A stretch of 64,000 bases of DNA from Candidatus Lindowbacteria bacterium RIFCSPLOWO2_12_FULL_62_27 (GTDB lineage Bacteria; Lindowbacteria; 2-12-FULL-62-27), in the NCBI GenBank assembly GCA_001784175.1, contig MFPR01000013.1, positions 1 through 64,000 of the forward strand, written 5' to 3'. Below are positions 1 to 64,000 of the stretch, in pieces. How positions within the stretch are numbered: the stretch's first letter is position 1; every line of letters begins with the position of its first letter. A program made the position numbers and the translations under genes. The notes under the pieces are model-generated. The model worked only from the letters and a program-made list of their open reading frames with translations. It ran no database searches and was not told the DNA's origin.

Positions 1-3000
1 CGCGGATTCGTGACGGATACGCAGGCCGGCGTCGTGACGCTGTCGCAGCCTGCGGACGGCCACGAGACGGCGGCGATCAATTTCTATGTGAGCTGGCAGG
101 CGACGGCCGACAGTGTGGGGATCGCCAACTACGCGGTGGAGGTCGACAAGAGCACGGCATTCACGACGATGATCTTCACCGACACGGTGGCGGGTGGCGT
201 CACGGCCGACCGTGTGACGGGTCTGTACAACGACACATACTACTGGCGCGTTCGCGCGATCGACGATCTGGGCAACGGCGGCGCCTATTCAGCGGCGCGC
301 GGGTTCGTGACGGACACGCTGGTCGCTGCCGTGACGCTGTCGCAGCCTGCGGACGGGCATGAGACGACGGCAACGACGGTACCGGTCAGTTGGACGGCCG
401 TGACGGACAGCGTCGGGATCGCCAACTACGCGGTGGAGGTCGCCAGGAACACGACGTTCACGACGATGGTCTTCACCGACACGGTGGCGGGCGGCGTCAC
501 GGCCGACACCGTCACGGGTCTGTACAACGACACGTACTACTGGCGCGTGCGTGTGATCGACGATCTGGGCAACAGCGGCGTGTATTCGGCGACACGAGGC
601 TTTATGACGGATACGCTGGTCCATGCCGTGACGCTGTCGCAGCCTGCGGACGGCCACGAGACAACGGCAACGACAGTGTCCGTCGGTTGGACGGCCGTGA
701 TGGACAGCGTAGGGATCTCCAACTACGCGGTGGAGGTCGCCAAGAACACGACATTCACGACGATGGTCTTCATTGACACCGTGGCGGGTGGCGTCACAGC
801 CGACACCGTCACGGGTCTGTACAACGACACGTACTACTGGCGCGTGCGTGTGATCGACGATCTGGGCAACAGCGGCGTGTATTCGGCGACACGAGGCTTT
901 ATGACGGATACGCTGGTCCATGCCGTGACGCTGTCGCAGCCTGCGGACGGCCACGAGACGGCGGCGATCAACCTCTATGTGAGCTGGCAGGCGGCGGCCG
1001 ACAGCGTTGGGATCGCCAACTACGCGGTGGAGGTCGACAAGAGCACGGCATTCACGACGATGATCTTTGCCGACACGGTGGCGGGCGGCGTCACGTCCGA
1101 CAGTGTGACGGGCCTGTACAACGACACGTACTACTGGCGCGTTCGCGCGACCGACGATCTGGGCAACAACGGCGCCTATTCGGCGACGCGTGGATTCGTG
1201 ACGGACACACGGGTCAACGCCGTAACGCTGTCTCAGCCGGCGGACGGCCATGAGACGACGGTCGCGACGGTGCCGGTCAGTTGGACAGCAGTGACGGACA
1301 GCGTGGGGATCGCCAACTACGCGGTGGAGGTCGCCAAGAACACGACGTTCACGACGATGGTCTTCACCGACACGGTGGCGGGCGGCGTCACGTCCGACAC
1401 GGTGACGGGTCTGTACAACGACACGTACTACTGGCGCGTGCGCGCGATCGACGATCTGGGCAACAGCGGCGTCCACTCGGCGACGCGGGGATTTGTGACG
1501 GACACGCAGGTCGCCGCCGTGACGTTGTCGCAGCCGGCGGACGGACATGAGACGACAGCGATCGATGTCCGGCTGAGCTGGCAGGCGCCGGCCGACAGCG
1601 TGGGGATCGCCAACTACGCGGTGGAGGTGTCGAAGAGCACGTCCTTCACGTCGATGGTGTTCACGGACACGGTGTCAGGCGGCGTTACCGCCGATACCGT
1701 TACCGGCCTGTACAACGACACGTATCACTGGCGCGTGCGTGCGATCGACGATCTGGGCAACAGCGGGACGTATTCAAGCGCCCGGGGATTCGTGACGGAC
1801 ACGCAGGTCGCCGCCGTGACGCCGGCACAGCCTGCGGATGGACATGAGACGGCGGTGATCGACATTCAGGTGAGCTGGTCAGCCGTGGCGGACAGTGTTG
1901 GGATCGCGAATTACGCCGTGGAGGTATCGAAGAGCACGTCTTTCACGACGATGACGTTCACGGACACGGTCGATGGGGCGCGTGGGAGCGACACGGTGAC
2001 GGGCCTCTACAACGACACGTACTACTGGCGCGTGCGCGCGATCGATGACCTGGGCAACAGCGGCGCCTATTCCACGGCCCGCGGCCTGATGGTGGACACG
2101 GCCGTGCGGAAGGTGACGCTCGCCGACCCGCCGCCGGGGTCGGTGACTGCTGATACCACGCCGACCCTCACTTGGACCGCGATCACGGACAGCGCAGGCG
2201 TCGATAGTTTTGCCATCGAAGTTTCAACCACAACCGGATTCACGGCCCTCAGCTTCGCCGACACGGTGGATGGACCGCTCACCAGCGGCGCCGTGACCCC
2301 CGGACTTGTCACTGACACCTATTACTGGCGCGTCCGCGCCTTTGACGTGCTGGGCAATGCCGGCGCCTGGTCGGATTCGTTCCGGCTGAGAATCGATACC
2401 GTCCAGACATCGATCACCCTGATCGGCCCGGCGGATGGACATGAGACCAATGCGGCCGCGGCACGATTCGTCTGGGCGGGCGCCAACGCAGATACCTACA
2501 CATGGCAGCTTTCCAAATCGTCCGCGTTTTCAACGCTGGTGGACGCGGTGGCCGGCACCACCGTCACGTCCATGAACCGGCCGATGCCCGATCCGGATAC
2601 GTTCTATTGGCTGGTCATCGCACAGGGTCTGACGGGGTACGACACATCCGCCGCGCGGGGAATCCTCCTCGACACCAGCGCTGGCCAGCCGGCCCTCCTG
2701 CAGCCGGCCGAGGGGCACGAAACGTCGAATGCAACCCCGCAGGTTACCTGGTCCGCCGTTTCGGACAGCGTCGGAATCGACAGCTACGCGCTGGAAGTCT
2801 CCAGGAACACGGCGTTCACGGCCATGTCGTTCGCCGACACGGTGGATGGCGGACTCACAAACGACACCCTGACCGGCCTCTACAACGACACGTATTATTG
2901 GCGCGTGCGCGTCGTCGACGATCTCGGCAACATCGGCATCCATTCGTCCATCCGTGGGTTTGTCGTCGACACGCACGTAAACACCGTGGCTCTGTCACAG

Positions 3001-6000
3001 CCGGCCGACGGGCACGAGACGACGAATGTGAGCGTGGGGGTGTCGTGGGCGGCGCTGACAGACAGCGTCGGGATCGATTCGTACGTGATAGAGGCGTCAA
3101 AGACGATCGCGTTTACGACGACCGTGTTTGCGGATACGACGGATGGGACAAGTACGGCGGATACAATCACGGGCCTGTACAATGACACGTACTACTGGCG
3201 CGTTCACGCGATCGATGATCTCGGCAACGCCGGCGCCGCCTCGGCCCCACGTGGATTTGTGACGGACACGCTCATCGATGCCGTCACGCTCTTGCTGCCG
3301 GCCGACGGCCACGAAACCCGCGCCGTCAATTTCCGCCTGAGCTGGAACGCCGTGCCGGACAGCGTCGGGATCGATTCTTACGCGATAGAGGCGTCAAAGA
3401 CGGGTGCGTTTACGACGACCGTGTTCTCGGATACTACGGATGGGACAAATACGACGGATACCATCACGGGCCTGTACAACGACACGTACTACTGGCGCGT
3501 GCGCGCGATCGACGATCTCGGCAACGGCGGGGCCTATTCGGCCGCGCGTGGGTTCCTGATCGACACCGGAGTTTCTCAGGTCACCGTTACGCAGCCCGCG
3601 GACGGCCACGAAACCACCGTGTCGAGCCTGGAGGTTGGCTGGGCCGCCATCACGGCGGATTCGTCAGGGATCGACTCCTACGTGCTGGAAGCCTCCAAGT
3701 CGAGCGCTTTCGGCGTCGTTATTTTCGCCGATACGGTGGACGGCGTCCGACTGAGCGACACGCTGGCCGGATTGTACAATGACACTTATTTCTGGCGCGT
3801 CCGGGCCGTCGACCACCTTGGCAATCTTGGCGCATTCTCGGCGGCGCGGGGATTTGTGACCGACACGCTCGTCGGACAGGTCAGCCTGCTCCTGCCGGCG
3901 GACGGCCACGAAACAGCCGTGGCCCAACCGGGTGTGCAGTGGACGGCGCTTCCGGACAGCGTCGGAATCGACTCGTATGCCGTGGAAGTCTCCAAGAGCC
4001 TGGCCTTCTCCCCCGTCGTCCTCGCCGATACGCTGGACGGGTCTTCGACGATGGATACTCTGCCGGGTCTCCAGAACGACACGTACTTCTGGCGCGTGCG
4101 CGCGATCGACGACCTCGGCAACGCCGGCGCCTACTCGGCCGCCCGCGGGCTGATCCACGACTCGCTGGCCGGCGCCGTCACGCCGGTGTCGCCGGCGGAC
4201 GGCCATGAAACGACCGCGACGAGCGTGGTGGTGTCATGGAGCGCCCTGAGCGACAGCGTCGGAATCGCCACGTACGCCGTGGAGGCGTCGCGTGGGTCGG
4301 CCTTCACATCGCTGGCATTCGCCGAAACCGTCGCCGGCAGCCGAACCAGCGACACGCTGGCCACGCTGTACAACGATACCTACTACTGGCGCGTCCGCGC
4401 GACGGACGGACTCGGCAACAACGGCGCGTATTCGGCCGCCCGCGGATTTGTGGTCGACACGGCGGTTGCGGTCGTGACGCTTTCGGCGCCCGCGGACGGC
4501 CATGAAACGACTGCGAGCGAAATTCTTCTGCGCTGGGCCTCCGTGTCCGACAGCGTCGGGATCGACAGCTACGCCGTGGAGGCTTCACGAAACGCCGCCT
4601 TCACGAACATGGTCTTCACCGACACCGTCGACGTCGCCCTCACGTCCGACACCGTGACCGGGCTGTACAATGACACCTGCTTCTGGCGTGTCCGGGCCAT
4701 CGACGATCTCAGCAACGCCGGCGCCTACTCGACCACGCACGGATTCGTGACCGACACGATTGTAAATCAGGTGGCGCTCCTGCTGCCGGCCGACGGGCAC
4801 GAGACATCCACCGTGAATTTCCGCCTGAGCTGGATCGCCGTCTCGGACAGCGTGGGCGTGGACAGTTACGCGCTCGAGATCTCAAAGATCTCGTCGTTCA
4901 CGCCGATGGCCTACGCGGATACCGTGGACGGCGTGACCATCACCGACACGTTCACGGGTCTGTACAACGACACGTACTTCTGGCGTGTCCGCGCGGTTGA
5001 CGATCTCGGCAACGGCGGCGTCTACTCGGCCGCGCGTGGTGTGCTGATCGACACGGCCGTGTCGCAGGTGACGGTTGCCGCTCCGGCCGACGGACACGAA
5101 ACGACGGCGGTCGCGGTCGTGCTGTCCTGGATTGCAGTGGCCTCCGATTCGAGCGGGATCGATTCCTATGTGGTGGAAGTTGCGAAGCAGATCGGATTCG
5201 ACACGACAGTTTTCGCCGACACGGTGAGGGCGTCCATCCTCGCCGATACGATCACCGGCCTGTATAATGACACCTACCACTGGCGGGTCCGCGTGATTGA
5301 TCACGTGGGCAATCTCGGCGTGTTCTCAATCACCCGGGGATTCCTGGTTGACACGGCCGTGGCGGCGGTGAGCCTGCTCCTGCCGGCCGACGGGCACGAG
5401 ACGTCCGCAACCGAGTTCCGCCTGCGCTGGAGCGCCGTGTCGGACAGCGCGGGCGTGGACAGTTACGCGCTCGAGATCTCAAAGAGCACGGCCTTCGCCC
5501 CGGTCACCTACGCGGACACCGTGGACGGATCGGCAACCGATGACACCATCACGGGCGTTTCCAACGACACGTACTTCTGGCGCGTGCGCGCGATCGATGA
5601 CCTCGGCAATGGCGGCGCCTATTCCGCGATCCGAGGGTTCATCGCCGACACCCTCGTCCAGACGGCCGTCGCTCTGGCGCCGGCGGACGGGCATGAGACG
5701 ACGGCCGGGCAGGTCGTGGTGAGCTGGTCGGCGGTGCCGGACAGCGTCGGGATCGCGAGCTACGCCGTGGAGGCCTCGAAGTCCGCCGCATTCTCGACAC
5801 TCGCGTTTTCCGACACGGTGGCCGGCGGCCTCACCAGCGATACGGTCACGGGCCTCTCCAATGACACCTATTACTGGCGCGTCCGGGTGACCGACGACCT
5901 CGGCAACGGCGGCGCCTATTCGACGGCGCGAGGCTTCGTGGTCGACACAACGGCCGCGCAGGTCAGCGCGCTCGCTCCGGCCAATGGCCACGAGACGACG

Positions 6001-9000
6001 GCGACCGCGATCGTCCTCTCCTGGTCAGCCGTGCCGGCCGACTCGGTCGGCATCGATTCGTATGCGGTCGAAGCCGCCCGGAACGCCGCATTCACGGCGA
6101 TGGTCTTCGCCGACACGGTCGATCAGGCGCTCACGGCCGACACGGTGACCGGCCTCTACAACGACATGTACTACTGGCGCGTCCGGGCCGTCGACGGCCT
6201 GGGCAACGCCGGCGCGGCGTCCACCCCCAGGGGATTCGTGGTCGATACGCAGGCCGCTCAGGTCAGCCTGTCATTGCCGTCGGACGGCCACGAGACAACC
6301 GCGACCTCCTTCCTCGTATCCTGGGCCGCCGTCGCGGACAGCGTCGGGATCGACAGCTACGCCCTCGAAGTCTCCAAGAGCGCCGCCTTCGGATCGATCG
6401 CGTATGCGGACACGGTGGGGGGCACGTCCCTCGCCGACACCATCGGGGCGCTGGACAACGACACGTACTTCTGGCGGGTCCGCGCGATCGATGACCTCGG
6501 CAACGTGGGCGCCCATTCAGCCGTGCGGGGCTTCCTCGTCGACACGGCCGTCGCGCAGGTTGCGCTCCTCTCGCCGGCCGACGCGCATGAGACGACCGCC
6601 GGCGCGCTGACGCTCAGTTGGTCGGCGATCGCGGCGGATTCGGTGGGCGTTGATTCCTATATTGTAGAAGTGGCGAAAACGCCGGCCTTCGCCACGACGA
6701 TCTTCGCTGACACGGTCGACGGGAGCCTCACGAGCGACGCCGTCACCGGCTTGTACAACGACACGTACTACTGGCGCGTCCGCGCGATCGACGAAGTCGG
6801 CAACGCCGGCGTCCATTCCGCCCCGCGGGGCCTCATGACCGACACTCTCGTCCAGACGGTATCCCTCGTCGCGCCGGCCGACGGGCATGAAACCACGGCA
6901 ACGCCGATCAGCCTCGCATGGGCCGCGCTGTCCGACAGCGTGGGTGTGGACAGTTTCGCCGTCGAGGTCTCCAAGAACGCTTCCTTCACCTCCATCGTCT
7001 TTGTCGACACGGTGGACGGCCAGGCGCTGTCGGATACCGTCACCGGACTGTACAACGACACGTACTTCTGGCGGGTGCGCGCCGTGGACGACCTCGGCAA
7101 CGGCGGCGCCTATTCGGCAACGCGCGGATTCCTGGTTGACACGGCCGTCGCCAAAGTGACGCTGGTCAGCCCGCCGGCCGGGACCCTGACCGGCGATACA
7201 ACGCCGACCCTTGTGTGGAACGCGGTCACAGACAGCGCGGGCGTCGATTCGTACGCGCTCGAAGTTTCGACGAGCTCTGCGTTCGCCGCGATCACATTCG
7301 CCGATACGGTCGACGCCGCGCTCACCGCCGATACGGCCGCGCCCGGGCTCGACTCCAACACCTATCACTGGCGCGTCCGGGCCATCGATGATCTGGGCAA
7401 CGTCGGCGCGCCCTCCGACTCGCTCCATTTCAGAATCGACACGACGCCAACCCTCGTGACGCTGCTCAGCCCCGCGGCCGGGCACGAAACAAACGCGGTG
7501 ACCGTCCGCTTCGAGTGGATCGCCACGAGCGTCGACACCTATACGTGGCAGCTCTCCAAGTCGCCTGCCTTCTCGACCATCGTGGATTCGGCGCCCGATA
7601 CGACGGCGACAACAGTCGTCAGAGTTCTCTCGCACGAGGATACCCTCTACTGGCGCGTCATCGGCCTCGGCATCGGCGGGTCCGACACGACGGCGGCCCG
7701 CGGCATTCTGCTCGACACGGGCGTTGCGGTGGCCGTGGCGGCAACGCCCGCCGACGCGCATGAAACCTCCGCGGCGGTTCCGGGCGTCGGCTGGCAGGCA
7801 CTGGCCGACAGTGTCGGGATCGACTCCTACGCCGTCGAGGTCTCCAAGTCCACCGCCTTTACGAACGTCGTGTTCGCCGACACGGTCGATGGAGTGCGCG
7901 TGTCCGACACGATTCCGGGCCTCCACAACGATACGTACTTCTGGCGCGTCCGGGCCATCGATGATCTCGGCAACGCCGGCGCCTACTCCGCCGCCCGCGG
8001 GTTCCTCGTTGACACGGTCGTCTCGCAGGTCGCGGCCGTCGCGCCCGCGGACGCGCACGAAACGGCCTCCGGGATGATCACCGTCGGCTGGACCGCGATC
8101 GCGGACAGCGTCGGGATTGATTCCTACGCAGTTGAAACCGCCAAGACCTCCGCGTTCGCAACGACCGTGTTTGCCGACACCGTCGACGGCTCGCAGACCG
8201 CCGACACCCTCACGGGCCTCTACAACGACACGCACTACTGGCGCGTGCGCGCGATCGACGATCTCGGCAACGCCGGCGCCGCCTCCGCCGCGCGTGGATT
8301 CCTCGTCGACACCGCCGTCACGCAGGTCGCGCTGGCCAGTCCCGCGGACGCGCACGAGACGACGGTCACGTCGGTCGTCCTTCAGGTTTCAGCCGTCACC
8401 GACAGCGTGGGGATCGATTCGTATGTCTTCGAAGCGTCGAAGACACCGGCGTTCTCGGCGATCGTCCTCGCCGACACCGTCGACGGCGCCGTCACGGCCG
8501 ACACGATCGCCGGCCTGTACAACGACACGTACTACTGGCGCGCGCGGGCGGTCGACGATCTCGGCAACGCCGGCGCCTATTCAACCGTGCGTGGATTCCT
8601 CGTCGACACGGCCGTCGCGCAAGTCGCGCTGGTGGCGCCGGCCGACGGGCATGAGACCGCCAACGCGTCGCCCGTGTTGAGCTGGTCGGCGGTGCCGGAC
8701 AGTGTGGGGATCGATTCGTATGTGATCGAGGCGTCGAAGACGGGTGTGTTTACGACGACCGTGTTTGCGGATACGACGGATGGGACAAATACGGCGGATA
8801 CAATCACGGGCTTGTACAATGACACCTATTTCTGGCGCGTGCGCGCGATCGACGACCTCGGTAATGCCGGCGCCTATTCCGCAACCCGCGGATTCCTGAT
8901 CGACACGCTCGTGTCGCAGGTCTCGCTGCTGCTGCCGGCGGACGGCCACGAAACAACCGCCGCGACGTTCCAGGTCCGGTGGAGCGCCGTGACCGCCGAT

Positions 9001-12000
9001 TCGGCGGGCATCGATTCGTATGCGATTGAGATTTCGCGCACGGCCGCGTTCACGGCCCTCACCCTCGCCGACACACTCGACGCGGCGCTGACGTCGGATA
9101 CGGCCGCCGGACTCGACAACGACAGCTACTTCTGGCGCGTCCGCGCGATCGACAACCTTGGCAACGCCGGCGCCTACTCCGCCGCGCGCGGATTCGTGGT
9201 CGACACGCGGACGGGCCAGCCGGCGCTGGTGGCGCCGGCGGACGCGCACGAGACATCCGCCGGATCGCTCCTCGTCCAGTGGGCGGCGCTCGCCGACAGC
9301 GTCGGGATCGACAGCTTCGCGGTGGAGGTGTCCAGGAACACGGCGTTCACGGCCCTCGCCGTTGCCGATACGCTGGCCGGCGACGCCACGACCGACACCC
9401 TGGCCGGCCTCTCGAGCGACACCTACTACTGGCGCGTCCGAGCGATCGACGATCTCGGCAACGCCGGCGCTTACTCCGCCGCCCGCGGATTCCTGATCGA
9501 CACCCTGGCCGCTCAGGTGACGCTCGCGGCGCCGGCCGACGCGCACGAGACGCGCGCCACCACGCTGGTCCTGACGTGGAACGCTGTGGCGGACAGTGTT
9601 GGGATTGATTCGTATGTGATCGAGGCGTCAAAGACGGGCGTGTTTACGACGACCGTGTTTGCGGATACGACGGACGGGACAAATACGGCGGATACAATCA
9701 CGGGCTTGTACAATGACACCTACTTCTGGCGTGTCCGCGCGGTCGACGATCTCGGCAATGCCGGCGCCCATTCCGCGTCGCGCGGGTTCCTGGTCGATAC
9801 CGCCGTCGACCAAGTCGCGACGATTTCGCCCGCGAACGCGCACGAGACATCCGTGGCGGCTGTCACGGTCCGCTGGTCGGCCCTGACAGCGGATTCCGTC
9901 GGTGTGGACTCCTACGCGGTGGAGGTTTCCAGGAATTCGGCTTTCGCTCCTCTGGTGTTCGACGATACGGTCGACGCGGCCTTCGCGTCTGACACGGTCA
10001 CGGGACTGTACAACGATACTTACTTCTGGCGCGTCCACGCCGTGGACCATCTCGGCAACGGCGGCGCATACTCCGCGACGGCCGGATTCCTCGTCGACAC
10101 CGCCGCAGCCAGGGTCTCGCTGGTCAGCCCGGCGACCGGATCGGTGACCTCCGACACGACGCCCGCCTTTACCTGGAACACGGTCGCGGACAGCGTCGGG
10201 GTCGACAGTTACGTCATTGAGGTTTCCGCCGGCCCCGCGTTCGCCACGATCGCCTATGCCGACACGGAAGACGGAGCCGCAGGCGCCGACACGGTCACGC
10301 CAGGACTCAACCCGGGACTCTATTATTGGCGTGTCTCCACGGTCGACGACCTGGGCAACCGCAGCGTTCCGTCGGACTCCTTCACGCTCCTCGTCGACAC
10401 CGCCCTGCCCGTCATCGCGCTCTTGAAGCCGTCTTCCGGCCACGAAACCAACACGCCGGCGATCCTGTTCGAGTGGATGGGTGACAACGCTGAAACCTAT
10501 ACGTGGCAACTGTCCAACACCATCGGCTTTTCGGCCGTCCTCGATTCCGTGGTCGACACGATCGGCACATCCGTCGTGCGGACGTTGCCGGCGCAGGACA
10601 CGTTCTACTGGCGCGTGATCGCAAAGAGCATCGTCGGCCTGGTCGATACCTCGACCGTGCGCGGGTTCGTTCTCGATACATCCGTGGCCCAGATCGCATC
10701 AAGCCTGCCGGCGGATGGGCATGAGACGTCCAACGCCGCACCGCGGGTCTCCTGGCTGGCCGTGTCGGACAGCGTTGGCATCGATTCCTACGCGATCGAG
10801 GCCTCCAAGACCGCCGCGTTCGCCGCGATTGTGTTCGCCGACACAATCGACGGCGCCCTCACGGCCGACACGATCACCGGATTGCACAACGACACGTACT
10901 TCTGGCGCGCCCGCGCGATCGACGACCTCGGCAACGGCGGCGCCTACTCCGCCGCCCGCGGATTTGTGCTCGATACCTTCACGGCGGCAGTCTCGGCAAC
11001 GGCGCCGGCCGACGCGCATGAGACGTCCAACGCAACGCCGACGGTCTCGTGGCTGGCCGTGCCGGACAGCGTGGGCATCGATTCCTACGCGATCGAGGCC
11101 TCCAAGACGGCCGCGTTCGCCGTGCTCGTGTTCGCCGACACGATCGACGGCGCCCTCACGTCCGGCACGATCACGGGACTGCACAACGATACGTACTTCT
11201 GGCGCGTCCGCGCGATCGATGACCTCGGCAACGCCGGCGCCCACTCGCAGGCCCGCGCCTTCCTCGTCGACGACACGGCCGCCAAGGTCTCGCTCGCGTC
11301 GCCCGCCTCCGGGACGATCACCGGCGACACGACGCCGTCGCTCGCTTGGACGGCGGTGACCGACAGCGTCGGCATCGACTCCTACGCGCTCGAACTCTCC
11401 GCCGGCCCCGCCTTCTCGACCCTCGCCTTCGCCGACACGGTCGATGGCGCGCGCACGTCCGATACGGTCCTGCCGGGCCTCCCGATGGATACCTACTTCT
11501 GGCGCGTGCGTGCGATCGACGATCTCGGTAATCGCGGGCCTGCGTCCGACTCATTCGTCATCCGCGTCGACACTTCGCCCACGCTCGTGACGCTCGTCCG
11601 CCCGGCCGCCGGACATGAGACGCGCGCGGCCACGGTGCGATTCGAGTGGACCGCCCTCAATGCCGACACCTATACCTGGCAGCTCTCTCGCACGGCCGCC
11701 TTTACGGCGCTCGCCGATTTCGTCACCGACACCACCGACACGTTCCTCGTCCGGACCCTGCCGGGAGAGGACACGTTCTTCTGGCGCGTGATCGGCCTTG
11801 GGGTTGGCGGGTACGACACCGCGTCGGCCCGCGGACTCCTGCTCGACACTTCGACCCGCCAAGTCACGCTCCTCGCGCCGGGCGACGGCCATGAGACCTT
11901 CAACGCCCTCGTGGTCGCAAGCTGGACCGCTCCGGCCGACAGCGTCGGCATCGACACCTACGCGCTTGAGGTTTCCAGAAGCCAGGCCTTCTCGCCGCTG

Positions 12001-12150
12001 ACGTTCACCGACACGGTCGACGCGTCGATGACTTCCGCCACGCTGCTCGGCCTCTATAACGATACCTACTACTGGCGCGTGCGGGCGATCGACCTCCTCG
12101 GCAACGAGGGCGCATTCTCGGCCGCACGCAAGATCGTGACGCTCGACACC
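1..12150 (+). repeat. About 41 tandem coding repeats of about 297 bp
   Basis: Direct tandem repeats lie inside the giant gene. The spacing is 297 bp between the copies around 534 and 831, where more than 100 bases match almost exactly (535-660 against 832-957). Copies near the 5' end of the window are much more alike at DNA level than those after about base 5000. Some distant copies share short, nearly identical patches (see findings). Confidence 0.93.
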
Positions 12151-13839
12151 TCCGCCGGGCGCGTCCGCCTCTCCACACCGGCCGCCCAGCCCGCGGACAT
12201 GACCGCGCAGGACCTCGACACGCGCGCCATCGCGGTATTCGCCGTGGGCGTCGACACCAAGGAAGCCGTCTTCATCAGCCGTGTCCGCGTGACGCACCAG
12301 GGCGCCATGCCGGCGGCCCGGATCGAGCAGGCCTTCCTCTACCGCGACGCGGGACCGGCGCCGGCCGCGCTGGACGCGCAGGACACGCTGTTCGCGTCGG
12401 GAACATTCTCCGGCGATGCCGCCGATCTTTCCGGCGCGCCCTTCAAGATCGCCGCGGGCGAAACCGAATCGCTTCTCCTCGTCTACCGTTTCGCCGCCGG
12501 CCTCGCCGAAGGCGACACGTTCCTCGCGCAGATCGCCGCAAACGCCGATCTGACCGGCGCCGGCCTCGTGTCCAACTCGGCGCCGCAGATTACCGGCGCG
12601 CCGCTCGCCTCCGGCGTCTTCACGGTCCGCGCCCGATATCCGGCGGTCGTGTCCGTCAATCCGCCCAACGGCGCCTTCTTCCTGCCGCCGCAGGACGAAA
12701 CCGGGATCCTGCCCCTGCGCGTCAGGTTCAACGTCCCGGTCGATCCCGCCAGCGTGACGACTTCGACGGTCCGCCTCCTCGACGCCAACGGCATCAGCCG
12801 GACCGACTCCGTCTTCTTCGAGGACAGCCGGACGGTGCGGATCACGGCCGTGTACGCGGACACCGAATGGCCCTACGGCGCTGACTTCTCGATTCGCGTC
12901 AGCACCTCCGTCAAGGACGAGGACGCGCCGGCCGACTCGGTCCAGACCGAGTTTGTATCGACCTTCCAGACGCTGCAGAAGGCCGAGGCCGAGCAGATCG
13001 TGGTGTCCTCCGACAGCAAGGCGACCCTGAAGATCGATTCGGGAGACATCGACCCGTCCGTCAAGGGCATCGTGGTGACGGTCGTCATCCCGACTTCGGA
13101 CGACACCGTCCTCGGCCGGGCCCTCAACGCCGTCAAGTCCAACCCTTATCTTGAAATGCTGCCCGAGGAATTCGCGATTTACGATTACAAGATCCGCAAG
13201 CGCGACACCAACGACACGCGGGCGCTCGTGAAGCTCTCCGAATCCGAATTCCGCAATCCCGTCGACGTCGTCATGACCGTCCGGAAGCCCACCGCCTACC
13301 TCGAGGTCAAGGGCACACCGCTCAGCTTCCGGCATCTGAAACTCGCGCATTACAACGAGGAGTCCGGGCTCTGGGAAGTCATCGAAGGCGCGACCCTCGA
13401 GGACCACGGAAACACCGTCGCGATCAAGGGGCCGACCAAGACCTTCTCCCTCTTCGGCGTCTTCTTCGCTTTCGCGCCGACCTCCGTGGGAGAAACCTTC
13501 AAGTCGTTCCCGAACCCGGCCGATCCGTTTACTACCTACACCAACGCGGCCGGCCAGTCCTGGCAGGGATTCCAGTTCGGGTGGAACATGCCGAAGGCCG
13601 GCGTCGTCACGATCCGCATCTTCGACTTCGCCGGCCAGGAGGTCCGCACGATCGGGCCGACCGCCTACGCGGCCGGCAACCTGTTCGGCGACAACGCGAC
13701 GCTGGCCGCGCGCGTGTGGGACGGCCGCAACGGCCGCGGCCAGGTGGTGCTCAATGGCGCTTACTTCGTGTTCGTGGAAATCCGCTACAACGACGGCACC
13801 GTCGAGCGGGCCACGGACAGAATCGCGGTGGTGAAATGA
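1..13839 (+). CDS. Giant fibronectin-III-like repeat surface protein (5' end outside window)
   Basis: The frame is open from base 1 and ends at TGA 13837-13839, giving about 4612 visible residues; the true start lies upstream. Up to about base 12150 it consists of about 41 tandem modules of about 99 residues. Each begins with a PADGHET-type motif and contains NDTYYWRVRAIDDLGN, the strand pattern typical of FnIII-like beta sandwiches. Four positions hold a variant pair of modules (from about 2105, 7150, 10110 and 11280). A non-repeat region follows, then a bacterial Ig-like segment (about 12640-12970), and the C-terminus (about 13490-13839) resembles a FlgD-Ig/type-IX sorting domain, with WDGRNGRGQ and NGAYFVFVEI. 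I infer a secreted or cell-surface adhesin or stalk protein. The signal peptide is off-window. The stop overlaps the start of the PorV-like gene, suggesting co-expression. The exact function is unknown. Confidence 0.9.
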   Translation, partial: RGFVTDTQAGVVTLSQPADGHETAAINFYVSWQATADSVGIANYAVEVDKSTAFTTMIFTDTVAGGVTADRVTGLYNDTYYWRVRAIDDLGNGGAYSAARGFVTDTLVAAVTLSQPADGHETTATTVPVSWTAVTDSVGIANYAVEVARNTTFTTMVFTDTVAGGVTADTVTGLYNDTYYWRVRVIDDLGNSGVYSATRGFMTDTLVHAVTLSQPADGHETTATTVSVGWTAVMDSVGISNYAVEVAKNTTFTTMVFIDTVAGGVTADTVTGLYNDTYYWRVRVIDDLGNSGVYSATRGFMTDTLVHAVTLSQPADGHETAAINLYVSWQAAADSVGIANYAVEVDKSTAFTTMIFADTVAGGVTSDSVTGLYNDTYYWRVRATDDLGNNGAYSATRGFVTDTRVNAVTLSQPADGHETTVATVPVSWTAVTDSVGIANYAVEVAKNTTFTTMVFTDTVAGGVTSDTVTGLYNDTYYWRVRAIDDLGNSGVHSATRGFVTDTQVAAVTLSQPADGHETTAIDVRLSWQAPADSVGIANYAVEVSKSTSFTSMVFTDTVSGGVTADTVTGLYNDTYHWRVRAIDDLGNSGTYSSARGFVTDTQVAAVTPAQPADGHETAVIDIQVSWSAVADSVGIANYAVEVSKSTSFTTMTFTDTVDGARGSDTVTGLYNDTYYWRVRAIDDLGNSGAYSTARGLMVDTAVRKVTLADPPPGSVTADTTPTLTWTAITDSAGVDSFAIEVSTTTGFTALSFADTVDGPLTSGAVTPGLVTDTYYWRVRAFDVLGNAGAWSDSFRLRIDTVQTSITLIGPADGHETNAAAARFVWAGANADTYTWQLSKSSAFSTLVDAVAGTTVTSMNRPMPDPDTFYWLVIAQGLTGYDTSAARGILLDTSAGQPALLQPAEGHETSNATPQVTWSAVSDSVGIDSYALEVSRNTAFTAMSFADTVDGGLTNDTLTGLYNDTYYWRVRVVDDLGNIGIHSSIRGFVVDTHVNTVALSQPADGHETTNVSVGVSWAALTDSVGIDSYVIEASKTIAFTTTVFADTTDGTSTADTITGLYNDTYYWRVHAIDDLGNAGAASAPRGFVTDTLIDAVTLLLPADGHETRAVNFRLSWNAVPDSVGIDSYAIEASKTGAFTTTVFSDTTDGTNTTDTITGLYNDTYYWRVRAIDDLGNGGAYSAARGFLIDTGVSQVTVTQPADGHETTVSSLEVGWAAITADSSGIDSYVLEASKSSAFGVVIFADTVDGVRLSDTLAGLYNDTYFWRVRAVDHLGNLGAFSAARGFVTDTLVGQVSLLLPADGHETAVAQPGVQWTALPDSVGIDSYAVEVSKSLAFSPVVLADTLDGSSTMDTLPGLQNDTYFWRVRAIDDLGNAGAYSAARGLIHDSLAGAVTPVSPADGHETTATSVVVSWSALSDSVGIATYAVEASRGSAFTSLAFAETVAGSRTSDTLATLYNDTYYWRVRATDGLGNNGAYSAARGFVVDTAVAVVTLSAPADGHETTASEILLRWASVSDSVGIDSYAVEASRNAAFTNMVFTDTVDVALTSDTVTGLYNDTCFWRVRAIDDLSNAGAYSTTHGFVTDTIVNQVALLLPADGHETSTVNFRLSWIAVSDSVGVDSYALEISKISSFTPMAYADTVDGVTITDTFTGLYNDTYFWRVRAVDDLGNGGVYSAARGVLIDTAVSQVTVAAPADGHETTAVAVVLSWIAVASDSSGIDSYVVEVAKQIGFDTTVFADTVRASILADTITGLYNDTYHWRVRVIDHVGNLGVFSITRGFLVDTAVAAVSLLLPADGHETSATEFRLRWSAVSDSAGVDSYALEISKSTAFAPVTYADTVDGSATDDTITGVSNDTYFWRVRAIDDLGNGGAYSAIRGFIADTLVQTAVALAPADGHETTAGQVVVSWSAVPDSVGIASYAVEASKSAAFSTLAFSDTVAGGLTSDTVTGLSNDTYYWRVRVTDDLGNGGAYSTARGFVVDTTAAQVSALAPANGHETTATAIVLSWSAVPADSVGIDSYAVEAARNAAFTAMVFADTVDQALTADTVTGLYNDMYYWRVRAVDGLGNAGAASTPRGFVVDTQAAQVSLSLPSDGHETTATSFLVSWAAVADSVGIDSYALEVSKSAAFGSIAYADTVGGTSLADTIGALDNDTYFWRVRAIDDLGNVGAHSAVRGFLVDTAVAQVALLSPADAHETTAGALTLSWSAIAADSVGVDSYIVEVAKTPAFATTIFADTVDGSLTSDAVTGLYNDTYYWRVRAIDEVGNAGVHSAPRGLMTDTLVQTVSLVAPADGHETTATPISLAWAALSDSVGVDSFAVEVSKNASFTSIVFVDTVDGQALSDTVTGLYNDTYFWRVRAVDDLGNGGAYSATRGFLVDTAVAKVTLVSPPAGTLTGDTTPTLVWNAVTDSAGVDSYALEVSTSSAFAAITFADTVDAALTADTAAPGLDSNTYHWRVRAIDDLGNVGAPSDSLHFRIDTTPTLVTLLSPAAGHETNAVTVRFEWIATSVDTYTWQLSKSPAFSTIVDSAPDTTATTVVRVLSHEDTLYWRVIGLGIGGSDTTAARGILLDTGVAVAVAATPADAHETSAAVPGVGWQALADSVGIDSYAVEVSKSTAFTNVVFADTVDGVRVSDTIPGLHNDTYFWRVRAIDDLGNAGAYSAARGFLVDTVVSQVAAVAPADAHETASGMITVGWTAIADSVGIDSYAVETAKTSAFATTVFADTVDGSQTADTLTGLYNDTHYWRVRAIDDLGNAGAASAARGFLVDTAVTQVALASPADAHETTVTSVVLQVSAVTDSVGIDSYVFEASKTPAFSAIVLADTVDGAVTADTIAGLYNDTYYWRARAVDDLGNAGAYSTVRGFLVDTAVAQVALVAPADGHETANASPVLSWSAVPDSVGIDSYVIEASKTGVFTTTVFADTTDGTNTADTITGLYNDTYFWRVRAIDDLGNAGAYSATRGFLIDTLVSQVSLLLPADGHETTAATFQVRWSAVTADSAGIDSYAIEISRTAAFTALTLADTLDAALTSDTAAGLDNDSYFWRVRAIDNLGNAGAYSAARGFVVDTRTGQPALVAPADAHETSAGSLLVQWAALADSVGIDSFAVEVSRNTAFTALAVADTLAGDATTDTLAGLSSDTYYWRVRAIDDLGNAGAYSAARGFLIDTLAAQVTLAAPADAHETRATTLVLTWNAVADSVGIDSYVIEASKTGVFTTTVFADTTDGTNTADTITGLYNDTYFWRVRAVDDLGNAGAHSASRGFLVDTAVDQVATISPANAHETSVAAVTVRWSALTADSVGVDSYAVEVSRNSAFAPLVFDDTVDAAFASDTVTGLYNDTYFWRVHAVDHLGNGGAYSATAGFLVDTAAARVSLVSPATGSVTSDTTPAFTWNTVADSVGVDSYVIEVSAGPAFATIAYADTEDGAAGADTVTPGLNPGLYYWRVSTVDDLGNRSVPSDSFTLLVDTALPVIALLKPSSGHETNTPAILFEWMGDNAETYTWQLSNTIGFSAVLDSVVDTIGTSVVRTLPAQDTFYWRVIAKSIVGLVDTSTVRGFVLDTSVAQIASSLPADGHETSNAAPRVSWLAVSDSVGIDSYAIEASKTAAFAAIVFADTIDGALTADTITGLHNDTYFWRARAIDDLGNGGAYSAARGFVLDTFTAAVSATAPADAHETSNATPTVSWLAVPDSVGIDSYAIEASKTAAFAVLVFADTIDGALTSGTITGLHNDTYFWRVRAIDDLGNAGAHSQARAFLVDDTAAKVSLASPASGTITGDTTPSLAWTAVTDSVGIDSYALELSAGPAFSTLAFADTVDGARTSDTVLPGLPMDTYFWRVRAIDDLGNRGPASDSFVIRVDTSPTLVTLVRPAAGHETRAATVRFEWTALNADTYTWQLSRTAAFTALADFVTDTTDTFLVRTLPGEDTFFWRVIGLGVGGYDTASARGLLLDTSTRQVTLLAPGDGHETFNALVVASWTAPADSVGIDTYALEVSRSQAFSPLTFTDTVDASMTSATLLGLYNDTYYWRVRAIDLLGNEGAFSAARKIVTLDTSAGRVRLSTPAAQPADMTAQDLDTRAIAVFAVGVDTKEAVFISRVRVTHQGAMPAARIEQAFLYRDAGPAPAALDAQDTLFASGTFSGDAADLSGAPFKIAAGETESLLLVYRFAAGLAEGDTFLAQIAANADLTGAGLVSNSAPQITGAPLASGVFTVRARYPAVVSVNPPNGAFFLPPQDETGILPLRVRFNVPVDPASVTTSTVRLLDANGISRTDSVFFEDSRTVRITAVYADTEWPYGADFSIRVSTSVKDEDAPADSVQTEFVSTFQTLQKAEAEQIVVSSDSKATLKIDSGDIDPSVKGIVVTVVIPTSDDTVLGRALNAVKSNPYLEMLPEEFAIYDYKIRKRDTNDTRALVKLSESEFRNPVDVVMTVRKPTAYLEVKGTPLSFRHLKLAHYNEESGLWEVIEGATLEDHGNTVAIKGPTKTFSLFGVFFAFAPTSVGETFKSFPNPADPFTTYTNAAGQSWQGFQFGWNMPKAGVVTIRIFDFAGQEVRTIGPTAYAAGNLFGDNATLAARVWDGRNGRGQVVLNGAYFVFVEIRYNDGTVERATDRIAVVK

Positions 13840-16800
13840 GTAGCTCGATGCGGTTCCGCCGGATCCTGATCGCGGCCCTCGGTCTCGGCCTCGCCGTCCT
13901 CTCCGTCCGCCCGCCCGTTGCGCTGGCCGGTGCCCAGTCCGGCGGCGTGGTCGATCCCAGCGCGGTCCTCGGATTCGGCACGCGCGCCGGCGCCATGGGC
14001 AACGCCTTCGTCGCGCTCGGGGACGACGCCACGGCTGTCTTCTGGAACCCCGCCGCGCTCGATCTCAGCCGCCGCAAGGAAATCTTCGGCCAGTACTCGC
14101 AGGCATTCTTCGACAAATCATCCTACAACCTCGTCGCCTACAAGCATCCGCTCGGGCGCTTTGGCACCGTCGGCGGAGGCCTCATCATCGAGGGCGTCCA
14201 GGACCTGACCCGGCGCGACGTCAACGCGGCCAACATCGGAAACTTCAACGTCAACAAGACCAATCTCATGTTCAGCTATGGCAAAGAAGTGGTCGAAGGC
14301 TTCTATCTCGGCTCGACCCTCCGCGTCCTCCGCCAGCAGATCGCCGAGTTCTCCGGCACAGGCGTCGGCCTCGACGTCGGAACGCTCTACCGCTTCACCA
14401 ACCGCTACGTCGAATACAGCCGCGCGTATCTCCGGCTCGCGCGCGAGCAGATCCGCCAGGACGCCGAACGCGAGTTCTCGCTCGGCCGGCGCGCAAACGA
14501 GAGCGGCCACTCCAACGGCCACGCGATGGCCGAGTTCCTCAAGACCCACGGTCAGAACGGCGCACTGCGCGATCTGCGCCTGTGGTTCGACGAGGGCGTC
14601 AAACTTTACGACGCCGGTCGCATCAAGGACGCCGTGCCCTTCTTCGAGGCTGTCATTCGCAACGCGCGCGCCAACCTCCTGACCGACCGGCTCGCGCTCG
14701 GACTCAATATTCAAAACCTCCTGCGGCCGTCCCTCAAGCTCAAGAGCACGGCCGACCGCGTGCCGACCATCTTCAAGTTCGGCAGCGCCTACCGGATCGC
14801 CGACTGGTTCAACCTTGCGCTCGATCTCGACGTGCCGTCCAAAGGCGACCACCGCGTCCACTTCGGCGCCGAATGGAAACCCATCGAGTGGCTCGCGGTC
14901 CGCGCCGGGCTTGACCACAAGGACCCGACCTTCGGGTTCGGGTTCCGGTACCAGGACCTCAAGATCGACTACTCCTTCACGCCGTCCGACGACCTCGACA
15001 ACGACTTCCAGCGCGTCGGCATCTCGTACGAGTTCGGCAAATCTCACGGCGATGTCGCGGTTGAGCGCATCCAGCGCGGCCTCACGCTCCAGTCACGCAG
15101 GGAATACTCGTCCGCCAGGCAGGAATGGGAAAGCGCGCAGAAACTCCAGCCGACCAATCCGCTGCCCCGCCGATACATCCAGGAGACCGAAGAGGCCTAT
15201 CGCAAGAACGTCACCGAACCGTGGTCGGCCGCCGAACGGCTCGTCGCCGCGGGCCGGCTCTCGGAGGCGCATCCGATCCTGCAGGCCATCCTCACGTTCG
15301 ACCCGGCATTCGATCCGGCCCTCAAGGCGATGGGGTCCCTCAAGGCTGCCGTTCCGGCCTACGCCGAGTCCCACTTCAACGCCGGCTACCTGAAATATCT
15401 CCAGAACGATTATGTCTCCGCCCTCGAAGAGATGACCCACGTCCTCTTCTTCGTGCCCGAGCACGCCTCCGCCCGGCAGTATCGCGACGCCGCTCGAAAA
15501 CGCTCGGACGAGGAGGCCGGCCGCGCGGCCACGCGCGAACTCTTTGACGACGCCGTCCGGTCGTACCGCGCCGGCCGCTGGCCCGACGCGCTCTCGCGAT
15601 TCCAGGCGGTCCTCCGCCGCGATCCGACCCACGCCTCGGCCGGCGGATTCCTCGACCAGATCGCGCAGTTCCAGGCCGCGGACTTCAGCCCCGAGGAGAG
15701 AAAACTCGAATCGGACCGATTCTTCCGAATCGCACAGGCCGACTTCCTCGACGATCACACCATCGAAGCCGAACAGGCCGTGTCCAACAGCCTCTCCCTC
15801 TGGCCGGACAACGCCGACGCGCAGAATCTCCTCACGCGCATCGAGGCCATGCAGAACCGCATTCTCCTCGGCGCGCTCCAGGCCGCGGACGAGCGCATGG
15901 ACAGAGGCGACATCGACGCGGCCGTCGCCGGATGGCGGCGGGTCCTCGACAAGTCCCCGCGCAATTTCGACGCCATGCGCAGGCTCGAACGGCACGTGGA
16001 CGACATCCGCGCGTTCGTCGAGGCCAGTCTCCGCCTCGCCGAACGGCTCGAAAAGGACGGCGCGCTGGTCGACGCGCTCAAGCTCTACAACCGCGTCCTC
16101 GCGGTCGATCCCTTCAACGCCGCCGCGGCAGAGCGGCGCGCCGCGGTCCGGCCGGCGATCCTCTCCAAACTCGAGAGGATCTATCAGGACGCCGAGTCGC
16201 TCTACCGCTCGGGAGAGCTTGAAAGGTCCATGGCCCTCCTCTCCGACCTCATGGCCATTGACCCCGATTTGACACAGGCGCGGGACCTCAAGGAGATCGC
16301 ACGCGAGAAATTCGAGCTCAACGTCTCGCTCGTGCGCGTCAAGCGCCTCTACAACGAGGGCCTCGAATTTTTCCGCCAGCGCAACTACGAGCAGGCCGTC
16401 GCCACATGGCGGCAGATCGTCGCCCAGCCGACCGACCTGCCCGAGGTCCGGGACCTCGCGCAGGAGGCCGCCGCGCGGATCGCCGAGGCTGTCCGCGAGG
16501 CCGAACGCGAGCGCGCCGCGTCCTTCTACGACGAATATCTCCGCCGCGGCGACGCCTTCCTCGCCGAGGGCCGGGATGTCGAGGCGCTGGAGGCGTTCAA
16601 GTCCGCTCAGGAGCTTCAGCCCGAAAATGTCAGCATCCAGTGGCGGATCGCGACGGCCAAAAAATCCGTCGAGGATCGCCTCGCCGCATGGGTCCGCCAG
16701 GGAACGGAGGCCTTCGAACTCGGGCGACTCGACGACGCCGAGTCCCTCTTCCGCGCCGCCGTCCATGTCGATCCGGACCGCGCCGACGCCCTCGCGGGCA

Positions 16801-17324
16801 TCGATCGCGTTCTGGCGGCGCGCAGCGCGGCCGCGGCGGCCGCGGCGCCCCCGGCGCCGGCCGAGGAACCCGCCGCGCCGGTCGAGACGCGCGAGACTCC
16901 GAAACCGCCCGACACCCGCGACCGCATCGACCGCATCCTCGCGCGCGCGGCGGACCTCCGCCGCAAGGCCGCGGCCGTCGAGCAGAGCCGGCCGGACCTC
17001 GCGCTCAGCAGAGCCAAAAACGCGCTCGAGGCCTGCCGCGAAGCCCTCCGGATCGACGCGGCAAACGAAGTCGCCCGGCAGGTGCAGTCGGCCGTCACCG
17101 CCGACATCGCGCGGCTCCAGAAGGTCCTCAAGGAGAAAAACGCGGCTGACATCCAGAAGTTCCTCTACTCCGGCATGGGCCACTACCGCGCCGGCCGGCT
17201 CAACGAAGCCATCGCCGACTGGAACCGCGTCCTGTCCCTCGACGCGGACCACGCGCAGGCCCGCGAGTACATCCGCCGCGCCGAGAAAAAACTCGAATTG
17301 TTGAACGCCCCCGAAGCGCCGTGA
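13836..17324 (+). CDS. PorV/UPF0164-like outer-membrane barrel fused to TPR repeats
   Basis: The start ATG 13836 overlaps the preceding TGA; a second in-frame ATG lies at 13848. The product has 1162 residues. An N-terminal signal peptide (about residues 5-32) is followed by a segment with GFGTRAGAMGNAFVALGDD and ATAVFWNPAAL, the hallmark of PorV/PorQ/UPF0164 outer-membrane barrels, to about residue 395. An amphipathic helical/TPR stretch (about residues 188-285, including FDEGVKLYDAGRIKDAVPFF) is inserted inside the barrel region. From about residue 400 to the end there are many TPR-like helices, broken near residues 995-1030 by an Ala/Pro-rich linker. In type IX systems PorV shuttles cargo to the surface; here the adjoining giant protein is the obvious candidate cargo (inference). 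The TPR part probably faces the periplasm as a protein-binding scaffold. Confidence 0.82.
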   Translation: MSSSMRFRRILIAALGLGLAVLSVRPPVALAGAQSGGVVDPSAVLGFGTRAGAMGNAFVALGDDATAVFWNPAALDLSRRKEIFGQYSQAFFDKSSYNLVAYKHPLGRFGTVGGGLIIEGVQDLTRRDVNAANIGNFNVNKTNLMFSYGKEVVEGFYLGSTLRVLRQQIAEFSGTGVGLDVGTLYRFTNRYVEYSRAYLRLAREQIRQDAEREFSLGRRANESGHSNGHAMAEFLKTHGQNGALRDLRLWFDEGVKLYDAGRIKDAVPFFEAVIRNARANLLTDRLALGLNIQNLLRPSLKLKSTADRVPTIFKFGSAYRIADWFNLALDLDVPSKGDHRVHFGAEWKPIEWLAVRAGLDHKDPTFGFGFRYQDLKIDYSFTPSDDLDNDFQRVGISYEFGKSHGDVAVERIQRGLTLQSRREYSSARQEWESAQKLQPTNPLPRRYIQETEEAYRKNVTEPWSAAERLVAAGRLSEAHPILQAILTFDPAFDPALKAMGSLKAAVPAYAESHFNAGYLKYLQNDYVSALEEMTHVLFFVPEHASARQYRDAARKRSDEEAGRAATRELFDDAVRSYRAGRWPDALSRFQAVLRRDPTHASAGGFLDQIAQFQAADFSPEERKLESDRFFRIAQADFLDDHTIEAEQAVSNSLSLWPDNADAQNLLTRIEAMQNRILLGALQAADERMDRGDIDAAVAGWRRVLDKSPRNFDAMRRLERHVDDIRAFVEASLRLAERLEKDGALVDALKLYNRVLAVDPFNAAAAERRAAVRPAILSKLERIYQDAESLYRSGELERSMALLSDLMAIDPDLTQARDLKEIAREKFELNVSLVRVKRLYNEGLEFFRQRNYEQAVATWRQIVAQPTDLPEVRDLAQEAAARIAEAVREAERERAASFYDEYLRRGDAFLAEGRDVEALEAFKSAQELQPENVSIQWRIATAKKSVEDRLAAWVRQGTEAFELGRLDDAESLFRAAVHVDPDRADALAGIDRVLAARSAAAAAAAPPAPAEEPAAPVETRETPKPPDTRDRIDRILARAADLRRKAAAVEQSRPDLALSRAKNALEACREALRIDAANEVARQVQSAVTADIARLQKVLKEKNAADIQKFLYSGMGHYRAGRLNEAIADWNRVLSLDADHAQAREYIRRAEKKLELLNAPEAP

Positions 17325-17355
17325 TAGGCTCTGATCCAGGAGGTGCGACGACGCC

Positions 17356-18918
17356 ATGCGGCTGCCTTTGAAGGCGAAATTCAGCGGGTTGGTCCTCGGC
17401 CTGGTCATGGTCATCCTCGTCTCCATCTGGACCCTCAGCGTCTATGAGCAGTCCAAGATGGAGCGATCGATCGCCGAACAGCAGCGGTCCACCATGCGGG
17501 ACGAACTCACCAAACGCGCAACCAATATCCTCGCGTTTCTGTCCGCTAACAGCGAGGCCCTCGCTATCGGCGATTACCTCACGGTCGACGCCTTCGTCCG
17601 TGATCTCTCCACGAGCCCCGACATACGGTTTATCCATATCGTCAAGGACGGCCGGCTGATCGTCCCGCTTCAGGACGGCGCGCCGCCCCGGTATCAATTG
17701 CCGCGCGGCGTCAAGCCGGCCGGCGGCGCCATGCACTTCGAAATGGTCGATGGCGCCGGCGTCGATTCCGAGCCGCTCATCATCGTGTCCGGACCCATCG
17801 TCGACAAAACCATCCGGCGCCGTGTCGCGGAGGCCTACGTCGGCATTTCGAGACTGCCCGTGCGCGACGCCATCGAGTCGGCCCAGGCGCGCGTCAAGGA
17901 GTCCGGCCGGATCGCCCGGTACGAGTTCACCTTCGCCACCCTCCTCTTTGCGATCCTCGGCGTGGTCGGGTCCGTCATCCTGGTCGCATTTGTCCTGCGG
18001 CCGATCAACATCCTCACCCGCGGCGCCAAAATCATCGGCCAGGGGAATCTCAACCACGAGGTCGTCGTGCGGACCAATGATGAAATCGGCGACCTCGCGC
18101 ATACCTTCAACGTCATGACTCGCAACCTTCGCGAGGATCAAGTCAAGCTCATCGAAAAACAAAAGCTCGAACAGGAAATAAAAATCGCCATGCAGATCCA
18201 GCAGACCCTCCTCCCCAAGTCGCTCCCCAACGCGCCCGGATACAGTTTCGGCGCCGTCTACGGCGGCGCCCGCGAGGTCAGCGGCGACTATTACGACTTC
18301 CTGGATATCCGGTCCAACGGCCGGCCACGCATCGGTGTCGTGGTCGCCGACGTCGCCGGCAAAGGCATCCCCGGCGCTTTCATGATGGCCGTTACGCGCA
18401 GCATCCTCCGCGCGCAGGCGCCCGTCTCTGATTCCCCCGCGCAGGTCCTCAAACTGACCAACGGCATCCTTCAGCCCGACCTGAAAAAGGGAATGTTTGT
18501 CAGCATGGTCTACGGAATCCTGGACGTTCAATCCGGTCACATGGAATTGAGCAGCGCGGGGCATTGCCCGTCCCTCGTGTACCGCGCCGGCTCCGGCTCG
18601 GTCGAGACGGTGCGCTGCAAGGGCATCGCGCTGGGGATCGGCGCTGCGCAGTTGTTCGAGCGGCGCATTGAATCCAAGACGGTGCCGCTGGCGCCCGGCG
18701 ACATTTTTTTTCAGTACACAGACGGCATTCAACATGCTATGAATATAGAGGAGAACCGTTTTGGGATGGACCGGCTCATGGCCTGTCTTCGCGAGTTCAA
18801 CCCGGGAGACGCCCAGTCCCTGGTGGCCCGCATCCTTGAGCGGATCAACTCATTTACGGCCGGATTTCCGCAGTTCGACGATATCACCATGGTCGCCATC
18901 AAGCGGGACCGGGCATAG
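17356..18918 (+). CDS. Membrane HAMP-PP2C (SpoIIE/RsbU-type) serine phosphatase
   Basis: 520 residues; ATG 17356 has a strong Shine-Dalgarno GGAGGTG at 17339-17345. One membrane helix (about residues 7-29), an extracytoplasmic sensor segment and a second helix (about 193-217) lead into a HAMP linker (about 218-265) and a short coiled coil. The SpoIIE-type PP2C domain (about 270-520) retains its metal-binding signatures: SGDYYDF, VVADVAGKG, FQYTDG and FDDITMV. RsbU-type enzymes dephosphorylate a STAS antagonist protein, and the next gene encodes one, so this is probably the input phosphatase of a partner-switching cascade sensing a periplasmic signal. It lies 31 bases after the PorV-like gene. 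Confidence 0.92.
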   Translation: MRLPLKAKFSGLVLGLVMVILVSIWTLSVYEQSKMERSIAEQQRSTMRDELTKRATNILAFLSANSEALAIGDYLTVDAFVRDLSTSPDIRFIHIVKDGRLIVPLQDGAPPRYQLPRGVKPAGGAMHFEMVDGAGVDSEPLIIVSGPIVDKTIRRRVAEAYVGISRLPVRDAIESAQARVKESGRIARYEFTFATLLFAILGVVGSVILVAFVLRPINILTRGAKIIGQGNLNHEVVVRTNDEIGDLAHTFNVMTRNLREDQVKLIEKQKLEQEIKIAMQIQQTLLPKSLPNAPGYSFGAVYGGAREVSGDYYDFLDIRSNGRPRIGVVVADVAGKGIPGAFMMAVTRSILRAQAPVSDSPAQVLKLTNGILQPDLKKGMFVSMVYGILDVQSGHMELSSAGHCPSLVYRAGSGSVETVRCKGIALGIGAAQLFERRIESKTVPLAPGDIFFQYTDGIQHAMNIEENRFGMDRLMACLREFNPGDAQSLVARILERINSFTAGFPQFDDITMVAIKRDRA

Positions 18919-18933
18919 GAGCGAGGTGTAAAC

Positions 18934-19281
18934 ATGGAATTCAAAGTGGAGGTCGGGCCGGCGTCCTGGAAGCCGGACATCACCGTCATCAAACTCTTTG
19001 GATCCGTCGACGCCCAGACCGCGCCGCTGTTTGAAAAAGAGGCGATGGCGGCGGTCGGCAAGGGCAAGAAAAAGGTTTTGGTGGATTGCGCCGGTCTCGA
19101 TTTCATTTCCAGCGCGGGCATCGGCGTCTTTATGGTGATCCTGAGCGAAGTCGAGGCCGAGGGATTCCTCAGGGTGATGAATCTTTCCGACGAGGTCTAC
19201 GAATCGTTTGAAATTCTGGGAATCAACGAGGTCATGGAGATCTACAAGGATGAAAAAGACGCCCGGCGCGCCATCGCCTGA
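18934..19281 (+). CDS. STAS-domain anti-sigma factor antagonist (RsbV/SpoIIAA-like)
   Basis: 115 residues, ATG 18934 preceded by GGAGCGAGGTG. It is a single STAS domain with the core DCAGLDFISSAGIGVFMV; the serine pair in FISSAGIG is where family members are phosphorylated by the HATPase kinase and dephosphorylated by the PP2C partner. It lies between the phosphatase gene and the kinase gene, and its 3' end overlaps the kinase start by 32 bases, suggesting translational coupling and controlled stoichiometry. The target of the switch (sigma factor or another effector) is not in the window. Confidence 0.93.
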   Translation: MEFKVEVGPASWKPDITVIKLFGSVDAQTAPLFEKEAMAAVGKGKKKVLVDCAGLDFISSAGIGVFMVILSEVEAEGFLRVMNLSDEVYESFEILGINEVMEIYKDEKDARRAIA

Positions 19282-19708
19282 GCGGCGGGTCGCCATCTCC
19301 ATCCAGCTCGTCGCCGACTTCAAGAGTCTCCTGAAGATCCGCCGCGCCGTCATGGCCCAGGCCACCATCATTGGCGCGCGGCGGTCGATCATCTACCGGA
19401 TCATCCTGGCCGTCGAGGAGGCTTGCTCCAACATCATCCGCCATGCCTACCGGAAACATGAACCCAAAACCATCTGCGTCGACATCGAGGCCACGCCGCA
19501 AAAAATGAATATCGTCATCCGCGACGTCGGCAAGGCATTCGATTTTCAGAAATATCCCGCGCGCGCGGTCGCGCAAAACGCCATCCGGCGCCGTTCCAAG
19601 GGCGGATACGGCATCCACCTGATTAAATCCCTCGTCGACAACTACGAGTACATCCGCAGCGACAACGGCGAAAACCATCTGAGGCTCGTCAAACGCCTCC
19701 GCAATTGA
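19250..19708 (+). CDS. HATPase anti-sigma-type serine kinase (RsbW/SpoIIAB-like)
   Basis: 152 residues from ATG 19250, which lies inside the end of the STAS gene; the frame is open further upstream, but that part only overlaps the STAS gene in another frame. The Bergerat ATP-binding fold is complete: N-box AVEEACSNIIRHAY, G1 box IRDVGKAFDF and G2 box KGGYGIHLIKSLVD. RsbW-type proteins bind and phosphorylate a STAS partner and, when free, sequester a sigma factor or other target. It forms a complete kinase/antagonist/phosphatase triad with the two preceding genes. The stop overlaps the TTG start of the next gene. Confidence 0.92.
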   Translation: MKKTPGAPSPERRVAISIQLVADFKSLLKIRRAVMAQATIIGARRSIIYRIILAVEEACSNIIRHAYRKHEPKTICVDIEATPQKMNIVIRDVGKAFDFQKYPARAVAQNAIRRRSKGGYGIHLIKSLVDNYEYIRSDNGENHLRLVKRLRN

Positions 19709-22044
19709 CCGGGACCGTTCCGGCAGGATCGTCGGCGTCCCACGAAGATCGCCAGGCGCGGCTCGATGTCCGGTTCCTGCGTGAAATGGCGGCGCAGATT
19801 AAAAACAAGACCAGCCTCCATGAACTCTTCGAAACGTTCCTCCTCACGCTCATGGGCCGGTTTCAGTTCCTCCGCGCCGCCATCTATCTGCCGGCGGCCG
19901 AGCCCTCGCGGTTCCGCATGTTTTTGTCCAAAGGCGCCGTCCCGACGGGCGGGCTTCCCGATCTCATCCGCATCGAGGATCTGCCGGACGAAACGCCCCT
20001 CCTGAAACTCGTGGACCTCCCCGTCCTCGATCCCGGCGGCGTCTTCTCCCGCGCCCAATTCTCATGCGCTCGGGTCATCGCCTGGACGCCCGAACCCGGC
20101 CGGCCCCTCCGCCGGCAGGGAATCCTCCTGCTTGGATCGCCTCGACCCGTGCGTTTCACGGCGGCCGGAAAACTTTTCCTGGAATTGATCTGCGGTCAGG
20201 TCACTCAGGTGCTCGCCGGCAGTCTTGGCGGGATCCTCGAACGCATTCAGGATTTGGAGCGGCGCAGCGACCTCGTGCGCGACAGGGGACAACAATCTGC
20301 GCCACAGCGGCGGCGCGGCATTTCCCGCGAGGATATTCTCCATTCACAAAACCTCCAGACGCTCCAGGATATCGCGTTCCGATTCAAGGGCGGCGTCAGC
20401 CTCCAGGAATTGTTCAGCACCTATCTTTTGACCCTCATGGGCCGCCTCCGGCTCAAACGCGCGGCCATCTACGCCTCGACCATGCCTGCCAGCCGGTTTA
20501 TCCGGTTGCTCGTCAAAGGCCGCTCGGGACGGCGGGACTTGCCGGAGACGGTGACGATCGATGAGATTCCGGGGAATCTTGTCTGGGGATCCCTGCGGGA
20601 CTATCCCGCGTTGAACCCCGGAAACGTTTTCGGCCGGGAAGGCCTGTCGCTCGTGTGGGTCCTCTCAAGAGACGCGCCGCCGGAAGACGCGCCCTCGGAC
20701 CTGCATCCGGACGCCATGGTGTTCATGGGCGCTGACGGAGATATCCAGCTCACGCCGGCCAACGTCAAGTTCATCGAAATTCTCAATCAGCAGATTGTCG
20801 GTATATTGAAACTGCTCGACAGCGTCGCCTCAGGTCACGCGGCCCCTGGACGCGAAAGCCGCGCGGGACTTCTGGACTGGGACAGCAATCTCTCCGTCCT
20901 CGTGCGCGAGGGCGTCGACGACCTCGGGTTCCTCCAGGAGGCCGGCATTCGGCACAGGATTTTTTATCGCCCGGCCCACAAGGTCGGCGGGGACTTTTAC
21001 GACGTCTTCCCGCTCGACGGAGGCCGCATCGCCGTCGTGCTCGCGGACGTCGTCGGACACGGCATTTCGGCCGCCATGTGGACTCAGGCCATTCGGGACC
21101 ACCTCCGGCACATGGTCGCCTCCGACGCCGGCCCCGCCGCCTCCGAACCCGCCGCAGTTCTGCGGGCGCTGAACGGCGTTCTGGCCGGACATGAGAAAAG
21201 CGAGATCCCTGTTTCCGTCTGCTATGGGATCATGGACCCGGCCCGATCGACGTTCACGTATGCTTCCGCCGGCATTCACTTCCCAATGCTCTTTCGCGCG
21301 CGCGCCGACGCCGTGATCGAACTGCCGGCCGGCGGGCTCTTCCTCGGGTGCCTGCCCGACATCCAGTTCTCGCAGGAAACGCTTCACATTGAGCGCGGCG
21401 ACCTCCTCGTCCTGTACACGGACGGCCTGCATCACCTCACAACCGATGCTTGGCGGACGGAGGCCCGCGAGTCCATCGGAAGAAATGCCGCGGATCCGGA
21501 GAAAATACTGGATGAAGTATTGAAGCTGACTGCGCTGTCCGGCGAGGAGCCGGAATCGCCCGCCGACGACAGGACCGCCCTCCTCTTCCTTGCGGACTTC
21601 CCGGGCGTACCCGATGGATTCCGGCGGCGGCTGGTCATGCCGGCGGATGTCCGCCATCTGCCGGCGCTTCGAAGCTTCATCGCCAGCCTCCTCGGCGCGT
21701 GTGGAAATATTTCGAGAGATGAGGCCTTCGCCATCTCCTTTACGTCGGAAGACGTCGTTCTCAACGCCATTCAGCACGGGTATAAGGGCCGCGCGCAAGG
21801 TGTCATTGCGTTTGAAGCACGCATGGCGAGGGATCACCTCGAGTTTGAGGTGTCCGACCTGGGCCGCGGCTTTGAGTTCGATCCGGGCCGCATCCCCAAA
21901 TTTGTCGACGACACGGATCTCTACCGGCCCAACGGCCGCGGGCTGTATATGATGTTCCAGTTGATGGACGAGGTCAAAGTCGACAGCAAGCCGGGACTCG
22001 GCACGACCGTGCGCATGGTCAAGTACTTCAAAGGCGCCCGCTGA
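19705..22044 (+). CDS. Duplicated-sensor + PP2C phosphatase + HATPase fusion protein
   Basis: 779 residues if started at TTG 19705 (TTGA overlap with the previous stop); ATG 19786 is a shorter alternative. Two related N-terminal modules of about 170 residues each carry the same signature (LHELFETFLLTLMGRF and LQELFSTYLLTLMGRL, each followed by RAAIY), suggesting tandem GAF-like sensors; I do not recognise the family firmly. A SpoIIE-type PP2C domain follows (about 405-600: VGGDFYDVF, VLADVVGHG, LYTDGLHH, DDRTALLF). A C-terminal HATPase domain (about 640-779) has SEDVVLNAIQHGY, VSDLGRGFEF and NGRGLYMMFQLMDEV. It thus combines phosphatase and kinase in one chain, with the second STAS protein encoded immediately downstream. 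No membrane segments are seen. Confidence 0.88.
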   Translation: MTGTVPAGSSASHEDRQARLDVRFLREMAAQIKNKTSLHELFETFLLTLMGRFQFLRAAIYLPAAEPSRFRMFLSKGAVPTGGLPDLIRIEDLPDETPLLKLVDLPVLDPGGVFSRAQFSCARVIAWTPEPGRPLRRQGILLLGSPRPVRFTAAGKLFLELICGQVTQVLAGSLGGILERIQDLERRSDLVRDRGQQSAPQRRRGISREDILHSQNLQTLQDIAFRFKGGVSLQELFSTYLLTLMGRLRLKRAAIYASTMPASRFIRLLVKGRSGRRDLPETVTIDEIPGNLVWGSLRDYPALNPGNVFGREGLSLVWVLSRDAPPEDAPSDLHPDAMVFMGADGDIQLTPANVKFIEILNQQIVGILKLLDSVASGHAAPGRESRAGLLDWDSNLSVLVREGVDDLGFLQEAGIRHRIFYRPAHKVGGDFYDVFPLDGGRIAVVLADVVGHGISAAMWTQAIRDHLRHMVASDAGPAASEPAAVLRALNGVLAGHEKSEIPVSVCYGIMDPARSTFTYASAGIHFPMLFRARADAVIELPAGGLFLGCLPDIQFSQETLHIERGDLLVLYTDGLHHLTTDAWRTEARESIGRNAADPEKILDEVLKLTALSGEEPESPADDRTALLFLADFPGVPDGFRRRLVMPADVRHLPALRSFIASLLGACGNISRDEAFAISFTSEDVVLNAIQHGYKGRAQGVIAFEARMARDHLEFEVSDLGRGFEFDPGRIPKFVDDTDLYRPNGRGLYMMFQLMDEVKVDSKPGLGTTVRMVKYFKGAR

Positions 22045-22370
22045 TGGCGTTCGAATTTCAGGAAATCTCCCCCACGGCCGGCGTCCTCCGCACCGGCGTG
22101 GATGTCCGGCCGGAAAATATCGAAGGATACCGGAAAAAATTATACGAACTGTGCGAGCGGAAAAATTTTACGCTCTATCTCGACATGGCCGGCGCCGAAC
22201 ACCTCTCGTCCTGGGCCATCGGCGTCACGGCGCTCGCGGCCCAGAAAATCAGGCAAAACGGAGGAAATCTCAAAATGTACGGCGCCGGCGATAACCTCAA
22301 ACGCATCCTCAAATACTCGCGCCTCGACATGATCATCGAGGCCTCCTCCGACCCGCCCCCGGCTCAGTAA
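22044..22370 (+). CDS. Second STAS-domain antagonist protein
   Basis: 108 residues; ATG 22044 overlaps the TGA of the fusion gene. The STAS core is YLDMAGAEHLSSWAIGVTAL, with a serine pair at the position phosphorylated in SpoIIAA-like proteins but a Trp where many family members have Ala or Gly. It is the natural partner of the PP2C+HATPase fusion upstream, giving the locus two STAS/kinase/phosphatase circuits. Its 3' end overlaps the convergent phosphatase gene by 7 bases, and I see no terminator between them. Confidence 0.88.
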   Translation: MAFEFQEISPTAGVLRTGVDVRPENIEGYRKKLYELCERKNFTLYLDMAGAEHLSSWAIGVTALAAQKIRQNGGNLKMYGAGDNLKRILKYSRLDMIIEASSDPPPAQ

Positions 22371-23269
22371 TCCACCGCCTCCCGGATTTTGATATACGGC
22401 AGAATCGCCCGCACCGTCTTCTCCGGGCCGCAGATCAGCGGCTCCGCCGGCCGCTGCCCTGCCAGAAGCGGCGCCCAGTCGCATGGACCGCCGGACAGCG
22501 TGAGGAGTTGTCCGCCCCCGCGCATCACCAGCGCCGCGCCGCCCGCGATGTCCCACAGGTGCGGCCGGCCCAGAAGCGCCGCGTCGGCAGCGCCGGCCGC
22601 GACAAACGCCATGTGCGCCGCCAAACTCCCCATCGAGCGCGTTTTCCCGGGAAAGTTGATCTGATATTTCCGGTGCGAGTTCGAGGGAACCATCAGGCAT
22701 GACTCGCTGTCGAACTGGTCCATGCCTTGGCGCAGCCGCACGGGTTTGTTGTTGAGAAAAACGCCGGATTCGTCGCCCCAGTACATCTCGTTGATCGCCG
22801 GCATGCTCAGGATGCCCACCTCCGGCAAGCCCTTCAAAACAACACCGACCGAAATCACCCAGATCGGCAACCCGGCCGCAAACGCCGACGTGCCGTCGAT
22901 CGGGTCGATCGCCCACAGCGTTTCATCCGTCGAGCCCGCCGACGGCGTGGCGGATGGCCCGGGCAAATCTCTGAACAGTCCCTTGACCGTCTGTTTCTTC
23001 GGCAGTCCGCCGAGGCGCGCGATTAGATCATTGGGAGGGACTGCCGATGCATCCGCCGCCGCGCCCTCTGTAAACCCCGTCTCCTCGCCCAAGATCCGCT
23101 CCGCCGGAAACACCTCCCGGATCCGCTGCTTCACGAACTCCTCGATCTCTGCGTCTGCGTCCGTCACGATCCCCTCGTTGCCCTTCCGGCGGCCCTCCGT
23201 GCGCTTGAAATGCCGCATCGCAATCTCCGCCGCTTTCCGCGTGAACGCCTTCGCCAGGTCCAGTCTCAC
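22364..23269 (-). CDS. Inositol monophosphatase family phosphatase
   Basis: 301 residues from GTG 23269, which overlaps the ccmD stop (GTGA). Metal-binding signatures of the IMPase/FBPase superfamily are present: GEET after a short helix, WAIDPIDGTSAFAAG and LWDIAGGAALV. About 45 extra residues sit between GEET and the DPIDGT motif. Members hydrolyse inositol-1-phosphate, histidinol phosphate or PAP; the substrate cannot be decided here. It is the last gene of the transcript that begins at thrS. Confidence 0.88.
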   Translation of the reverse strand: MRLDLAKAFTRKAAEIAMRHFKRTEGRRKGNEGIVTDADAEIEEFVKQRIREVFPAERILGEETGFTEGAAADASAVPPNDLIARLGGLPKKQTVKGLFRDLPGPSATPSAGSTDETLWAIDPIDGTSAFAAGLPIWVISVGVVLKGLPEVGILSMPAINEMYWGDESGVFLNNKPVRLRQGMDQFDSESCLMVPSNSHRKYQINFPGKTRSMGSLAAHMAFVAAGAADAALLGRPHLWDIAGGAALVMRGGGQLLTLSGGPCDWAPLLAGQRPAEPLICGPEKTVRAILPYIKIREAVDY

Positions 23270-23382
23270 GGCCCGCCACCCCCCTTCTCTATCTGAAGCA
23301 ACTTCCAGTGCAGAAAAATCAGGTAAACAAAAAAGATGACCCAGAACACAAAGTAGGCCGCCGCAAAATATCCTTCATTCAT
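23266..23382 (-). CDS. ccmD: CcmD-like small membrane protein
   Basis: 38 residues from ATG 23382, with GGAGGA about 9 bases upstream on this strand. It has a single membrane helix (AAYFVFWVIFFVYLIFLHW) followed by a lysine/glycine-rich tail, as in CcmD, which helps haem-loaded CcmE leave CcmC. The start overlaps the ccmC stop (ATGA). The family is too short for strong recognition, so the call rests on size, topology and position. Confidence 0.7.
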   Translation of the reverse strand: MNEGYFAAAYFVFWVIFFVYLIFLHWKLLQIEKGGGGP

Positions 23383-24023
23383 CGTACCCGGTCCTCCAGC
23401 AGGCACACTCCCGATCGGAGCTGCCACAGAGTGAAAAACAGAACGGTCAACGCCGCCATCGACCATCGCAGCGGCAAGCCGAACGCGGCGGCCAGTTCAA
23501 TCCGCGGCGGATGAAATTGCGCCTCGGGCCGCCAGAAATACACCGATGCCAGCACGACCGGAATCTCGACCGCGGCCAGAATCGAGTAGACCGCGATCAC
23601 CCGGTCGCGCACCGGCGGGCGATCCATCGTCGCGCGCACAAGCAGGCACACGGCGTACGTCGCCCACAAAATCAAAAACGTCGTCAGCCGCGGCTCCCAC
23701 CGCCACCACACGCCCCACACGGGTTTCGCCCACATCGGCCCGCTCACGATCACAAACGTGCAAAACAAAAAACCAACCTCGATCGCCGCATAGCACCGCG
23801 CCGCCCGCCCCGGTTTCCCCTCCGCCACCAGATACCCCATCCCATACCCCGCCGCGATCATGAACGCCAGAAACGCGGTCCATGCCGAACCGACGTGAAA
23901 ATAAAATATCTTTTGCGCCATCGCCCCCGCTTCCGCTTGGGCCGGCGGCGCCGAATGGATGAACCACAGCGACGTCAATACGAGAACGGCCGCGGTCATC
24001 CACACGACGGCGACCGGTTTCAT
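23379..24023 (-). CDS. ccmC: Cytochrome c biogenesis haem-handling protein CcmC
   Basis: 214 residues, about six membrane helices. The tryptophan-rich haem-handling motif is GVWWRWEPRLTT, and candidate axial histidines lie in YFHVGSAW and QFHPPR. The family (CcmC/CcsA) delivers haem to CcmE during cytochrome c maturation. ATG 24023 overlaps the pheT stop. ccmA, ccmB, ccmE and ccmF are not in the window, so the rest of the pathway must be elsewhere. The position at the end of a translation operon is unusual. Confidence 0.88.
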   Translation of the reverse strand: MKPVAVVWMTAAVLVLTSLWFIHSAPPAQAEAGAMAQKIFYFHVGSAWTAFLAFMIAAGYGMGYLVAEGKPGRAARCYAAIEVGFLFCTFVIVSGPMWAKPVWGVWWRWEPRLTTFLILWATYAVCLLVRATMDRPPVRDRVIAVYSILAAVEIPVVLASVYFWRPEAQFHPPRIELAAAFGLPLRWSMAALTVLFFTLWQLRSGVCLLEDRVR

Positions 24024-26062
24024 GCCCGCAGCGCCGCGCCCAGCCGCTCACGGAGAACGCCGTAAATCACGTCCCGCGCCGCGTTCGCCTCGTCGTCCGA
24101 CAGCGTCCGGTCCGGAGATTGAAAGATGAACGTGAGACCGATGGCGTACATCCCGGGGGCCACGCCCTTGCCGCGATACAGATCAAACACCTCGTACCGG
24201 CTCAGATTCGTCGCCTTCGTCGAATCGATCGCCTCGTACACCTGCCCGGCCGTGACCTCGTCCCGGACCAGAAGCGACAAGTCACGGCGGATGGCCGGAA
24301 ATCTGGGAATCGCCCGGTGGCGCGGGCGCACCGCGGGAAACGCGAGAAGCCGCGAGAGGCTCAGTTCCGCCAGATACGTCTCCGCCGGAAGATCCATGGA
24401 CTGCGCGATCCCGGCCTCCATCCGGCCTGCGCATCCGATGGAGGTTCCGTCGATCAGGACGGCGCACGATTCCGCGTCGGCGAATCCGCCGACCGCCGCC
24501 GGAACAAATCCGATGGACTTGATCTCACGCCCGCTCTGCCCGACCAGCGTCTCCAGGATTCCTTTGAGATCAAAAAAATCCGCCGCGTGGGAATGTTTCG
24601 AGAAATGGACCGGGGCCGTTGGACCCGCCACGGCCACCGCCAGACGAATCTCCTCGGCGGGAGGATCGCCCGGAAGAAAAATCGGGCCGGCCTCGAAAAA
24701 CCGAAGCGCTTCTGTCGTCCCCCGCCGCGCATTCAGCGATGCCGCCGTGGCCAGATGGGGCAGAAGCGTCGGCCGAAGATGCGACGCGGCCCGGCTCAAT
24801 GGATTTTCCAGCGGAACGGCCTCCGCCGGATTGACATGGAAGACGCTCAGCGCCTCCGCCGAGACGAAGCTCATCGATACGGTCTCGACAAGACCCGCGG
24901 ACAGCGCCGCCTGCCGGATACGCGACAGCGCCGTTTCGCGCTCTGGCAGCGCGCTCGCCGCCCAAACCTTGGGCCGGCGCGCCGGAATCCGGTCGAGTCC
25001 GCACAGGCGCGCCACTTCCTCTATCAGGTCCTCCTCCAGGACCAGGTCCGGACGGAAACTTGGCGGGGTCACCACCCACCGCTCGCGGCCAAGGCTCCGG
25101 ACGCCGCACCCCAGTCGAGCCAGTACCCGGCTGACTTCGATGCCGGCATACCTGATCCCCAGCACCCGCTCGATCGCATCGCCCGAAAGCGGGATCGGCG
25201 CCGCTTCGCCGATCTTCCCGCCAACTCTCTCGATCCCGGTCAGCCGGCCCCCGGCAAGCTCCCCGATCAGTTCGATCGCCCGAAAGAAAACGGGATCCAG
25301 CCCCGCCGGATCGACATGGCGCTCAAATCGGATCGAGCTTTCGGTGGCGATTCCAAGCCGCCGGCCGGTCCGCCGGACCGTTCCCGGCTCGAACCACGCG
25401 CACTCGAGAAATACCGTACGCGTGCCTTCGCCGACGGCCGTGTCCGACCCGCCGATCACCCCGGCCAGTGCGACCGGGCGATCTCCCGACGCGATCACCA
25501 AATCCCCGCTGACCTCGTAAGTCTTTCCGTCCAGCGCCGCAAGTTTCTCGCCGGATCGGGCCCGGCGTACATGGACGCCGCCGGATAGCCGGTCCGCATC
25601 GAACGCGTGCAGCGGCTGGCCAAATTCGGCCAGCAGGAGGTTCGTGATGTCCACCACGTTGTTCAATACCGCGTAGCCGGAAAGACGCAGTTTTTTCGCC
25701 ATGGCGGCCGGCGACGCGCCGATCCGAACGCCCTCGATCCGCGCGCCAAGATACCGCCGGCATCCGCAGGCCCGGTCGATTCGCACCGCGCCCTTCATGG
25801 ACGCCCCCCGCGATTCCATCCGAACGGCCCTCGTCGGACTGACCTTGCGGCCAAACGCCGCCCCCAGCTCCCGCGCAAGACCTCGCACCGACAAAAGATC
25901 CCCCCGGTTGGCGGTTTGCTCGACGTCCAGCACGCGCTCGCCCTCCAGTTCCTCTTCGCCCGCCACCTCGATCCCGATCTCAGGCAACCGCTTCGCAAGG
26001 GTTCGGCGGTCGGAGGCGGTCAGCCGCACATGTTCCTCCAACCAGGAGAGAAGCACTTTCAT
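24020..26062 (-). CDS. pheT: Phenylalanyl-tRNA synthetase beta subunit, lacking the EMAP-like domain
   Basis: 680 residues, compared with about 800 in most bacteria. The start is normal (MKVLLSWLEEHV), but residues near 37-50 pass directly into the B1 signature VEQTANRGDLLSVRGLAREL, so the usual N-terminal tRNA-binding (EMAP/OB-fold) domain of about 110 residues is absent. The B3/B4 domain, B5 domain, catalytic-like core and C-terminal ferredoxin-fold anticodon-binding domain (FPAIRRDLSLLVRDE) are present. ATG 26062 overlaps the pheS stop (ATGA), coupling the two subunits. Confidence 0.95.
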   Translation of the reverse strand: MKVLLSWLEEHVRLTASDRRTLAKRLPEIGIEVAGEEELEGERVLDVEQTANRGDLLSVRGLARELGAAFGRKVSPTRAVRMESRGASMKGAVRIDRACGCRRYLGARIEGVRIGASPAAMAKKLRLSGYAVLNNVVDITNLLLAEFGQPLHAFDADRLSGGVHVRRARSGEKLAALDGKTYEVSGDLVIASGDRPVALAGVIGGSDTAVGEGTRTVFLECAWFEPGTVRRTGRRLGIATESSIRFERHVDPAGLDPVFFRAIELIGELAGGRLTGIERVGGKIGEAAPIPLSGDAIERVLGIRYAGIEVSRVLARLGCGVRSLGRERWVVTPPSFRPDLVLEEDLIEEVARLCGLDRIPARRPKVWAASALPERETALSRIRQAALSAGLVETVSMSFVSAEALSVFHVNPAEAVPLENPLSRAASHLRPTLLPHLATAASLNARRGTTEALRFFEAGPIFLPGDPPAEEIRLAVAVAGPTAPVHFSKHSHAADFFDLKGILETLVGQSGREIKSIGFVPAAVGGFADAESCAVLIDGTSIGCAGRMEAGIAQSMDLPAETYLAELSLSRLLAFPAVRPRHRAIPRFPAIRRDLSLLVRDEVTAGQVYEAIDSTKATNLSRYEVFDLYRGKGVAPGMYAIGLTFIFQSPDRTLSDDEANAARDVIYGVLRERLGAALRA

Positions 26063-27102
26063 AAGGACAGTGCCTGCAAAAACCGGATGTCGTTTTCGTA
26101 AAACAACCGGATGTCATCGATCGCGTACCGCAACATCGTGATGCGCTCCACGCCCATGCCAAACGCCAGTCCCGTCACGCGCCGCGAATCATACCTCACG
26201 GACCGGAACACGTTCGGATGCACCATCCCGGCGCCCAGAATCTCCAGCCACCCGGTCGACTTGCACGTCCTGCAGGACCGGGAGTGCATGCCGCCTCCGC
26301 AGATCACGCAGGACACATCCACCTCCAGCGACGGCTCCGTGAACGGAAAAAAAGACGGCCGAAACCGCAGACGCACCCCTTCGCCGAAAATCGATTTCGC
26401 AAAATACTCCAGCAGGCCCTTCAGGTCGCTCAGCGTCACGCCCGCGTCCACCCACAGACCCTCCACCTGATGAAACATCGGCGTGTGCGACACATCATCA
26501 TCCCGCCGGTAGACCCGCCCGGGCGCAATCACCCGCACGGGCGGCTTCTGCTTCTCCATCACGCGAATCTGCACAGGCGAGGTGTGGGTCCGGAGAAGAA
26601 ATTTTGGATTTTGGATTTTGGATTTTGGATTTGAATCCGCAAGATAAAAAGTATCATGCATGTCCCGCGCCGGATGGTCCGGAGGAATGTTCAGCGCTTC
26701 AAAGTTGTACCGGTCGGTCTCGACCTCCGGGCCGGAGGCGATGTCAAATCCGGCCAGGCGGAAAACCTCGCAGATGTCTCGCAGCGTCGTCATCACCGGA
26801 TGCGCAACGCCCGCCGGCGCCCGCCGGCCCGGAAGCGTGACGTCCACCCCGGCCGCCGATCGGACGCCGGCGGCCAGACGATCGCGCGCATCGGCCAGAC
26901 GCTTCTCGCAAAAGACTTTGAGCTCGTTCAACGCGGCGCCCCGCGCGCGCCGCTCGTCCGGGCCAAGTTCCCCCATCCGCCTGAACTCGTCGGCGAGCAG
27001 GCCCTTCCGGCCGAGAAACCGCACCCGGACCGCCTCCACGCCGTCAGCGCCGACGGCGCCGTCCACGGCCTTCTCGAATTCGGTTTTGAGATCCGTCAGG
27101 AT
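26059..27102 (-). CDS. pheS: Phenylalanyl-tRNA synthetase alpha subunit, non-canonical start
   Basis: About 347 residues. Class II motifs are clear: LLRTHTSPVQIRVM, GRVYRRDDDVSHTPMFHQVEG and GLAFGMGVERITMLRY; a zinc-like CVICGGG/CRTCKSTG pair is also visible. The N-terminal helix (TDLKTEFEKAV) aligns with family starts, yet no ATG, GTG or TTG precedes it; the only choices are ATC 27102 (sharing a base with the rplT TAA) or CTG 27099. GTG 27066 would cut into the conserved helix. A short insertion (NPKSKIQNPKF) before LLRTHTSPVQ comes from a DNA heptamer repeat. Confidence 0.93.
   Translation of the reverse strand: MLTDLKTEFEKAVDGAVGADGVEAVRVRFLGRKGLLADEFRRMGELGPDERRARGAALNELKVFCEKRLADARDRLAAGVRSAAGVDVTLPGRRAPAGVAHPVMTTLRDICEVFRLAGFDIASGPEVETDRYNFEALNIPPDHPARDMHDTFYLADSNPKSKIQNPKFLLRTHTSPVQIRVMEKQKPPVRVIAPGRVYRRDDDVSHTPMFHQVEGLWVDAGVTLSDLKGLLEYFAKSIFGEGVRLRFRPSFFPFTEPSLEVDVSCVICGGGMHSRSCRTCKSTGWLEILGAGMVHPNVFRSVRYDSRRVTGLAFGMGVERITMLRYAIDDIRLFYENDIRFLQALSL
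26601..26633. repeat. Heptamer microsatellite ATTTTGG x4 inside pheS
   Basis: Four perfect copies of ATTTTGG (26601-26628) plus a partial fifth. The AT-rich tract stands out in GC-rich surroundings. It is read on the minus strand and adds an in-frame Asn/Lys/Pro/Gln-rich insertion to PheS between the HDTFYL strand and motif 2. Confidence 0.95.
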
Positions 27103-27449
27103 TAAGCGGCCTGGGCGGCCTTCACAAGTTCCCCAAAGCCCCCCGGATCGCGTGCGGCGATCTCCGATATCGACTTGCGGTTCAACCCAATCCCCGCGCG
27201 CTTCAGGCTCGCCATGAACCCATGGTAGGACAGGCCGGCCTGCCGGGCCGCCGCCGTGATCCGCGTGATCCACAGCCCACGGAAATCCCCCTTGCGCTTG
27301 CGGCGGTCCCGCGTCGCGTAAAAACCACTCTGCAAAAGCTGCTGCTTCGCCTCGCGGTAAATCTTGCTCTTCCGGCCCCAGTATCCGCGGGCCTCCTTCA
27401 ACGTGCGCTTCTTCCGGGACCGTCGCCCGGTGCTCTTCTTCGATCTCAT
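27102..27449 (-). CDS. rplT: 50S ribosomal protein L20
   Basis: 115 residues, full length. The lysine/arginine-rich N-terminus, RGYWGRKSKIYREAKQQ, FRGLWITRI and the C-terminal NRKSISEIA segment are diagnostic. L20 binds 23S rRNA early in assembly and in several bacteria represses the rpmI-rplT part of this operon. It follows rpmI by 18 bases and its stop abuts the pheS reading frame. Confidence 0.98.
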   Translation of the reverse strand: MRSKKSTGRRSRKKRTLKEARGYWGRKSKIYREAKQQLLQSGFYATRDRRKRKGDFRGLWITRITAAARQAGLSYHGFMASLKRAGIGLNRKSISEIAARDPGGFGELVKAAQAA

Positions 27450-27467
27450 CGATGTGTCCTTCCCTGA

Positions 27468-27668
27468 TTAAGCCGCGTACGGCATGAGTCTCGTCAGGCG
27501 CACGCGGTCCGTGGGGTGCACTACTTCCACCGATTGGTACGACCGCTTCCGCTTCCGCGACTTGTCCGTCAACAGATGCCGGCCGAACGCCCGCCGCCGC
27601 ACCCACTTCCCGCCCCCCGTCCGCTTGAATCGCTTGGCCGCGGCACGGTTTGTCTTGATCTTGGGCAT
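27468..27668 (-). CDS. rpmI: 50S ribosomal protein L35
   Basis: 66 residues, the usual length: MPKIKTNRAAAKRFKRTGGG and the LLTDKSRKRKR segment identify it. A strong ribosome-binding site (TAAGGAGG on this strand, 9 bases before the ATG) lies in the 13-base gap after infC. It is highly basic and binds rRNA, in the conserved order infC-rpmI-rplT. Confidence 0.98.
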   Translation of the reverse strand: MPKIKTNRAAAKRFKRTGGGKWVRRRAFGRHLLTDKSRKRKRSYQSVEVVHPTDRVRLTRLMPYAA

Positions 27669-27681
27669 CCCTCTGTCCTCC

Positions 27682-28155
27682 TTACCGGATCGGGTCGATC
27701 ATCAGCCCCAGGAATTTCCCGTCCAAAATGGGCTCTTGGATCACCTTTCCCTCTTTCGCGAGCGCCGCGCGCGCGCGATCCAAAAGCCGGTGGCCGATCT
27801 CCACGTGCGTGATCTCGCGCCCGCGGAATATCACCGAGAGCTTCACCCGGTGGCCCTTGGTTAAAAATCTACGGATCCGCGTCATCTTAACCTCAAAATC
27901 GTGCGTCTCGATCTTCGTCCTCAGCCGCATCTCCTTGAGGTCCGTGCGGTCCGCATGAGACCGCGTCTTGCGGTCCTTCTTCTTCTGGTTGTACTTGTAC
28001 TTCCCGAAATCGAGTATCTTGCATACCGGCGGCGTTGAGTTCGCGACGATCTCCACCAAGTCCAAGCCCGCCGCGCGCGCCAGCGCGATCGCCTCCGCCG
28101 CCGGCTTCTCGCCCAGATGCTCGCCCGCCGCGCCGATCAGCCGAACCAACGGCAC
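27682..28155 (-). CDS. infC: Translation initiation factor IF-3
   Basis: 157 residues from GTG 28155, which has GAAGGA six bases upstream. IF3 signatures: VEIVANSTPPVCKILDFGKY in the N-domain and KMTRIRRFLTKGHRVKLSV in the C-domain. The family normally begins a few residues earlier with an INE..R segment; here RINEGIA is encoded just upstream in frame, so an ATT start at 28173 (as in E. coli infC) or CTG 28200 is possible. The gene lies directly after thrS, as in E. coli, where the atypical start is used for autoregulation. Confidence 0.95.
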   Translation of the reverse strand: MPLVRLIGAAGEHLGEKPAAEAIALARAAGLDLVEIVANSTPPVCKILDFGKYKYNQKKKDRKTRSHADRTDLKEMRLRTKIETHDFEVKMTRIRRFLTKGHRVKLSVIFRGREITHVEIGHRLLDRARAALAKEGKVIQEPILDGKFLGLMIDPIR

Positions 28156-28196
28156 GGCAATTCCTTCGTTAATCCGTATCGCGTCCGCTTTTGTCG

Positions 28197-29960
28197 TCAG
28201 AGTTCGATCGCCCCATCCGGGGTCGCTGATTCACGGCGCATCCGTTCCACAAATTCCGTCAAAGACAGTACCTCCTGGTCTTTTTTTCCTCGTCGCCGGA
28301 CGTTCACCGAACGCCCCTGCGCCTCCCGCTCGCCCAAGACGGCGATCACAGGTATCTTCTCGAGCTCCGCCGCGCGGATCCGCTTGCCCAGCGTCTCCTC
28401 CCGGTTGTCCGAGTCCGCTCGCACGTCGGATGCCCGCAACTGGTCCAACACTTCCCGGCTGTATGCGCCGGCCGCGCTCTCCGCGACCGCAATGACGCGC
28501 GCCTGAACCGGCGCCAGCCACAACGGGAAGTCCCCCGCATAATGCTCGATCAAACAGCCGATAAATCGCTCCAAGCTCCCCAGAATCGCCCGGTGGATCA
28601 TCACCGGGCATTTCCGGTCCCCTCCCTCGCCCACATACTCCAGTTCAAACCGCTGCGGCAGGTTGAAGTCCACCTGGATCGTCGGCCCCTGCCACGACCG
28701 GCCCAGCGCGTCTTTCAGGGCCACGTCGATCTTCGGCCCGTAAAACGCGCCGTCGCCCTCGTGCATCTCGTAGGCCATCTGGCGCGCCTCGAGCGCCGCC
28801 CGAAGGGCTGCGGTCGCGCGGTCCCACAACGCCGGATCGCCCATGTACTTCTCGGGCCGCGTGCCAACACCGACCGTATATGAAAACCCAAAAAGGCGCA
28901 AGACCGACCGGACAAAATCGAGCACCCGCTCGATCTCGCCCGTCAACTGGTCCTCCCGGCAGAAAATGTGCGCGTCGTCCTGCGTGAATCCCCGCACCCG
29001 CAAGAGGCCGTGCAGGACGCCCGATCGCTCGAACCGGTACACGGTGCCGAGTTCGAAATATCGGATCGGCAGTTCCCGGTAGCTTCGGAGGTGCGACCGG
29101 TACACCTGAATATGGAATGGGCAGTTCATCGGCTTGATCCCGAACTCCTGTTCCTCGATCTGGGTGAAATACATGTTCTCTTTGTAATTTTCATAATGCC
29201 CGGAAATTTTCCACAGATTGGCGTTTGCCATGTGCGGGGAATAGATGTACTCGTAGCCGAGCTTCCGGTGCGCGCGCTTCAGAAAATCCTCGATCACCGC
29301 GCGCATCGCCGAACCTTTCGGGTGATACAGCACCAGCCCTCCGCCCAGCGTCTCGTCCATGCTGAAAAGATCGAGTTCCACCCCAAGCCTCCGGTGGTCC
29401 CGCTTCTCGGCCTCCTCGCGCCGGCGGACAAATTCGGTCAGCATTTTTGTGTCCTGATACGAAATGCCGTAGATCCGCTGTAGTTTCGGGCCTTTGTCGT
29501 TCGCGCGCCAGTAACAGCCCGAAAACGAAAGGAGCTTGAAATGGCGGACGAGCCCCGTCCGCTTCAAGTGCGGACCCCGGCAGAGATCGGTGAATTCGCC
29601 CTGCCGGTAGATGCTCACCTTCCCCTCCGGCAGGCCTTGGATGAGTTCCACCTTGAACATCTGCCCGCGCTTCTCGAAAAATTCGGCCGCTTCCGGTTTC
29701 GTCCAGAGCATGTGCTCGACCGTGTGGTTCTCCTCCACGATCTTCCGCATCTCCGCTTCGATCTTCTCCAGATCCTCCGGCAGAAAATTCCGGCCCAGGT
29801 CAAAGTCGTAGTAAAACCCCGCCTCGATCGTCGGCCCGATCGCATAGCGCGCGCTCGGAAACAACCGGCAGACCGCCTGCGCCATGATGTGGGTGGTCGT
29901 ATGCCAGAAGGTGTCCTGATCTTCGGCAAAAGCGGCGCCGGTCGCGCCTGTCATCTCCAT
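28197..29960 (-). CDS. thrS: Threonyl-tRNA synthetase lacking the TGS domain
   Basis: 587 residues from ATG 29960, chosen for AAGGGA eight bases upstream. The usual N-terminal TGS domain (about 60 residues) is missing; the protein opens with the editing domain (HTTTHIMAQAV, YAIGPTIEAGFYYDF, zinc-like CRGPH). The catalytic core carries KPMNCPFHIQVY, RYFELGTVYRFE and GAFYGPKIDV, and the C-terminal anticodon domain starts near LAPVQARVIAVAE. It is the first gene of the translation operon, with its own sigma70-like promoter at 30058-30086 and a hairpin in the leader. Confidence 0.96.
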   Translation of the reverse strand: MEMTGATGAAFAEDQDTFWHTTTHIMAQAVCRLFPSARYAIGPTIEAGFYYDFDLGRNFLPEDLEKIEAEMRKIVEENHTVEHMLWTKPEAAEFFEKRGQMFKVELIQGLPEGKVSIYRQGEFTDLCRGPHLKRTGLVRHFKLLSFSGCYWRANDKGPKLQRIYGISYQDTKMLTEFVRRREEAEKRDHRRLGVELDLFSMDETLGGGLVLYHPKGSAMRAVIEDFLKRAHRKLGYEYIYSPHMANANLWKISGHYENYKENMYFTQIEEQEFGIKPMNCPFHIQVYRSHLRSYRELPIRYFELGTVYRFERSGVLHGLLRVRGFTQDDAHIFCREDQLTGEIERVLDFVRSVLRLFGFSYTVGVGTRPEKYMGDPALWDRATAALRAALEARQMAYEMHEGDGAFYGPKIDVALKDALGRSWQGPTIQVDFNLPQRFELEYVGEGGDRKCPVMIHRAILGSLERFIGCLIEHYAGDFPLWLAPVQARVIAVAESAAGAYSREVLDQLRASDVRADSDNREETLGKRIRAAELEKIPVIAVLGEREAQGRSVNVRRRGKKDQEVLSLTEFVERMRRESATPDGAIEL

Positions 29961-29992
29961 GTTCAATGTCCCTTCATCACGCCAAATGCTTT

Positions 29993-30042
29993 CCCCCTCT
30001 CCCGCCACTGGCGGGAGAGGGTCGGGGTGAGGGTGGCCCGCT
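29993..30042. repeat. REP-like palindrome in the thrS leader
   Basis: A perfect 12-bp inverted repeat (CCCTCTCCCGCC / GGCGGGAGAGGG) with a 3-base loop is followed by GTCGGGGTGAGGG. This layout matches the REP-type palindromes with a GTCGGGGTGAGG tail that are scattered in many bacterial genomes (from memory). It lies between the thrS promoter and the thrS start, so the transcript would carry a very stable hairpin about 35 bases before the start codon. Confidence 0.75.
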
Positions 30043-30057
30043 CACCGTCGCCCACCT

Positions 30058-30086
30058 CTTATAAATCAGCAGGACACAGAATTCAA
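30058..30086 (-). promoter_or_regulatory. Sigma70-like promoter of thrS
   Basis: On the minus strand TTGAAT (30086-30081), a 17-base spacer, then TATAAG (30063-30058). Transcription would begin about 90 bases before the thrS ATG. Confidence 0.6.
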
Positions 30087-30121
30087 CATCGCATCCTGAC
30101 CGGGCGATTGTGCGCGCCGGC

Positions 30122-30150
30122 TTGTGTCCTGGCCATCGTCCCTATATTAT
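30122..30150 (+). promoter_or_regulatory. Possible promoter of the truncated response-regulator gene
   Basis: TTGTGT (30122-30127), a 17-base spacer and TATTAT (30145-30150) begin an AT-rich stretch (30143-30173) about 95 bases upstream of the ATG at 30244. The -35 match is weak. Confidence 0.4.
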
Positions 30151-30243
30151 ATATACATACAAATATATATAGATCACCCGCCACTGTTTCAACCTTGCCG
30201 GAATGCTCCCAATATCAGGCCCCAATGGACGGGGGAATGGTGT

Positions 30244-31368
30244 ATGGCCAGAAACAAGAAGCTCAGAGTCGCCATCGTCGACGACCACCCGGTCGCGCGG
30301 ATGGGGCTCAGGCACGCAATTGAACGGGAACCGGGCTGGACGGTTTCGGGGGAAGCGGAGAATTCTCAATCCGCCCTCGACATCATCAGCCGGTCCGGGC
30401 CGGATATAGTGATCGTCGACCTGACGCTTCAAGACGAGAGCGGCCTCGATCTGATCCGGACTCTCCACGCGCGACATCCGGGACTGCCGGTCCTGGTGGT
30501 GTCCATGCATGACGAGGAACTCTACGCCGAACGAGTGATCCGGCTCGGCGCCCGGGGATACGTGCGAAAGGACCGCGCGATGGAGGTTGTGATCGAAGCG
30601 ATACGGACGGTCATGAAGGGAGAGATCTATCTGAGCGACCCCCTGAAATCCAAACTGCTGAATCAGACCCTGAGGGGTCGGCCGGCGCCATCGGCGATAT
30701 CCGGCTTGGAAAAACTTAAACCTGCCATCCACCCTTCAACTGGTCCGGTACGCCTACCACTGGTCCGGGAAAATCTAGACCCCCTTGGCGGACCATCGCG
30801 ACAGCGCCTTGGGCAAAACTTGCATGCAGGTGAAAATCCGGCAGGTTCCGGAGGCGTCCCGGCCGTTGCATTTCTGAACGAGACGGGCAAGAAACGATTT
30901 GGTCAGCCTCAAATGAACCAGATGCCGGTCGATGTCCGAGATTTTCCCGGCCACGAGTTTCTTCACGTCTCTGCATCTGCCCCCGTGGTCGGACTGCATC
31001 GCCAGGAGCCGCTGGATCTCCTTGAGTCGAAATCCCAGACACTGCGCATTCTTGATGAAGAGAAGCCGCGCCAGCGTATCTTCCGTATACACCCGGTATC
31101 CGGACAAGAGCCGGTTTGGCTCGGCGAGAGGTCGTATCCGCTCATAGTACCGCACCGTCTCGGGACTCACGCTGGCCCGCCTGGCCAGCTCGCCCCGGCT
31201 CATCGCTCTTTTGTTCGCTCTCATACTGATCTTTGCGCCCGATTCCCTCCTTCGTTTTCCAACCCGCCGCAGACTACCGGTGGTCCTTGGTCCAATGTCA
31301 AGAAAATTTCCAAAATCGCGGTAATCCTTGTTTACGGCGGGAAAAAAATCAAAATGGGAATTGTCTGA
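30244..31368 (+). CDS. Truncated NarL/FixJ-type response regulator with a foreign tail
   Basis: ATG 30244 follows GGGGGA. Residues 1-125 form a complete receiver: acidic pair in AIVDDHPVARMG, phospho-acceptor Asp in VIVDLTL, VSMHDE and the lysine in GYVRKD. The linker LRGRPAPS normal for NarL-type regulators is reached near base 30690, but the LuxR-type helix-turn-helix that should follow is absent. From about 30695 the frame runs on to TGA 31366-31368 only because it reads antisense through the merR gene. The gene is most likely a remnant cut by insertion or recombination of the merR segment; a phospho-sink role for the receiver alone cannot be excluded. No cognate histidine kinase is adjacent. 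Confidence 0.65.
   Translation: MARNKKLRVAIVDDHPVARMGLRHAIEREPGWTVSGEAENSQSALDIISRSGPDIVIVDLTLQDESGLDLIRTLHARHPGLPVLVVSMHDEELYAERVIRLGARGYVRKDRAMEVVIEAIRTVMKGEIYLSDPLKSKLLNQTLRGRPAPSAISGLEKLKPAIHPSTGPVRLPLVRENLDPLGGPSRQRLGQNLHAGENPAGSGGVPAVAFLNETGKKRFGQPQMNQMPVDVRDFPGHEFLHVSASAPVVGLHRQEPLDLLESKSQTLRILDEEKPRQRIFRIHPVSGQEPVWLGERSYPLIVPHRLGTHAGPPGQLAPAHRSFVRSHTDLCARFPPSFSNPPQTTGGPWSNVKKISKIAVILVYGGKKIKMGIV
30739..30768. repeat. Direct repeat ACTGGTCCGG, 20-bp period
   Basis: Two copies (30739-30748 and 30759-30768) lie just past the merR stop. Each contains GGTCC(A/G)-type sequence related to the GGACCA pair in the merR operator on the other side of the gene. Confidence 0.6.
30775..31224 (-). 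CDS. MerR-family metal-responsive regulator (mercury-type cysteines)
   Basis: 149 residues from ATG 31224 (ATG 31203 is an alternative). The N-terminal winged helix-turn-helix has SRGELARRASVSPETVRYYE, then GYRVYTEDTLARLLFIKNAQ and GFRLKEIQRLL. Three cysteines (84, 119, 128) are spaced 35 and 9 residues apart, as in the Hg(II)-binding triad of MerR (82, 117, 126). It has its own 19-bp-spacer promoter (31271-31301), the architecture MerR proteins twist open. No merA, merT, merP or other metal-resistance gene lies beside it, so its target may be itself or a distant gene. It lies antisense to the tail of the truncated response regulator. Confidence 0.85.
   Translation of the reverse strand: MRANKRAMSRGELARRASVSPETVRYYERIRPLAEPNRLLSGYRVYTEDTLARLLFIKNAQCLGFRLKEIQRLLAMQSDHGGRCRDVKKLVAGKISDIDRHLVHLRLTKSFLARLVQKCNGRDASGTCRIFTCMQVLPKALSRWSAKGV
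31271..31301 (-). promoter_or_regulatory. MerR-type promoter/operator with 19-bp spacer
   Basis: Minus strand TTGACA (31301-31296), a 19-base spacer and TAGTCT (31276-31271). The spacer contains the palindrome TTGGACCAA and a second GGACCA. Over-long 19-bp spacers are diagnostic of MerR-activated promoters. Confidence 0.6.
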
Positions 31369-31461
31369 AATTGTCATAGGTCATTCTCCGACCCGAAGGG
31401 CCGAACCCGCAAGGTGAAAAGTAGTGCAGTGGGGGCTGTTCTTAAACGGTGAACAAACTCA

Positions 31462-31535
<74 letters not shown>

Positions 31536-31550
31536 GAAAACAGGATGTGT

Positions 31551-31611
31551 TCGCACTCGTTTCAGGAATTCAGCGTGGCCAAGGATGGCAAAGCCGCTGA
31601 AATGAGTGCGA
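31551..31611. repeat. Inverted repeat between tRNA-Val and the NUDIX gene
   Basis: Arms TCGCACTCGTTTCAG (31551-31565) and CTGAAATGAGTGCGA (31597-31611) pair with one G-T-type mismatch. An alternative inner stem TTCAGCG (31569-31575) / CGCTGAA (31596-31602) shares bases with the right arm, so the two hairpins exclude each other. No T-run follows. The rest of the 31536-31729 gap shows no gene. Confidence 0.6.
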
Positions 31612-31671
31612 CCGACTACTCGCAAGATAATACGAAGCCGATGATATTTCAACCGGATTGAAAACCTTCAA

Positions 31672-31702
31672 CTACGAAAGACGCGAATGTACGCGAAAAG
31701 AT
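31672..31702. repeat. Remnant of a dispersed ACGAAAGACGCGAATG-type repeat
   Basis: The sequence around ACGAAAGACGCGAATG followed by ACGCGAAAAG resembles a dispersed intergenic repeat (ACGAAAGACACGAATG type) that I recall from several bacterial phyla; a related fragment lies at 53046-53115. Confidence 0.4.
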
Positions 31703-31729
31703 TCACCGTGATTTCCTTCGGCGGGGATG

Positions 31730-32191
31730 TCATCGATGGAAAATGACTTCATGGTGGACGAGGCGGCTGTCCCGGTAGACGAATTTGCCGGAGAAAAATC
31801 TGCCCTCCGCCATCCATTGCAGAAAATACCGGTCACCCTCCCACAGCGGCAGGTCGAACAGGCGGTCGTCTTCGATCCACTGAAGGTTGCCCTCCGGGGA
31901 ATCGATCAGCGTTCCCTCGAAGTCCGCGGCGGTGAAGACAAAAACGTACCAGTCCTCGTCGTTGCTGAAGGCTGGAAACGTCAGAAATCCTCGCAGGGAC
32001 ACATCCTTCACCCTCAGGCCGCTCTCCTCGCGGATTTCCCGCACCGCGCACTCCTCCGGCGTCTCGCCCGGCTCCAGTTTGCCCCCGAGACCGTTCCACT
32101 TTCCCTCATGCATGTCGTTCGCCTTCTTGACGCGGTGGATCATGAGCGTCCGTCCGTTCCGCTGGACGTAACAGAGCGTGGCGAGCTTCAC
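31730..32191 (-). CDS. NUDIX hydrolase (MutT/8-oxo-dGTP type)
   Basis: 153 residues with an intact Nudix box, GX5EX7REUXEEXGU, seen as GGKLEPGETPEECA followed by REIREESGL. The N-terminus (CYVQRNGRTLMIHRVKK) and the WNGLGGK lead resemble MutT/MTH1-type 8-oxo-dGTP diphosphatases, which remove oxidised nucleotides; the substrate is inferred. It starts at ATG 32191, eight bases after the cyclic-nucleotide-binding gene, so the two are probably co-transcribed. It ends the long minus-strand gene run. Confidence 0.9.
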   Translation of the reverse strand: MKLATLCYVQRNGRTLMIHRVKKANDMHEGKWNGLGGKLEPGETPEECAVREIREESGLRVKDVSLRGFLTFPAFSNDEDWYVFVFTAADFEGTLIDSPEGNLQWIEDDRLFDLPLWEGDRYFLQWMAEGRFFSGKFVYRDSRLVHHEVIFHR

Positions 32192-32199
32192 ACGGCGGG

Positions 32200-32817
32200 T
32201 CAGGCGGCGCTCATGGCGCCGACCAGGGATTGAAAGAGCGGCGGGAGACGGCGCGCGTCGATCTCGCCCGGCGGCAGGCCTACACGCGCGGTGACGTTGG
32301 AAAAGAGCAGGTCATGGAAAGCGTCGGCCACAGGCGTGGGCTGCCTTTCTTTCAGAAGTTTTGACAGCGTGTAGACGGTTTTCATGAATTTCTCATGGGC
32401 TGCGATGACGTCCGTCAGTTTCTGCCGTTCCAGTTCTTCACGCTTCACGTCGCGCGCGATTCGGGAGGCCAGAAGCTCGGCCACGAACGTGCCGGCGCTC
32501 GGATACTGCGTGATGAGTTCCTTGAACTGCGCCGGCGTCAGCACGATCAACTGCGAGGCCTCCTCGACCCGCAGGGTGGCGCTCCGCTTCTGGGACAGGA
32601 GGGTCGACATCTCGCCCAGAATCGATCCGGCCTCCCGGAGGGTCGCGATCTTCGTGCCGCCTCGCAGCACCGCCACGCTGCCCTTCCGAAGGATGTACAG
32701 ATCCGTGCCGTCGTCGCCCTCGCGAAACAGGATCGTGCCGGTGGGATAGCCTTTTGTGAGTTGATGCGATTCCGCGTACTTGACGGCTTCACTTAGAAAC
32801 TCCTGCGATTCCATCAT
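32200..32817 (-). CDS. Cyclic nucleotide-binding domain protein without HTH
   Basis: 205 residues, ATG 32817 (a second ATG follows directly). Residues about 20-125 form a CRP-type cyclic nucleotide-binding beta roll: GTILFREGDDGTDLYILRKG, GSILGEMSTLLSQKRSATLR. A long helix follows (REELERQKLTDVIAAHEKFM), but the C-terminal domain has no recognisable helix-turn-helix. It is therefore probably not a transcription factor but a sensor or scaffold. The same domain type occurs twice in the 972-residue protein at 38270-41188. Confidence 0.85.
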   Translation of the reverse strand: MMESQEFLSEAVKYAESHQLTKGYPTGTILFREGDDGTDLYILRKGSVAVLRGGTKIATLREAGSILGEMSTLLSQKRSATLRVEEASQLIVLTPAQFKELITQYPSAGTFVAELLASRIARDVKREELERQKLTDVIAAHEKFMKTVYTLSKLLKERQPTPVADAFHDLLFSNVTARVGLPPGEIDARRLPPLFQSLVGAMSAA

Positions 32818-32877
32818 GGTTCCTGACCTCTTTCTCCCGTCCGATGGGCGCCAGCGAAACAGACGCCGGGCCTTTCG

Positions 32878-34200
32878 TCAATCGCCCAGCGTTTCCTGAA
32901 TCGACCGGCCGGTGGCCCGGACCAGTCGCTCAAGTTCAAGCGGCGTCGAGGAGAGAGGCGGCATCAGCACCACGACGTTTCCGAGCGGTCGAAGAAGGAT
33001 GCCATGCTGCAGGAGATTCCGGCACACCCGGCGGCCCGCGCCCTCGGTCCAGTCATACGCCTCGCGGGTTGTGGCGTTCCGGACAAGCTCGATTCCCACC
33101 ATGAACCCGGCCTGACGGATGTCTCCCACATGACGGAGCGCGCGAAGCGCTGCAAGCTCGCCGGCCAGAAGCCGGATTTTTCGAGGAAGCGACGAGAGCA
33201 CGCGCCGGCGGCGGAAATGGTCCAAGTTGGCCAGCGCGGCCGCACAGCCGATCGGGTTGCCGGTGTAGGTGTGACCGTGAAAAAATGTTTTGGCCTCCTC
33301 GTACCGGCCCAGAAAGGCTCGATACACGCGGTTGGTCGTCAGCGTGGCTGCCAGCGGAACCGTCCCGCCGGTCAGACCCTTCGCGAGACACATGAAATCC
33401 GGGCGGACGTTTTCGTGCTCGCAGGCGAACATCCGGCCCGTGCGGCCAAATCCCGTCGCGACCTCGTCGGCCACGATCGGAACCCCGTACCGCCGGCACA
33501 GACGCGCCAGTCGTGAGAGATAGCCGGGCGGCTGAACAATCATGCCGCCGGCCCCCAGAACCTTCGGCTCGAGGACAAATGCCGAAAGCCGGTGGCGGTT
33601 CCTGGACAAGGCCGCTTCGATCGGTTCAAGGCATCGGTACCGGCAGGACGGGAAACTCAGCTTCAGCGGGCACCGGTAACAATAGGGCGGGTCGACCTTG
33701 AGGCTCCTGAACAAGAGCGGCCGAAATGTCGAATGAAACAGATACACCCCGCCGACCGACACCGCCCCCAGCGTGTCTCCATGGTAGCCCAGCCGAAAGG
33801 AAAGAAACTTCGTCCGGCCCGGCTCGCCGTGATGCCGCCAGTACTGATAGGCCATTTTCACCGCCACTTCTGCCGACGTCGCGCCGTCGTCGGAATAGAA
33901 AACGCGCGTCAGGCCCCTGGGAGCGGCCCGCGTCAGCCGCCGGGCCAACTCCTCCGCCCACGGATGGGTCAGGCCCAGGAGCGTCGAATGGGCCAGCCGG
34001 GTGGCCTGACGCCGGATGGCCGCCGTTATTAGCGGAACGCCGTGGCCGTGAACGTTGCACCAGAGGGACGAAACGCCATCGAAATATTTCCGGCCACGGT
34101 CGTCGTAGAGATAGTTGCCGCGACCCCGCACGATCCGGAGAAAGGGGTGTCCCTCCGGTTCCGACATCTGGGTGAAGGGATACCAGACGGCGCTCTTCAT
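32878..34200 (-). CDS. bioA: Adenosylmethionine-8-amino-7-oxononanoate aminotransferase
   Basis: 440 residues from ATG 34200, which overlaps the preceding stop (ATGA); the YPFTQM motif near the N-terminus is typical of BioA. Other signatures: GVSSLWCNVHGH, FYSDDGATSAEVAVKMA, ADEVATGFGRTG, the PLP lysine in CLAKGLTGG, and TYTGNPIGCAAALANL. It transfers the amino group of SAM to KAPA, giving DAPA, the third step of biotin ring assembly. It lies downstream of bioF and bioD, separated from bioD by a membrane-protein gene. Confidence 0.95.
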   Translation of the reverse strand: MKSAVWYPFTQMSEPEGHPFLRIVRGRGNYLYDDRGRKYFDGVSSLWCNVHGHGVPLITAAIRRQATRLAHSTLLGLTHPWAEELARRLTRAAPRGLTRVFYSDDGATSAEVAVKMAYQYWRHHGEPGRTKFLSFRLGYHGDTLGAVSVGGVYLFHSTFRPLLFRSLKVDPPYCYRCPLKLSFPSCRYRCLEPIEAALSRNRHRLSAFVLEPKVLGAGGMIVQPPGYLSRLARLCRRYGVPIVADEVATGFGRTGRMFACEHENVRPDFMCLAKGLTGGTVPLAATLTTNRVYRAFLGRYEEAKTFFHGHTYTGNPIGCAAALANLDHFRRRRVLSSLPRKIRLLAGELAALRALRHVGDIRQAGFMVGIELVRNATTREAYDWTEGAGRRVCRNLLQHGILLRPLGNVVVLMPPLSSTPLELERLVRATGRSIQETLGD

Positions 34201-35819
34201 TGCCTTCGGTACAGCACAAAATTCGGCGTTTCGTCCAGAAGCGCCCAATCACGGGCAAACGCCGGGTCACGGCCGACCGGCTCGGCGGCGTGACGCGGGA
34301 GGAAAAGGATCGAGATGTCAGGATATTCCCGCAACAGGTCCGGCCGGCCGGATTGAACCCAGAGATTCAAAAGACTCTCGGCGCGGTCGTAGCCCGGCGT
34401 GAGCGGCCAGTGACCGAGAAGGGTGCGGTGGTCAGTGAACACAGGAATCAGCGGCCCGACGTTTCCGTCGGACGCCACAAATTCACGCGTTTTCAGATCG
34501 CCCAGCCTATCGAGAAGCCGCGCCTCCTCCTTCTGAAGGGTCATGGGTGGATCCTGCGCGCGGACCGCGCAGAATACGAAATAGGACGGGTGGTCGATCG
34601 ATAACGCAAGGAGGCTCACCGCCAGAAGTCCGCGGCGGGAGCAGATCGCCGCGGGCCACGTCGGGCGAAACCGGCGTATGAAGTCGACGGACAGACTCAC
34701 AAGCACGACAAAAAGGTATCCGCGGGAAAAATGCGCCGGTTGGACGGCCTCCGGGACGAGCCACTGATGGTGACTCAGAAGAAAAATCACGACGCCTTGC
34801 GTCCATAGACACCGGGCGCCGGCGCTCGTCCTGAAATCGCGCAGGCTGGTTGCAAGTCCTGCGAGGCCCAAGATCAGCCACGCGCCATAGAGATGCGCAT
34901 AGCGGTCGATCGGAAGGATCGCCTGGAAGCGCCGCCAGGTGGCCTGGATGATCCGGTGACAGGGATCTCCGTTGAGAAAATGGATGTAGCCGGCGAAGGC
35001 GGCCGTGAGGGCGCACACAAGAACAAGGGTTACGGCCCTGGCCCGGCGATTCACGCCGAGAATCAAATCGGTCACGCACAAAAGCGCCACCACCAGCGCC
35101 AGCTCCGGGCCCGTGAATGGATGCGCGTACAGCTCAAGCGCAATACCCCCGAGGACCGCCATGGAGTTGCCCCGCAAGTAGCTGCCGAGCGTGTAAAACC
35201 ATATCGTGTGGTACAGGATCTCCGGCGTGAAAAGAAATACGCGGGCGATGGAACACAACCACTCACCGATAAATTCCTCCGACCGCACAAATGCCGCTCC
35301 AAAACTCGCGATGAAGTCCGCCCCGGGAGCCCGCAGAACCGTCCCGGCCGCCGACGCGGCCGAAAGAAGCGCGGAGAATCCGCCGGCGGTCACGACCAGC
35401 AGAAAACACAGCTTCAGGCAGGCGCGGTCGGAAAACAGCGCCGATAGAAAATACCAGAGAGACAAGGCCAGCAGGATCCCCAGAATGGGCCGCAGAAAAT
35501 AATAAGTATGCAAAGGTTCGCATCCCGTGAGCCGGGCGGCGGCGGCGACCAGCAACGGGAAAAGGTGCGAATAGATGCGGGGCGCGTCGGCATGGGGATC
35601 GTATGGATTGGCATGGGAGAGGTGAAATCCATCCCGGAGCATCGCGCGGGCATTGGCGGCATAATAGAATTGATCTATTTGAAGTTCCCCCATAAAGGCG
35701 CGGTCCCCCGGCGTTCTCAGCCAGACGGCGGCGATCAGCAAAATCGGGAGCAGGGACATCAAAAGACCCGTGAATGGAACAAATACAGGAATCCGGTCCG
35801 GCGGCCGATCGGTGGCCAT
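34197..35819 (-). CDS. Polytopic membrane protein, GT-C/GT39-like glycosyltransferase candidate
   Basis: 540 residues from ATG 35819 (TGATG overlap with bioD); its stop overlaps the bioA start. There are about ten or more hydrophobic segments. The first extracytoplasmic loop (GELQIDQFYYAANARAML) has the acidic residue followed by an aromatic helix seen in GT-C mannosyl/arabinosyl transferases, and a soluble C-terminal part (about residues 430-540) follows. GT-C enzymes use polyprenyl-phosphate sugars; the function here is inferred from topology only. The double overlap places it firmly inside the biotin operon. Confidence 0.65.
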   Translation of the reverse strand: MATDRPPDRIPVFVPFTGLLMSLLPILLIAAVWLRTPGDRAFMGELQIDQFYYAANARAMLRDGFHLSHANPYDPHADAPRIYSHLFPLLVAAAARLTGCEPLHTYYFLRPILGILLALSLWYFLSALFSDRACLKLCFLLVVTAGGFSALLSAASAAGTVLRAPGADFIASFGAAFVRSEEFIGEWLCSIARVFLFTPEILYHTIWFYTLGSYLRGNSMAVLGGIALELYAHPFTGPELALVVALLCVTDLILGVNRRARAVTLVLVCALTAAFAGYIHFLNGDPCHRIIQATWRRFQAILPIDRYAHLYGAWLILGLAGLATSLRDFRTSAGARCLWTQGVVIFLLSHHQWLVPEAVQPAHFSRGYLFVVLVSLSVDFIRRFRPTWPAAICSRRGLLAVSLLALSIDHPSYFVFCAVRAQDPPMTLQKEEARLLDRLGDLKTREFVASDGNVGPLIPVFTDHRTLLGHWPLTPGYDRAESLLNLWVQSGRPDLLREYPDISILFLPRHAAEPVGRDPAFARDWALLDETPNFVLYRRQ

Positions 35820-36529
35820 CACCGGCACTTCGGCGGGCGGCGCCAGGAAACGGACTCCAAGAGGCCGACACGCCGGCAGGCCTCGTGCATGCATCCTGTC
35901 AGCCTTCCGGATCCGCGCCGGCACACGACCACCGGCAGACCCGTCCATCGGGCGAGTTCACGGCGGTTCTGTCGATGATGAAGATCGCTGTCCCGGTAAT
36001 TGGAAATGGCCAGAAAGCCGCACGTCACCCCTCGACGGGACAGATATTCGATGCTCAGCAGGGTGTGGTTCAGTGTCCCAACGCGCGGCGCGCAGACAAG
36101 GATCGTGACCGGATTTTTGAAGGAGGCCATGAAATCGCTCCACGTTACCCGGTCCGATAATGGCGTTGCCACGCCGCCGATCCCCTCCACAATCACAAGG
36201 CCGTATCGCCTCTCCATATTATATAGGCGGGTTCTGAGTCCCCGAAAGGGCATTCTTCGCCGCGCCAGCCTGATCGCCAGATGGGGGGAAATGGGCGGAT
36301 CCAGCAGGACCGGATTGACTCGGCCATATTCCGAGATCGAGAGGCGGGCGGCCCTGAGAAGCGACCACGCATCCGCCGATAGGGCGCGGCCGCCCCGCCG
36401 GATGGCGCCCGTTGCGATCGGTTTCATCACGCCGACGGGTCGGCCTCTTCGGACAAGGTCACGAACCAGAGCGCAAGCCACGCGCGTTTTCCCGATGCCT
36501 GTGTCCGTCCCGCTGACAAACAGAATCAC
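35819..36529 (-). CDS. bioD: Dethiobiotin synthetase
   Basis: 236 residues, ATG 36529 overlapping the bioF stop. The P-loop is GTDTGIGKTRVACAL; the substrate-binding strand is VGVMKPIATG; NPVLLDPPISPHLAI and VEGIGGVATPLSD are family signatures. It uses ATP and CO2 to close the ureido ring of DAPA. The C-terminus (after about residue 205) is arginine/cysteine-rich and less conserved. Confidence 0.94.
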   Translation of the reverse strand: MILFVSGTDTGIGKTRVACALVRDLVRRGRPVGVMKPIATGAIRRGGRALSADAWSLLRAARLSISEYGRVNPVLLDPPISPHLAIRLARRRMPFRGLRTRLYNMERRYGLVIVEGIGGVATPLSDRVTWSDFMASFKNPVTILVCAPRVGTLNHTLLSIEYLSRRGVTCGFLAISNYRDSDLHHRQNRRELARWTGLPVVVCRRGSGRLTGCMHEACRRVGLLESVSWRRPPKCR

Positions 36530-37701
36530 GGCCGGCTATGGCCCAGGGCGGCCGCCAGCCGGCGGATGTCGGAAGGCCTGTGCGCCGCGCTCAGGGAAAT
36601 TCGGATCATTTCCTGTCCCCTCGGAACCGTCGGATATCGCATGCCGGGCGCAAAACACCCCGCCGACCACAGGGACTGCGCCGCTTCAAGCACCGCGGAG
36701 GAACCGCCGGCGATGGGGACAGGGACGATCTGACTGACAGGGCGCCTCTTCAGGAGCCGCACCAGGAGCCTGATGTTGGATTGCAATTTCTCCCGCAGCT
36801 CGGCCCCCGTCCGCGATCGGACGATCGCGAGCGCCTCCTCGGCCGCCAGGATCTGAAAGGGCGGCGCAGCGGTGGTGTAGATGAATGCCTTCGACCGGGC
36901 TTTGATATACCGGATGACGGCGGAAGACGCGGCAACGAATCCGCCGTACGAGGCCAGGGTCTTGGAGAGGGTCCCAATCAGAATGTGGCGCGCCTCCGGT
37001 GCCCGCCCGAATCGTTCGTAGGTGCCCCGCCCTGAGGCGCCGATCGCGCCGATTCCGTGAGCGTCATCCACAATCAACCAGGCGCCATGGCGGTCTGCGA
37101 GCTCCGCCAGCGTGTCCAGCGGCGCAAAATCCCCGCCCATGCTGTAGAGTCCGTCGGTCACGATGAACCGGCGACCCCGGATGTCCCGCGCCGCCAGTTT
37201 TCGCCGCAGATCATCCATGTCGAGATGCCGGTAGGAAAAGGACGGCGCCCGCGTGTGGTCGATGCCCGCTCGAAGAGATGCATGAATTCTTTCGTCGAAA
37301 AAAATGCGGTCCCGGCTCCCGGCCAGCGTGTCGATCACGCCGAAACAGCACAAAAATCCGCTCCCAAACACCGCAGCGTCTTCGGCACGCAGAAAATCGG
37401 CAAGGGACCGTTCCAGCCGCCGGTGCGGCGGGTGCGTGCCGCTCACCATCCGGGAACTGCCGGCGGACGTCAGATGCCCGGCCGACAAAAATCGCCGGAC
37501 GGCCCGCGCCCGCACGCGCTGATGAAGTCCAAGGTAACTGTTGGACGAAAAGTCTATGCCGGACTGGCCGTCCGGCATTCGGATCCGCCGCGCATCGGGC
37601 TTCTCCACGGTCCGCTCCACACGCAGGAGGCCGGCCGATTCCTGGCGGATCAGGTCCGCCTCAAACGCCTCCCCGTCCTTCCCGGCCTGCCGCGGCCGCA
37701 T
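36526..37701 (-). CDS. bioF: 8-amino-7-oxononanoate synthase
   Basis: 391 residues. Signatures: FSSNSYLGLHQ, SAGSSRMVSGTH, VDDAHGIGAIG, and the PLP lysine in IGTLSKTLASYGGFV. It condenses pimeloyl-ACP/CoA with alanine. ATG 37701 lacks an obvious Shine-Dalgarno; only a short leader separates it from the palindromic array at 37715-37768. It heads bioF-bioD-(membrane protein)-bioA. bioB, bioC and bioH are not in the window. Confidence 0.95.
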   Translation of the reverse strand: MRPRQAGKDGEAFEADLIRQESAGLLRVERTVEKPDARRIRMPDGQSGIDFSSNSYLGLHQRVRARAVRRFLSAGHLTSAGSSRMVSGTHPPHRRLERSLADFLRAEDAAVFGSGFLCCFGVIDTLAGSRDRIFFDERIHASLRAGIDHTRAPSFSYRHLDMDDLRRKLAARDIRGRRFIVTDGLYSMGGDFAPLDTLAELADRHGAWLIVDDAHGIGAIGASGRGTYERFGRAPEARHILIGTLSKTLASYGGFVAASSAVIRYIKARSKAFIYTTAAPPFQILAAEEALAIVRSRTGAELREKLQSNIRLLVRLLKRRPVSQIVPVPIAGGSSAVLEAAQSLWSAGCFAPGMRYPTVPRGQEMIRISLSAAHRPSDIRRLAAALGHSRP

Positions 37702-37714
37702 GACAGACGACAGA

Positions 37715-37768
37715 GTGATATCATGATATCATGATATCATGATAGCTATCATGATATCATGATATCAC
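37715..37768. repeat. Palindromic array of ATGATATC octamers upstream of bioF
   Basis: A 54-base AT-rich tract contains five GATATC sites in an 8-bp period, arranged as a near-perfect inverted repeat with arms of 22 bases around a central AGCT (37743-37746). It covers the whole moaC-bioF gap and the moaC stop codon. Every octamer is itself palindromic and contains -10-like TATCAT. It could be a multi-copy operator, a cruciform or a slippage-expanded site. Confidence 0.9.
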
Positions 37769-38241
37769 TTGGCGGCGAAGGGGCCGCTCTTGCCGCCGGA
37801 CTTGCGCAGGAGCCGGATCCGGTCGATCACGAGGCCACGGTCGACGGATTTGACCATGTCGTAAAAGGCCAGCGCGGCCAGCGCGGCGCCGGTCAGGGCC
37901 TCCATTTCGATCCCCGTGCGGTCCCGGGTCCGGCAGGTGACCCGAAAGGAGAGGGTTCGGCCGGACCGGACCGGGTCGATGTGGATGGATTCGATCCGGA
38001 TCGGGTGGCAGAGCGGGATGAGGTCATGGGTCTTCTTGGCGGCCTGGATGCCGGCCACGATCGAAACCGCCAGCGGGTCTCCCTTGCCGGATCGGCCGGG
38101 GCGCCGCAGGGCGCGGACGACCCGCGGCGTCAGGCGGATCCTGGCCTCGGCCACGGCCGTACGGACGGTTTCGGGTTTGTCGGAAACATCGACCATCGTC
38201 GGGAGGCCGCGACGGTCCAGATGGGTCAGCCTTGGACGCAT
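37765..38241 (-). CDS. moaC: Cyclic pyranopterin monophosphate synthase MoaC
   Basis: 158 residues, full length. Signatures: MVDVSDKPETVRTAVAEA, HDLIPLCHPI, GIEMEALTGA and YDMVKSVDRG. It converts the MoaA product to cyclic pyranopterin monophosphate in molybdenum cofactor synthesis. No other moa or moe gene is in the window. It lies 28 bases after the 972-residue CNB gene; its stop falls inside the bioF-upstream palindrome. Confidence 0.96.
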   Translation of the reverse strand: MRPRLTHLDRRGLPTMVDVSDKPETVRTAVAEARIRLTPRVVRALRRPGRSGKGDPLAVSIVAGIQAAKKTHDLIPLCHPIRIESIHIDPVRSGRTLSFRVTCRTRDRTGIEMEALTGAALAALAFYDMVKSVDRGLVIDRIRLLRKSGGKSGPFAAK

Positions 38242-38269
38242 CGACGGAGTGCCCGAAACTTCCGAAACG

Positions 38270-41188
38270 CTACTTGGCCTTGGCGCCGGCGGGCGCCGGC
38301 GCAGGGGGAGGCGCGGAAGGCGTCGACATCACGCCTCGGATGAATTTGGCGCTTCCCTCCTCCACGTCCTTGTCGTCCAGGAGCATTCGATAATCCCGGG
38401 CGAAGTAGATTCCAAGCTGGTCGAGTTTGATGCTGCTGCCGCCTTTGAAGGCTTTCTGAAACTTCTTCTGCTCGGCGTCCGGGATACGGGACCAGCGCCA
38501 CTCGCCGATGGCGTGCGCCGTCATCTGAAAAGGGTCGACGGTCTGAAAGACCGGAACGACGATCGCGTTCCACTCGTGAGAATAAATGGCATAGCCTTCG
38601 CCGGGCAGCCGCAGAATCGACGGGAATTCCGCGCTGCCTGGCAGCGCCTTGTCCTTTTCGTAAATTTTCTGTAAAGCGATTCCAAGGTCCCGGCCGCCGT
38701 AGATTCTCAGGCCCTCTGAAAAAACCGGCGCGACATCCTGGCCCTCCGCCTGGAGGGACAGCCGGAACCGCGCGTAAAAATCCGACAGGAGGTCGCGGAA
38801 CGCATTGAGGAGGTTCATGGGCGTCAGTTGCGCCGTGTCTTTTTCCTTCTGCGCTTCGGCCTCGGCCGCGGGCTGCTGGAGGATCTCGACAAAGTCCTGC
38901 TTCTCCTTGAATGCGGTCCGCAACTGATCCTCGATTCCCTTGATCTGTCCCAGCGCCTTGCGGCCGGGATCGCCCTTCAATTTCTGGGTGACAAAGGCGT
39001 TCCGCTCATCCATCATTTTTTCCGTTTCCTTTTCGGTCGTCGCAATGTCCCGCATGGCCTCCCCGGAAGTGCCCTTTTCCTTCAAGCGCTGCATCTGGAC
39101 CATCTTCTCGATCTGTGTGAGCAAGGGCCCCTCCCGCGCGTCCTCGTAGGGGATCTGGAGATCGGTATAGGCTTTCTTGCGCGCTTCGATGAGATCGGCG
39201 ATCTGCTTCTCCTTTTCCGGAAGCTTGACCTTCGCGGCCGCCGCGCCGCCCATGATCGCAAGCTCCCCGCCGGCCATTTGAATCACCACGCGTTTCGCGA
39301 ACTCGAGGATCGAAAGCACCGTCCGGCCGGGCGGCGGGTCGAGTTTCAGCCGGTCCGAGGCCGCATCGCCTGCCGCACCGAACTGGACAAGCCAGGTTTC
39401 GGCGGGAGTCAGATCGGTGAACTGGCCGGGCGCCGCCCAGTGGGACTCGAGGGTCGAGGTGACCGCTTCGAGATAGAGACGCCGCGCGCGGGACCTGTCC
39501 AATGGCGTCAGGGACTGCCGTTCGATCTTCACAATCGCCGCCAGGAGATGATCGGCCCGGGGAATCGCGTCCGCCGAAATCGCGCCGGTCCCGCCGCCCG
39601 CGTCGTACCGGTACATCCACCGGCTCGGCGGCTTGCTGAACAACACAATGGGAATGCCGATCGACATGGAAATCTGCTCGGTCAGATGCCTCCGGGAATC
39701 CGGCGTGCCCTCGTCGTCCAGCAGGACCTCGGCATAGGAACCGGTCTGGCCGACCTTTCCGATGAGTCTCCCATAGATCAGCGTTTTTTCGTCCACGCCG
39801 AGATGCGCGGCGAATTGGGACCTCGGCGTGTTCGCGGGTCCGAAGACTTTGCGCTGGTCGGAAAGGCAGAGAACAAAATTCGCATGCTCAAGATGGCTGT
39901 CCGCTCCGGGCGGGTTCTCCTGCAGATCGTCGCCGCCGGCCGGCGGCGGAAGTTTTGAGCCGGAGACAAGCTCGTCAAGCCCGAACGGCATGGCCACCGC
40001 GTCCTCCGACCCGCCCTTGGTCATCGCATTCACGGCTTCCTGAACGAGCGCCCCAGACTTGCCGGCCGAGTCCCTCGCCGCATCGGGCACGCTCTCCGGC
40101 AGACCGTCCGCAGCCGCCTTGACGGTCTGGGCAAATGCCGGCAGCAGTTCGCCGAAAAACGCGCCGCGCCAGGTCGACTTTTGAAAGAGAACGTCGATCT
40201 GAAGCAGCCGGTTGGCAAGCTGTCTCAGCATGAGGACCAAAAGCTGCGGGACCCGCGCAAAGAGCGGCTCCATCTTGTCGAACGGCACGGCCAGGACCAT
40301 GCTGGGTTCAACGGCGATGACGGAGGCCGTCCGGCGGGTTTTGAGAAGAAAGGCCATCTCGCCCACCATGCTGCCCCGGCCCTCCACCGTCTGGATGGTC
40401 CGCCGGCCGACCACGACGTTGAGCTTGCCTTGCAGCAGAATGAACAACTCCTTCGCCTCCTCACCGCAGGCGCAGAGCATCTGGCCGGCCGAAAACCGCT
40501 TGCCCTGCACCTTGGCCAGCGCCTCCGCGACGCTCGCCGCGTGCGCCTGCGATCCGGCGGATTGAAAGGTGATGCCGCCGAAATAAGCGAAAAAGGCGCC
40601 GGCTTGGTCGTAGGGCAGCGCCAGGCTGACCGGCAGATCCGCCGGAAGCGTGTTCAGCGTCGTCGCGAGGCGGGAAAGCTCAATGAACATGTTTCCGGAA
40701 AGTTCCGCCGGGTCGGTGTCGATTTCGGCGCCAAAATTCTGGCCAAAATCTGAAAGAGCGATGCGAACCTCTTCAAGGAACCGCAAAAGACGCATGTCCT
40801 GCTTCTTGAGCCGGTCATTGGTTTTGTTCACCCGCCGGGCAAGCTCCTCCGCGATTTTGATGCCCAGCGCCGGTTTTGCGCGCAGCGCGTTTTCGAATGC
40901 GCCCGGCCGCATGTCGGCCGCGAGGACGGTGCTTTCCGCGCGGGCGCGGATGGAGGCGGTCCTGGGACAGTTGAGAATCGGAGAAATTTCTCCGACCAGT
41001 TGGCCCGGCCGGTCGAATGTTTCTATGACCTGCCCGTGCTGGGTGACCGCCTCGGCCGTCACCTCCGAATGCGCCGGCGCCAAGACCACGTCGAGCGCGC
41101 CGGACTTCAGGAAATACAACTCATGGCCCTCCTGTCCCTGCAAAAACAGATACTCGCCCGGCTTGATCGTCCGCAGGCCTTCGGTCAT
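38270..41188 (-). CDS. 972-residue protein with two cyclic nucleotide-binding domains
   Basis: ATG 41188 overlaps the SAM hydrolase stop (ATGA). The first CRP-type beta roll covers about residues 5-115 (GEYLFLQGQEGHELYFLKSG, GQLVGEISPIL) and the second about 225-320 (AKELFILLQGKLNVVVG, GSMVGEMAFLLKTRRTASV). Residues 320-972 match no family I recognise; they include a charged, coiled-coil-prone stretch (about 640-760, rich in Lys/Glu) and end in an Ala/Pro tail. No helix-turn-helix, kinase, cyclase or membrane segment is seen. It may sense cyclic nucleotides and act as a scaffold; this is inference. A smaller CNB protein lies at 32200-32817. Confidence 0.82.
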   Translation of the reverse strand: MTEGLRTIKPGEYLFLQGQEGHELYFLKSGALDVVLAPAHSEVTAEAVTQHGQVIETFDRPGQLVGEISPILNCPRTASIRARAESTVLAADMRPGAFENALRAKPALGIKIAEELARRVNKTNDRLKKQDMRLLRFLEEVRIALSDFGQNFGAEIDTDPAELSGNMFIELSRLATTLNTLPADLPVSLALPYDQAGAFFAYFGGITFQSAGSQAHAASVAEALAKVQGKRFSAGQMLCACGEEAKELFILLQGKLNVVVGRRTIQTVEGRGSMVGEMAFLLKTRRTASVIAVEPSMVLAVPFDKMEPLFARVPQLLVLMLRQLANRLLQIDVLFQKSTWRGAFFGELLPAFAQTVKAAADGLPESVPDAARDSAGKSGALVQEAVNAMTKGGSEDAVAMPFGLDELVSGSKLPPPAGGDDLQENPPGADSHLEHANFVLCLSDQRKVFGPANTPRSQFAAHLGVDEKTLIYGRLIGKVGQTGSYAEVLLDDEGTPDSRRHLTEQISMSIGIPIVLFSKPPSRWMYRYDAGGGTGAISADAIPRADHLLAAIVKIERQSLTPLDRSRARRLYLEAVTSTLESHWAAPGQFTDLTPAETWLVQFGAAGDAASDRLKLDPPPGRTVLSILEFAKRVVIQMAGGELAIMGGAAAAKVKLPEKEKQIADLIEARKKAYTDLQIPYEDAREGPLLTQIEKMVQMQRLKEKGTSGEAMRDIATTEKETEKMMDERNAFVTQKLKGDPGRKALGQIKGIEDQLRTAFKEKQDFVEILQQPAAEAEAQKEKDTAQLTPMNLLNAFRDLLSDFYARFRLSLQAEGQDVAPVFSEGLRIYGGRDLGIALQKIYEKDKALPGSAEFPSILRLPGEGYAIYSHEWNAIVVPVFQTVDPFQMTAHAIGEWRWSRIPDAEQKKFQKAFKGGSSIKLDQLGIYFARDYRMLLDDKDVEEGSAKFIRGVMSTPSAPPPAPAPAGAKAK

Positions 41189-41943
41189 GACAACTCCTGC
41201 CGGACGGGCGAGCCGATGGGGAGCTTGAGGAAATGGGCGGCGCTGCCGTTTTTCACCACGATCTCCCACGTGTCGAAACTGCCCTTCAGAATCACAGGCC
41301 GGCCCTCTGGCGCGTCCGAGTAAGTCCGGACCGCCGACCGGAATCGGCGGCGGCCCGCGACGATCGCGCGGGGCGCATGGCGGGTGCTGAGATTGGTGAC
41401 GAGATTTCCAAACCGATCCACGTGCACGATTTTGCCCTCCAGCCCGCCGGCCCTCCGAACAGGTGACAGATCGCTCAATCGAACAGGCGCGCTCGTCCGC
41501 CGGCCCAGCTTGGCGAGCGGCGTGCCTTTGGCAAGCGCCCCCGCGACCGGCGCAAAAATGTCCCGTCCATGAAACGTGGCGGAAACGTGCGGCAAAAAGA
41601 AGCTCCGGTTTTCGACCACCCGCATATCCTCCACGTCTGATTTCGAAATGAAACTCAATAGACCATTGTCCGGCGCCAGAAACGTCCTCCGGTGCGCCCG
41701 GACCGCCAGTATCCTCCGGTCCGACCCGACGCCCGGATCGACCACGGCCACCAGGATCGATCCCTCCGGAAAAAACGGCCACGACTTGGACAGCAAAAAC
41801 GCGCCCTCGAGCACGCACTGCGGAGACACGCTGTGAAAGAGGTCCACCACCCGCGCCGCCGGGGCGCGCGCCAGAATCACGGCCTTCATCTCACCGACGT
41901 ACACGCTGTCGCCGAAATCCGTGGCCAAACCGATCAAAGACAT
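41185..41943 (-). CDS. SAM hydrolase / SAM hydroxide adenosyltransferase (DUF62)
   Basis: 252 residues from ATG 41943 (TTG 41961 or ATG 41952 would add a few residues). The family signatures are LATDFGDSVYVGEMK, VVDPGVGS, FLAPDNGLL, HGRDIFAPVAG and VDRFGNLVTN. Members split SAM to adenosine and methionine using water; fluorinase and chlorinase are relatives, but this has the common hydrolase form. It lies upstream of, and overlaps, the CNB gene. A TTGACA-N17-TAGACA promoter would start transcription at about the ATG. Confidence 0.9.
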   Translation of the reverse strand: MSLIGLATDFGDSVYVGEMKAVILARAPAARVVDLFHSVSPQCVLEGAFLLSKSWPFFPEGSILVAVVDPGVGSDRRILAVRAHRRTFLAPDNGLLSFISKSDVEDMRVVENRSFFLPHVSATFHGRDIFAPVAGALAKGTPLAKLGRRTSAPVRLSDLSPVRRAGGLEGKIVHVDRFGNLVTNLSTRHAPRAIVAGRRRFRSAVRTYSDAPEGRPVILKGSFDTWEIVVKNGSAAHFLKLPIGSPVRQELS

Positions 41944-41951
41944 ACCCCTCA

Positions 41952-41980
41952 TGTCTAACAACGCCGGCGCAAGGTGTCAA
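41952..41980 (-). promoter_or_regulatory. Possible promoter of the SAM hydrolase operon
   Basis: Minus strand TTGACA (41980-41975), a 17-base spacer and TAGACA (41957-41952). The predicted start is within a few bases of ATG 41943, giving a leaderless or near-leaderless transcript. Confidence 0.4.
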
Positions 41981-42060
41981 TTCCGCGACCAGCATTTACA
42001 TGCTTGGAAAAATGTAATAAGAATCTCAGAGGGAGTGAGCGCTTTCGAGGAGGGTTGCTC

Positions 42061-42963
42061 GTGAGAATTCTGATCTCCGGCTCCACAGGTCTGGTCGGAA
42101 CCGTGTTGGACATGGCGCTTCAGGCGCAAGGTCACGCGGTCGCGCGGCTCGTCCGCTCAGCGCCCAACCCCGGCCATGCGGAGGTGCGCTGGGATCCGGC
42201 CGCCGGGAAGATCGACGAAGGCGGCATCGAGGGGGTGGATGCGGTCGTTCATCTGGCCGGTGAGAACGTCGGCGCCCGGCGCTGGACGGCCACGCAGAAA
42301 AACAAAATCCGGTCGAGCCGCGTGAACGGCACGCGGACGCTGTGCGAGGCGATCCAGCGGCTCAAGAAGCCGCCCGCGTCCCTCCTCTCCGCGTCGGCCG
42401 TCGGCATCTACGGCGACCGCGGCGAGGAGACGCTGACCGAAGCAAGCCCGGCGGGCGCCGGATTTCTGCCGGAGGTCTGCGTCGAGTGGGAGAAGGCGGC
42501 CGCGCCGGCCGCGCAGCGCGGGATCCGCGTGGCGCATCTGCGGATCGGCGTCGTGCTCAGCGCCCAAGGAGGCGCGCTGGGCCGGATGCTGCTTCCGTTC
42601 AAGCTGGGGCTGGGCGGTCCCATCGGCGCCGGCCGGCAATACATGAGCTGGATTTCCGTCGACGACGCGGTTCGCGCCATTTCTTTTGTGCTCGATACGA
42701 AAACCCTCATCGGTCCGGTCAACCTCGTGGCGCCCCGGCCGGTCACCAACCGCGAGTTTTCGAAAACGCTCGGCCGGACGCTCCATCGGCCCGCGATTTT
42801 TCCGATGCCCGCGTTCGCGGCGCGCCTCGCGTTCGGCGAAATGGCGGACGCGCTGCTTCTGGCCAGTGCCCGCGTCGTACCGGGCCGGCTGGAGGCCGCC
42901 GGATTTTCGTTTGCGCATCCGGACCTGGCGACTGCGTTGAAGCACATCCTGGGAAGGTCCTGA
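42061..42963 (+). CDS. TIGR01777-type NAD-dependent epimerase (YfcH/SDR39U1-like)
   Basis: 300 residues from GTG 42061, chosen for GAGGAGGG six bases upstream. The Rossmann motif is ISGSTGLVGTVL, with VVHLAGENVGARRW, SASAVGIYGDRG and WISVDDAVRAI, the characteristic set of the TIGR01777 family (substrate unknown). It is divergent from the SAM hydrolase and stands only seven bases before nuoH, so it is probably the first gene of the nuo transcript. Confidence 0.92.
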   Translation: MRILISGSTGLVGTVLDMALQAQGHAVARLVRSAPNPGHAEVRWDPAAGKIDEGGIEGVDAVVHLAGENVGARRWTATQKNKIRSSRVNGTRTLCEAIQRLKKPPASLLSASAVGIYGDRGEETLTEASPAGAGFLPEVCVEWEKAAAPAAQRGIRVAHLRIGVVLSAQGGALGRMLLPFKLGLGGPIGAGRQYMSWISVDDAVRAISFVLDTKTLIGPVNLVAPRPVTNREFSKTLGRTLHRPAIFPMPAFAARLAFGEMADALLLASARVVPGRLEAAGFSFAHPDLATALKHILGRS

Positions 42964-42970
42964 GCCGGCC

Positions 42971-44044
42971 GTGATCGTTCCGTCCCTGCTCCTGGAACTG
43001 GCGCCTGTACTCGTCAAAATCTTTGGCGCCTTCTTCGTGGTCCTTACCCTCACCGCCTACCTCACGCTGGCGGAACGGAAATTCTCCGCGTTCATTCAGG
43101 ACCGGATCGGCCCCAACCGCGTCGGGCCCTTCGGGCTCCTTCAGCCGCTGGCGGACGGGATCAAGTTCATCTTCAAAGAGGACATCATTCCCACACAGGC
43201 GCACAAGCTGTACTACATCCTCGCGCCGGCGCTGCTGCTCGTGCCGGCCCTCATGGGATACGCCGTCATCCCCTTCGGCGATTATGTCGAAGTCGCCGGC
43301 CGGCTGATCCCGCTGCAGATCGCGGACGTCGACATCGGCATTCTGTACGTTCTTGCCATCGCCGGCCTCTCGGTCTACGGGCTCTTCATGGCCGGCTGGG
43401 CGTCGAACAACAAATATTCGCTGCTCGGCGGACTGCGGTCCTCGGCGCAGATGGTGAGCTACGAGCTGACGCTGGGCCTTTCCATCGTCGGCGCCCTGCT
43501 CGTGTACGGCACCACGAACCTGCGGGACATTGTCGTTCAACAAACGGCCTACTGGCAGGTGGGGTCGATCCTGATCCCGAAATGGGGCGTTTTTTTGCAG
43601 CCGCTCGGGTTCCTCCTCTTTCTCGTCTCCGCCTTCGCCGAATCCAACCGACTGCCCTTTGACCTCCCGGAGGCCGAGAACGAGCTGGTCGGGGGATACC
43701 ACACGGAGTACGGGAGCATGAAATTCGCGATGTTTTTCATGGGCGAGTATACGGGCATGATCACGATGTCGGCGCTCCTCACGACCTTCTTTTTCGGCGG
43801 CTGGCACGTTCCATGGCTTGAGGCGGCCGGCCTTTCACGAAATGTCGCGGCGATCCTCGGCGTCGGCGCGTTCTGCGCGAAAACGGGATGTTTCCTGTTT
43901 CTCTACATCTGGGTGCGCTGGACCCTGCCGCGGTTTCGCTACGATCAGCTCATGAAGCTGTCCTGGAAAGGCGTGTTCCCGCTGGCGCTGGCCAACGTGT
44001 TCCTCACGGGTGTCTGCCTTTACCTGTACAGCCGCCTGATGTAG
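42971..44044 (+). CDS. nuoH: NADH-quinone oxidoreductase subunit H
   Basis: 357 residues from GTG 42971. About eight membrane helices; AERKFSAFIQDRIGPNRVGP and FAESNRLPFDLPEAENELVG are diagnostic. It forms the quinone-chamber side of complex I, joining the peripheral and membrane arms. First gene of a nuoH-N block; nuoA-G are absent from the window. Confidence 0.97.
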   Translation: MIVPSLLLELAPVLVKIFGAFFVVLTLTAYLTLAERKFSAFIQDRIGPNRVGPFGLLQPLADGIKFIFKEDIIPTQAHKLYYILAPALLLVPALMGYAVIPFGDYVEVAGRLIPLQIADVDIGILYVLAIAGLSVYGLFMAGWASNNKYSLLGGLRSSAQMVSYELTLGLSIVGALLVYGTTNLRDIVVQQTAYWQVGSILIPKWGVFLQPLGFLLFLVSAFAESNRLPFDLPEAENELVGGYHTEYGSMKFAMFFMGEYTGMITMSALLTTFFFGGWHVPWLEAAGLSRNVAAILGVGAFCAKTGCFLFLYIWVRWTLPRFRYDQLMKLSWKGVFPLALANVFLTGVCLYLYSRLM

Positions 44045-44071
44045 GATGCCCATGGTAAAGGAGACACGACC

Positions 44072-44590
44072 ATGATCGGGATCAAGAAACCCGAGCAGAC
44101 GCTCATGCAGAAAATATATCTCCCGGAGATCCTGCGCGGCCTGGCGATCACGATCCGGCACATGCTCCGCCAGAAGCCCGTCACCTGCGAATATCCGGAA
44201 AAACCGCACGTCGTGCCGCCGAATTTCCGCGGCCTTCATCGCCTCATTCAACGGCCCGGCGGCCGCGAGCGTTGCGTGGCCTGCGAGCTGTGCCTGACGG
44301 CGTGCCCGGCCAACTGTATTTCGATGGTCGCGGCGGACCCGAACGATCCCAACGTCGAGAAATATCCGCTCCGGTACGAGATCGACGTCCTCCGGTGCAT
44401 TTACTGCGGGTTCTGCGAGGAGGCCTGCCCCTGCGACGCCATTGAGCTGACGCCCCACTACGAGATGGCATCGAGCCGCCGCGAGGATTTCATTTTCACG
44501 AAGGACCGCCTGCTCGACAACAACCGGTACGTTCCGGAAGGGGAGAGAGTCTCGAAAGTCCGGACCAACGAGACATATCTGCGCATCTAA
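44072..44590 (+). CDS. nuoI: NADH-quinone oxidoreductase subunit I
   Basis: 172 residues, ATG 44072 with AAGGAGA upstream. Two 4Fe-4S ligand sets, CVACELCLTACP and CIYCGFCEEACP, carry clusters N6a and N6b that pass electrons towards quinone. Normal length and position after nuoH. Confidence 0.97.
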   Translation: MIGIKKPEQTLMQKIYLPEILRGLAITIRHMLRQKPVTCEYPEKPHVVPPNFRGLHRLIQRPGGRERCVACELCLTACPANCISMVAADPNDPNVEKYPLRYEIDVLRCIYCGFCEEACPCDAIELTPHYEMASSRREDFIFTKDRLLDNNRYVPEGERVSKVRTNETYLRI

Positions 44591-44594
44591 CGCC

Positions 44595-45164
44595 GTGTCC
44601 CACCTGCTGCCGGATATTTTGTTTTACGTGTTTTCCGCGCTGTCCGTCGCCGGCGCCGTCCTGGTGCTGGTGAACCGCAATCCCATGACGTGCGCCATGT
44701 CGCTCGTGGTGAGCGTGCTGTCGCTGGCGATTCTGTATCTGCTGCTGTCGGCCCATTTTCTGGCGGTGGCGCAGATGATCGTCTACGCGGGCGCGATTGT
44801 CGTGTTGTTCATTTTCGTGATCATGCTCCTGAACCTGACCGACGAGGAGCTGGGCCGGTTCCGGTTCAGCCTCTTCAAGACCATCGGCGCGTTCGTGGCC
44901 GTCGCGACGCTCCTCGCGGTCGCTCCGGACATCCGCGTGTCGATCCCGGCGCCGGCGGCCGGCGACGCCGGCGCGCCCGCCGGCTACGGAAGCACAAAGG
45001 CGGTCGGGAAGCTCCTGTTCGGCGAGTTTCTCCTCCCGTTCGAACTCACGAGCATCCTGATCCTATCGGCCATGGTCGCGGGCGTGGTGTTGGCGAAGCG
45101 CGAGCTTCAGCCGAAGAAAACGCACAGCCTGGTGGACTGGCTGCTCGGATTTTTCCGGACGTGA
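44595..45164 (+). CDS. nuoJ: NADH-quinone oxidoreductase subunit J
   Basis: 189 residues from GTG 44595, four bases after the nuoI stop. Five membrane helices; the conserved VYAGAIVVLFIFVIMLLNL helix is clear. A Gly/Ala-rich loop at about residues 115-135 is specific to this copy. Part of the proton-pumping membrane arm. Confidence 0.96.
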   Translation: MSHLLPDILFYVFSALSVAGAVLVLVNRNPMTCAMSLVVSVLSLAILYLLLSAHFLAVAQMIVYAGAIVVLFIFVIMLLNLTDEELGRFRFSLFKTIGAFVAVATLLAVAPDIRVSIPAPAAGDAGAPAGYGSTKAVGKLLFGEFLLPFELTSILILSAMVAGVVLAKRELQPKKTHSLVDWLLGFFRT

Positions 45165-45168
45165 CCCC

Positions 45169-45483
45169 ATGAATTTCTTTCCGGTCGGGCAGACGCATTT
45201 TCTGGCGACCTCGGCGTTTCTGTTTACGCTGGGCGTGCTGACGGTCGTCGTGCGGCGGAACCTGATCGTGATCCTGATGGGCGTCGAACTCATGCTGAAC
45301 GCGGGCAACCTGGCGATCGTCGCCTTCAGCCGCTTCAGCGGCCATCCGGCCGGGCATGTCTATGTGCTGCTCATCATGACGGTGGCGGCGGCGGAGGTGG
45401 CGGTCGGCCTCGGCATTCTCATTGCGCTTTTCAGGACACGCAAAACCATCAACGCCGATGAGGCGACTTACCTGCGGTGGTAG
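45169..45483 (+). CDS. nuoK: NADH-quinone oxidoreductase subunit K
   Basis: 104 residues, full length: three helices, with the proton-channel glutamates in GVELMLNAGNL and AAAEVAVGLG. The 3' end lies directly before the nuoL start. Confidence 0.96.
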   Translation: MNFFPVGQTHFLATSAFLFTLGVLTVVVRRNLIVILMGVELMLNAGNLAIVAFSRFSGHPAGHVYVLLIMTVAAAEVAVGLGILIALFRTRKTINADEATYLRW

Positions 45484-45485
45484 AC

Positions 45486-47393
45486 ATGTTCCTGCTGAGA
45501 TACATCGTCCTCCCGCCGCTGATCGCGCTCCTCGCGAATCTCCTCCTGGGCCGGTGGTGGGGCAGGAAAACGACGGCGACGCTGGCTTGCGGATCGGTCC
45601 TGCTTTCGTTTCTGGTTTCCCTGCGCGACAGTTATTACCTTTACATGATCACGCTTCCGGAAACGCGCGTGGCCTCGGACGTGATGTTCACGTGGTTGTC
45701 GATCGGCCGGTTCGAGATCCCGGTCGAATTCGTGCTTGATCCGCTGTCGGGTGCGATGTGTCTGATCATCACGGGCGTCGGATTTCTGATCCATCTCTAC
45801 AGCGTCGGCTACATGTGGCACGATCCGGGATTTCGGCGGTTCTTCGTTTATCTGAATCTCTTTATCGTCTTCATGCTGCTCCTGGTTCTGGCCGACAATC
45901 TTCTTCTTCTGTTTGTCGGCTGGGAGGGCGTGGGTCTCTGCTCATATCTGCTCATCGGGTTCTGGCATGCGGACATGAAAAACGCGTCGGCGGGGAAAAA
46001 GGCATTTGTGGTCAACCGCATCGGCGATCTGGGATTCCTCATCGGCCTCCTGCTGGTCTTTGCGGCCTTCAATACGCTGAGCGTGTCCGAAATGCAGGAG
46101 ATCATCTCGGACGCCATCGCCCGGCATCTGCCGCTGCCGCTGGCGCCGCTGGCGGCCACGGTCATCTGCCTCTGCCTGTTTGTGGGCGCGTGCGGCAAAT
46201 CCGCGCAGATTCCGCTGTACGTGTGGCTGCCGGACGCGATGGCCGGACCCACGCCGGTTTCGGCGCTCATCCATGCCGCCACGATGGTGACCGCGGGCGT
46301 TTACATGATCGCGCGGCTCCATTTTCTCTACGCATTCTCGCCGTTCGCTTCCGGCGTCGTGGCGGTCGTCGGCGCGGCCACCGCCATCTACGCCGCCATC
46401 ATCGGACTTGCCCAGAACGATATCAAGAAGGTCCTGGCCTACTCGACCGTTTCACAGCTCGGATACATGTTCCTCGCCGTCGGCGTCGGCGCCTACACGT
46501 TTGGGATTTTCCATCTGGCCACACACGCTTTTTTCAAGGCGCTTCTCTTTCTCGGATCCGGCAGCGTCATCCACGCGCTTTCCGGCGAGCAGGACCTCCG
46601 CAAGATGGGAGGCCTTTGCCGGCGCCTGCCCGTGACGTTCTGGACGTTTCTGGCCGGGACGCTCGCCATCGCCGGTGTGTGGCCGCTGGCGGGGTTTTTC
46701 TCCAAGGACGAAATCCTCATCGCGGCGCGGCTGGCCGAAACGCCGCTCATTTCCGGGCGCGCGCTTTTTGCGGTCGGGCTCTCTGCCGCGTTTCTGACGG
46801 CGTTTTACATGGGCCGGCTCTTTGTGATGGCATTTCTGGGCCCGTGCCGCGTGGAGGCGGATAAGCAGCACCACATCCACGAATCGCCATGGACGATGAC
46901 GGTCCCGCTCATCGTTCTTGCTCTTCTCTCGGCGGTCGGCGGCGCCGCCGGGGTCTATCATCACTCATTCGCCCGGTGGCTTTCTCCGCTCTACGGCGCG
47001 CCGGATGCGGCTCCGCCGGCCGTCGAACACTTTGTGATGGCTGCATCGCTGGCCGTCGCCTTTGGCGGGCTTGCCCTCTCGTTCCTGTTCTATCTGCAGG
47101 CGCCGACCCTGCCGGACCGTCTGGCCCGAACCGCCGGATGGCTCTACCGCTGGGTCGCGGAGAAATTTTACGTTGACGAACTTTACGAATGGATCGTCGT
47201 GCGGCCTGTCTATTATGTGGGCGTCGCCGGCCAGGCCTTCGACAAACATGTGGTGGACCGGGCGGTCAACTGGACGGGCGGCGGTCTCAAGGGCGCCGGA
47301 TTTCTGCTCAGCTTTTTTCAGTCCGGCAATGTCGGAACGTACGCCATCTGGTTCCTGATCGGCGTGTCGATCCTGCTCCACGTCATGCGATGA
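45486..47393 (+). CDS. nuoL: NADH-quinone oxidoreductase subunit L
   Basis: 635 residues from ATG 45486 (GGTGG five bases upstream); GTG 45477 inside the nuoK end is an alternative. Antiporter-like subunit with FVGWEGVGLCSYLLIGFW, the lysine-containing GKSAQIPLYVWLPDAMAGPT, and SALIHAATMVTAGVY. The long lateral helix and C-terminal helices are present. The stop overlaps the nuoM ATG. Confidence 0.97.
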   Translation: MFLLRYIVLPPLIALLANLLLGRWWGRKTTATLACGSVLLSFLVSLRDSYYLYMITLPETRVASDVMFTWLSIGRFEIPVEFVLDPLSGAMCLIITGVGFLIHLYSVGYMWHDPGFRRFFVYLNLFIVFMLLLVLADNLLLLFVGWEGVGLCSYLLIGFWHADMKNASAGKKAFVVNRIGDLGFLIGLLLVFAAFNTLSVSEMQEIISDAIARHLPLPLAPLAATVICLCLFVGACGKSAQIPLYVWLPDAMAGPTPVSALIHAATMVTAGVYMIARLHFLYAFSPFASGVVAVVGAATAIYAAIIGLAQNDIKKVLAYSTVSQLGYMFLAVGVGAYTFGIFHLATHAFFKALLFLGSGSVIHALSGEQDLRKMGGLCRRLPVTFWTFLAGTLAIAGVWPLAGFFSKDEILIAARLAETPLISGRALFAVGLSAAFLTAFYMGRLFVMAFLGPCRVEADKQHHIHESPWTMTVPLIVLALLSAVGGAAGVYHHSFARWLSPLYGAPDAAPPAVEHFVMAASLAVAFGGLALSFLFYLQAPTLPDRLARTAGWLYRWVAEKFYVDELYEWIVVRPVYYVGVAGQAFDKHVVDRAVNWTGGGLKGAGFLLSFFQSGNVGTYAIWFLIGVSILLHVMR

Positions 47394-48991
47394 ACATCCT
47401 CTCGGCGCTTGTTTTCTTCCCGATCGCCGGCGCGCTCCTCATCGCAATCTGGCCGTGCGCGGAACGGACGAGCTGGCGGATGGCGCTGATCGCGTCGGCG
47501 GGAGAGTTTCTCCTCAGCCTCAAGATGGCCCTGCTCTTCGATCCGAACTCCGGCCTCATGCAGATGGTGGAACAGTCCGAGTGGATTCCGACCTTCGGCA
47601 TTACGTACCTCCTGGGCGTCGACGGGGTGAGCCTCGGTCTTGTGGTTCTGACCGGCGCGCTGACGCCGATCGTCGTGCTGTCGGCGTGGGGCTCCATACA
47701 AAAACAGATCCGCGCCTACCTCGCCGGCATGCTGCTTCTGGAGGGCGCGATGGTCGGCTCCTTTCTGGCGCTGGACCTTGTTCTGTTTTTCCTCTTCTGG
47801 GAACTCATGCTGATCCCGATGGCGATCCTGATCGGCGTCTGGGGCGGCCCGCGGCGGATTTATTCGGCGATCAAGTTTTTCCTCTACACGGCCTTCGGCT
47901 CCGCCCTGATGCTGGTGTCGATTTTGTCGCTGGCGTATCTGCACATGGAGAGCCGCAATCTTCTGACGTTCAATTTTCTCATCCTGAAGGACCTCATTCT
48001 GCCCCCCCACGTCTCGCTGTACCTGTTTTTGGGATTCGCACTTGCGTTTGCGATCAAGGTTCCCGTGTTTCCGTTTCACACGTGGCTGCCGGACGCGCAC
48101 ACGGAGGCGCCGACCGGCGGCAGCGTCATTTTGGCGGGAGTTCTCCTGAAATTCGGCGTCTACGGATTTTTCCGGTTCTGCTTGCCGCTGTTCCCCGACA
48201 TCGCGATGCGCGCTGCGCCGTGGCTCGCGGGACTCGGGGTCGTCGGCATCGTCTACGGGGCGCTTGTGTCGATGGTCCAGACCGACATCAAACGCCTCGT
48301 GGCGTTCTCGTCCGTTTCGCATCTGGGCTTCTGCATGCTCGGACTCTTCGCCTTTACGGTCGAAGGCATGGCCGGCAGCCTCTTTGTGTGCCTCGCGCAC
48401 GGCGTGTCGACCGGCGCCCTGTTTTTGCTCGTCGGGTTTCTCTATGACCGCCGGCATACGCGGGACATTTCGGAATTCGGCGGGATCACGCAGGTCATGC
48501 CGTTTTACGCGGCCGTGTTCGTCATCACGGCCCTCGCGTCCGCGGGCCTGCCGGGCCTCTGCGGGTTCGTGGGAGAATTTCTGTCGCTGGCCGGCGCGTT
48601 TCTGTCGCAGAGCCTGCCGCATGCGCGGCTTCTAACGGTGGCCGCGGCCACGGCGGTGATTCTGTCGGCGGTGTATCTCCTCTGGATGGTCCAGCGCGTG
48701 TTTTTCGGCGCGCTGTCGAATGACAAAAACCGCCGGCTGGCCGACCTGACGCTCCGCGAGCGGTGCGCGATCCTTCCTCTGATCGGTCTCATGATCTGGA
48801 TGGGCGTGTATCCGGAACCGATTCTGGCCAGGATGCGCCCAACGCTCGACATGCTCCGGACGTTTGTCATGCTCAAACGCGGCCAGATCGAACGGGAACT
48901 GCAAAGAAACGACACGGCGCCGGACATCGCGCCGGCGCCGATGGAAAAACCGGGATCGCCGGCCGACCGGCCCCCGCGGGAGACGGTATGA
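47390..48991 (+). CDS. nuoM: NADH-quinone oxidoreductase subunit M
   Basis: 533 residues from ATG 47390, overlapping the nuoL TGA. Antiporter-like proton channel: FFLFWELMLIPMAILIGVWG, FHTWLPDAHTEAPTGGSV, VSMVQTDIKRLVAFSSVSH. A Pro-rich C-terminal extension of about 30 residues is not usual in NuoM. The stop overlaps nuoN. Confidence 0.97.
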   Translation: MNILSALVFFPIAGALLIAIWPCAERTSWRMALIASAGEFLLSLKMALLFDPNSGLMQMVEQSEWIPTFGITYLLGVDGVSLGLVVLTGALTPIVVLSAWGSIQKQIRAYLAGMLLLEGAMVGSFLALDLVLFFLFWELMLIPMAILIGVWGGPRRIYSAIKFFLYTAFGSALMLVSILSLAYLHMESRNLLTFNFLILKDLILPPHVSLYLFLGFALAFAIKVPVFPFHTWLPDAHTEAPTGGSVILAGVLLKFGVYGFFRFCLPLFPDIAMRAAPWLAGLGVVGIVYGALVSMVQTDIKRLVAFSSVSHLGFCMLGLFAFTVEGMAGSLFVCLAHGVSTGALFLLVGFLYDRRHTRDISEFGGITQVMPFYAAVFVITALASAGLPGLCGFVGEFLSLAGAFLSQSLPHARLLTVAAATAVILSAVYLLWMVQRVFFGALSNDKNRRLADLTLRERCAILPLIGLMIWMGVYPEPILARMRPTLDMLRTFVMLKRGQIERELQRNDTAPDIAPAPMEKPGSPADRPPRETV

Positions 48992-50478
48992 TCTCGATCA
49001 CGGCCGCCGACCTCTCGGGCATTTCGCCCGCACTGCATCTTGCGGTGGCCGGCATCGCCATCATGCTCCTCGACGCGCTCTGGCCCATGCGGTCGAAACT
49101 CCTGTCGGTTTGGATCACCCTCGCGGCGCTCGGCTGCTCTCTCACAACGAGCCTTCACCGCCTGACGGCCGGCGTGGACGTGACCCTCTTTAACGGCGCG
49201 GTCCGGATGGACGGGTACGCGCACGCGTTTTCGGCGATCATCTGCCTCGCCTCGACGCTCGCGGTCCTGTCCGCCCCCAAGTATCTGCGCCTGCGGGGCG
49301 TTCATCTCGCCGAATATTACGCGCTCCTGCTTTTCTCCGTCTGCGGCATGGTGCTCTTTGCGGCGGCGGAGGAGCTGATCATGCTTTTCCTCGCGCTGGA
49401 AACGCTGTCGATCCCGGTCTACTGCCTGGTGGGATTCACGCGGACGAACGTGTATTCGACGGAGGCGTCGATGAAATATTTCGTGATCGGCGCGTTCGCC
49501 ACCGGATTTCTCGTCTACGGCATCGCCCTCCTCTACGGCGCGGCCGGATCGGGGTATCTCGTGGATCTTCGCGCGGGCGCCGCACGGGCGCCGGGACTTT
49601 TCTACGCGGGCATGACGCTGTTGTTGGTGGGATTTCTATTCAAGATCGGCGCCGTCCCGTTCAACATGTGGACGCCCGACGCCTACGAGGGCGCGCCGAC
49701 GCCGGTGACGACCTTCATGGCCGAGGCCGTCAAGGCCGCGCCGTTCGGGGGAATGATCAAGGTGCTGTTCGTCGGATTCGGCTTTGACGCCGCGGTCGGG
49801 CTCTGGCAGCCGGCGTTGGTGGTGATCGCCGTCCTGACCATGACCGTCGGCAACCTCACGGCGCTGGTCCAGACCGACGTCAAGCGCATGATGGGCTATT
49901 CGTCCATCGCGCATTCGGGCTACATCCTGGTCGGCATCCTCGCCGCGTCGAAACTCCAGTCGGCCGACGCCCTGGCGGCGGTCCTCTATTACCTCTTCGT
50001 CTACGTCCTCATGAACGCGGGCGCCTTCGGAATTCTGATCCTGTTTTCTCACAAGGACAAGGACACAAATGCCGTGGAGGATCTGACGGGCCTCGCGCGC
50101 GAACGTCCATGGGCGGCGGCGCTCATGGCGGTCTACATGCTGTCGCTGACCGGCCTGCCGCCGCTGGCGGGATTTTTCGGCAAGTTCTACATTTTTTCGT
50201 ACGCCGTAAAGGCGGGCTATGTCCCGCTGGTGATCATCGCGATCCTCAACAGCGTGGTCTCCGCCTACTATTATTTGAAGGTCATCGTCGCGATGTATTT
50301 CCGGGGCCCCGAGGACACGGGCCGCGCGGCCGTCTTTCATTACGAGGGATACAGCGTGTTCCTGCTCGCCATGCTGTGGTTCACCGCCTGGGGCATCCTC
50401 TACTACGGCATCCATTCCGAACCCCAGCTCGCCCTAGCGCGGCTCGCGGCGTCGAGCCTGTTCGCGACGGCGCCTTGA
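48988..50478 (+). CDS. nuoN: NADH-quinone oxidoreductase subunit N
   Basis: 496 residues from ATG 48988, overlapping the nuoM stop (ATGA). Third antiporter-like subunit: FLALETLSIPVYCLVGF, GAVPFNMWTPDAYEGAPTP, TALVQTDVKRMMGYSSIAHS. It ends the complex I block; the O-antigen polymerase gene starts 28 bases later. Confidence 0.97.
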   Translation: MISITAADLSGISPALHLAVAGIAIMLLDALWPMRSKLLSVWITLAALGCSLTTSLHRLTAGVDVTLFNGAVRMDGYAHAFSAIICLASTLAVLSAPKYLRLRGVHLAEYYALLLFSVCGMVLFAAAEELIMLFLALETLSIPVYCLVGFTRTNVYSTEASMKYFVIGAFATGFLVYGIALLYGAAGSGYLVDLRAGAARAPGLFYAGMTLLLVGFLFKIGAVPFNMWTPDAYEGAPTPVTTFMAEAVKAAPFGGMIKVLFVGFGFDAAVGLWQPALVVIAVLTMTVGNLTALVQTDVKRMMGYSSIAHSGYILVGILAASKLQSADALAAVLYYLFVYVLMNAGAFGILILFSHKDKDTNAVEDLTGLARERPWAAALMAVYMLSLTGLPPLAGFFGKFYIFSYAVKAGYVPLVIIAILNSVVSAYYYLKVIVAMYFRGPEDTGRAAVFHYEGYSVFLLAMLWFTAWGILYYGIHSEPQLALARLAASSLFATAP

Positions 50479-50506
50479 GATTTGGCCTCGACATTCCCGG
50501 CCCGCG

Positions 50507-53011
50507 ATGCAGCTACTGATCTATTTTTTTAACCGCCCTGTCCATTATTTCCTGATCGCTGCCGCCGCCGTCTTTATTGGTCTGTACCTGCTCGCGCGAT
50601 CGCGCGAATCGCTCTCCCGAATCGTGTTCGCCGGACTGGTGTTGGAGCTCTGTGTTGTCACCCTTCATTTTTCCGGGTGGTTCAAGTTCATCGGGATTAC
50701 GAAGACGTTCGTGTTTGAGTTTGTGCCGCTGACGCTGTTTTTGCTCTGGATCTCGCATGCCTTCGATCGCGAAACCCACCGCCTGACTTCCGGCCCGCTC
50801 AATATCGCGGTCTTCTCGTTCTTTGTGATCTGCGTCCTCGGCGCGTTTCTGGCCCCGCGGCGTTTCTGGTATTACGCATTCGACTGGGCGGTGCGATTCG
50901 CCTCCGCGGTTCTGTTGTTTTTCCTGGTCATCCAATTCGTGAACACCCGCCGGCGCTGGACCATTATCCTGCACACGTTCCTGGCGCTGCTCGGCGTCAC
51001 TTCGATCTACTGCATCCTCCAGATGCAGGGACTCGGGTTCGAGCAGTTCGGCGGCCGGATCGTGAACGTGTCGTCGTTCGGCAACAAAAACGTCTTCGCC
51101 TCCTTCCTCTGTTTCACCACGCCCCTCGCCCTGTCGATGGCCGCCGGCGCCCGCACCGCCCCACGAGCCGCCGGCTATGGCACCCTGGCCGCGCTCGGCC
51201 TGTACAATATCTGGGTGGGTGAAACGCGTGGCGCATGGCTCGGCATGATGGCGTTCGGAGCGCTCGCGGTGCTGTTCGAATGCCGGTACGGCAGATTGAG
51301 AATGTGGGCGGGGACGATCATAAAGGCGGCCCTCCTCGTCGCGGCTGTCGCTGTCGGGGCGGTCATACTCCTCTCCGTGATCTCCGAACACCGTCTGGAC
51401 ACCCTGCGATCCATCTTTCAGACCACGTCCGGGACCAACATCATCCGTGTCTACATGTGGTGGGCGGCGGCACGAATGCTGTGGGACAACCCGCTGTTCG
51501 GCCAGGGACTCGGCACGTCCCACGTTGTCTTTCCCTTCTTCCGTCCCGACCAATACAACCGGATCGGGATGCAGCACAACACGGATTTTGTTCATTCTGA
51601 AGCGTTGCAGGTGTTGTGCGAGCAGGGAATTATTGGATTTTCGGCGTGGCTGGCGGTGCTGATCATATTCTTCATGCTGGCGCTGCGCAAACTCCGCGCG
51701 CTGGCCGATTCCGCGGACCGCTACATTCTCTTCGGCCTCACGGGCGCGCTGTTCGGCGCGCTGGTGCATGAGTCGATCAGTTTCAATCTGCGCTGGGCGT
51801 CCAGCATGATGGCATTCTGGTTCGAGATGGCGATGGCGACGCGGTATGTGATGGGATTTGAGGAGACCGCGGAGCGCCGCCGGGGAGTCCTGGCAGAACT
51901 GAGGATGCAGATCAGCCCGCGGACGCTGGCCGCCGGCCGCATGGCAGTCCTGCCGGTTCTGGGCGCGGCGTTCGTATTTATGAGTTATGGTCATTACCGC
52001 GTGCTGCGCGGCGACTGGGCGTTGAAAGAGATGCGGGTTGCAAGCCGGGCGGTGAGCATGGGAGAGGAATCGGTGAAATCGAATCCTTACAATCACAGCG
52101 CCTATGACAATCTGGCAATCCATTATTTTGAGGTAAAAGACATCCCCAAAGCGCTTGAATGGTCTTACAAGGTGATGCAGATCGCGCCCAATTATGGGTT
52201 GGTCCAACGTAACGTCGGACTGGCCTATTATGATCTTTATTCCAGGACCAATTCGCCCCTTCAACTCTATGCCGCGGCGATCGAGTTCGAGGCGGCAACC
52301 CTCCATAACAACGATATCGACAACAACGATCGCCTGGTCAAACTCTACGCCCTGCACATGAACAACGAATCCCGTGCCCGCTACCACAGCCGCCTCATGT
52401 TCTCACAGGCGGTGGAGGACTGGATGTACAATCACCATCGCATGGCCGCTACATACGGGTGGAATGTTCACCACCTCAACCTCTCCAACCTCCCGCCCGA
52501 CTTTGATCATCACAGGTATCTCTTCGAGATATTCATCAAACCCGGCAACGACGCGATTCGGGCCTACTGGCAGAAACGCCTCGATCTGCTCCATCAGCAT
52601 CGGCGGCCGCGCGACGAAATCCGATATACGCTCCGGATGGCGGCGGGATATGTGCCCGACAACCAGGCGCTGGTCGAGATGTCCATCAGGGAATACATGG
52701 AATTGGAGGAACCTGAAATCGATCTCGCCTTTCTGGCCAATTATATCGAATCGCTTCGTCCCGGGCATGGGCCGGCCGAGCTTTTGCACCAGACACGCCT
52801 GCGACTCATTGAACTGGGCGGGCCGCAAGCGTCCCCATGGATCATGTACGCCATCGGCGTCATCTCGCACCAGCTCGGCGACCATGACGCCGCCCAGCGG
52901 TTTATGTCGATGGCCCGGGCACGGGGCGCGCAGTTCAAGCAGTTCAATCCGTGGGCGGGGCGGTTGGCGGACTCGCCGGCAGGCCGGCTGCATCAATCCC
53001 GCACACCGTGA
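50507..53011 (+). CDS. O-antigen ligase/polymerase-family membrane protein with TPR tail
   Basis: 834 residues. The N-terminal half (to about residue 500) has about twelve membrane helices with the Wzy/WaaL-type periplasmic loop: NPLFGQGLGTSHVVFPF and the HNTDFVHSEALQVLCEQGIIGF motif (His and Glu-Gln-Gly-Ile typical of the family). The C-terminal half carries TPR-like units (NPYNHSAYDNLAIHYFEVKD, IPKALEWSYKVMQIAPN). Such proteins polymerise or ligate lipid-linked glycans or glycosylate proteins on the outer face of the inner membrane. It opens the polysaccharide region and may share a transcript with nuoN. Confidence 0.85.
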   Translation: MQLLIYFFNRPVHYFLIAAAAVFIGLYLLARSRESLSRIVFAGLVLELCVVTLHFSGWFKFIGITKTFVFEFVPLTLFLLWISHAFDRETHRLTSGPLNIAVFSFFVICVLGAFLAPRRFWYYAFDWAVRFASAVLLFFLVIQFVNTRRRWTIILHTFLALLGVTSIYCILQMQGLGFEQFGGRIVNVSSFGNKNVFASFLCFTTPLALSMAAGARTAPRAAGYGTLAALGLYNIWVGETRGAWLGMMAFGALAVLFECRYGRLRMWAGTIIKAALLVAAVAVGAVILLSVISEHRLDTLRSIFQTTSGTNIIRVYMWWAAARMLWDNPLFGQGLGTSHVVFPFFRPDQYNRIGMQHNTDFVHSEALQVLCEQGIIGFSAWLAVLIIFFMLALRKLRALADSADRYILFGLTGALFGALVHESISFNLRWASSMMAFWFEMAMATRYVMGFEETAERRRGVLAELRMQISPRTLAAGRMAVLPVLGAAFVFMSYGHYRVLRGDWALKEMRVASRAVSMGEESVKSNPYNHSAYDNLAIHYFEVKDIPKALEWSYKVMQIAPNYGLVQRNVGLAYYDLYSRTNSPLQLYAAAIEFEAATLHNNDIDNNDRLVKLYALHMNNESRARYHSRLMFSQAVEDWMYNHHRMAATYGWNVHHLNLSNLPPDFDHHRYLFEIFIKPGNDAIRAYWQKRLDLLHQHRRPRDEIRYTLRMAAGYVPDNQALVEMSIREYMELEEPEIDLAFLANYIESLRPGHGPAELLHQTRLRLIELGGPQASPWIMYAIGVISHQLGDHDAAQRFMSMARARGAQFKQFNPWAGRLADSPAGRLHQSRTP

Positions 53012-53045
53012 AAACCACTCGGTGAAGGATGGTGAAACCCGTCAA

Positions 53046-53115
53046 ACACGAATGAATGAGCATGAATGTCTTCATGGGAATGAGAAACGTTTCTAAAATT
53101 CGTGACCATTCGTGT
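53046..53115. repeat. Dispersed-repeat remnant with ACACGAATG inverted arms
   Basis: Within the 174-base gap 53012-53185, ACACGAATG (53046-53054) and CATTCGTGT (53107-53115) form a 9-bp inverted repeat, with partial internal copies. It resembles the degraded element at 31672-31702. Nothing else is seen in the gap. Confidence 0.45.
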
Positions 53116-53185
53116 CATATGTTTTCAGAATTCCACCGATCGGTGTCATATTGACATTTGACGCGCGCGCGGGCAACTTACCCCC

Positions 53186-54073
53186 ATGAGCCGATGGTCG
53201 AAGGTTGTGATTCTGGGTCACACCGGGTTTATTGGGAGGGCGCTGGCGCGGCATTGCGAGCGGGCGGCGGGCATGCGGGTGTTCGGATACTCGTCCGACA
53301 CCGTGGACCTGCGGCGGCCGGAGAGCATGGACCGGCTGGCGGATGTCGTCGATTCTGAGACCGCGCTGTTCCTCGCCTCTGCCGTCACGCGCGAGAAGGG
53401 CGACACGAAGGAGTCCTTTGACGACAACGCGCATATGGTCCACACCGTCGCGCGCTTTCTTGAAACACACCGGCCCGGCAAATGCGTCTACTTCAGCTCG
53501 ATCGCCGTCTACGGCGATTCCCGCACAGACCTTGCCATCACGGAGGAAACCCGGGTCAATCCCGACTCGTTCTACGCGCTCGCCAAGTACGCCGGCGAGT
53601 ACATTCTCGGATGGGCCTGCCGGGCGGCCGGTGTTCCCTATTTGAATCTTCGGGTCTGCCACGTCTACGGCCCTGGCGACACGCACGCGACCTACGGGCC
53701 GATGCAGTTTGTCTCGACGCTTCTGGCGGAGCGCGCCATACGCCTGTTCGGCCGCGGCGAGGACCGGCGCGATCATCTCTACATCGACGACCTCATCGGC
53801 CTGACGGACCGCTTGACGTTCGGCGACGCCGAGGGGCTGTTCAATCTGGTGTCGGGCACGAGTGTGACGCGGGCGCAGATCGTCGACATGATCCGGGAGA
53901 TCGCGCCGCACGAATTTGAACTCAAATTCATCCCAAGGAAAAAACCGCACGTCGATCAGCAATTCGATATTTCAAAACTGCTGCGCGCCGCCCCCGGATT
54001 CGGGTTTACCCCGCTTGAGGAGGGCCTGAAGCAAACGCTGGACGCGTTTACCGCAGATTCTCGAGCTCGATGA
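53186..54073 (+). CDS. NAD-dependent nucleotide-sugar epimerase/dehydratase
   Basis: 295 residues. Rossmann motif LGHTGFIGRAL, FSSIAVYGDS, the catalytic YxxxK as FYALAKYAGEY, and RDHLYIDDLIGL place it among extended SDRs such as UDP-glucose 4-epimerase and GDP-mannose dehydratase relatives; the substrate is unknown. The last 26 bases overlap the convergent methyltransferase gene. No strong Shine-Dalgarno precedes ATG 53186. Confidence 0.9.
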   Translation: MSRWSKVVILGHTGFIGRALARHCERAAGMRVFGYSSDTVDLRRPESMDRLADVVDSETALFLASAVTREKGDTKESFDDNAHMVHTVARFLETHRPGKCVYFSSIAVYGDSRTDLAITEETRVNPDSFYALAKYAGEYILGWACRAAGVPYLNLRVCHVYGPGDTHATYGPMQFVSTLLAERAIRLFGRGEDRRDHLYIDDLIGLTDRLTFGDAEGLFNLVSGTSVTRAQIVDMIREIAPHEFELKFIPRKKPHVDQQFDISKLLRAAPGFGFTPLEEGLKQTLDAFTADSRAR

Positions 54074-54710
54074 TCGTGTAAAAGGTGTCGACGCTGACCT
54101 TCGGATTCTGAAAGAGCTTGTCCCAGCCGTCCGGCGTCATGAAGGTCTTGATGATGGGCGCCCAGGCCATCATGGACCGGTGCTGGAGGTCGTTGGTGTA
54201 GGCGTCGACCTGGATGTAGACGCCCGCGCCTTTTCGCGCCACCCGCACGACCTCGCCGAACGTTTTCTGCACGTCGGACTCTGGCATGAAGTGCAGGGAG
54301 TTGATGAGAAGGATCAGGTCGAAGCTGTTGTCCGCGTACGGAAGGCGCGTCGGATAGCCGACGTCGATCAGGTCCCGGACCGTGTCCGGCGCGGTGTCCT
54401 TCGCGTACTGCGCGACCTCGAATCCGCGCACCGTGATCCCCGGCATCGCCAGCTTGAGGTCTTTCAGCAGAAATCCCTTCGCGCAGCCGATGTCCAGAAC
54501 GCTCGATTGCGGCGTCAGGCCGTACTTCTCCTGCAGCTTTTTCGCGATCGCCGCCCACCGGCCGTCGTCCTTGTAGCCGCCGTAGCCGCGGCTCCGGGGG
54601 CCGTCGAAATAATCCCTGCTGAATGTGCCGTCGATGTTGCGCGTGGCGGCGACGTCCGGCGGGAGGTTCTTGATCTGAATGGCGTCCACGCCCAGAAGGT
54701 TGTATCGCAT
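54048..54710 (-). CDS. Class I SAM-dependent methyltransferase
   Basis: 220 residues from ATG 54710. The SAM-binding motif I is SVLDIGCAKGFLLKDL, with post-I GFEV and motif IV FDLILLINSLHFM. A modest N-terminal segment (DYFDGPRSRGYGGYKDDGRW) resembles sugar or lipid methyltransferases of surface-glycan clusters. It lies 17 bases after the radical SAM gene on the same strand, suggesting a two-gene unit. Confidence 0.88.
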   Translation of the reverse strand: MRYNLLGVDAIQIKNLPPDVAATRNIDGTFSRDYFDGPRSRGYGGYKDDGRWAAIAKKLQEKYGLTPQSSVLDIGCAKGFLLKDLKLAMPGITVRGFEVAQYAKDTAPDTVRDLIDVGYPTRLPYADNSFDLILLINSLHFMPESDVQKTFGEVVRVARKGAGVYIQVDAYTNDLQHRSMMAWAPIIKTFMTPDGWDKLFQNPKVSVDTFYTIIELENLR

Positions 54711-54727
54711 TTAAGTCCGCAGCGGCG

Positions 54728-56590
54728 TCATCGGGCCAGTTCGAGCAGTTCCGGAAACTCCTCGCACCGGCGCTGCCAGTAGGGCGAGTCCTTCAGGACC
54801 GCGTCGAACCGCCGCTGCATCTCCTTTCGTTTGGATTCGTTCCCAAGATGCCGGTGCCCGTAGGCCAGGGCCGCAATCATGGAGGCGTCGAACGGGTAGG
54901 CGCCGCTGATCGACTCGAACCACCGCACGAGCTTCGCCATGTGGGGTCCGGGCCGGAAGCTCGGGTTATCTATAAAATTTGCGACGAGATTGAACGTGAA
55001 CCAGATTTCCTTGATCTGCTCTTTCGACGGAACCTGGTCCTTCGGCAATTTGAAAATGTCCCGGCCCGTCAGGACCGGCGGCCGGTCCCGGTCGCCGTGA
55101 TAGCCTTTGTAGTAGCCGAATTCGCCGCGGACGGCCGACCGGCCGGGGTTCAGGGTCTTATCGTAATTCTCATAGTCGCACCGCTCGTCGCCGAGGGACT
55201 GGAACACGGCGTAGATTTCGGTGCCCTTGAGCGGCTGGCAGATGTAAAAGCTCGCCCAGTCCCACGCAAGGTCCCGCGCGAACGTGTAGGTGTCCATCAT
55301 TTCTCCGAAGGTTTCCTTCGGAAAGCCGACGATGAAATTTCCGCTGACGAAGACATCGGGATATTTTTTGAAAATCCGGTCCGCCTCGTATTGCTTGCGC
55401 TTCACGGTCGGTTTCTTGATCTTCTTCAGCCACTCGTCGTTCCCGCTCTCCACGCCGATCTTCAGCGCCTTCATGCCGGACTTCACCATCCACTCCATGT
55501 TCTCCTCGGTCACCGCCGCGCCGATCAGGCCGTTGTTGCAGATCCACTCGAACCCCGGCGCCTCCGCGGCGATCGCGCGGAACATCTCCAATGCGCGGGC
55601 GGGGTTGTACAGAAGATCGTCGTCGAGCCAGTCGATCTGCTTGATTCCGCATTTCTCGACCAGGAACTTGATCTCGTCCACCACGCGACGCACGTCCCGC
55701 TGCCGGACGGCGCGGCCGTTGAAGTCCCGCACGGTGCAGAACGTGCACTGCGCGCGGCAGCCGCGGTTGCTCAGGACCGTCGCGAAGGGCTTGTCCTCGC
55801 CGTTGTAGCGCGAGAAGGCCGCGAGCGACCCGTACTGGTGGTAAGTCGAGATCGGGATGAGGGAATAGTACGGCCGGAGGTCGATGTCGATCTCCTCCGC
55901 GGTCGGGATCATCGCGCCCGGGGACTCGGCGATCTCGCCGTTCAGCCGAAACCCGATCCCCTGCGGCATCTCCGTGATCGGCCGGCCGGATTCGGCGTTC
56001 CGGCAATTCTGCAAAAAGACCCGGAAGCTGTGCTCGGATTCCTTTCGAAAGACGATGTCGGCGCAGTCCTTCTCCAAAAGCTCGTCGTAGTCGTAGCTCG
56101 CCTGGACGCCGCCCACGAGCACGGGGATGGCCGGGTAGAGCTCATGGATCCACCGGTCGATCTCCATGAAAATGGACCGGGTGGCGCCGAACATGCAGGA
56201 AACCCCTACGTGGACGCGGGCTTCCTTCGACAGCTCCTCGCGGATGAGGTCCTTCCAGAAATCGAACCGGAAGTGGGGGTCGTGACACCGTTTCAGCATC
56301 TCGTAGTTGAGGTCGATGATCCGCAGATCGATCGAAGGGTCCACCGACCGCGCCACCGCCGCGATGTAGACGAGGCCCATCGGCGGGTAGGCGAAATACC
56401 CCCGCCGGCGGGCGATGTCGATGCTGAACATGTCCTCCGGCACCTGTGGCGGATTGATCAAGAGGAGCTTCCGCGGGTTCCGCACGCCGAGCGACGCGTG
56501 AAAGCGCGCATATTTTTCGAGCAGCTCATGGGGCGATGCGGATCGGGTGTCCATGGCCGCGACCGCGGATGCGGAGCTTATGTTTGGCAT
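54728..56590 (-). CDS. B12-binding-type radical SAM protein
   Basis: About 620 residues from ATG 56590 (ATG 56554 is an alternative; neither has a clear ribosome site). The N-terminal half looks like a cobalamin-binding domain (LLLINPPQVPEDMF, YPPMGLVYIAAVAR, VLVGGVQASY), though the DxHxxG ligand motif is not evident. The radical SAM domain has the CxxxCxxC cluster in NRGCRAQCTFC, then WLDDDLLYNP, LKIGVESGNDEWLKKI and GNFIVGFPKET. Such enzymes methylate or rearrange unactivated carbons; the substrate is unknown, probably a surface glycan or lipid given the neighbours. Confidence 0.9.
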   Translation of the reverse strand: MPNISSASAVAAMDTRSASPHELLEKYARFHASLGVRNPRKLLLINPPQVPEDMFSIDIARRRGYFAYPPMGLVYIAAVARSVDPSIDLRIIDLNYEMLKRCHDPHFRFDFWKDLIREELSKEARVHVGVSCMFGATRSIFMEIDRWIHELYPAIPVLVGGVQASYDYDELLEKDCADIVFRKESEHSFRVFLQNCRNAESGRPITEMPQGIGFRLNGEIAESPGAMIPTAEEIDIDLRPYYSLIPISTYHQYGSLAAFSRYNGEDKPFATVLSNRGCRAQCTFCTVRDFNGRAVRQRDVRRVVDEIKFLVEKCGIKQIDWLDDDLLYNPARALEMFRAIAAEAPGFEWICNNGLIGAAVTEENMEWMVKSGMKALKIGVESGNDEWLKKIKKPTVKRKQYEADRIFKKYPDVFVSGNFIVGFPKETFGEMMDTYTFARDLAWDWASFYICQPLKGTEIYAVFQSLGDERCDYENYDKTLNPGRSAVRGEFGYYKGYHGDRDRPPVLTGRDIFKLPKDQVPSKEQIKEIWFTFNLVANFIDNPSFRPGPHMAKLVRWFESISGAYPFDASMIAALAYGHRHLGNESKRKEMQRRFDAVLKDSPYWQRRCEEFPELLELAR

Positions 56591-56661
56591 AAGGATCAAA
56601 GTTTATCACACTATCGACCGAATTCAATCGGAACTGAAAGCCGGCCGCCCTTCAACCGGTT

Positions 56662-58488
56662 TCATTCCGCCGACCCCATCTGCTTTTCAAGTTTTGCCGC
56701 CCGTTCCGGATCGCTCAATTTCAGGCGACCATGAATTTCGATGGCGGCGTCCCTCCTCCCGGCCTTCAAATGCACCAGGGCCAACTGGTACCAGGCCTCA
56801 TGCTGATAATGGTCTTCGCCGGGCAACGGTTTCAGCTTGACGGCTTTTGTCAAATGTCCGACAGCTTCGTCGCGCCGGCCCAGTTTGGCAAGAATCGTGC
56901 CCAAGACCAGGTGCGCTTTCAGGTCGTCCGGTCTGATTTGGATCAATTTTTCAAGCGTGGGGATTGCCAGATCATTCTGGCCGCGTTTGGCGTAGGCCAT
57001 GCTCAAGTTCCCGAGGGTGGCCACATCGTTCGGTTTTCTTCGAAGCATTTCGTTGAGTATCCCAATCTCATCCATCGGGTTCGAGGTGTCCGTGTCGAGC
57101 TTGGACAACCATTGACTCGCTTCACCCTGATCCGGTTGGAATTCAAGCACCCGCCTGAAACATGCGGTCGCATCGCGAAACCGCGCCTGCGTGATCCGGT
57201 TCTTGCATATTTGCATCATCAGCGGGACGGTCAGCGCGAATCCGCCCGGGTGGGCCAGCCGCACGGCGATATCCTCTCTTACGGCCGAAAAGGATTTCAG
57301 GCCGGCGGGCGAAGGATTCGCCCGGATCGCTTCGATCTCCCGCAGAATCCGGTCGGCGACGATCATGTGACCGTAGGGCGTCAGATGCACCAGATCCAAA
57401 AAACAGTCCGCCCGGCTGTTTTTGAACGATTCGGTGAGATCCAGAAACCGGACGCCCGCGGCCGCCGACGCTTCTTGCGCGGCGCGAACGTAGTGCGGGG
57501 TGAAGTCACGAATCCGCGTTGCCATGCCCGGCCGGCGAACCGTCTCCACGTCGAGCATGTCCTCTTCTCTTGGCTGACGCCAGTTCGAACCATAAAAGAG
57601 ATTCGGCTGCGCGGCGACGATCATCTCCACGCCATGCGCCCGCACGGCCCGGGCCATTTCTTCAACCCCGTGTTTGTAGTTCTCAATCATCTCCGGCCCG
57701 GGGTCTCTGAATTGAATTTGATCACCCTCGGCCGCCCCCGGAAGATCGTCGATTCTTTCCGGTCGCTCCGCGCGGCTTCGTGAATATCGAACATACCTGA
57801 ACATGCGATAGATGCCCGAATTGACGATCTGATCGCTTGCCAAAAAACGCCCGCCGGATCGTTCCGCCAGCCCCTTGCGCAGCCGGAATTGCTTTGACAT
57901 CTCATTCTCCCAGCCGTCCGCCGTCAGGCGGGTGCCCGAACTGATCGCGTTCGCCAGATCGTTGTAGCCATTATATAGAATCACCATATCAGGCTCAAAC
58001 GGCAGCACCCGATGGATCAGCATCTGCTGTTCCTGTCGCGTGTTGTATCCCGGCACCGCTGCGATGACGACCTCGACACGGCCCATGGCCTGCCTCAAGT
58101 AGGTCTCCAGGAGACCCGCGAACGCCTCGTCCTCAAAAACATACAAGCCGAAGGCGGCGGATCCGCCGAGCACAAATATCCTCACGAGCCCGGCCGGTTT
58201 CGGCGTCTCCAGTTCTGAACGGTACCGGAATCCCTGGGAATTGGCGGTCATGAGAACTTCCCGGCCGTTCGAGGCATGATTCGTCGTATGGGAAGGCCGC
58301 AGTCCATAATCCAGCGGCGGCTGATCGAGGGTCATCAATCCCTGATAGAAAATCGGATCCGGATCAACGCGCTTGAGATAAATCCGGCAGGAAACCTCGA
58401 CCGCATAAACCACGGCGCCCGCCGCCATCAACCCCATGGTGATGAGAAGACTGCGCCGCAGGGACGGACTCCTGTCTGCCAATCTCAT
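56662..58488 (-). CDS. SGNH/GDSL-type hydrolase with TPR tail
   Basis: 608 residues from ATG 58488, supported by AAGGAGG five bases upstream. One membrane anchor (about residues 12-36) is followed by an SGNH domain: nucleophile in FVLGGSAAFGLYVFED, block III NGYND, and the catalytic DLVHLTPYGH. From about residue 440 to the end TPR units are seen (NDVATLGNLSMAYAKRGQND, AIPTLEKLIQIRPDD). Periplasmic SGNH enzymes commonly add or remove acyl groups on glycans. Divergent from the RfaE-like gene. Confidence 0.88.
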   Translation of the reverse strand: MRLADRSPSLRRSLLITMGLMAAGAVVYAVEVSCRIYLKRVDPDPIFYQGLMTLDQPPLDYGLRPSHTTNHASNGREVLMTANSQGFRYRSELETPKPAGLVRIFVLGGSAAFGLYVFEDEAFAGLLETYLRQAMGRVEVVIAAVPGYNTRQEQQMLIHRVLPFEPDMVILYNGYNDLANAISSGTRLTADGWENEMSKQFRLRKGLAERSGGRFLASDQIVNSGIYRMFRYVRYSRSRAERPERIDDLPGAAEGDQIQFRDPGPEMIENYKHGVEEMARAVRAHGVEMIVAAQPNLFYGSNWRQPREEDMLDVETVRRPGMATRIRDFTPHYVRAAQEASAAAGVRFLDLTESFKNSRADCFLDLVHLTPYGHMIVADRILREIEAIRANPSPAGLKSFSAVREDIAVRLAHPGGFALTVPLMMQICKNRITQARFRDATACFRRVLEFQPDQGEASQWLSKLDTDTSNPMDEIGILNEMLRRKPNDVATLGNLSMAYAKRGQNDLAIPTLEKLIQIRPDDLKAHLVLGTILAKLGRRDEAVGHLTKAVKLKPLPGEDHYQHEAWYQLALVHLKAGRRDAAIEIHGRLKLSDPERAAKLEKQMGSAE

Positions 58489-58513
58489 CCAAGCCTCCTT
58501 CCGCCGCAACTCT

Positions 58514-58542
58514 ATTGTAATTTGGGCTGAGTCTAACATAAT
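58514..58542. promoter_or_regulatory. Overlapping divergent promoters
   Basis: Plus strand: TTGTAA (58515-58520), 16-base spacer, CATAAT (58537-58542) for the RfaE-like gene. Minus strand: TTATGT (58541-58536), spacer 16, TACAAT (58519-58514) for the SGNH gene. The two occupy the same DNA, so they should compete. Confidence 0.5.
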
Positions 58543-58585
58543 ATTTGGCCGATAATGGGAGTAATGGAGAAACAAGGAGGCGGCA

Positions 58586-60109
58586 TTGAGCGCGCAGAAA
58601 ATTCTGACGTTGGATGAACTTGAAGGGGCCGTCGCGGAGGCGCGGCGGGCCGGCAAACGGGTGGTGATGTGCCACGGCGTGTTTGACCTTGTGCATCCCG
58701 GCCACATCCTGCACTTTCAGGCGGCCCGCAAGGCGGGTGACCTGCTGGTCGTGACGGTCACGCCTGACCATTTCGTCAACAAGGGGCCCGGGCGGCCGGT
58801 GTTCGGGCAGCGGCTGCGGCTCGAGAGTCTCGCGGCGCTCGAGTGCGTCGATTATGTCGCCCTCAACGAATGGCCGACCGCCATCGACACGATTCACAAG
58901 ATCAAACCCAGCATCTATGTCAAGGGCAGCGAGTATGCGGACGCGACGAGGGATATCACCGGGAAGATCTCCGAGGAGGAGGCTGCCGTCAAGGCGGCCG
59001 GCGGGGAGATCAAGTTCACCTACGAGCAGACCTTCAGTTCCAGCTCCCTGCTCAACGAGTTTTTCAGGAAGCTTCCGCCGCGCGCGGAGACGTTCCTCAA
59101 GCAGTTCCGGGCGCGGTTCACGGCGAACGATGTCATCGAGGCCCTTCGGGGCCTCAAGACCGTTCGCGTGCTCGTGATCGGCGAGGCGATCGTCGACCAG
59201 TACTGCTACTGCGCGCCCCTGGGCAAGTCTCCGAAGGAGACGATCATCGCGACGAAGTATGCGTCCGAGGAAAATTTCGCCGGCGGGTCACTCGCGGTCG
59301 CCAACCACGTGGCCGGGTTTTGCGAGCAGGTTTCGCTGGTCACCTACCTCGGACATAACAGCCCCTTTGAGGATTTCATCCGCTCGAAATTGCGGCCCAA
59401 CGTCAAACTCCATCCGGTCTACGCGGACGACCGGCCGACCATCGTCAAGCGGCGGTATGTGGACCCTGCGTTCCTGACGAAGATGTTCGAGGTGCAGCGC
59501 TTGGAGGACACGCCGCTGCCGGCCTATCTGGAGGACGAAATGAGGGCGGTCGTGTCCCGCGAGCTTCAGCAGCACGACATGGTGATCGCCGCCGATTTCG
59601 GCCACGGGCTGTTTACCGACGCCGTCCGGCAGGTTCTATATGATTCCGGCAAATTTCTGGCCGTCAACACGCAGACCAACAGCGCCAATCTCGGGTTTAA
59701 TCCCGCCACGAAGTACCAGAAGGCGGACTACGTGTGTGTCCATGAAGGGGAACTGAAACTCGCCCTCCGGGTCCAGTACGGCGACGTCCAGACGCTTACC
59801 GGCAACCTGCGCGCCGCCGTCCATACGCCCACCATCGTGGTCACGCGGGGACCCAACGGGTCGCTCATGATCACCCACGACGGCGGAGTCCACGAGGCGG
59901 CGGCGTTGTCGGGCAACGTGGTCGACCGGGTCGGCGCGGGCGACACGTTTTTCGCGCTGACGGCGCCGTGCGTGTACAAACGCGTGGATCCGGAGATCGT
60001 CGGCTTTGTCGGCAACTGCGCGGGCGCGATGGCGGTGGGAACCGTCTGCAACCGCGAACCGGTCGATCCGATCGCGTTCCAGAAATTCATCTCCCACCTT
60101 CTGGCCTGA
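58586..60109 (+). CDS. RfaE/HldE-like fusion: nucleotidyltransferase then PfkB kinase
   Basis: 507 residues from TTG 58586 (AAGGAGG five bases upstream). Residues about 1-165 are a cytidylyltransferase-like domain with GVFDLVHPGHILHF (HxGH) and YVKGSEY. Residues about 180-507 are a PfkB sugar kinase with VLVIGEAIVDQYCY, ENFAGGSLAVANHVA and the catalytic VDRVGAGDTFFAL. In E. coli HldE the kinase comes first, so the order is reversed. By analogy it phosphorylates a sugar at C1 and joins it to a nucleotide for LPS or S-layer glycans; the substrate is inferred. Confidence 0.88.
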   Translation: MSAQKILTLDELEGAVAEARRAGKRVVMCHGVFDLVHPGHILHFQAARKAGDLLVVTVTPDHFVNKGPGRPVFGQRLRLESLAALECVDYVALNEWPTAIDTIHKIKPSIYVKGSEYADATRDITGKISEEEAAVKAAGGEIKFTYEQTFSSSSLLNEFFRKLPPRAETFLKQFRARFTANDVIEALRGLKTVRVLVIGEAIVDQYCYCAPLGKSPKETIIATKYASEENFAGGSLAVANHVAGFCEQVSLVTYLGHNSPFEDFIRSKLRPNVKLHPVYADDRPTIVKRRYVDPAFLTKMFEVQRLEDTPLPAYLEDEMRAVVSRELQQHDMVIAADFGHGLFTDAVRQVLYDSGKFLAVNTQTNSANLGFNPATKYQKADYVCVHEGELKLALRVQYGDVQTLTGNLRAAVHTPTIVVTRGPNGSLMITHDGGVHEAAALSGNVVDRVGAGDTFFALTAPCVYKRVDPEIVGFVGNCAGAMAVGTVCNREPVDPIAFQKFISHLLA

Positions 60110-60129
60110 CCATCAAACTCGATCGACGG

Positions 60130-61065
60130 TTGATTTCGGCATGGCCGTTCAAGCCCTATGCCCACTATCGCGGGGAGGTGGGCGAGGGGGCGCTGTCCCG
60201 GTTGTTTGAAGCGCAGATCCGGCGGATGCGGCCGGACGACAAACGCCATACTTTCTACAGTGTCGGCAGAAAAGGCGCGCCGGGGGGCTTGGCGGCCCTC
60301 AGCCGCCTCGACTGGGACGCAAAATATCTGAAGGCCGGCGCCGCGCGCATCGATTGGCTGATCGCGAGCGGGACCTATGAATCGCAGTTTGCGGTCAAGG
60401 AGACGCTGCTCAAGCAGATACTCAAAGCCTGCGTCGCCGCCCGCGTCCGGCATCTCTCCTGCCGCGTCGCGTCATCGGATCTGTCCGGCATTCACGTGCT
60501 CGAGCAAAACGGATTTGTCATGGTCGACGGCATCCTGACGTTTTCGCTCGACACGCGCGGCTGGAAGCGGCCGAAACGGCAGGGCGGGTTCAGCGTCCGG
60601 CTCTGCCGGGAATCCGACATCAAACAGGTCCGCGAGATCGGCCGGCGTTCCTATATCTATGACCGGTTTCACTCAGATCCCAGGATTGCAAAAAAAGCCG
60701 CCGACCGCCTCCATGCGGCATGGGTTGAAAACGCGTGCCGGGGCAGTGCATCGGACGCCGTCGTGGTGGCGGAGGAAAAGGGCCGGATCCTCGGGTTTGT
60801 CACCTGCAAGATCGATCCCTATTCGACGGAACACCTTGGCCTAAAGATCGGGACGATCGTCCTGGTGGCGACAGCCGGCGGCGGCCGGCACCGTGGCGTG
60901 GCACGCGAGATGACCTACGGCGCAATCGCATGGTTCCGTGACCAGGGCTGCGACAAGGTCGAGGTCGGCACGCAGTTCCGGAACATCCCCGCCAGCCGCC
61001 TCTACGCGGCCTGCGGTTTCCCTCTCGTCGCCACCAGCCTCTCGCTCAGAAGATGGCTGGACTAA
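60130..61065 (+). CDS. WecD-like GNAT acetyltransferase
   Basis: 311 residues from TTG 60130; CTG 60106, overlapping the previous TGA (CTGA), would add 8 residues. No ATG or GTG is suitably placed. The N-terminal part has the LDWDAKYL segment typical of TDP-fucosamine acetyltransferase-like proteins, and the C-terminal GNAT fold includes RFHSDPRI, IGTIVLVATAGGGRHRGVAR (acetyl-CoA loop, with Gly-rich variation) and NIPASRLYAACGF. WecD acetylates a dTDP-4-amino sugar; the convergent DegT aminotransferase could make such a substrate. Confidence 0.8.
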   Translation: MISAWPFKPYAHYRGEVGEGALSRLFEAQIRRMRPDDKRHTFYSVGRKGAPGGLAALSRLDWDAKYLKAGAARIDWLIASGTYESQFAVKETLLKQILKACVAARVRHLSCRVASSDLSGIHVLEQNGFVMVDGILTFSLDTRGWKRPKRQGGFSVRLCRESDIKQVREIGRRSYIYDRFHSDPRIAKKAADRLHAAWVENACRGSASDAVVVAEEKGRILGFVTCKIDPYSTEHLGLKIGTIVLVATAGGGRHRGVAREMTYGAIAWFRDQGCDKVEVGTQFRNIPASRLYAACGFPLVATSLSLRRWLD

Positions 61066-61066
61066 T

Positions 61067-62236
61067 TCAGGACTTCAGAATTTCCAACGCCACGTCCGCC
61101 ACGTAGTTCGCGTCGGCGGCGGTCATGGCCGGGAAGAGCGGGAGGGAGACGATGCCGTCGTAGACTTTTTCGCAGATTGGGAAATCCCCCCGGCGGAGGC
61201 CGAAGGTTTTTTGGTAGTAGGAATGCAGGTGCAGCGGGATGAAGTGGACGCTCGCGCCGATGTTCATTTCCTTCAATTGGTCGATGAAGGCCGATCGGTC
61301 GATCCCGAATTTCCGGAAATCGATCCAGAGCGGGTAGATGTGCCGGGCATAATCGGTCTGGCGGACCATCGGTGAAACCGGAGGGACCCTCACGCCTTCG
61401 AGCGACTGGAAGCGCCCGTCATACAGCAGCGCAAGCGTCCGGCGGATTTCGAGGAACCGGTCCAGCTTCAGGATCTGGTGCATGCCGATGGACGCCTCAA
61501 CGTCCGTCATGTTGCACTTGAATCCCGCCGCTGAAACGTCATACCGCCACGACCCTTCCGCGCTGTAACGCTTCCACGCGTCCTTGTCGATTCCGTGGAG
61601 CGAGAGAACCCGAATCCTGCCGGCGAGGTCGGCGTCGTCCGTCGAGACCGCGCCGCCTTCGACGGTCGTCATGTTTTTGGTCGGATAAAAGCTGAAGCAG
61701 GTGGCGTGGCTGAGCACGCCGATTTTTCGCCCGCGGTAGGACGACCCCAGCGCGTGCGCGGCATCCTCGATGACAAAGAGGTTGCGCCGCCTTGCGATCT
61801 CCAGGATCTCGTCCATTCTGGCCGGGTGGCCCGCGTAGTGGACGGGGACGATGGCCCGCGTCTTCGGCGTGATCTTCTCCTCGATTTTCCCCGGATCGAT
61901 CGTGTAGCTCTCCTCCTCGATGTCGACCAGCACGGGTCGCGCGCCCGTGTGGACGACCGTGTTGGCGGTCGCGGCGAACGTGAAGGGCGTGGTGATGACC
62001 TCGTCGCCCGGGCCGACGCCGAGCGCCGCGAGCGACAGATGCAACGCGTGCGTGCAGGATGCGAGCGCGACGGCGTGCTTCGCGCCGACGTATTCGGCGA
62101 TGCGCTGTTCAAACGTGTGGGCGCGCTTTCCCGTCGTGACCCAGCCGGAGTCGAGGCATTTCAGGACCTCCTCCTTCTCCTCATCGCCGATCATGGCGAC
62201 GGCCAGCGGCAGAAAATCGGCGCGCTTGGCGATCAT
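61067..62236 (-). CDS. DegT/DnrJ/EryC1 sugar aminotransferase
   Basis: 389 residues, ATG 62236 overlapping the epimerase stop (ATGA). Signatures: SGWVTTGKRAHTFEQRIAEY, ALASCTHALHLSLAALGVG, PFTFAATANTV, VIEDAAHALGSSYRG and the PLP lysine in FYPTKNMTTVEGG. It transaminates a 4-keto (or 3-keto) nucleotide sugar. Its end is one base from the convergent acetyltransferase gene. Confidence 0.94.
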   Translation of the reverse strand: MIAKRADFLPLAVAMIGDEEKEEVLKCLDSGWVTTGKRAHTFEQRIAEYVGAKHAVALASCTHALHLSLAALGVGPGDEVITTPFTFAATANTVVHTGARPVLVDIEEESYTIDPGKIEEKITPKTRAIVPVHYAGHPARMDEILEIARRRNLFVIEDAAHALGSSYRGRKIGVLSHATCFSFYPTKNMTTVEGGAVSTDDADLAGRIRVLSLHGIDKDAWKRYSAEGSWRYDVSAAGFKCNMTDVEASIGMHQILKLDRFLEIRRTLALLYDGRFQSLEGVRVPPVSPMVRQTDYARHIYPLWIDFRKFGIDRSAFIDQLKEMNIGASVHFIPLHLHSYYQKTFGLRRGDFPICEKVYDGIVSLPLFPAMTAADANYVADVALEILKS

Positions 62237-63207
62237 CGATAGAGATATTTGACGTTATAATAAACGTCGTCGCGGAAATCTCGAATCTGCCCGCTCCGGA
62301 AGGCCTCCGCCATCTCCCGGATGCCGTCCGCGATGGACTTCTGCGGCTTGAATCCCGTCAGCGCGGCGATCTTGTCGAAGTTGACGCGGTAGTCCCGCGC
62401 GTCCTCCATCGACGGGTGCTGCTCCACGCGCAGATCCTTGAAGATGGGGAGGAAAAAATCCGGGAGCCGCGCGATTTTGAAATTCAAGCCGTTGGCGCCG
62501 ACGTTGAAAATCTCGCTCCGGACCTGCCCCTCCTCCGCGCCGAGGACGGCGAGGATCGCGCGGGCGGCGTCCTGAACGTGGACGAAGGGCCGCCACTGGT
62601 CGCCGCCGTAGATCTGGATCCGGCCTTCGTTCACCGCGCGCGCGGTCAGATGGTTGATCACCAGGTCGAATCGCATGCGCGGGGAATGCCCAAAAAGCGT
62701 CGCGAGGCGCAGGATCACAAACGGCATCGACTCGGCCTCCTTGAACAGCACCTGCTCGGACATGATGCGGGTGCGCGCATAGAGCGAGATCGGCTCGAGC
62801 TTGGAGCCTTCGTTCAGCTCGAGATTGGAATTTGCGCCGTAGACGCTGCAGGAGGAGGTGAAGACGAGCCGTTGGATCTTGTAATATTTGCTGATCTCCA
62901 CCAGGACCTTGGTCGACTCGTAGTTGGTGTTGAGCGTGTCGGTCTCGCTCAGATTGCACGCGGGATCGCCCACGATGGCGGCCAGCGCCACCACCGCGTC
63001 CCGGCCCTGGATCGCCTTCACCACGTCGCCGATGTTGCAGATGTCGCCGGTCACCAGAGAAAATCCCGCGCGGCCGCGCAGGTCCCGCACGCCGGCGTCG
63101 CCGTAGCACAGCTTGTCCAGCACCGTCACCTCGTCGCCGCGGTCGAGCAGCATCCGGACGAGGTGCGATCCGAGGTATCCGGCGCCGCCGGTGACGAGGA
63201 TTTTCAT
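62233..63207 (-). CDS. Nucleotide-sugar epimerase/dehydratase with YxxxR active site
   Basis: 324 residues, ATG 63207 overlapping the dehydrogenase stop. Extended SDR: TGGAGYLGSHL, LAAIVGDPACN, FTSSCSVYGAN, RPFVHVQDAARAI. The catalytic YxxxK tetrad lysine is replaced by arginine (Y143-A-R-T-R147). It probably acts on the sugar later aminated by the DegT enzyme. Middle gene of a three-gene overlapping unit. Confidence 0.9.
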   Translation of the reverse strand: MKILVTGGAGYLGSHLVRMLLDRGDEVTVLDKLCYGDAGVRDLRGRAGFSLVTGDICNIGDVVKAIQGRDAVVALAAIVGDPACNLSETDTLNTNYESTKVLVEISKYYKIQRLVFTSSCSVYGANSNLELNEGSKLEPISLYARTRIMSEQVLFKEAESMPFVILRLATLFGHSPRMRFDLVINHLTARAVNEGRIQIYGGDQWRPFVHVQDAARAILAVLGAEEGQVRSEIFNVGANGLNFKIARLPDFFLPIFKDLRVEQHPSMEDARDYRVNFDKIAALTGFKPQKSIADGIREMAEAFRSGQIRDFRDDVYYNVKYLYR

Positions 63208-64000
63208 CGGCCGGGAAACTCGATGATCGCGCGGCCGGCCTTGCCCTGCTCGACGGCCTCGAGGGCGGCGTTGACGTCGTCCAGGCGAAACCGGTGCGTG
63301 ATGAGTTCATCGAGTTTGAGCTTGCCGGTCATATACAGGTCGACGTATCGCGGAAAATCCTGCGCGGGGTCGGTCGCGCCGCCCCAACTGCCGACGATTT
63401 GCTTGCCGCAGATCAGCATGAACGGATCGATCGAGATCGGCATGCCCTTGGCAAGATTCCCGATGAGAATCGCGAGGCCGCCGTCGGCACGGATCGACTG
63501 AAAGGCCTGCTCCATCGTCTCGCGAATGCCCGCGGCTTCGATCGCCACGTCCGCGCCCCGGCCGCCGGTCAGCTCCAGAACGGCCGGCACGACGTCCTGC
63601 GTTTTGGCGTTCACCACGTGCGTCGCACCAAAGGCGCGTGCAAGAGCCAGTTTGTGGTCATGGATGTCGACGGCGATGACCTTGCCGGCGTTGGTCAGGG
63701 CGGCGGCTTGGATCGCGCAAAGGCCGATGCCGCCGGCGCCGAACACCAGCACCGCGCTGCCGGGTTTGGGCCGGGCCGTATTGAAGACCGCGCCGGCGCC
63801 GGTCGCGACGGCGCAGCCGATGAGCGCGGCCTTGTCGAGCGGCATATCTTTTCGAATGGGCACGACGCGATTTTCCGCGACGACGGCCTCGTCCTGAAAG
63901 GTCGTGATCTGGCCCGCGTTGATCTTGCGGCCGCCCACGGCGTAGGCCGGCGGCGCCGCATTGATCCCGGGACCCTTGATCCACGTCAAAATCACATGGT
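63204..64000 (-). CDS. Zinc-type (MDR) alcohol dehydrogenase, 5' end outside window
   Basis: About 265 C-terminal residues are visible; the frame is open to base 64000, so the N-terminal catalytic zinc ligands are off-window. The NAD-binding part is VLVFGAGGIGLCAIQAAAL, with VIAVDIHDHKLALARAFGA and the HVILTWIKGPG segment, as in class III or benzyl-alcohol-type dehydrogenases. C-terminal FRLDDVNAALEAVEQGKAGR is typical. The stop overlaps the epimerase start, so it leads the adh-epimerase-DegT unit and probably acts on a sugar or glycan precursor. Confidence 0.92.
   Translation of the reverse strand, partial: HVILTWIKGPGINAAPPAYAVGGRKINAGQITTFQDEAVVAENRVVPIRKDMPLDKAALIGCAVATGAGAVFNTARPKPGSAVLVFGAGGIGLCAIQAAALTNAGKVIAVDIHDHKLALARAFGATHVVNAKTQDVVPAVLELTGGRGADVAIEAAGIRETMEQAFQSIRADGGLAILIGNLAKGMPISIDPFMLICGKQIVGSWGGATDPAQDFPRYVDLYMTGKLKLDELITHRFRLDDVNAALEAVEQGKAGRAIIEFPGR

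Follow-up and report, generated by a model that had tools for sequence, protein, structure and literature searches.

The first seven genes of the window (the 64,000-nucleotide stretch analysed here, i.e. the first 64 kb of the 82-kb contig C13 of a Candidatus Lindowbacteria genome, G000; 4.39 Mb, 94% complete) combine two known kinds of system, a probable giant cargo-shuttle pair and a partner switch. We see an even chance that this operon makes, exports and regulates one giant surface protein. A literature search found no paper on the combination of a giant/PorV pair with a partner switch. If the proposal is true, it joins two fields that were unlinked in the literature found, type IX-like export of giant adhesins and sigma-free partner switching, and it extends SprA-type translocons to Candidatus Lindowbacteria, as opposed to a 2024 paper in which T9SS genes were stated to be absent outside the FCB phyla (PMC11285876). 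Since a candidate target lies in the same operon, the target question for a sigma-free partner switch becomes testable. The initial annotation had regarded the locus as a strong candidate for an undescribed system; this does not apply to its giant and barrel half, which is close to a described kind, namely T9SS cargo with its own shuttle.

Layout of the locus

All seven open reading frames lie on the plus strand between positions 1 and 22370, with inter-gene distances of -4, +31, +15, -32, -4 and -1 nt, in agreement with the co-directional, closely spaced arrangement described initially. The first encodes a giant FnIII-like repeat protein (1..13839). Contig C13 itself begins at position 1, hence the giant is truncated at its 5' end and its length of at least 4612 aa, which upholds the earlier estimate of more than 4600 residues for a surface-type protein, is a minimum. 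It is followed by a PorV/PorQ-family outer-membrane barrel of 1162 aa whose TPRs form an insert and a long tail (13836..17324) and by a five-gene partner-switching module: an RsbU/SiaA-like membrane sensor phosphatase with HAMP and PP2C domains (17356..18918), a first RsbV-like STAS protein (STAS1, 18934..19281), a stand-alone RsbW-like HATPase serine kinase (19250..19708), a PP2C-HATPase fusion protein (19705..22044) and a second STAS protein (STAS2, 22044..22370). The end of the operon is marked by a minus-strand gene that runs towards it and encodes an inositol monophosphatase (22364-23269, assigned by Pfam).

For comparison we used two relatives of the same family, each from a different genus: G001 (Candidatus Lindowbacteria nzgw232, JAHFCY010000173.1) and G002 (groundwater bacterium, JACQOF010000103.1). 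These groundwater bacteria are a poorly known lineage, assigned by NCBI to the candidate phylum Lindowiibacteriota. The likeliest start of the HATPase gene is the ATG at 19250, which gives an overlap of 32 nt with STAS1. Sequence comparison showed this overlap to be identical in all three genera, which points to conserved translational coupling. The gap between the PorV and phosphatase genes is 31 nt in the window and 34 nt in G002, and a consensus scan of positions 17325-17355 found no promoter-like site. Both observations speak against the idea of a chance neighbourhood of genes that do not form one operon, with a separate transcription unit hidden by the 31-base gap. We assign this idea little probability, even though the phosphatase of G001 has a different upstream neighbour and is thus expressible without PorV.

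The giant protein and its candidate shuttle

The giant contains 35 YYWR-type motifs, most of them spaced 99-100 residues apart, in repeats of about 99 residues that match fn3. Its C-terminus (13450..13839) is an Ig domain of the FlgD_ig or T9SS-CTD-like type, with scores of 28.6 for FlgD_ig and 13.6 for CHU_C (cut-off 27 for both). Nearly every giant tail examined ends with an Ig-like domain of the FlgD_ig/CHU_C/Por_Secre_tail kind, and two other giants pass PF18962, the Por_Secre_tail-type sorting domain. The last ~570 aa of the window giant have homologues only among giants on contigs C9 and C38 and in G002. These tails share 60-83% mutual identity, as against 24-31% to eight other giants, and a PorV gene with overlapping stop and start stands behind every giant of the class (4/4). 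The tails fall into these two classes, and three members of the second are instead followed by an overlapping gene for an Alginate_exp-family barrel (L069:4021-7176, L149:15544-18466 and L066:1600-4289). Genes of one FecR-domain family lie close behind these Alginate_exp-linked giants, with a Pfam hit at C14 and C19 and a homologous gene near C20. Altogether, G000 contains at least 12 giant FnIII-type open reading frames (contigs C6, C13, C14, C15, C19, C20, C22, C23, C32, C38 and C9), the largest of up to 9114 aa on C6. They occupy at least 184 kb (4.2%) of the genome, and many lie at contig ends, so their true sizes are larger.

The assignment of the downstream protein as a barrel with TPRs was confirmed: it scored 116.7 bits with NF033709, a model at the level of the PorV/PorQ subfamily (cut-off 90), and its barrel aligned with the solved PorV structure 6h3i_F (E=5e-4). 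The NCBIfam equivalog models for PorV, PorQ and PorV2 were not passed, the Pfam PorV model did not match, and a Pfam scan gave no PorP_SprF (PF11751) hit. An ordinary FadL-like porin or a scaffold unrelated to export of the giant would fit a protein that passes the subfamily-level model and fails the more specific ones. We consider this improbable in view of the strict pairing with one tail class, the occurrence of similar pairs of a large FlgD_ig protein and PorV in other lineages, and the SprA homologue described below. Two further full-length PorV/TPR copies in the genome (C9 and C38) each lie directly behind a giant, and in a PorV tree the window and G002 proteins group together, apart from the C9/C38 paralogues (support 0.999). 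We infer that the PorV/TPR barrel is a candidate dedicated (private) shuttle for the giant.

Among the other lineages, G239 has a PorV/TPR gene followed by genes for a FlgD_ig protein and an sCache-HAMP-adenylate cyclase (L136:6195-9814). A first HMM reading of this locus as PorV plus SpoIIE was rejected, since Pfam identified a HAMP-cyclase, and the locus was not counted as the same system; the membrane sensor enzyme that neighbours this PorV is of another kind. In G339 (L141:3-13240), a 3100-aa open reading frame is followed by PorV/TPR and by a 645-aa protein with FliF/FliG-like and TPR domains, i.e. flagellar motor-type domains adjoin the PorV pair.

With PF14349 (SprA_N), no SprA was detected in any of the three Lindowbacteria genomes; in a control over 290 genomes this model matched in 77 and still missed Lindowbacteria. 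A profile built from ten divergent SprAs, which itself matches solved SprA at 3e-85, revealed a homologue of 1825 aa at C20:84304 in G000 (3e-208; L182:12304-17781, minus strand) and another in G001 (2e-233; L184:114-5561), while the negative control was silent. Our reading that T9SS was absent, based on PF14349 alone, was consequently withdrawn. The homologue scores 1e-19 and 69 bits with the NCBIfam SprA model TIGR04189 (cut-off 200), and the divergent profile found none in G002 (81% complete). We read this SprA/Sov-family protein as a putative divergent type IX-like translocon.

A type IX-like route with the giant as its cargo is the best reading, because its tail class is found exclusively on PorV-linked giants and a divergent SprA/Sov homologue is present in the genome. 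By homology, the giant would cross the inner membrane by Sec; the barrel encoded downstream would recognise its C-terminal Ig-like domain, take it from the SprA/Sov-type translocon and keep it on the cell surface, the TPR tail, presumably periplasmic, serving as a handle. The pair resembles the Type B CTD cargo and shuttles of the type IX system, such as SprB/SprF of Flavobacterium (PMC12618676), in which a very large surface protein rich in repeats ends in a C-terminal sorting domain, the candidate counterpart of the Ig-like tail, and the gene for its outer-membrane shuttle follows directly. In Type B cargo, too, each class of CTD has its own class of shuttle, there PorP/SprF (PMC12618676); the SprA-family translocon of these systems has its candidate counterpart in the divergent homologue described above. 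In contrast to these pairs, the Lindowbacteria shuttle is of the PorV family and carries TPRs, its cargo tail is FlgD_ig/Type A-like instead of Type B, and Lindowbacteria lie outside the phyla with described T9SS (PMC11285876).

The partner-switching module and its possible outputs

Pfam detected two SpoIIE (PF07228; 152 and 121 bits), two STAS and two HATPase_c_2 domains (88 and 70 bits, cut-off 27.4) as well as a HAMP domain in the module. The two STAS proteins, two phosphatases and two kinases annotated initially thus stand as domains but not as separate genes, as one PP2C and one kinase belong to the same polypeptide (19705-22044). Catalytic motifs are intact throughout: the metal-binding motifs GDYYD/GDFYD, ADVxGKG/ADVVGHG, YTDG and DD of both PP2Cs, the N and G motifs of both HATPases, and the phosphorylatable serine of STAS1 (ISSAGIGV) and STAS2 (LSSWAIGV), which is conserved across the three genera. 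These motifs suggest that the module performs the corresponding phosphotransfer chemistry. STAS1 scored 59.7 bits with TIGR00377, the anti-anti-sigma superfamily model (cut-off 53.45). STAS2, with 35 bits versus 53, lies below this threshold yet over the Pfam STAS cut-off, and represents a divergent second STAS class conserved in all three genera.

The structure model of the sensor phosphatase (pLDDT 76) shows a TM-like helix, an extracytoplasmic domain of a helix plus five strands, a second long helix, HAMP and PP2C. From this secondary structure and a weak sCache_3_2 match in one of five homologues (E 0.0018), the extracytoplasmic domain appears Cache-like. When the model was compared with the PDB, PP2C folds dominated, the closest being Rv1364c RsbU-RsbW, SiaA and SpoIIE, and the search did not identify the sensor domain. 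For the fusion protein, the model has low confidence (pLDDT 57), so that "GAF-like" refers to the topology of its two putative N-terminal repeats and to nothing more. Searches for the fusion protein in 98 genomes returned only generic PP2C matches outside the family, and a search of viral contigs found nothing.

In the mechanism we propose, the HAMP phosphatase would read an extracytoplasmic signal via its Cache-like domain and dephosphorylate STAS1, which the HATPase would phosphorylate, the phosphorylation state deciding which partner is held. The fusion protein would carry out both reactions on STAS2, in response to a cytoplasmic signal perceived via its GAF-like domains. The module resembles RsbU-RsbV-RsbW and SpoIIE-SpoIIAA-SpoIIAB in its PP2C phosphatase, STAS protein with serine motif, HATPase kinase and overlapping genes, but differs in comprising two tandem modules, one of them with a PP2C-HATPase fusion, and in having neither a linked sigma factor nor a SigB/F/G-type sigma in the genome. 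Rv1364c-type RsbU-RsbW fusions (PDB 3ke6) also carry PP2C and HATPase domains on one polypeptide; here, however, the STAS partner is encoded by a separate downstream gene, two GAF-like repeats would form the N-terminus and a second, split module lies alongside. SiaABCD of Pseudomonas aeruginosa (PMC7647112), which controls aggregation, likewise has a sigma-free partner switch whose membrane phosphatase is of the HAMP-PP2C type and similarly folded. Unlike in SiaABCD, the kinase and substrate are RsbW/RsbV-type, no diguanylate cyclase is encoded in the operon, and the phosphatase scores 93 bits against a cut-off of 700 with the SiaA equivalog NF038263.

As noted initially, no sigma factor is encoded at the locus, and we found no sigma-70 gene anywhere on contig C13. 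Such modules were initially said to lie by a sigma factor as a rule, but its absence is not exceptional: partner switching unlinked to sigma factors is documented (PMC8256260, PMC7647112), and such modules are known to act on sigma factors, on a diguanylate cyclase (SiaD), through SypA on biofilm genes and through BtrUVW on type III secretion (PMC8256260, PMC7647112). The six sigma-70 factors of the genome are RpoD, an RpoD-like protein, FliA/WhiG, a SigH-like protein and two ECFs; none is encoded near the operon and none of the six exceeds the cut-off of TIGR02980, the model for SigB/SigF/SigG-type sigmas, in this 94% complete genome. The module is therefore as likely to have a non-sigma output, like SiaABCD or SypA, as a sigma target. 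A classical Rsb system, in which the HATPases act as anti-sigma factors on a sigma encoded elsewhere, most likely FliA/WhiG or the second RpoD-like protein, would agree with the superfamily score of STAS1, the RsbW-like character of the HATPase, the presence of both sigmas on other contigs and the control of the primary sigma by the Rsb network of Chlamydia, as reported in work cited in PMC8256260. As the contig lacks a sigma gene, the genome has none of SigB/SigF/SigG type above the cut-off and the HATPase scores fall far under the RsbW and SpoIIAB equivalog cut-offs, we judge a classical Rsb system rather unlikely.

Conservation of the module and its association with giants

The gene order was sought in other genomes and was recovered in G002. 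One contig of this genome (C105) contiguously encodes the giant, PorV, PP2C and the start of STAS1, with 54-60% identity to the window, and another (C72) begins in the PP2C 3' end and continues with STAS1, HATPase, fusion and STAS2. Each contiguity was seen directly; since C105 and C72 disagree in sequence where the PP2C gene ends, we joined them by inference. At this end, a dispersed-repeat-like insertion (VIPAKAGIQ in translation) extends the reading frame in C105 (L074:9900-10133 versus L024:1-300). In G001, the five signalling genes occur in the same order and are followed by an HDOD gene, the gene upstream encodes an unrelated membrane protein, and a fragment of its PorV homologue is found on a different contig. 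Thus, the module is present in three of three genera and is linked to giant-PorV in two of them. Its position behind an unrelated gene in G001 indicates that module and giant are separable and that their coupling is not obligatory; this is the chief counter-evidence to control of the giant.

The five genes could instead form a general lifestyle switch (e.g. sessile/motile) that acts elsewhere and is merely lodged behind giant-PorV, with the giant at most one of many outputs. The intact G001 module, without PorV in front and preceding an HDOD gene, is in line with this, as is the action in trans of the known sigma-free modules SiaABCD and SypA on second messengers or biofilm genes (PMC7647112, PMC8256260). 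We find this explanation possible but doubtful, since, at a protein identity of about 55%, two genera still share the linkage to an orthologous giant-PorV pair, and there are two more, differently arranged loci with a HAMP-PP2C gene near a giant.

These two further HAMP-PP2C genes of G000 lie 2-9 kb from a giant, on C38 and C32. On C38, a PEGA gene, PP2C, HATPase and a gene for a 634-aa protein are convergent towards giant-PorV, and no STAS was found at this phosphatase/kinase locus. On C32 (L063:2958-13473), a giant is closely preceded on its own strand by genes for a HATPase-like protein, STAS, PP2C and a PAS sigma-54 activator, with the PP2C 1.8 kb away; the signalling cassette next to this giant is of another type. 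Every HAMP-PP2C gene in the genome (3/3) thus lies within 8.8 kb of a giant, a distance at which the chance for a random non-giant position is p ~0.04 each (calculated post hoc). The PorV-linked giant on C9 has no module beside it.

Returning to a switch that controls the giant, periplasmic control, as postulated in the initial annotation, is plausible given the predicted Cache-like extracytoplasmic domain of the sensor phosphatase. From the translational coupling of the genes and the order kept across genera we conjecture that the switch tunes the giant's expression or release, via an output encoded outside the operon; this step of the mechanism is the least certain. Production or release of the giant may in this way be tied to a cell-envelope signal. 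A comparable logic operates in PorA-PorXY-SigP regulation of the Porphyromonas gingivalis T9SS (PMC7712824), in which signals from the surface or from secretion act back on how type IX components are expressed, albeit through a two-component system and an ECF sigma instead of a partner switch. In its most far-reaching form, which we put forward tentatively and regard as unlikely to hold in full, the locus would represent a type IX-like route outside the FCB phyla. A giant with a private PorV-type shuttle and periplasmic TPR arm would be controlled by a dedicated double partner switch reporting the envelope or export state, i.e. a phosphoswitch-gated secretion unit that is modular for several giants of one genome.

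Two observations were made in passing. A STAS-HATPase pair very similar to STAS1 and the HATPase of the window (2e-41 and 1e-33) lies on C28 beside a family B DNA polymerase gene (L147:12826-13627) and is a possible cross-talk partner. Farther downstream in the window, positions 38270-41818 encode an 1182-aa protein with two cyclic-nucleotide-binding domains, near a gene for a cNMP-binding protein (32200-32817).

Follow-up and report, generated by a model that had tools for sequence, protein, structure and literature searches.

The giant gene at the start of this locus raises the question of why two particular modules should stand next to each other, always in the same order, at four irregularly spaced points of a long array of otherwise ordinary repeats, and whether such pairs are recent copies, passive leftovers or functional parts of the encoded fibre. 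The window referred to below is the whole 64,000-nucleotide stretch of Candidatus Lindowbacteria bacterium RIFCSPLOWO2_12_FULL_62_27 that was analysed.

Organization of the giant gene

The window opens in a frame that runs from 1 to 13839 and encodes 4612 amino acids; it is open at its 5' side and lacks its N-terminus, since the window start is also the end of a contig in a source genome of 4.39 Mb on 44 contigs. When the missing N-terminal part was sought, none of the contig ends exceeded an identity to the first modules of about 74% in protein or 79% in DNA. Contigs of this genome often break within such repeat arrays (the window at position 1 and the ends of contigs C9, C13 (right), C14, C15, C22, C32 and C38), so that true module counts may exceed those seen. 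An apparent frame break in a paralogous array on contig 15 was traced to an assembly gap, which had been translated as X.

Module boundaries set at the opening motif, P..HET or P..G(S/T)(V/L/I)T, divide the frame into 41 fibronectin-III-like modules of about 100 residues each, arranged in the series o7 AB o15 AB o8 AB o2 AB o1, where o denotes ordinary modules and A and B two special types (Table 1). This cutting confirms the four special pairs at the sites given in the original prediction, each an A type followed directly by a shorter B type of 92-93 residues, and the predicted block sizes of at least 7, 15, 8 and 2 ordinary modules are exact, with one more module after the last pair. All four B modules directly follow an A, compared with a mean of 0.4 and a maximum of 3 such cases in 20,000 shuffles of the same modules. 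The first seven o modules share a mean nucleotide identity of 80%, which rises to 94% for the pair o02/o03. The fibronectin type III profile (PF00041) scores 235.5 bits over the whole giant protein (cut-off 25), while single A and o modules fall below the cut-off and B modules give no match.

Table 1. Features of the giant gene and its downstream neighbour (window coordinates)
Feature	Position	Strand	Basis or remark
o block, at least 7 modules	1..2127	+	truncated by contig end; mostly recent tandem copies
A-type, pair 1	2128..2427	+	motif cut, identity comparison, tree
B-type, pair 1	2428..2703	+	motif cut, identity comparison, tree
o block, 15 modules	2704..7170	+	motif cut
A-type, pair 2	7171..7470	+	motif cut, identity comparison, tree
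B-type, pair 2	7471..7746	+	motif cut, identity comparison, tree
o block, 8 modules	7747..10128	+	motif cut
A-type, pair 3	10129..10428	+	motif cut, identity comparison, tree
B-type, pair 3	10429..10707	+	motif cut, identity comparison, tree
o block, 2 modules	10708..11301	+	motif cut
A-type, pair 4	11302..11601	+	motif cut, identity comparison, tree
B-type, pair 4	11602..11877	+	motif cut, identity comparison, tree
Final single o module	11878..12177	+	motif cut
C-terminal region: Big_5 and final FlgD/T9SS-CTD-like domain	12178..13839	+	profile matches
Downstream gene: signal peptide-like start, PorV/PorQ family domain, TPRs	13836..17324	+	ATG inside the giant gene's stop (ATGA overlap)

Module order in other genes and a second genus

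A genome search with one B module showed that about a dozen other giant frames contain B modules as well. Order was counted in loci picked by their B matches and in corresponding frames of a second genome (G002, of the same family but another genus, with contigs that match the groundwater MAG NC_groundwater_1274), using models of A, B and o that were trained on the window alone and then applied to other genes of both genomes. Among the other genes of the source genome, the transitions comprised 128 oo, 16 oA, 14 AB, 22 Bo, 2 oB and 1 BA, and in G002 29 oo, 13 oA, 9 AB, 12 Bo, 2 oB and 1 BA. Retrained models gave 26 AB transitions outside the window (shuffled mean 6.5, maximum 16 in 20,000), no Ao transition (shuffled mean 21.9) and 35 Bo transitions; as retraining draws its labels from the same genes that it scores, the window-trained count is the cleaner test. 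Two of the exceptional predecessors of B that were labelled o read as A-like, wholly in locus L018 and partly in L015. An A profile run against the whole genome yielded 18 matches of at least 127 bits, all within the loci already studied and none outside them; the next module is B in 16 of these (one a weak B), b-like (a further class described below) in one, and absent at the end of the array in one. In the two genomes compared, the order rule is thus conserved across two genera at the sequence level, and a third genome of the phylum (G001) contains no B modules and a single weak o match. Order rules of this kind could persist without selection.

The ends of the arrays follow a related pattern. 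At least nine arrays open with B, placed behind either a signal-peptide-like start or a long stretch of unrelated N-terminal sequence; one array, L024, opens with o, and A is the last module in five G002 arrays. Because B opens arrays and A closes some of them, an internal A-B pair is read most simply as the end of one block plus the start of the next. Arrays of the source genome mostly end in o, that of the window included, which rules out a general end-cap role for A. The runs of o modules between B and A number 1 (eight times), 2 (five times), 3 (four times), 5, 6, 8, 8, 11 and 15, and block lengths of 1 to 15 with no fixed period likewise rule out a fixed super-repeat or molecular ruler. 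The likely orthologues L009 and L059 carry the same terminal string of 11 modules (ooABoABooAo, window-trained labels) and C-terminal tails that match at 8e-90, while their inner o modules no longer align position by position; L019 and L061 have the end A-B-A in common.

Age and inheritance of the pairs

The four pairs of the window had been described as identical, which they are not: protein identity is 50-65% among the A modules and 47-59% among the B modules, while o modules reach 94%. At third codon positions, identity is 49% for A and 46% for B, near the background of about 41% between the dissimilar classes A and B and far from the 88% of the recent copies o2/o3, indicating that the A-B pairs are old.

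A tree of 171 modules was built from classes A, B, o and b, the last being 91-residue modules found in long arrays of other giant genes. Each class lies on one side of a single branch (support 81-98), and A, B and o each span both genera; many inner forks are not resolved because the modules are short. Within the window, A's and B's are each nearest to their own class, with A35 as the exception. Genome-wide this relationship is not exclusive, and the window's A's and B's are scattered among those of other genes and of the other genus: W_B09 lies nearest to a B of another gene, and W_A25 nearest to an A of G002. The outcome that the original prediction named as refuting it, pairs that are not each other's closest relatives, is thus obtained in part. 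The B's that come first in their arrays form no group of their own, requiring 8 changes on the tree for 9 modules, and are fully mixed with internal B's.

Distances over 23 o-A-B-o stretches show which modules diverged together. A and B distances are correlated (Mantel r 0.38, p 0.0002), also by ranks and with near-copies removed (p 0.002-0.019), while neither A nor B correlates with either flanking o (p 0.14-0.60). Between the two flanking o modules there is a correlation (r 0.32, p 0.009), which homogenisation of o modules within a gene would lead one to expect. Since A and B co-diverge without the flanking o modules, these sequence comparisons show a two-module pair, not a larger block, to be the inherited unit.

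The same data bear on the proposal that the four pairs arose when blocks of several modules were recently duplicated. A and B identities are slightly higher within than between genes (57 versus 53% for A, 54 versus 50% for B), as such duplication would predict, but silent sites near background, flanking modules that are not co-inherited and the mixed placement in the tree largely refute it as judged from the sequences, leaving recent block copying a very improbable origin.

Sequence and structural features of A and B

Relative to o, A no longer has HE and RG (positions 5-6 and 84-85), has gained DTTP and shows a changed EF loop, with BC, C and F remaining nearly o-like. In B, o-like N- and C-terminal segments enclose a different core, most of the BC loop is missing and the FG loop is shortened; the class-specific conserved residues of B include YTWQLS, and 11 of its columns are invariant. 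When loops were grouped by pole, using standard FN3 topology and the strands of an AlphaFold model of o7-A8-B9-o10, A was found to depart from o at its C-pole loops (0.35 versus 0.11 bits, p 3e-4) and B at its N-pole loops (0.57 versus 0.30 bits, p 0.011). Each type is thus altered, as far as sequence and assumed topology tell, on the pole turned toward the other, and the outer poles are o-like. The acidic residues D21 and D72 are nearly invariant in o and A modules (97-100%); B has lost D21 and retains D72 in 54% of cases. The loop missing from B thus carries an acidic residue that almost every other module retains. The linker into B has 8 residues in 15 of 29 cases, a length seen in none of 258 other junctions; in the window, all four A-B linkers have the common length of 9.

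The core of B resembles class b, and B and b are neighbours in the tree; B may have arisen from a b module that acquired o-like ends. Arrays of b modules occur in the source genome and in Candidatus Hydrogenedentota (L047 and L048), and a PorV-family-like gene follows b arrays too; they are uniform, whereas B is single and has o-like ends. Giant genes composed of uniform 91-residue b modules include L025, L064 and L026 (contigs C40, C44 and C6 of the source genome, G000). A separate subfamily of o modules, with 10-residue linkers and often Q for E in HET, is found in L010 (about 13688-18109) and L012 (8444-12979), whose modules cluster and which may be two halves of one gene.

Structure prediction of a pair and its neighbours, also suggested originally, returned four beta sandwiches. 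The AlphaFold2 model of o7-A8-B9-o10, computed with 26 related stretches, has a mean pLDDT of 93.0 and a pTM of 0.64, compared with 91.5 and 0.69 for an ordinary four-module control, a pTM gap between models too small to decide flexibility. Foldseek and VIA-align 2 matched the pair model to fibronectin, LAR and the Aureispira grappling-hook protein GhpA. Five GhpA chain fragments superpose on the four-module model at about 7.5 Å, with 312-322 residues aligned (Z 12.8-13.6), and four-domain fibronectin fragments lie at 12-16 Å (Z 14-15); a common fold with either protein shows no function. A profile search of PDB sequences gave as its only match a weak one to the FN3 domain of the bacterial chitinase A1, and the GhpA sequence was not matched. 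To our knowledge, no two-module junction rule has been described for GhpA.

C-terminal tail and export context

The tail of the giant protein matches Big_5 at 24.7 bits (cut-off 23.6) and FlgD_ig at 25.1 bits, slightly short of the required 27. The T9SS type A sorting domain TIGR04183 (cut-off 23) finds no match in this tail and is passed by the paralogues L010 (30.8) and L009 (23.2). The product of the next gene has a PorV/PorQ family domain (116.7 bits, cut-off 90) with TPRs behind it, and close relatives of this gene adjoin two paralogous giant genes with the same tail on contigs C9 and C38. For SprA/Sov, the genome gave a single partial match (E 6e-20) whose 69.9 bits fall short of the cut-off of 200, and a search for GldM/PorM gave no match, with control genomes equally silent. 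Taken at the level of sequence, this context makes T9SS-like export of the giant protein likely, and the protein is probably exported to the surface.

T9SS-CTD-like matches occur at 32 places in the source genome (e.g., C2:54861-55280 and C40:24895-25299), some of them in open frames of 22,286 and 10,454 residues; giant proteins are numerous in this genome. In the window, the PorV-TPR gene is followed at 17356-22044 by two SpoIIE-phosphatase genes, one with HAMP and one with HATPase_c_2.

Possible roles of the pair

The explanation favored here, held with about even confidence, is that the A-B pair is a specialised joint that divides a rod of FN3-like modules, carrying a T9SS-like tail, into blocks. 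Each block of this long rod would consist of one B and then 1 to about 15 o modules, and would end in one A when another block comes next, A-B being end plus start. Between junctions, recombination of the o modules with one another would add, remove and homogenise them, as their identity pattern suggests. A would keep an o-type face toward its own block and present an altered face to B, and B would combine o-type ends with a different core and with loops shortened toward A, so that the A-B contact would form a joint of different geometry, probably freer than the uniform o-o contacts. The loss of D21 and often of D72 from B may lie behind the freer joint, as these positions could hold calcium elsewhere. 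The joint would split a stiff fibre into rod segments, and a T9SS-like route, with the PorV-like protein of the adjacent downstream gene as partner, would export and anchor the fibre. The hinges or joints of the original prediction are supported in that the pair is a unit and its changes fall at the A-B contact, as expected of a special joint; the joint itself, its greater flexibility and a role of calcium are what we infer from the sequences. In a more specific form, the end-of-block and start-of-block modules would act as punctuation and as a built-in hinge free of the acidic loop contacts that stiffen the other junctions, a version put forward only tentatively, as somewhat doubtful.

The main rival, a possible but not a probable account, is passive retention: A and B would be old and too unlike o to recombine with it, and crossovers between o modules would carry whole pairs along. 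Such a process accounts for the joint inheritance of A and B and for flanking o modules that turn over independently of them, it fits the recent o-o copies and the variable block lengths of the window, and the nucleotide identities of 58% between A and o and 51% between B and o are low for homologous recombination. By itself, however, it leaves unexplained that B opens arrays after unrelated domains and that A and B depart from o on mutually facing poles, and these two observations favor a structural role without proving it. Rather unlikely is a capping or adaptor function, in which B would connect any preceding domain to an o rod and A an o rod to any following domain, the pair being two fused cassettes with no special mechanics. 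The first position of B, the last position of A in G002 and the o-like outer poles of both types would suit such adaptors, but the o endings of most source-genome arrays imply that an array can end without A as its cap. Lateral binding, by which the pairs would dock another chain or protein in the way that titin super-repeat boundaries serve MyBP-C, is unlikely: distinct conserved modules do recur at intervals, and B has its class-specific residues, but the spacing is irregular and no partner emerged.

Comparison with known systems

Several known proteins resemble parts of this arrangement. GhpA of Aureispira is a T9SS-secreted protein that forms grappling hooks (PMC11205867); it is likewise a chain of beta sandwiches, with an overall arrangement closer to the model than that of four-domain fibronectin, and T9SS-type export is suggested here as well, but it belongs to a different phylum and no sequence match to it was found. 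SprB-type adhesins are T9SS-exported cell-surface proteins (PMC11205867), comparable to the present large, probably surface-exported protein with its T9SS-like C-terminal domain, although the C-terminus of the latter gives no sorting-domain match. The A-band super-repeats of titin have a fixed length and have been modelled as recursive block duplication (PMC10665226). The giant FN3 chain described here similarly contains distinct module classes in a higher-order arrangement, with modules alike by position, but both the fixed multi-module period and whole-block duplication fail, as block length varies and only A and B co-diverge. SiiE of Salmonella and the RTX adhesins are T1SS-exported rods stiffened by calcium (PMC6272769, PMC7493085). 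They share the plan of a giant rod of repeated beta-sandwich modules, and the conserved acidic residues of o and A may likewise sit where modules meet; no special module pair like A-B is reported for them in these two sources.

Implications

A family of giant tandem-repeat proteins thus keeps a strict order, B first and A then B, in different genes and genera even as the bulk of its modules is exchanged. If the hinge reading is true, fibre shape would be encoded as a series of rod lengths, open to editing by recombination in each gene with the joints left intact. The family also offers a natural test system for the mechanics of joint versus rod, in which o-A-B-o can be compared with o-o-o-o at about 390 residues each. 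More broadly, these findings draw attention to a little-known lineage that is rich in giant proteins linked to T9SS-like export through adjoining PorV-family genes.
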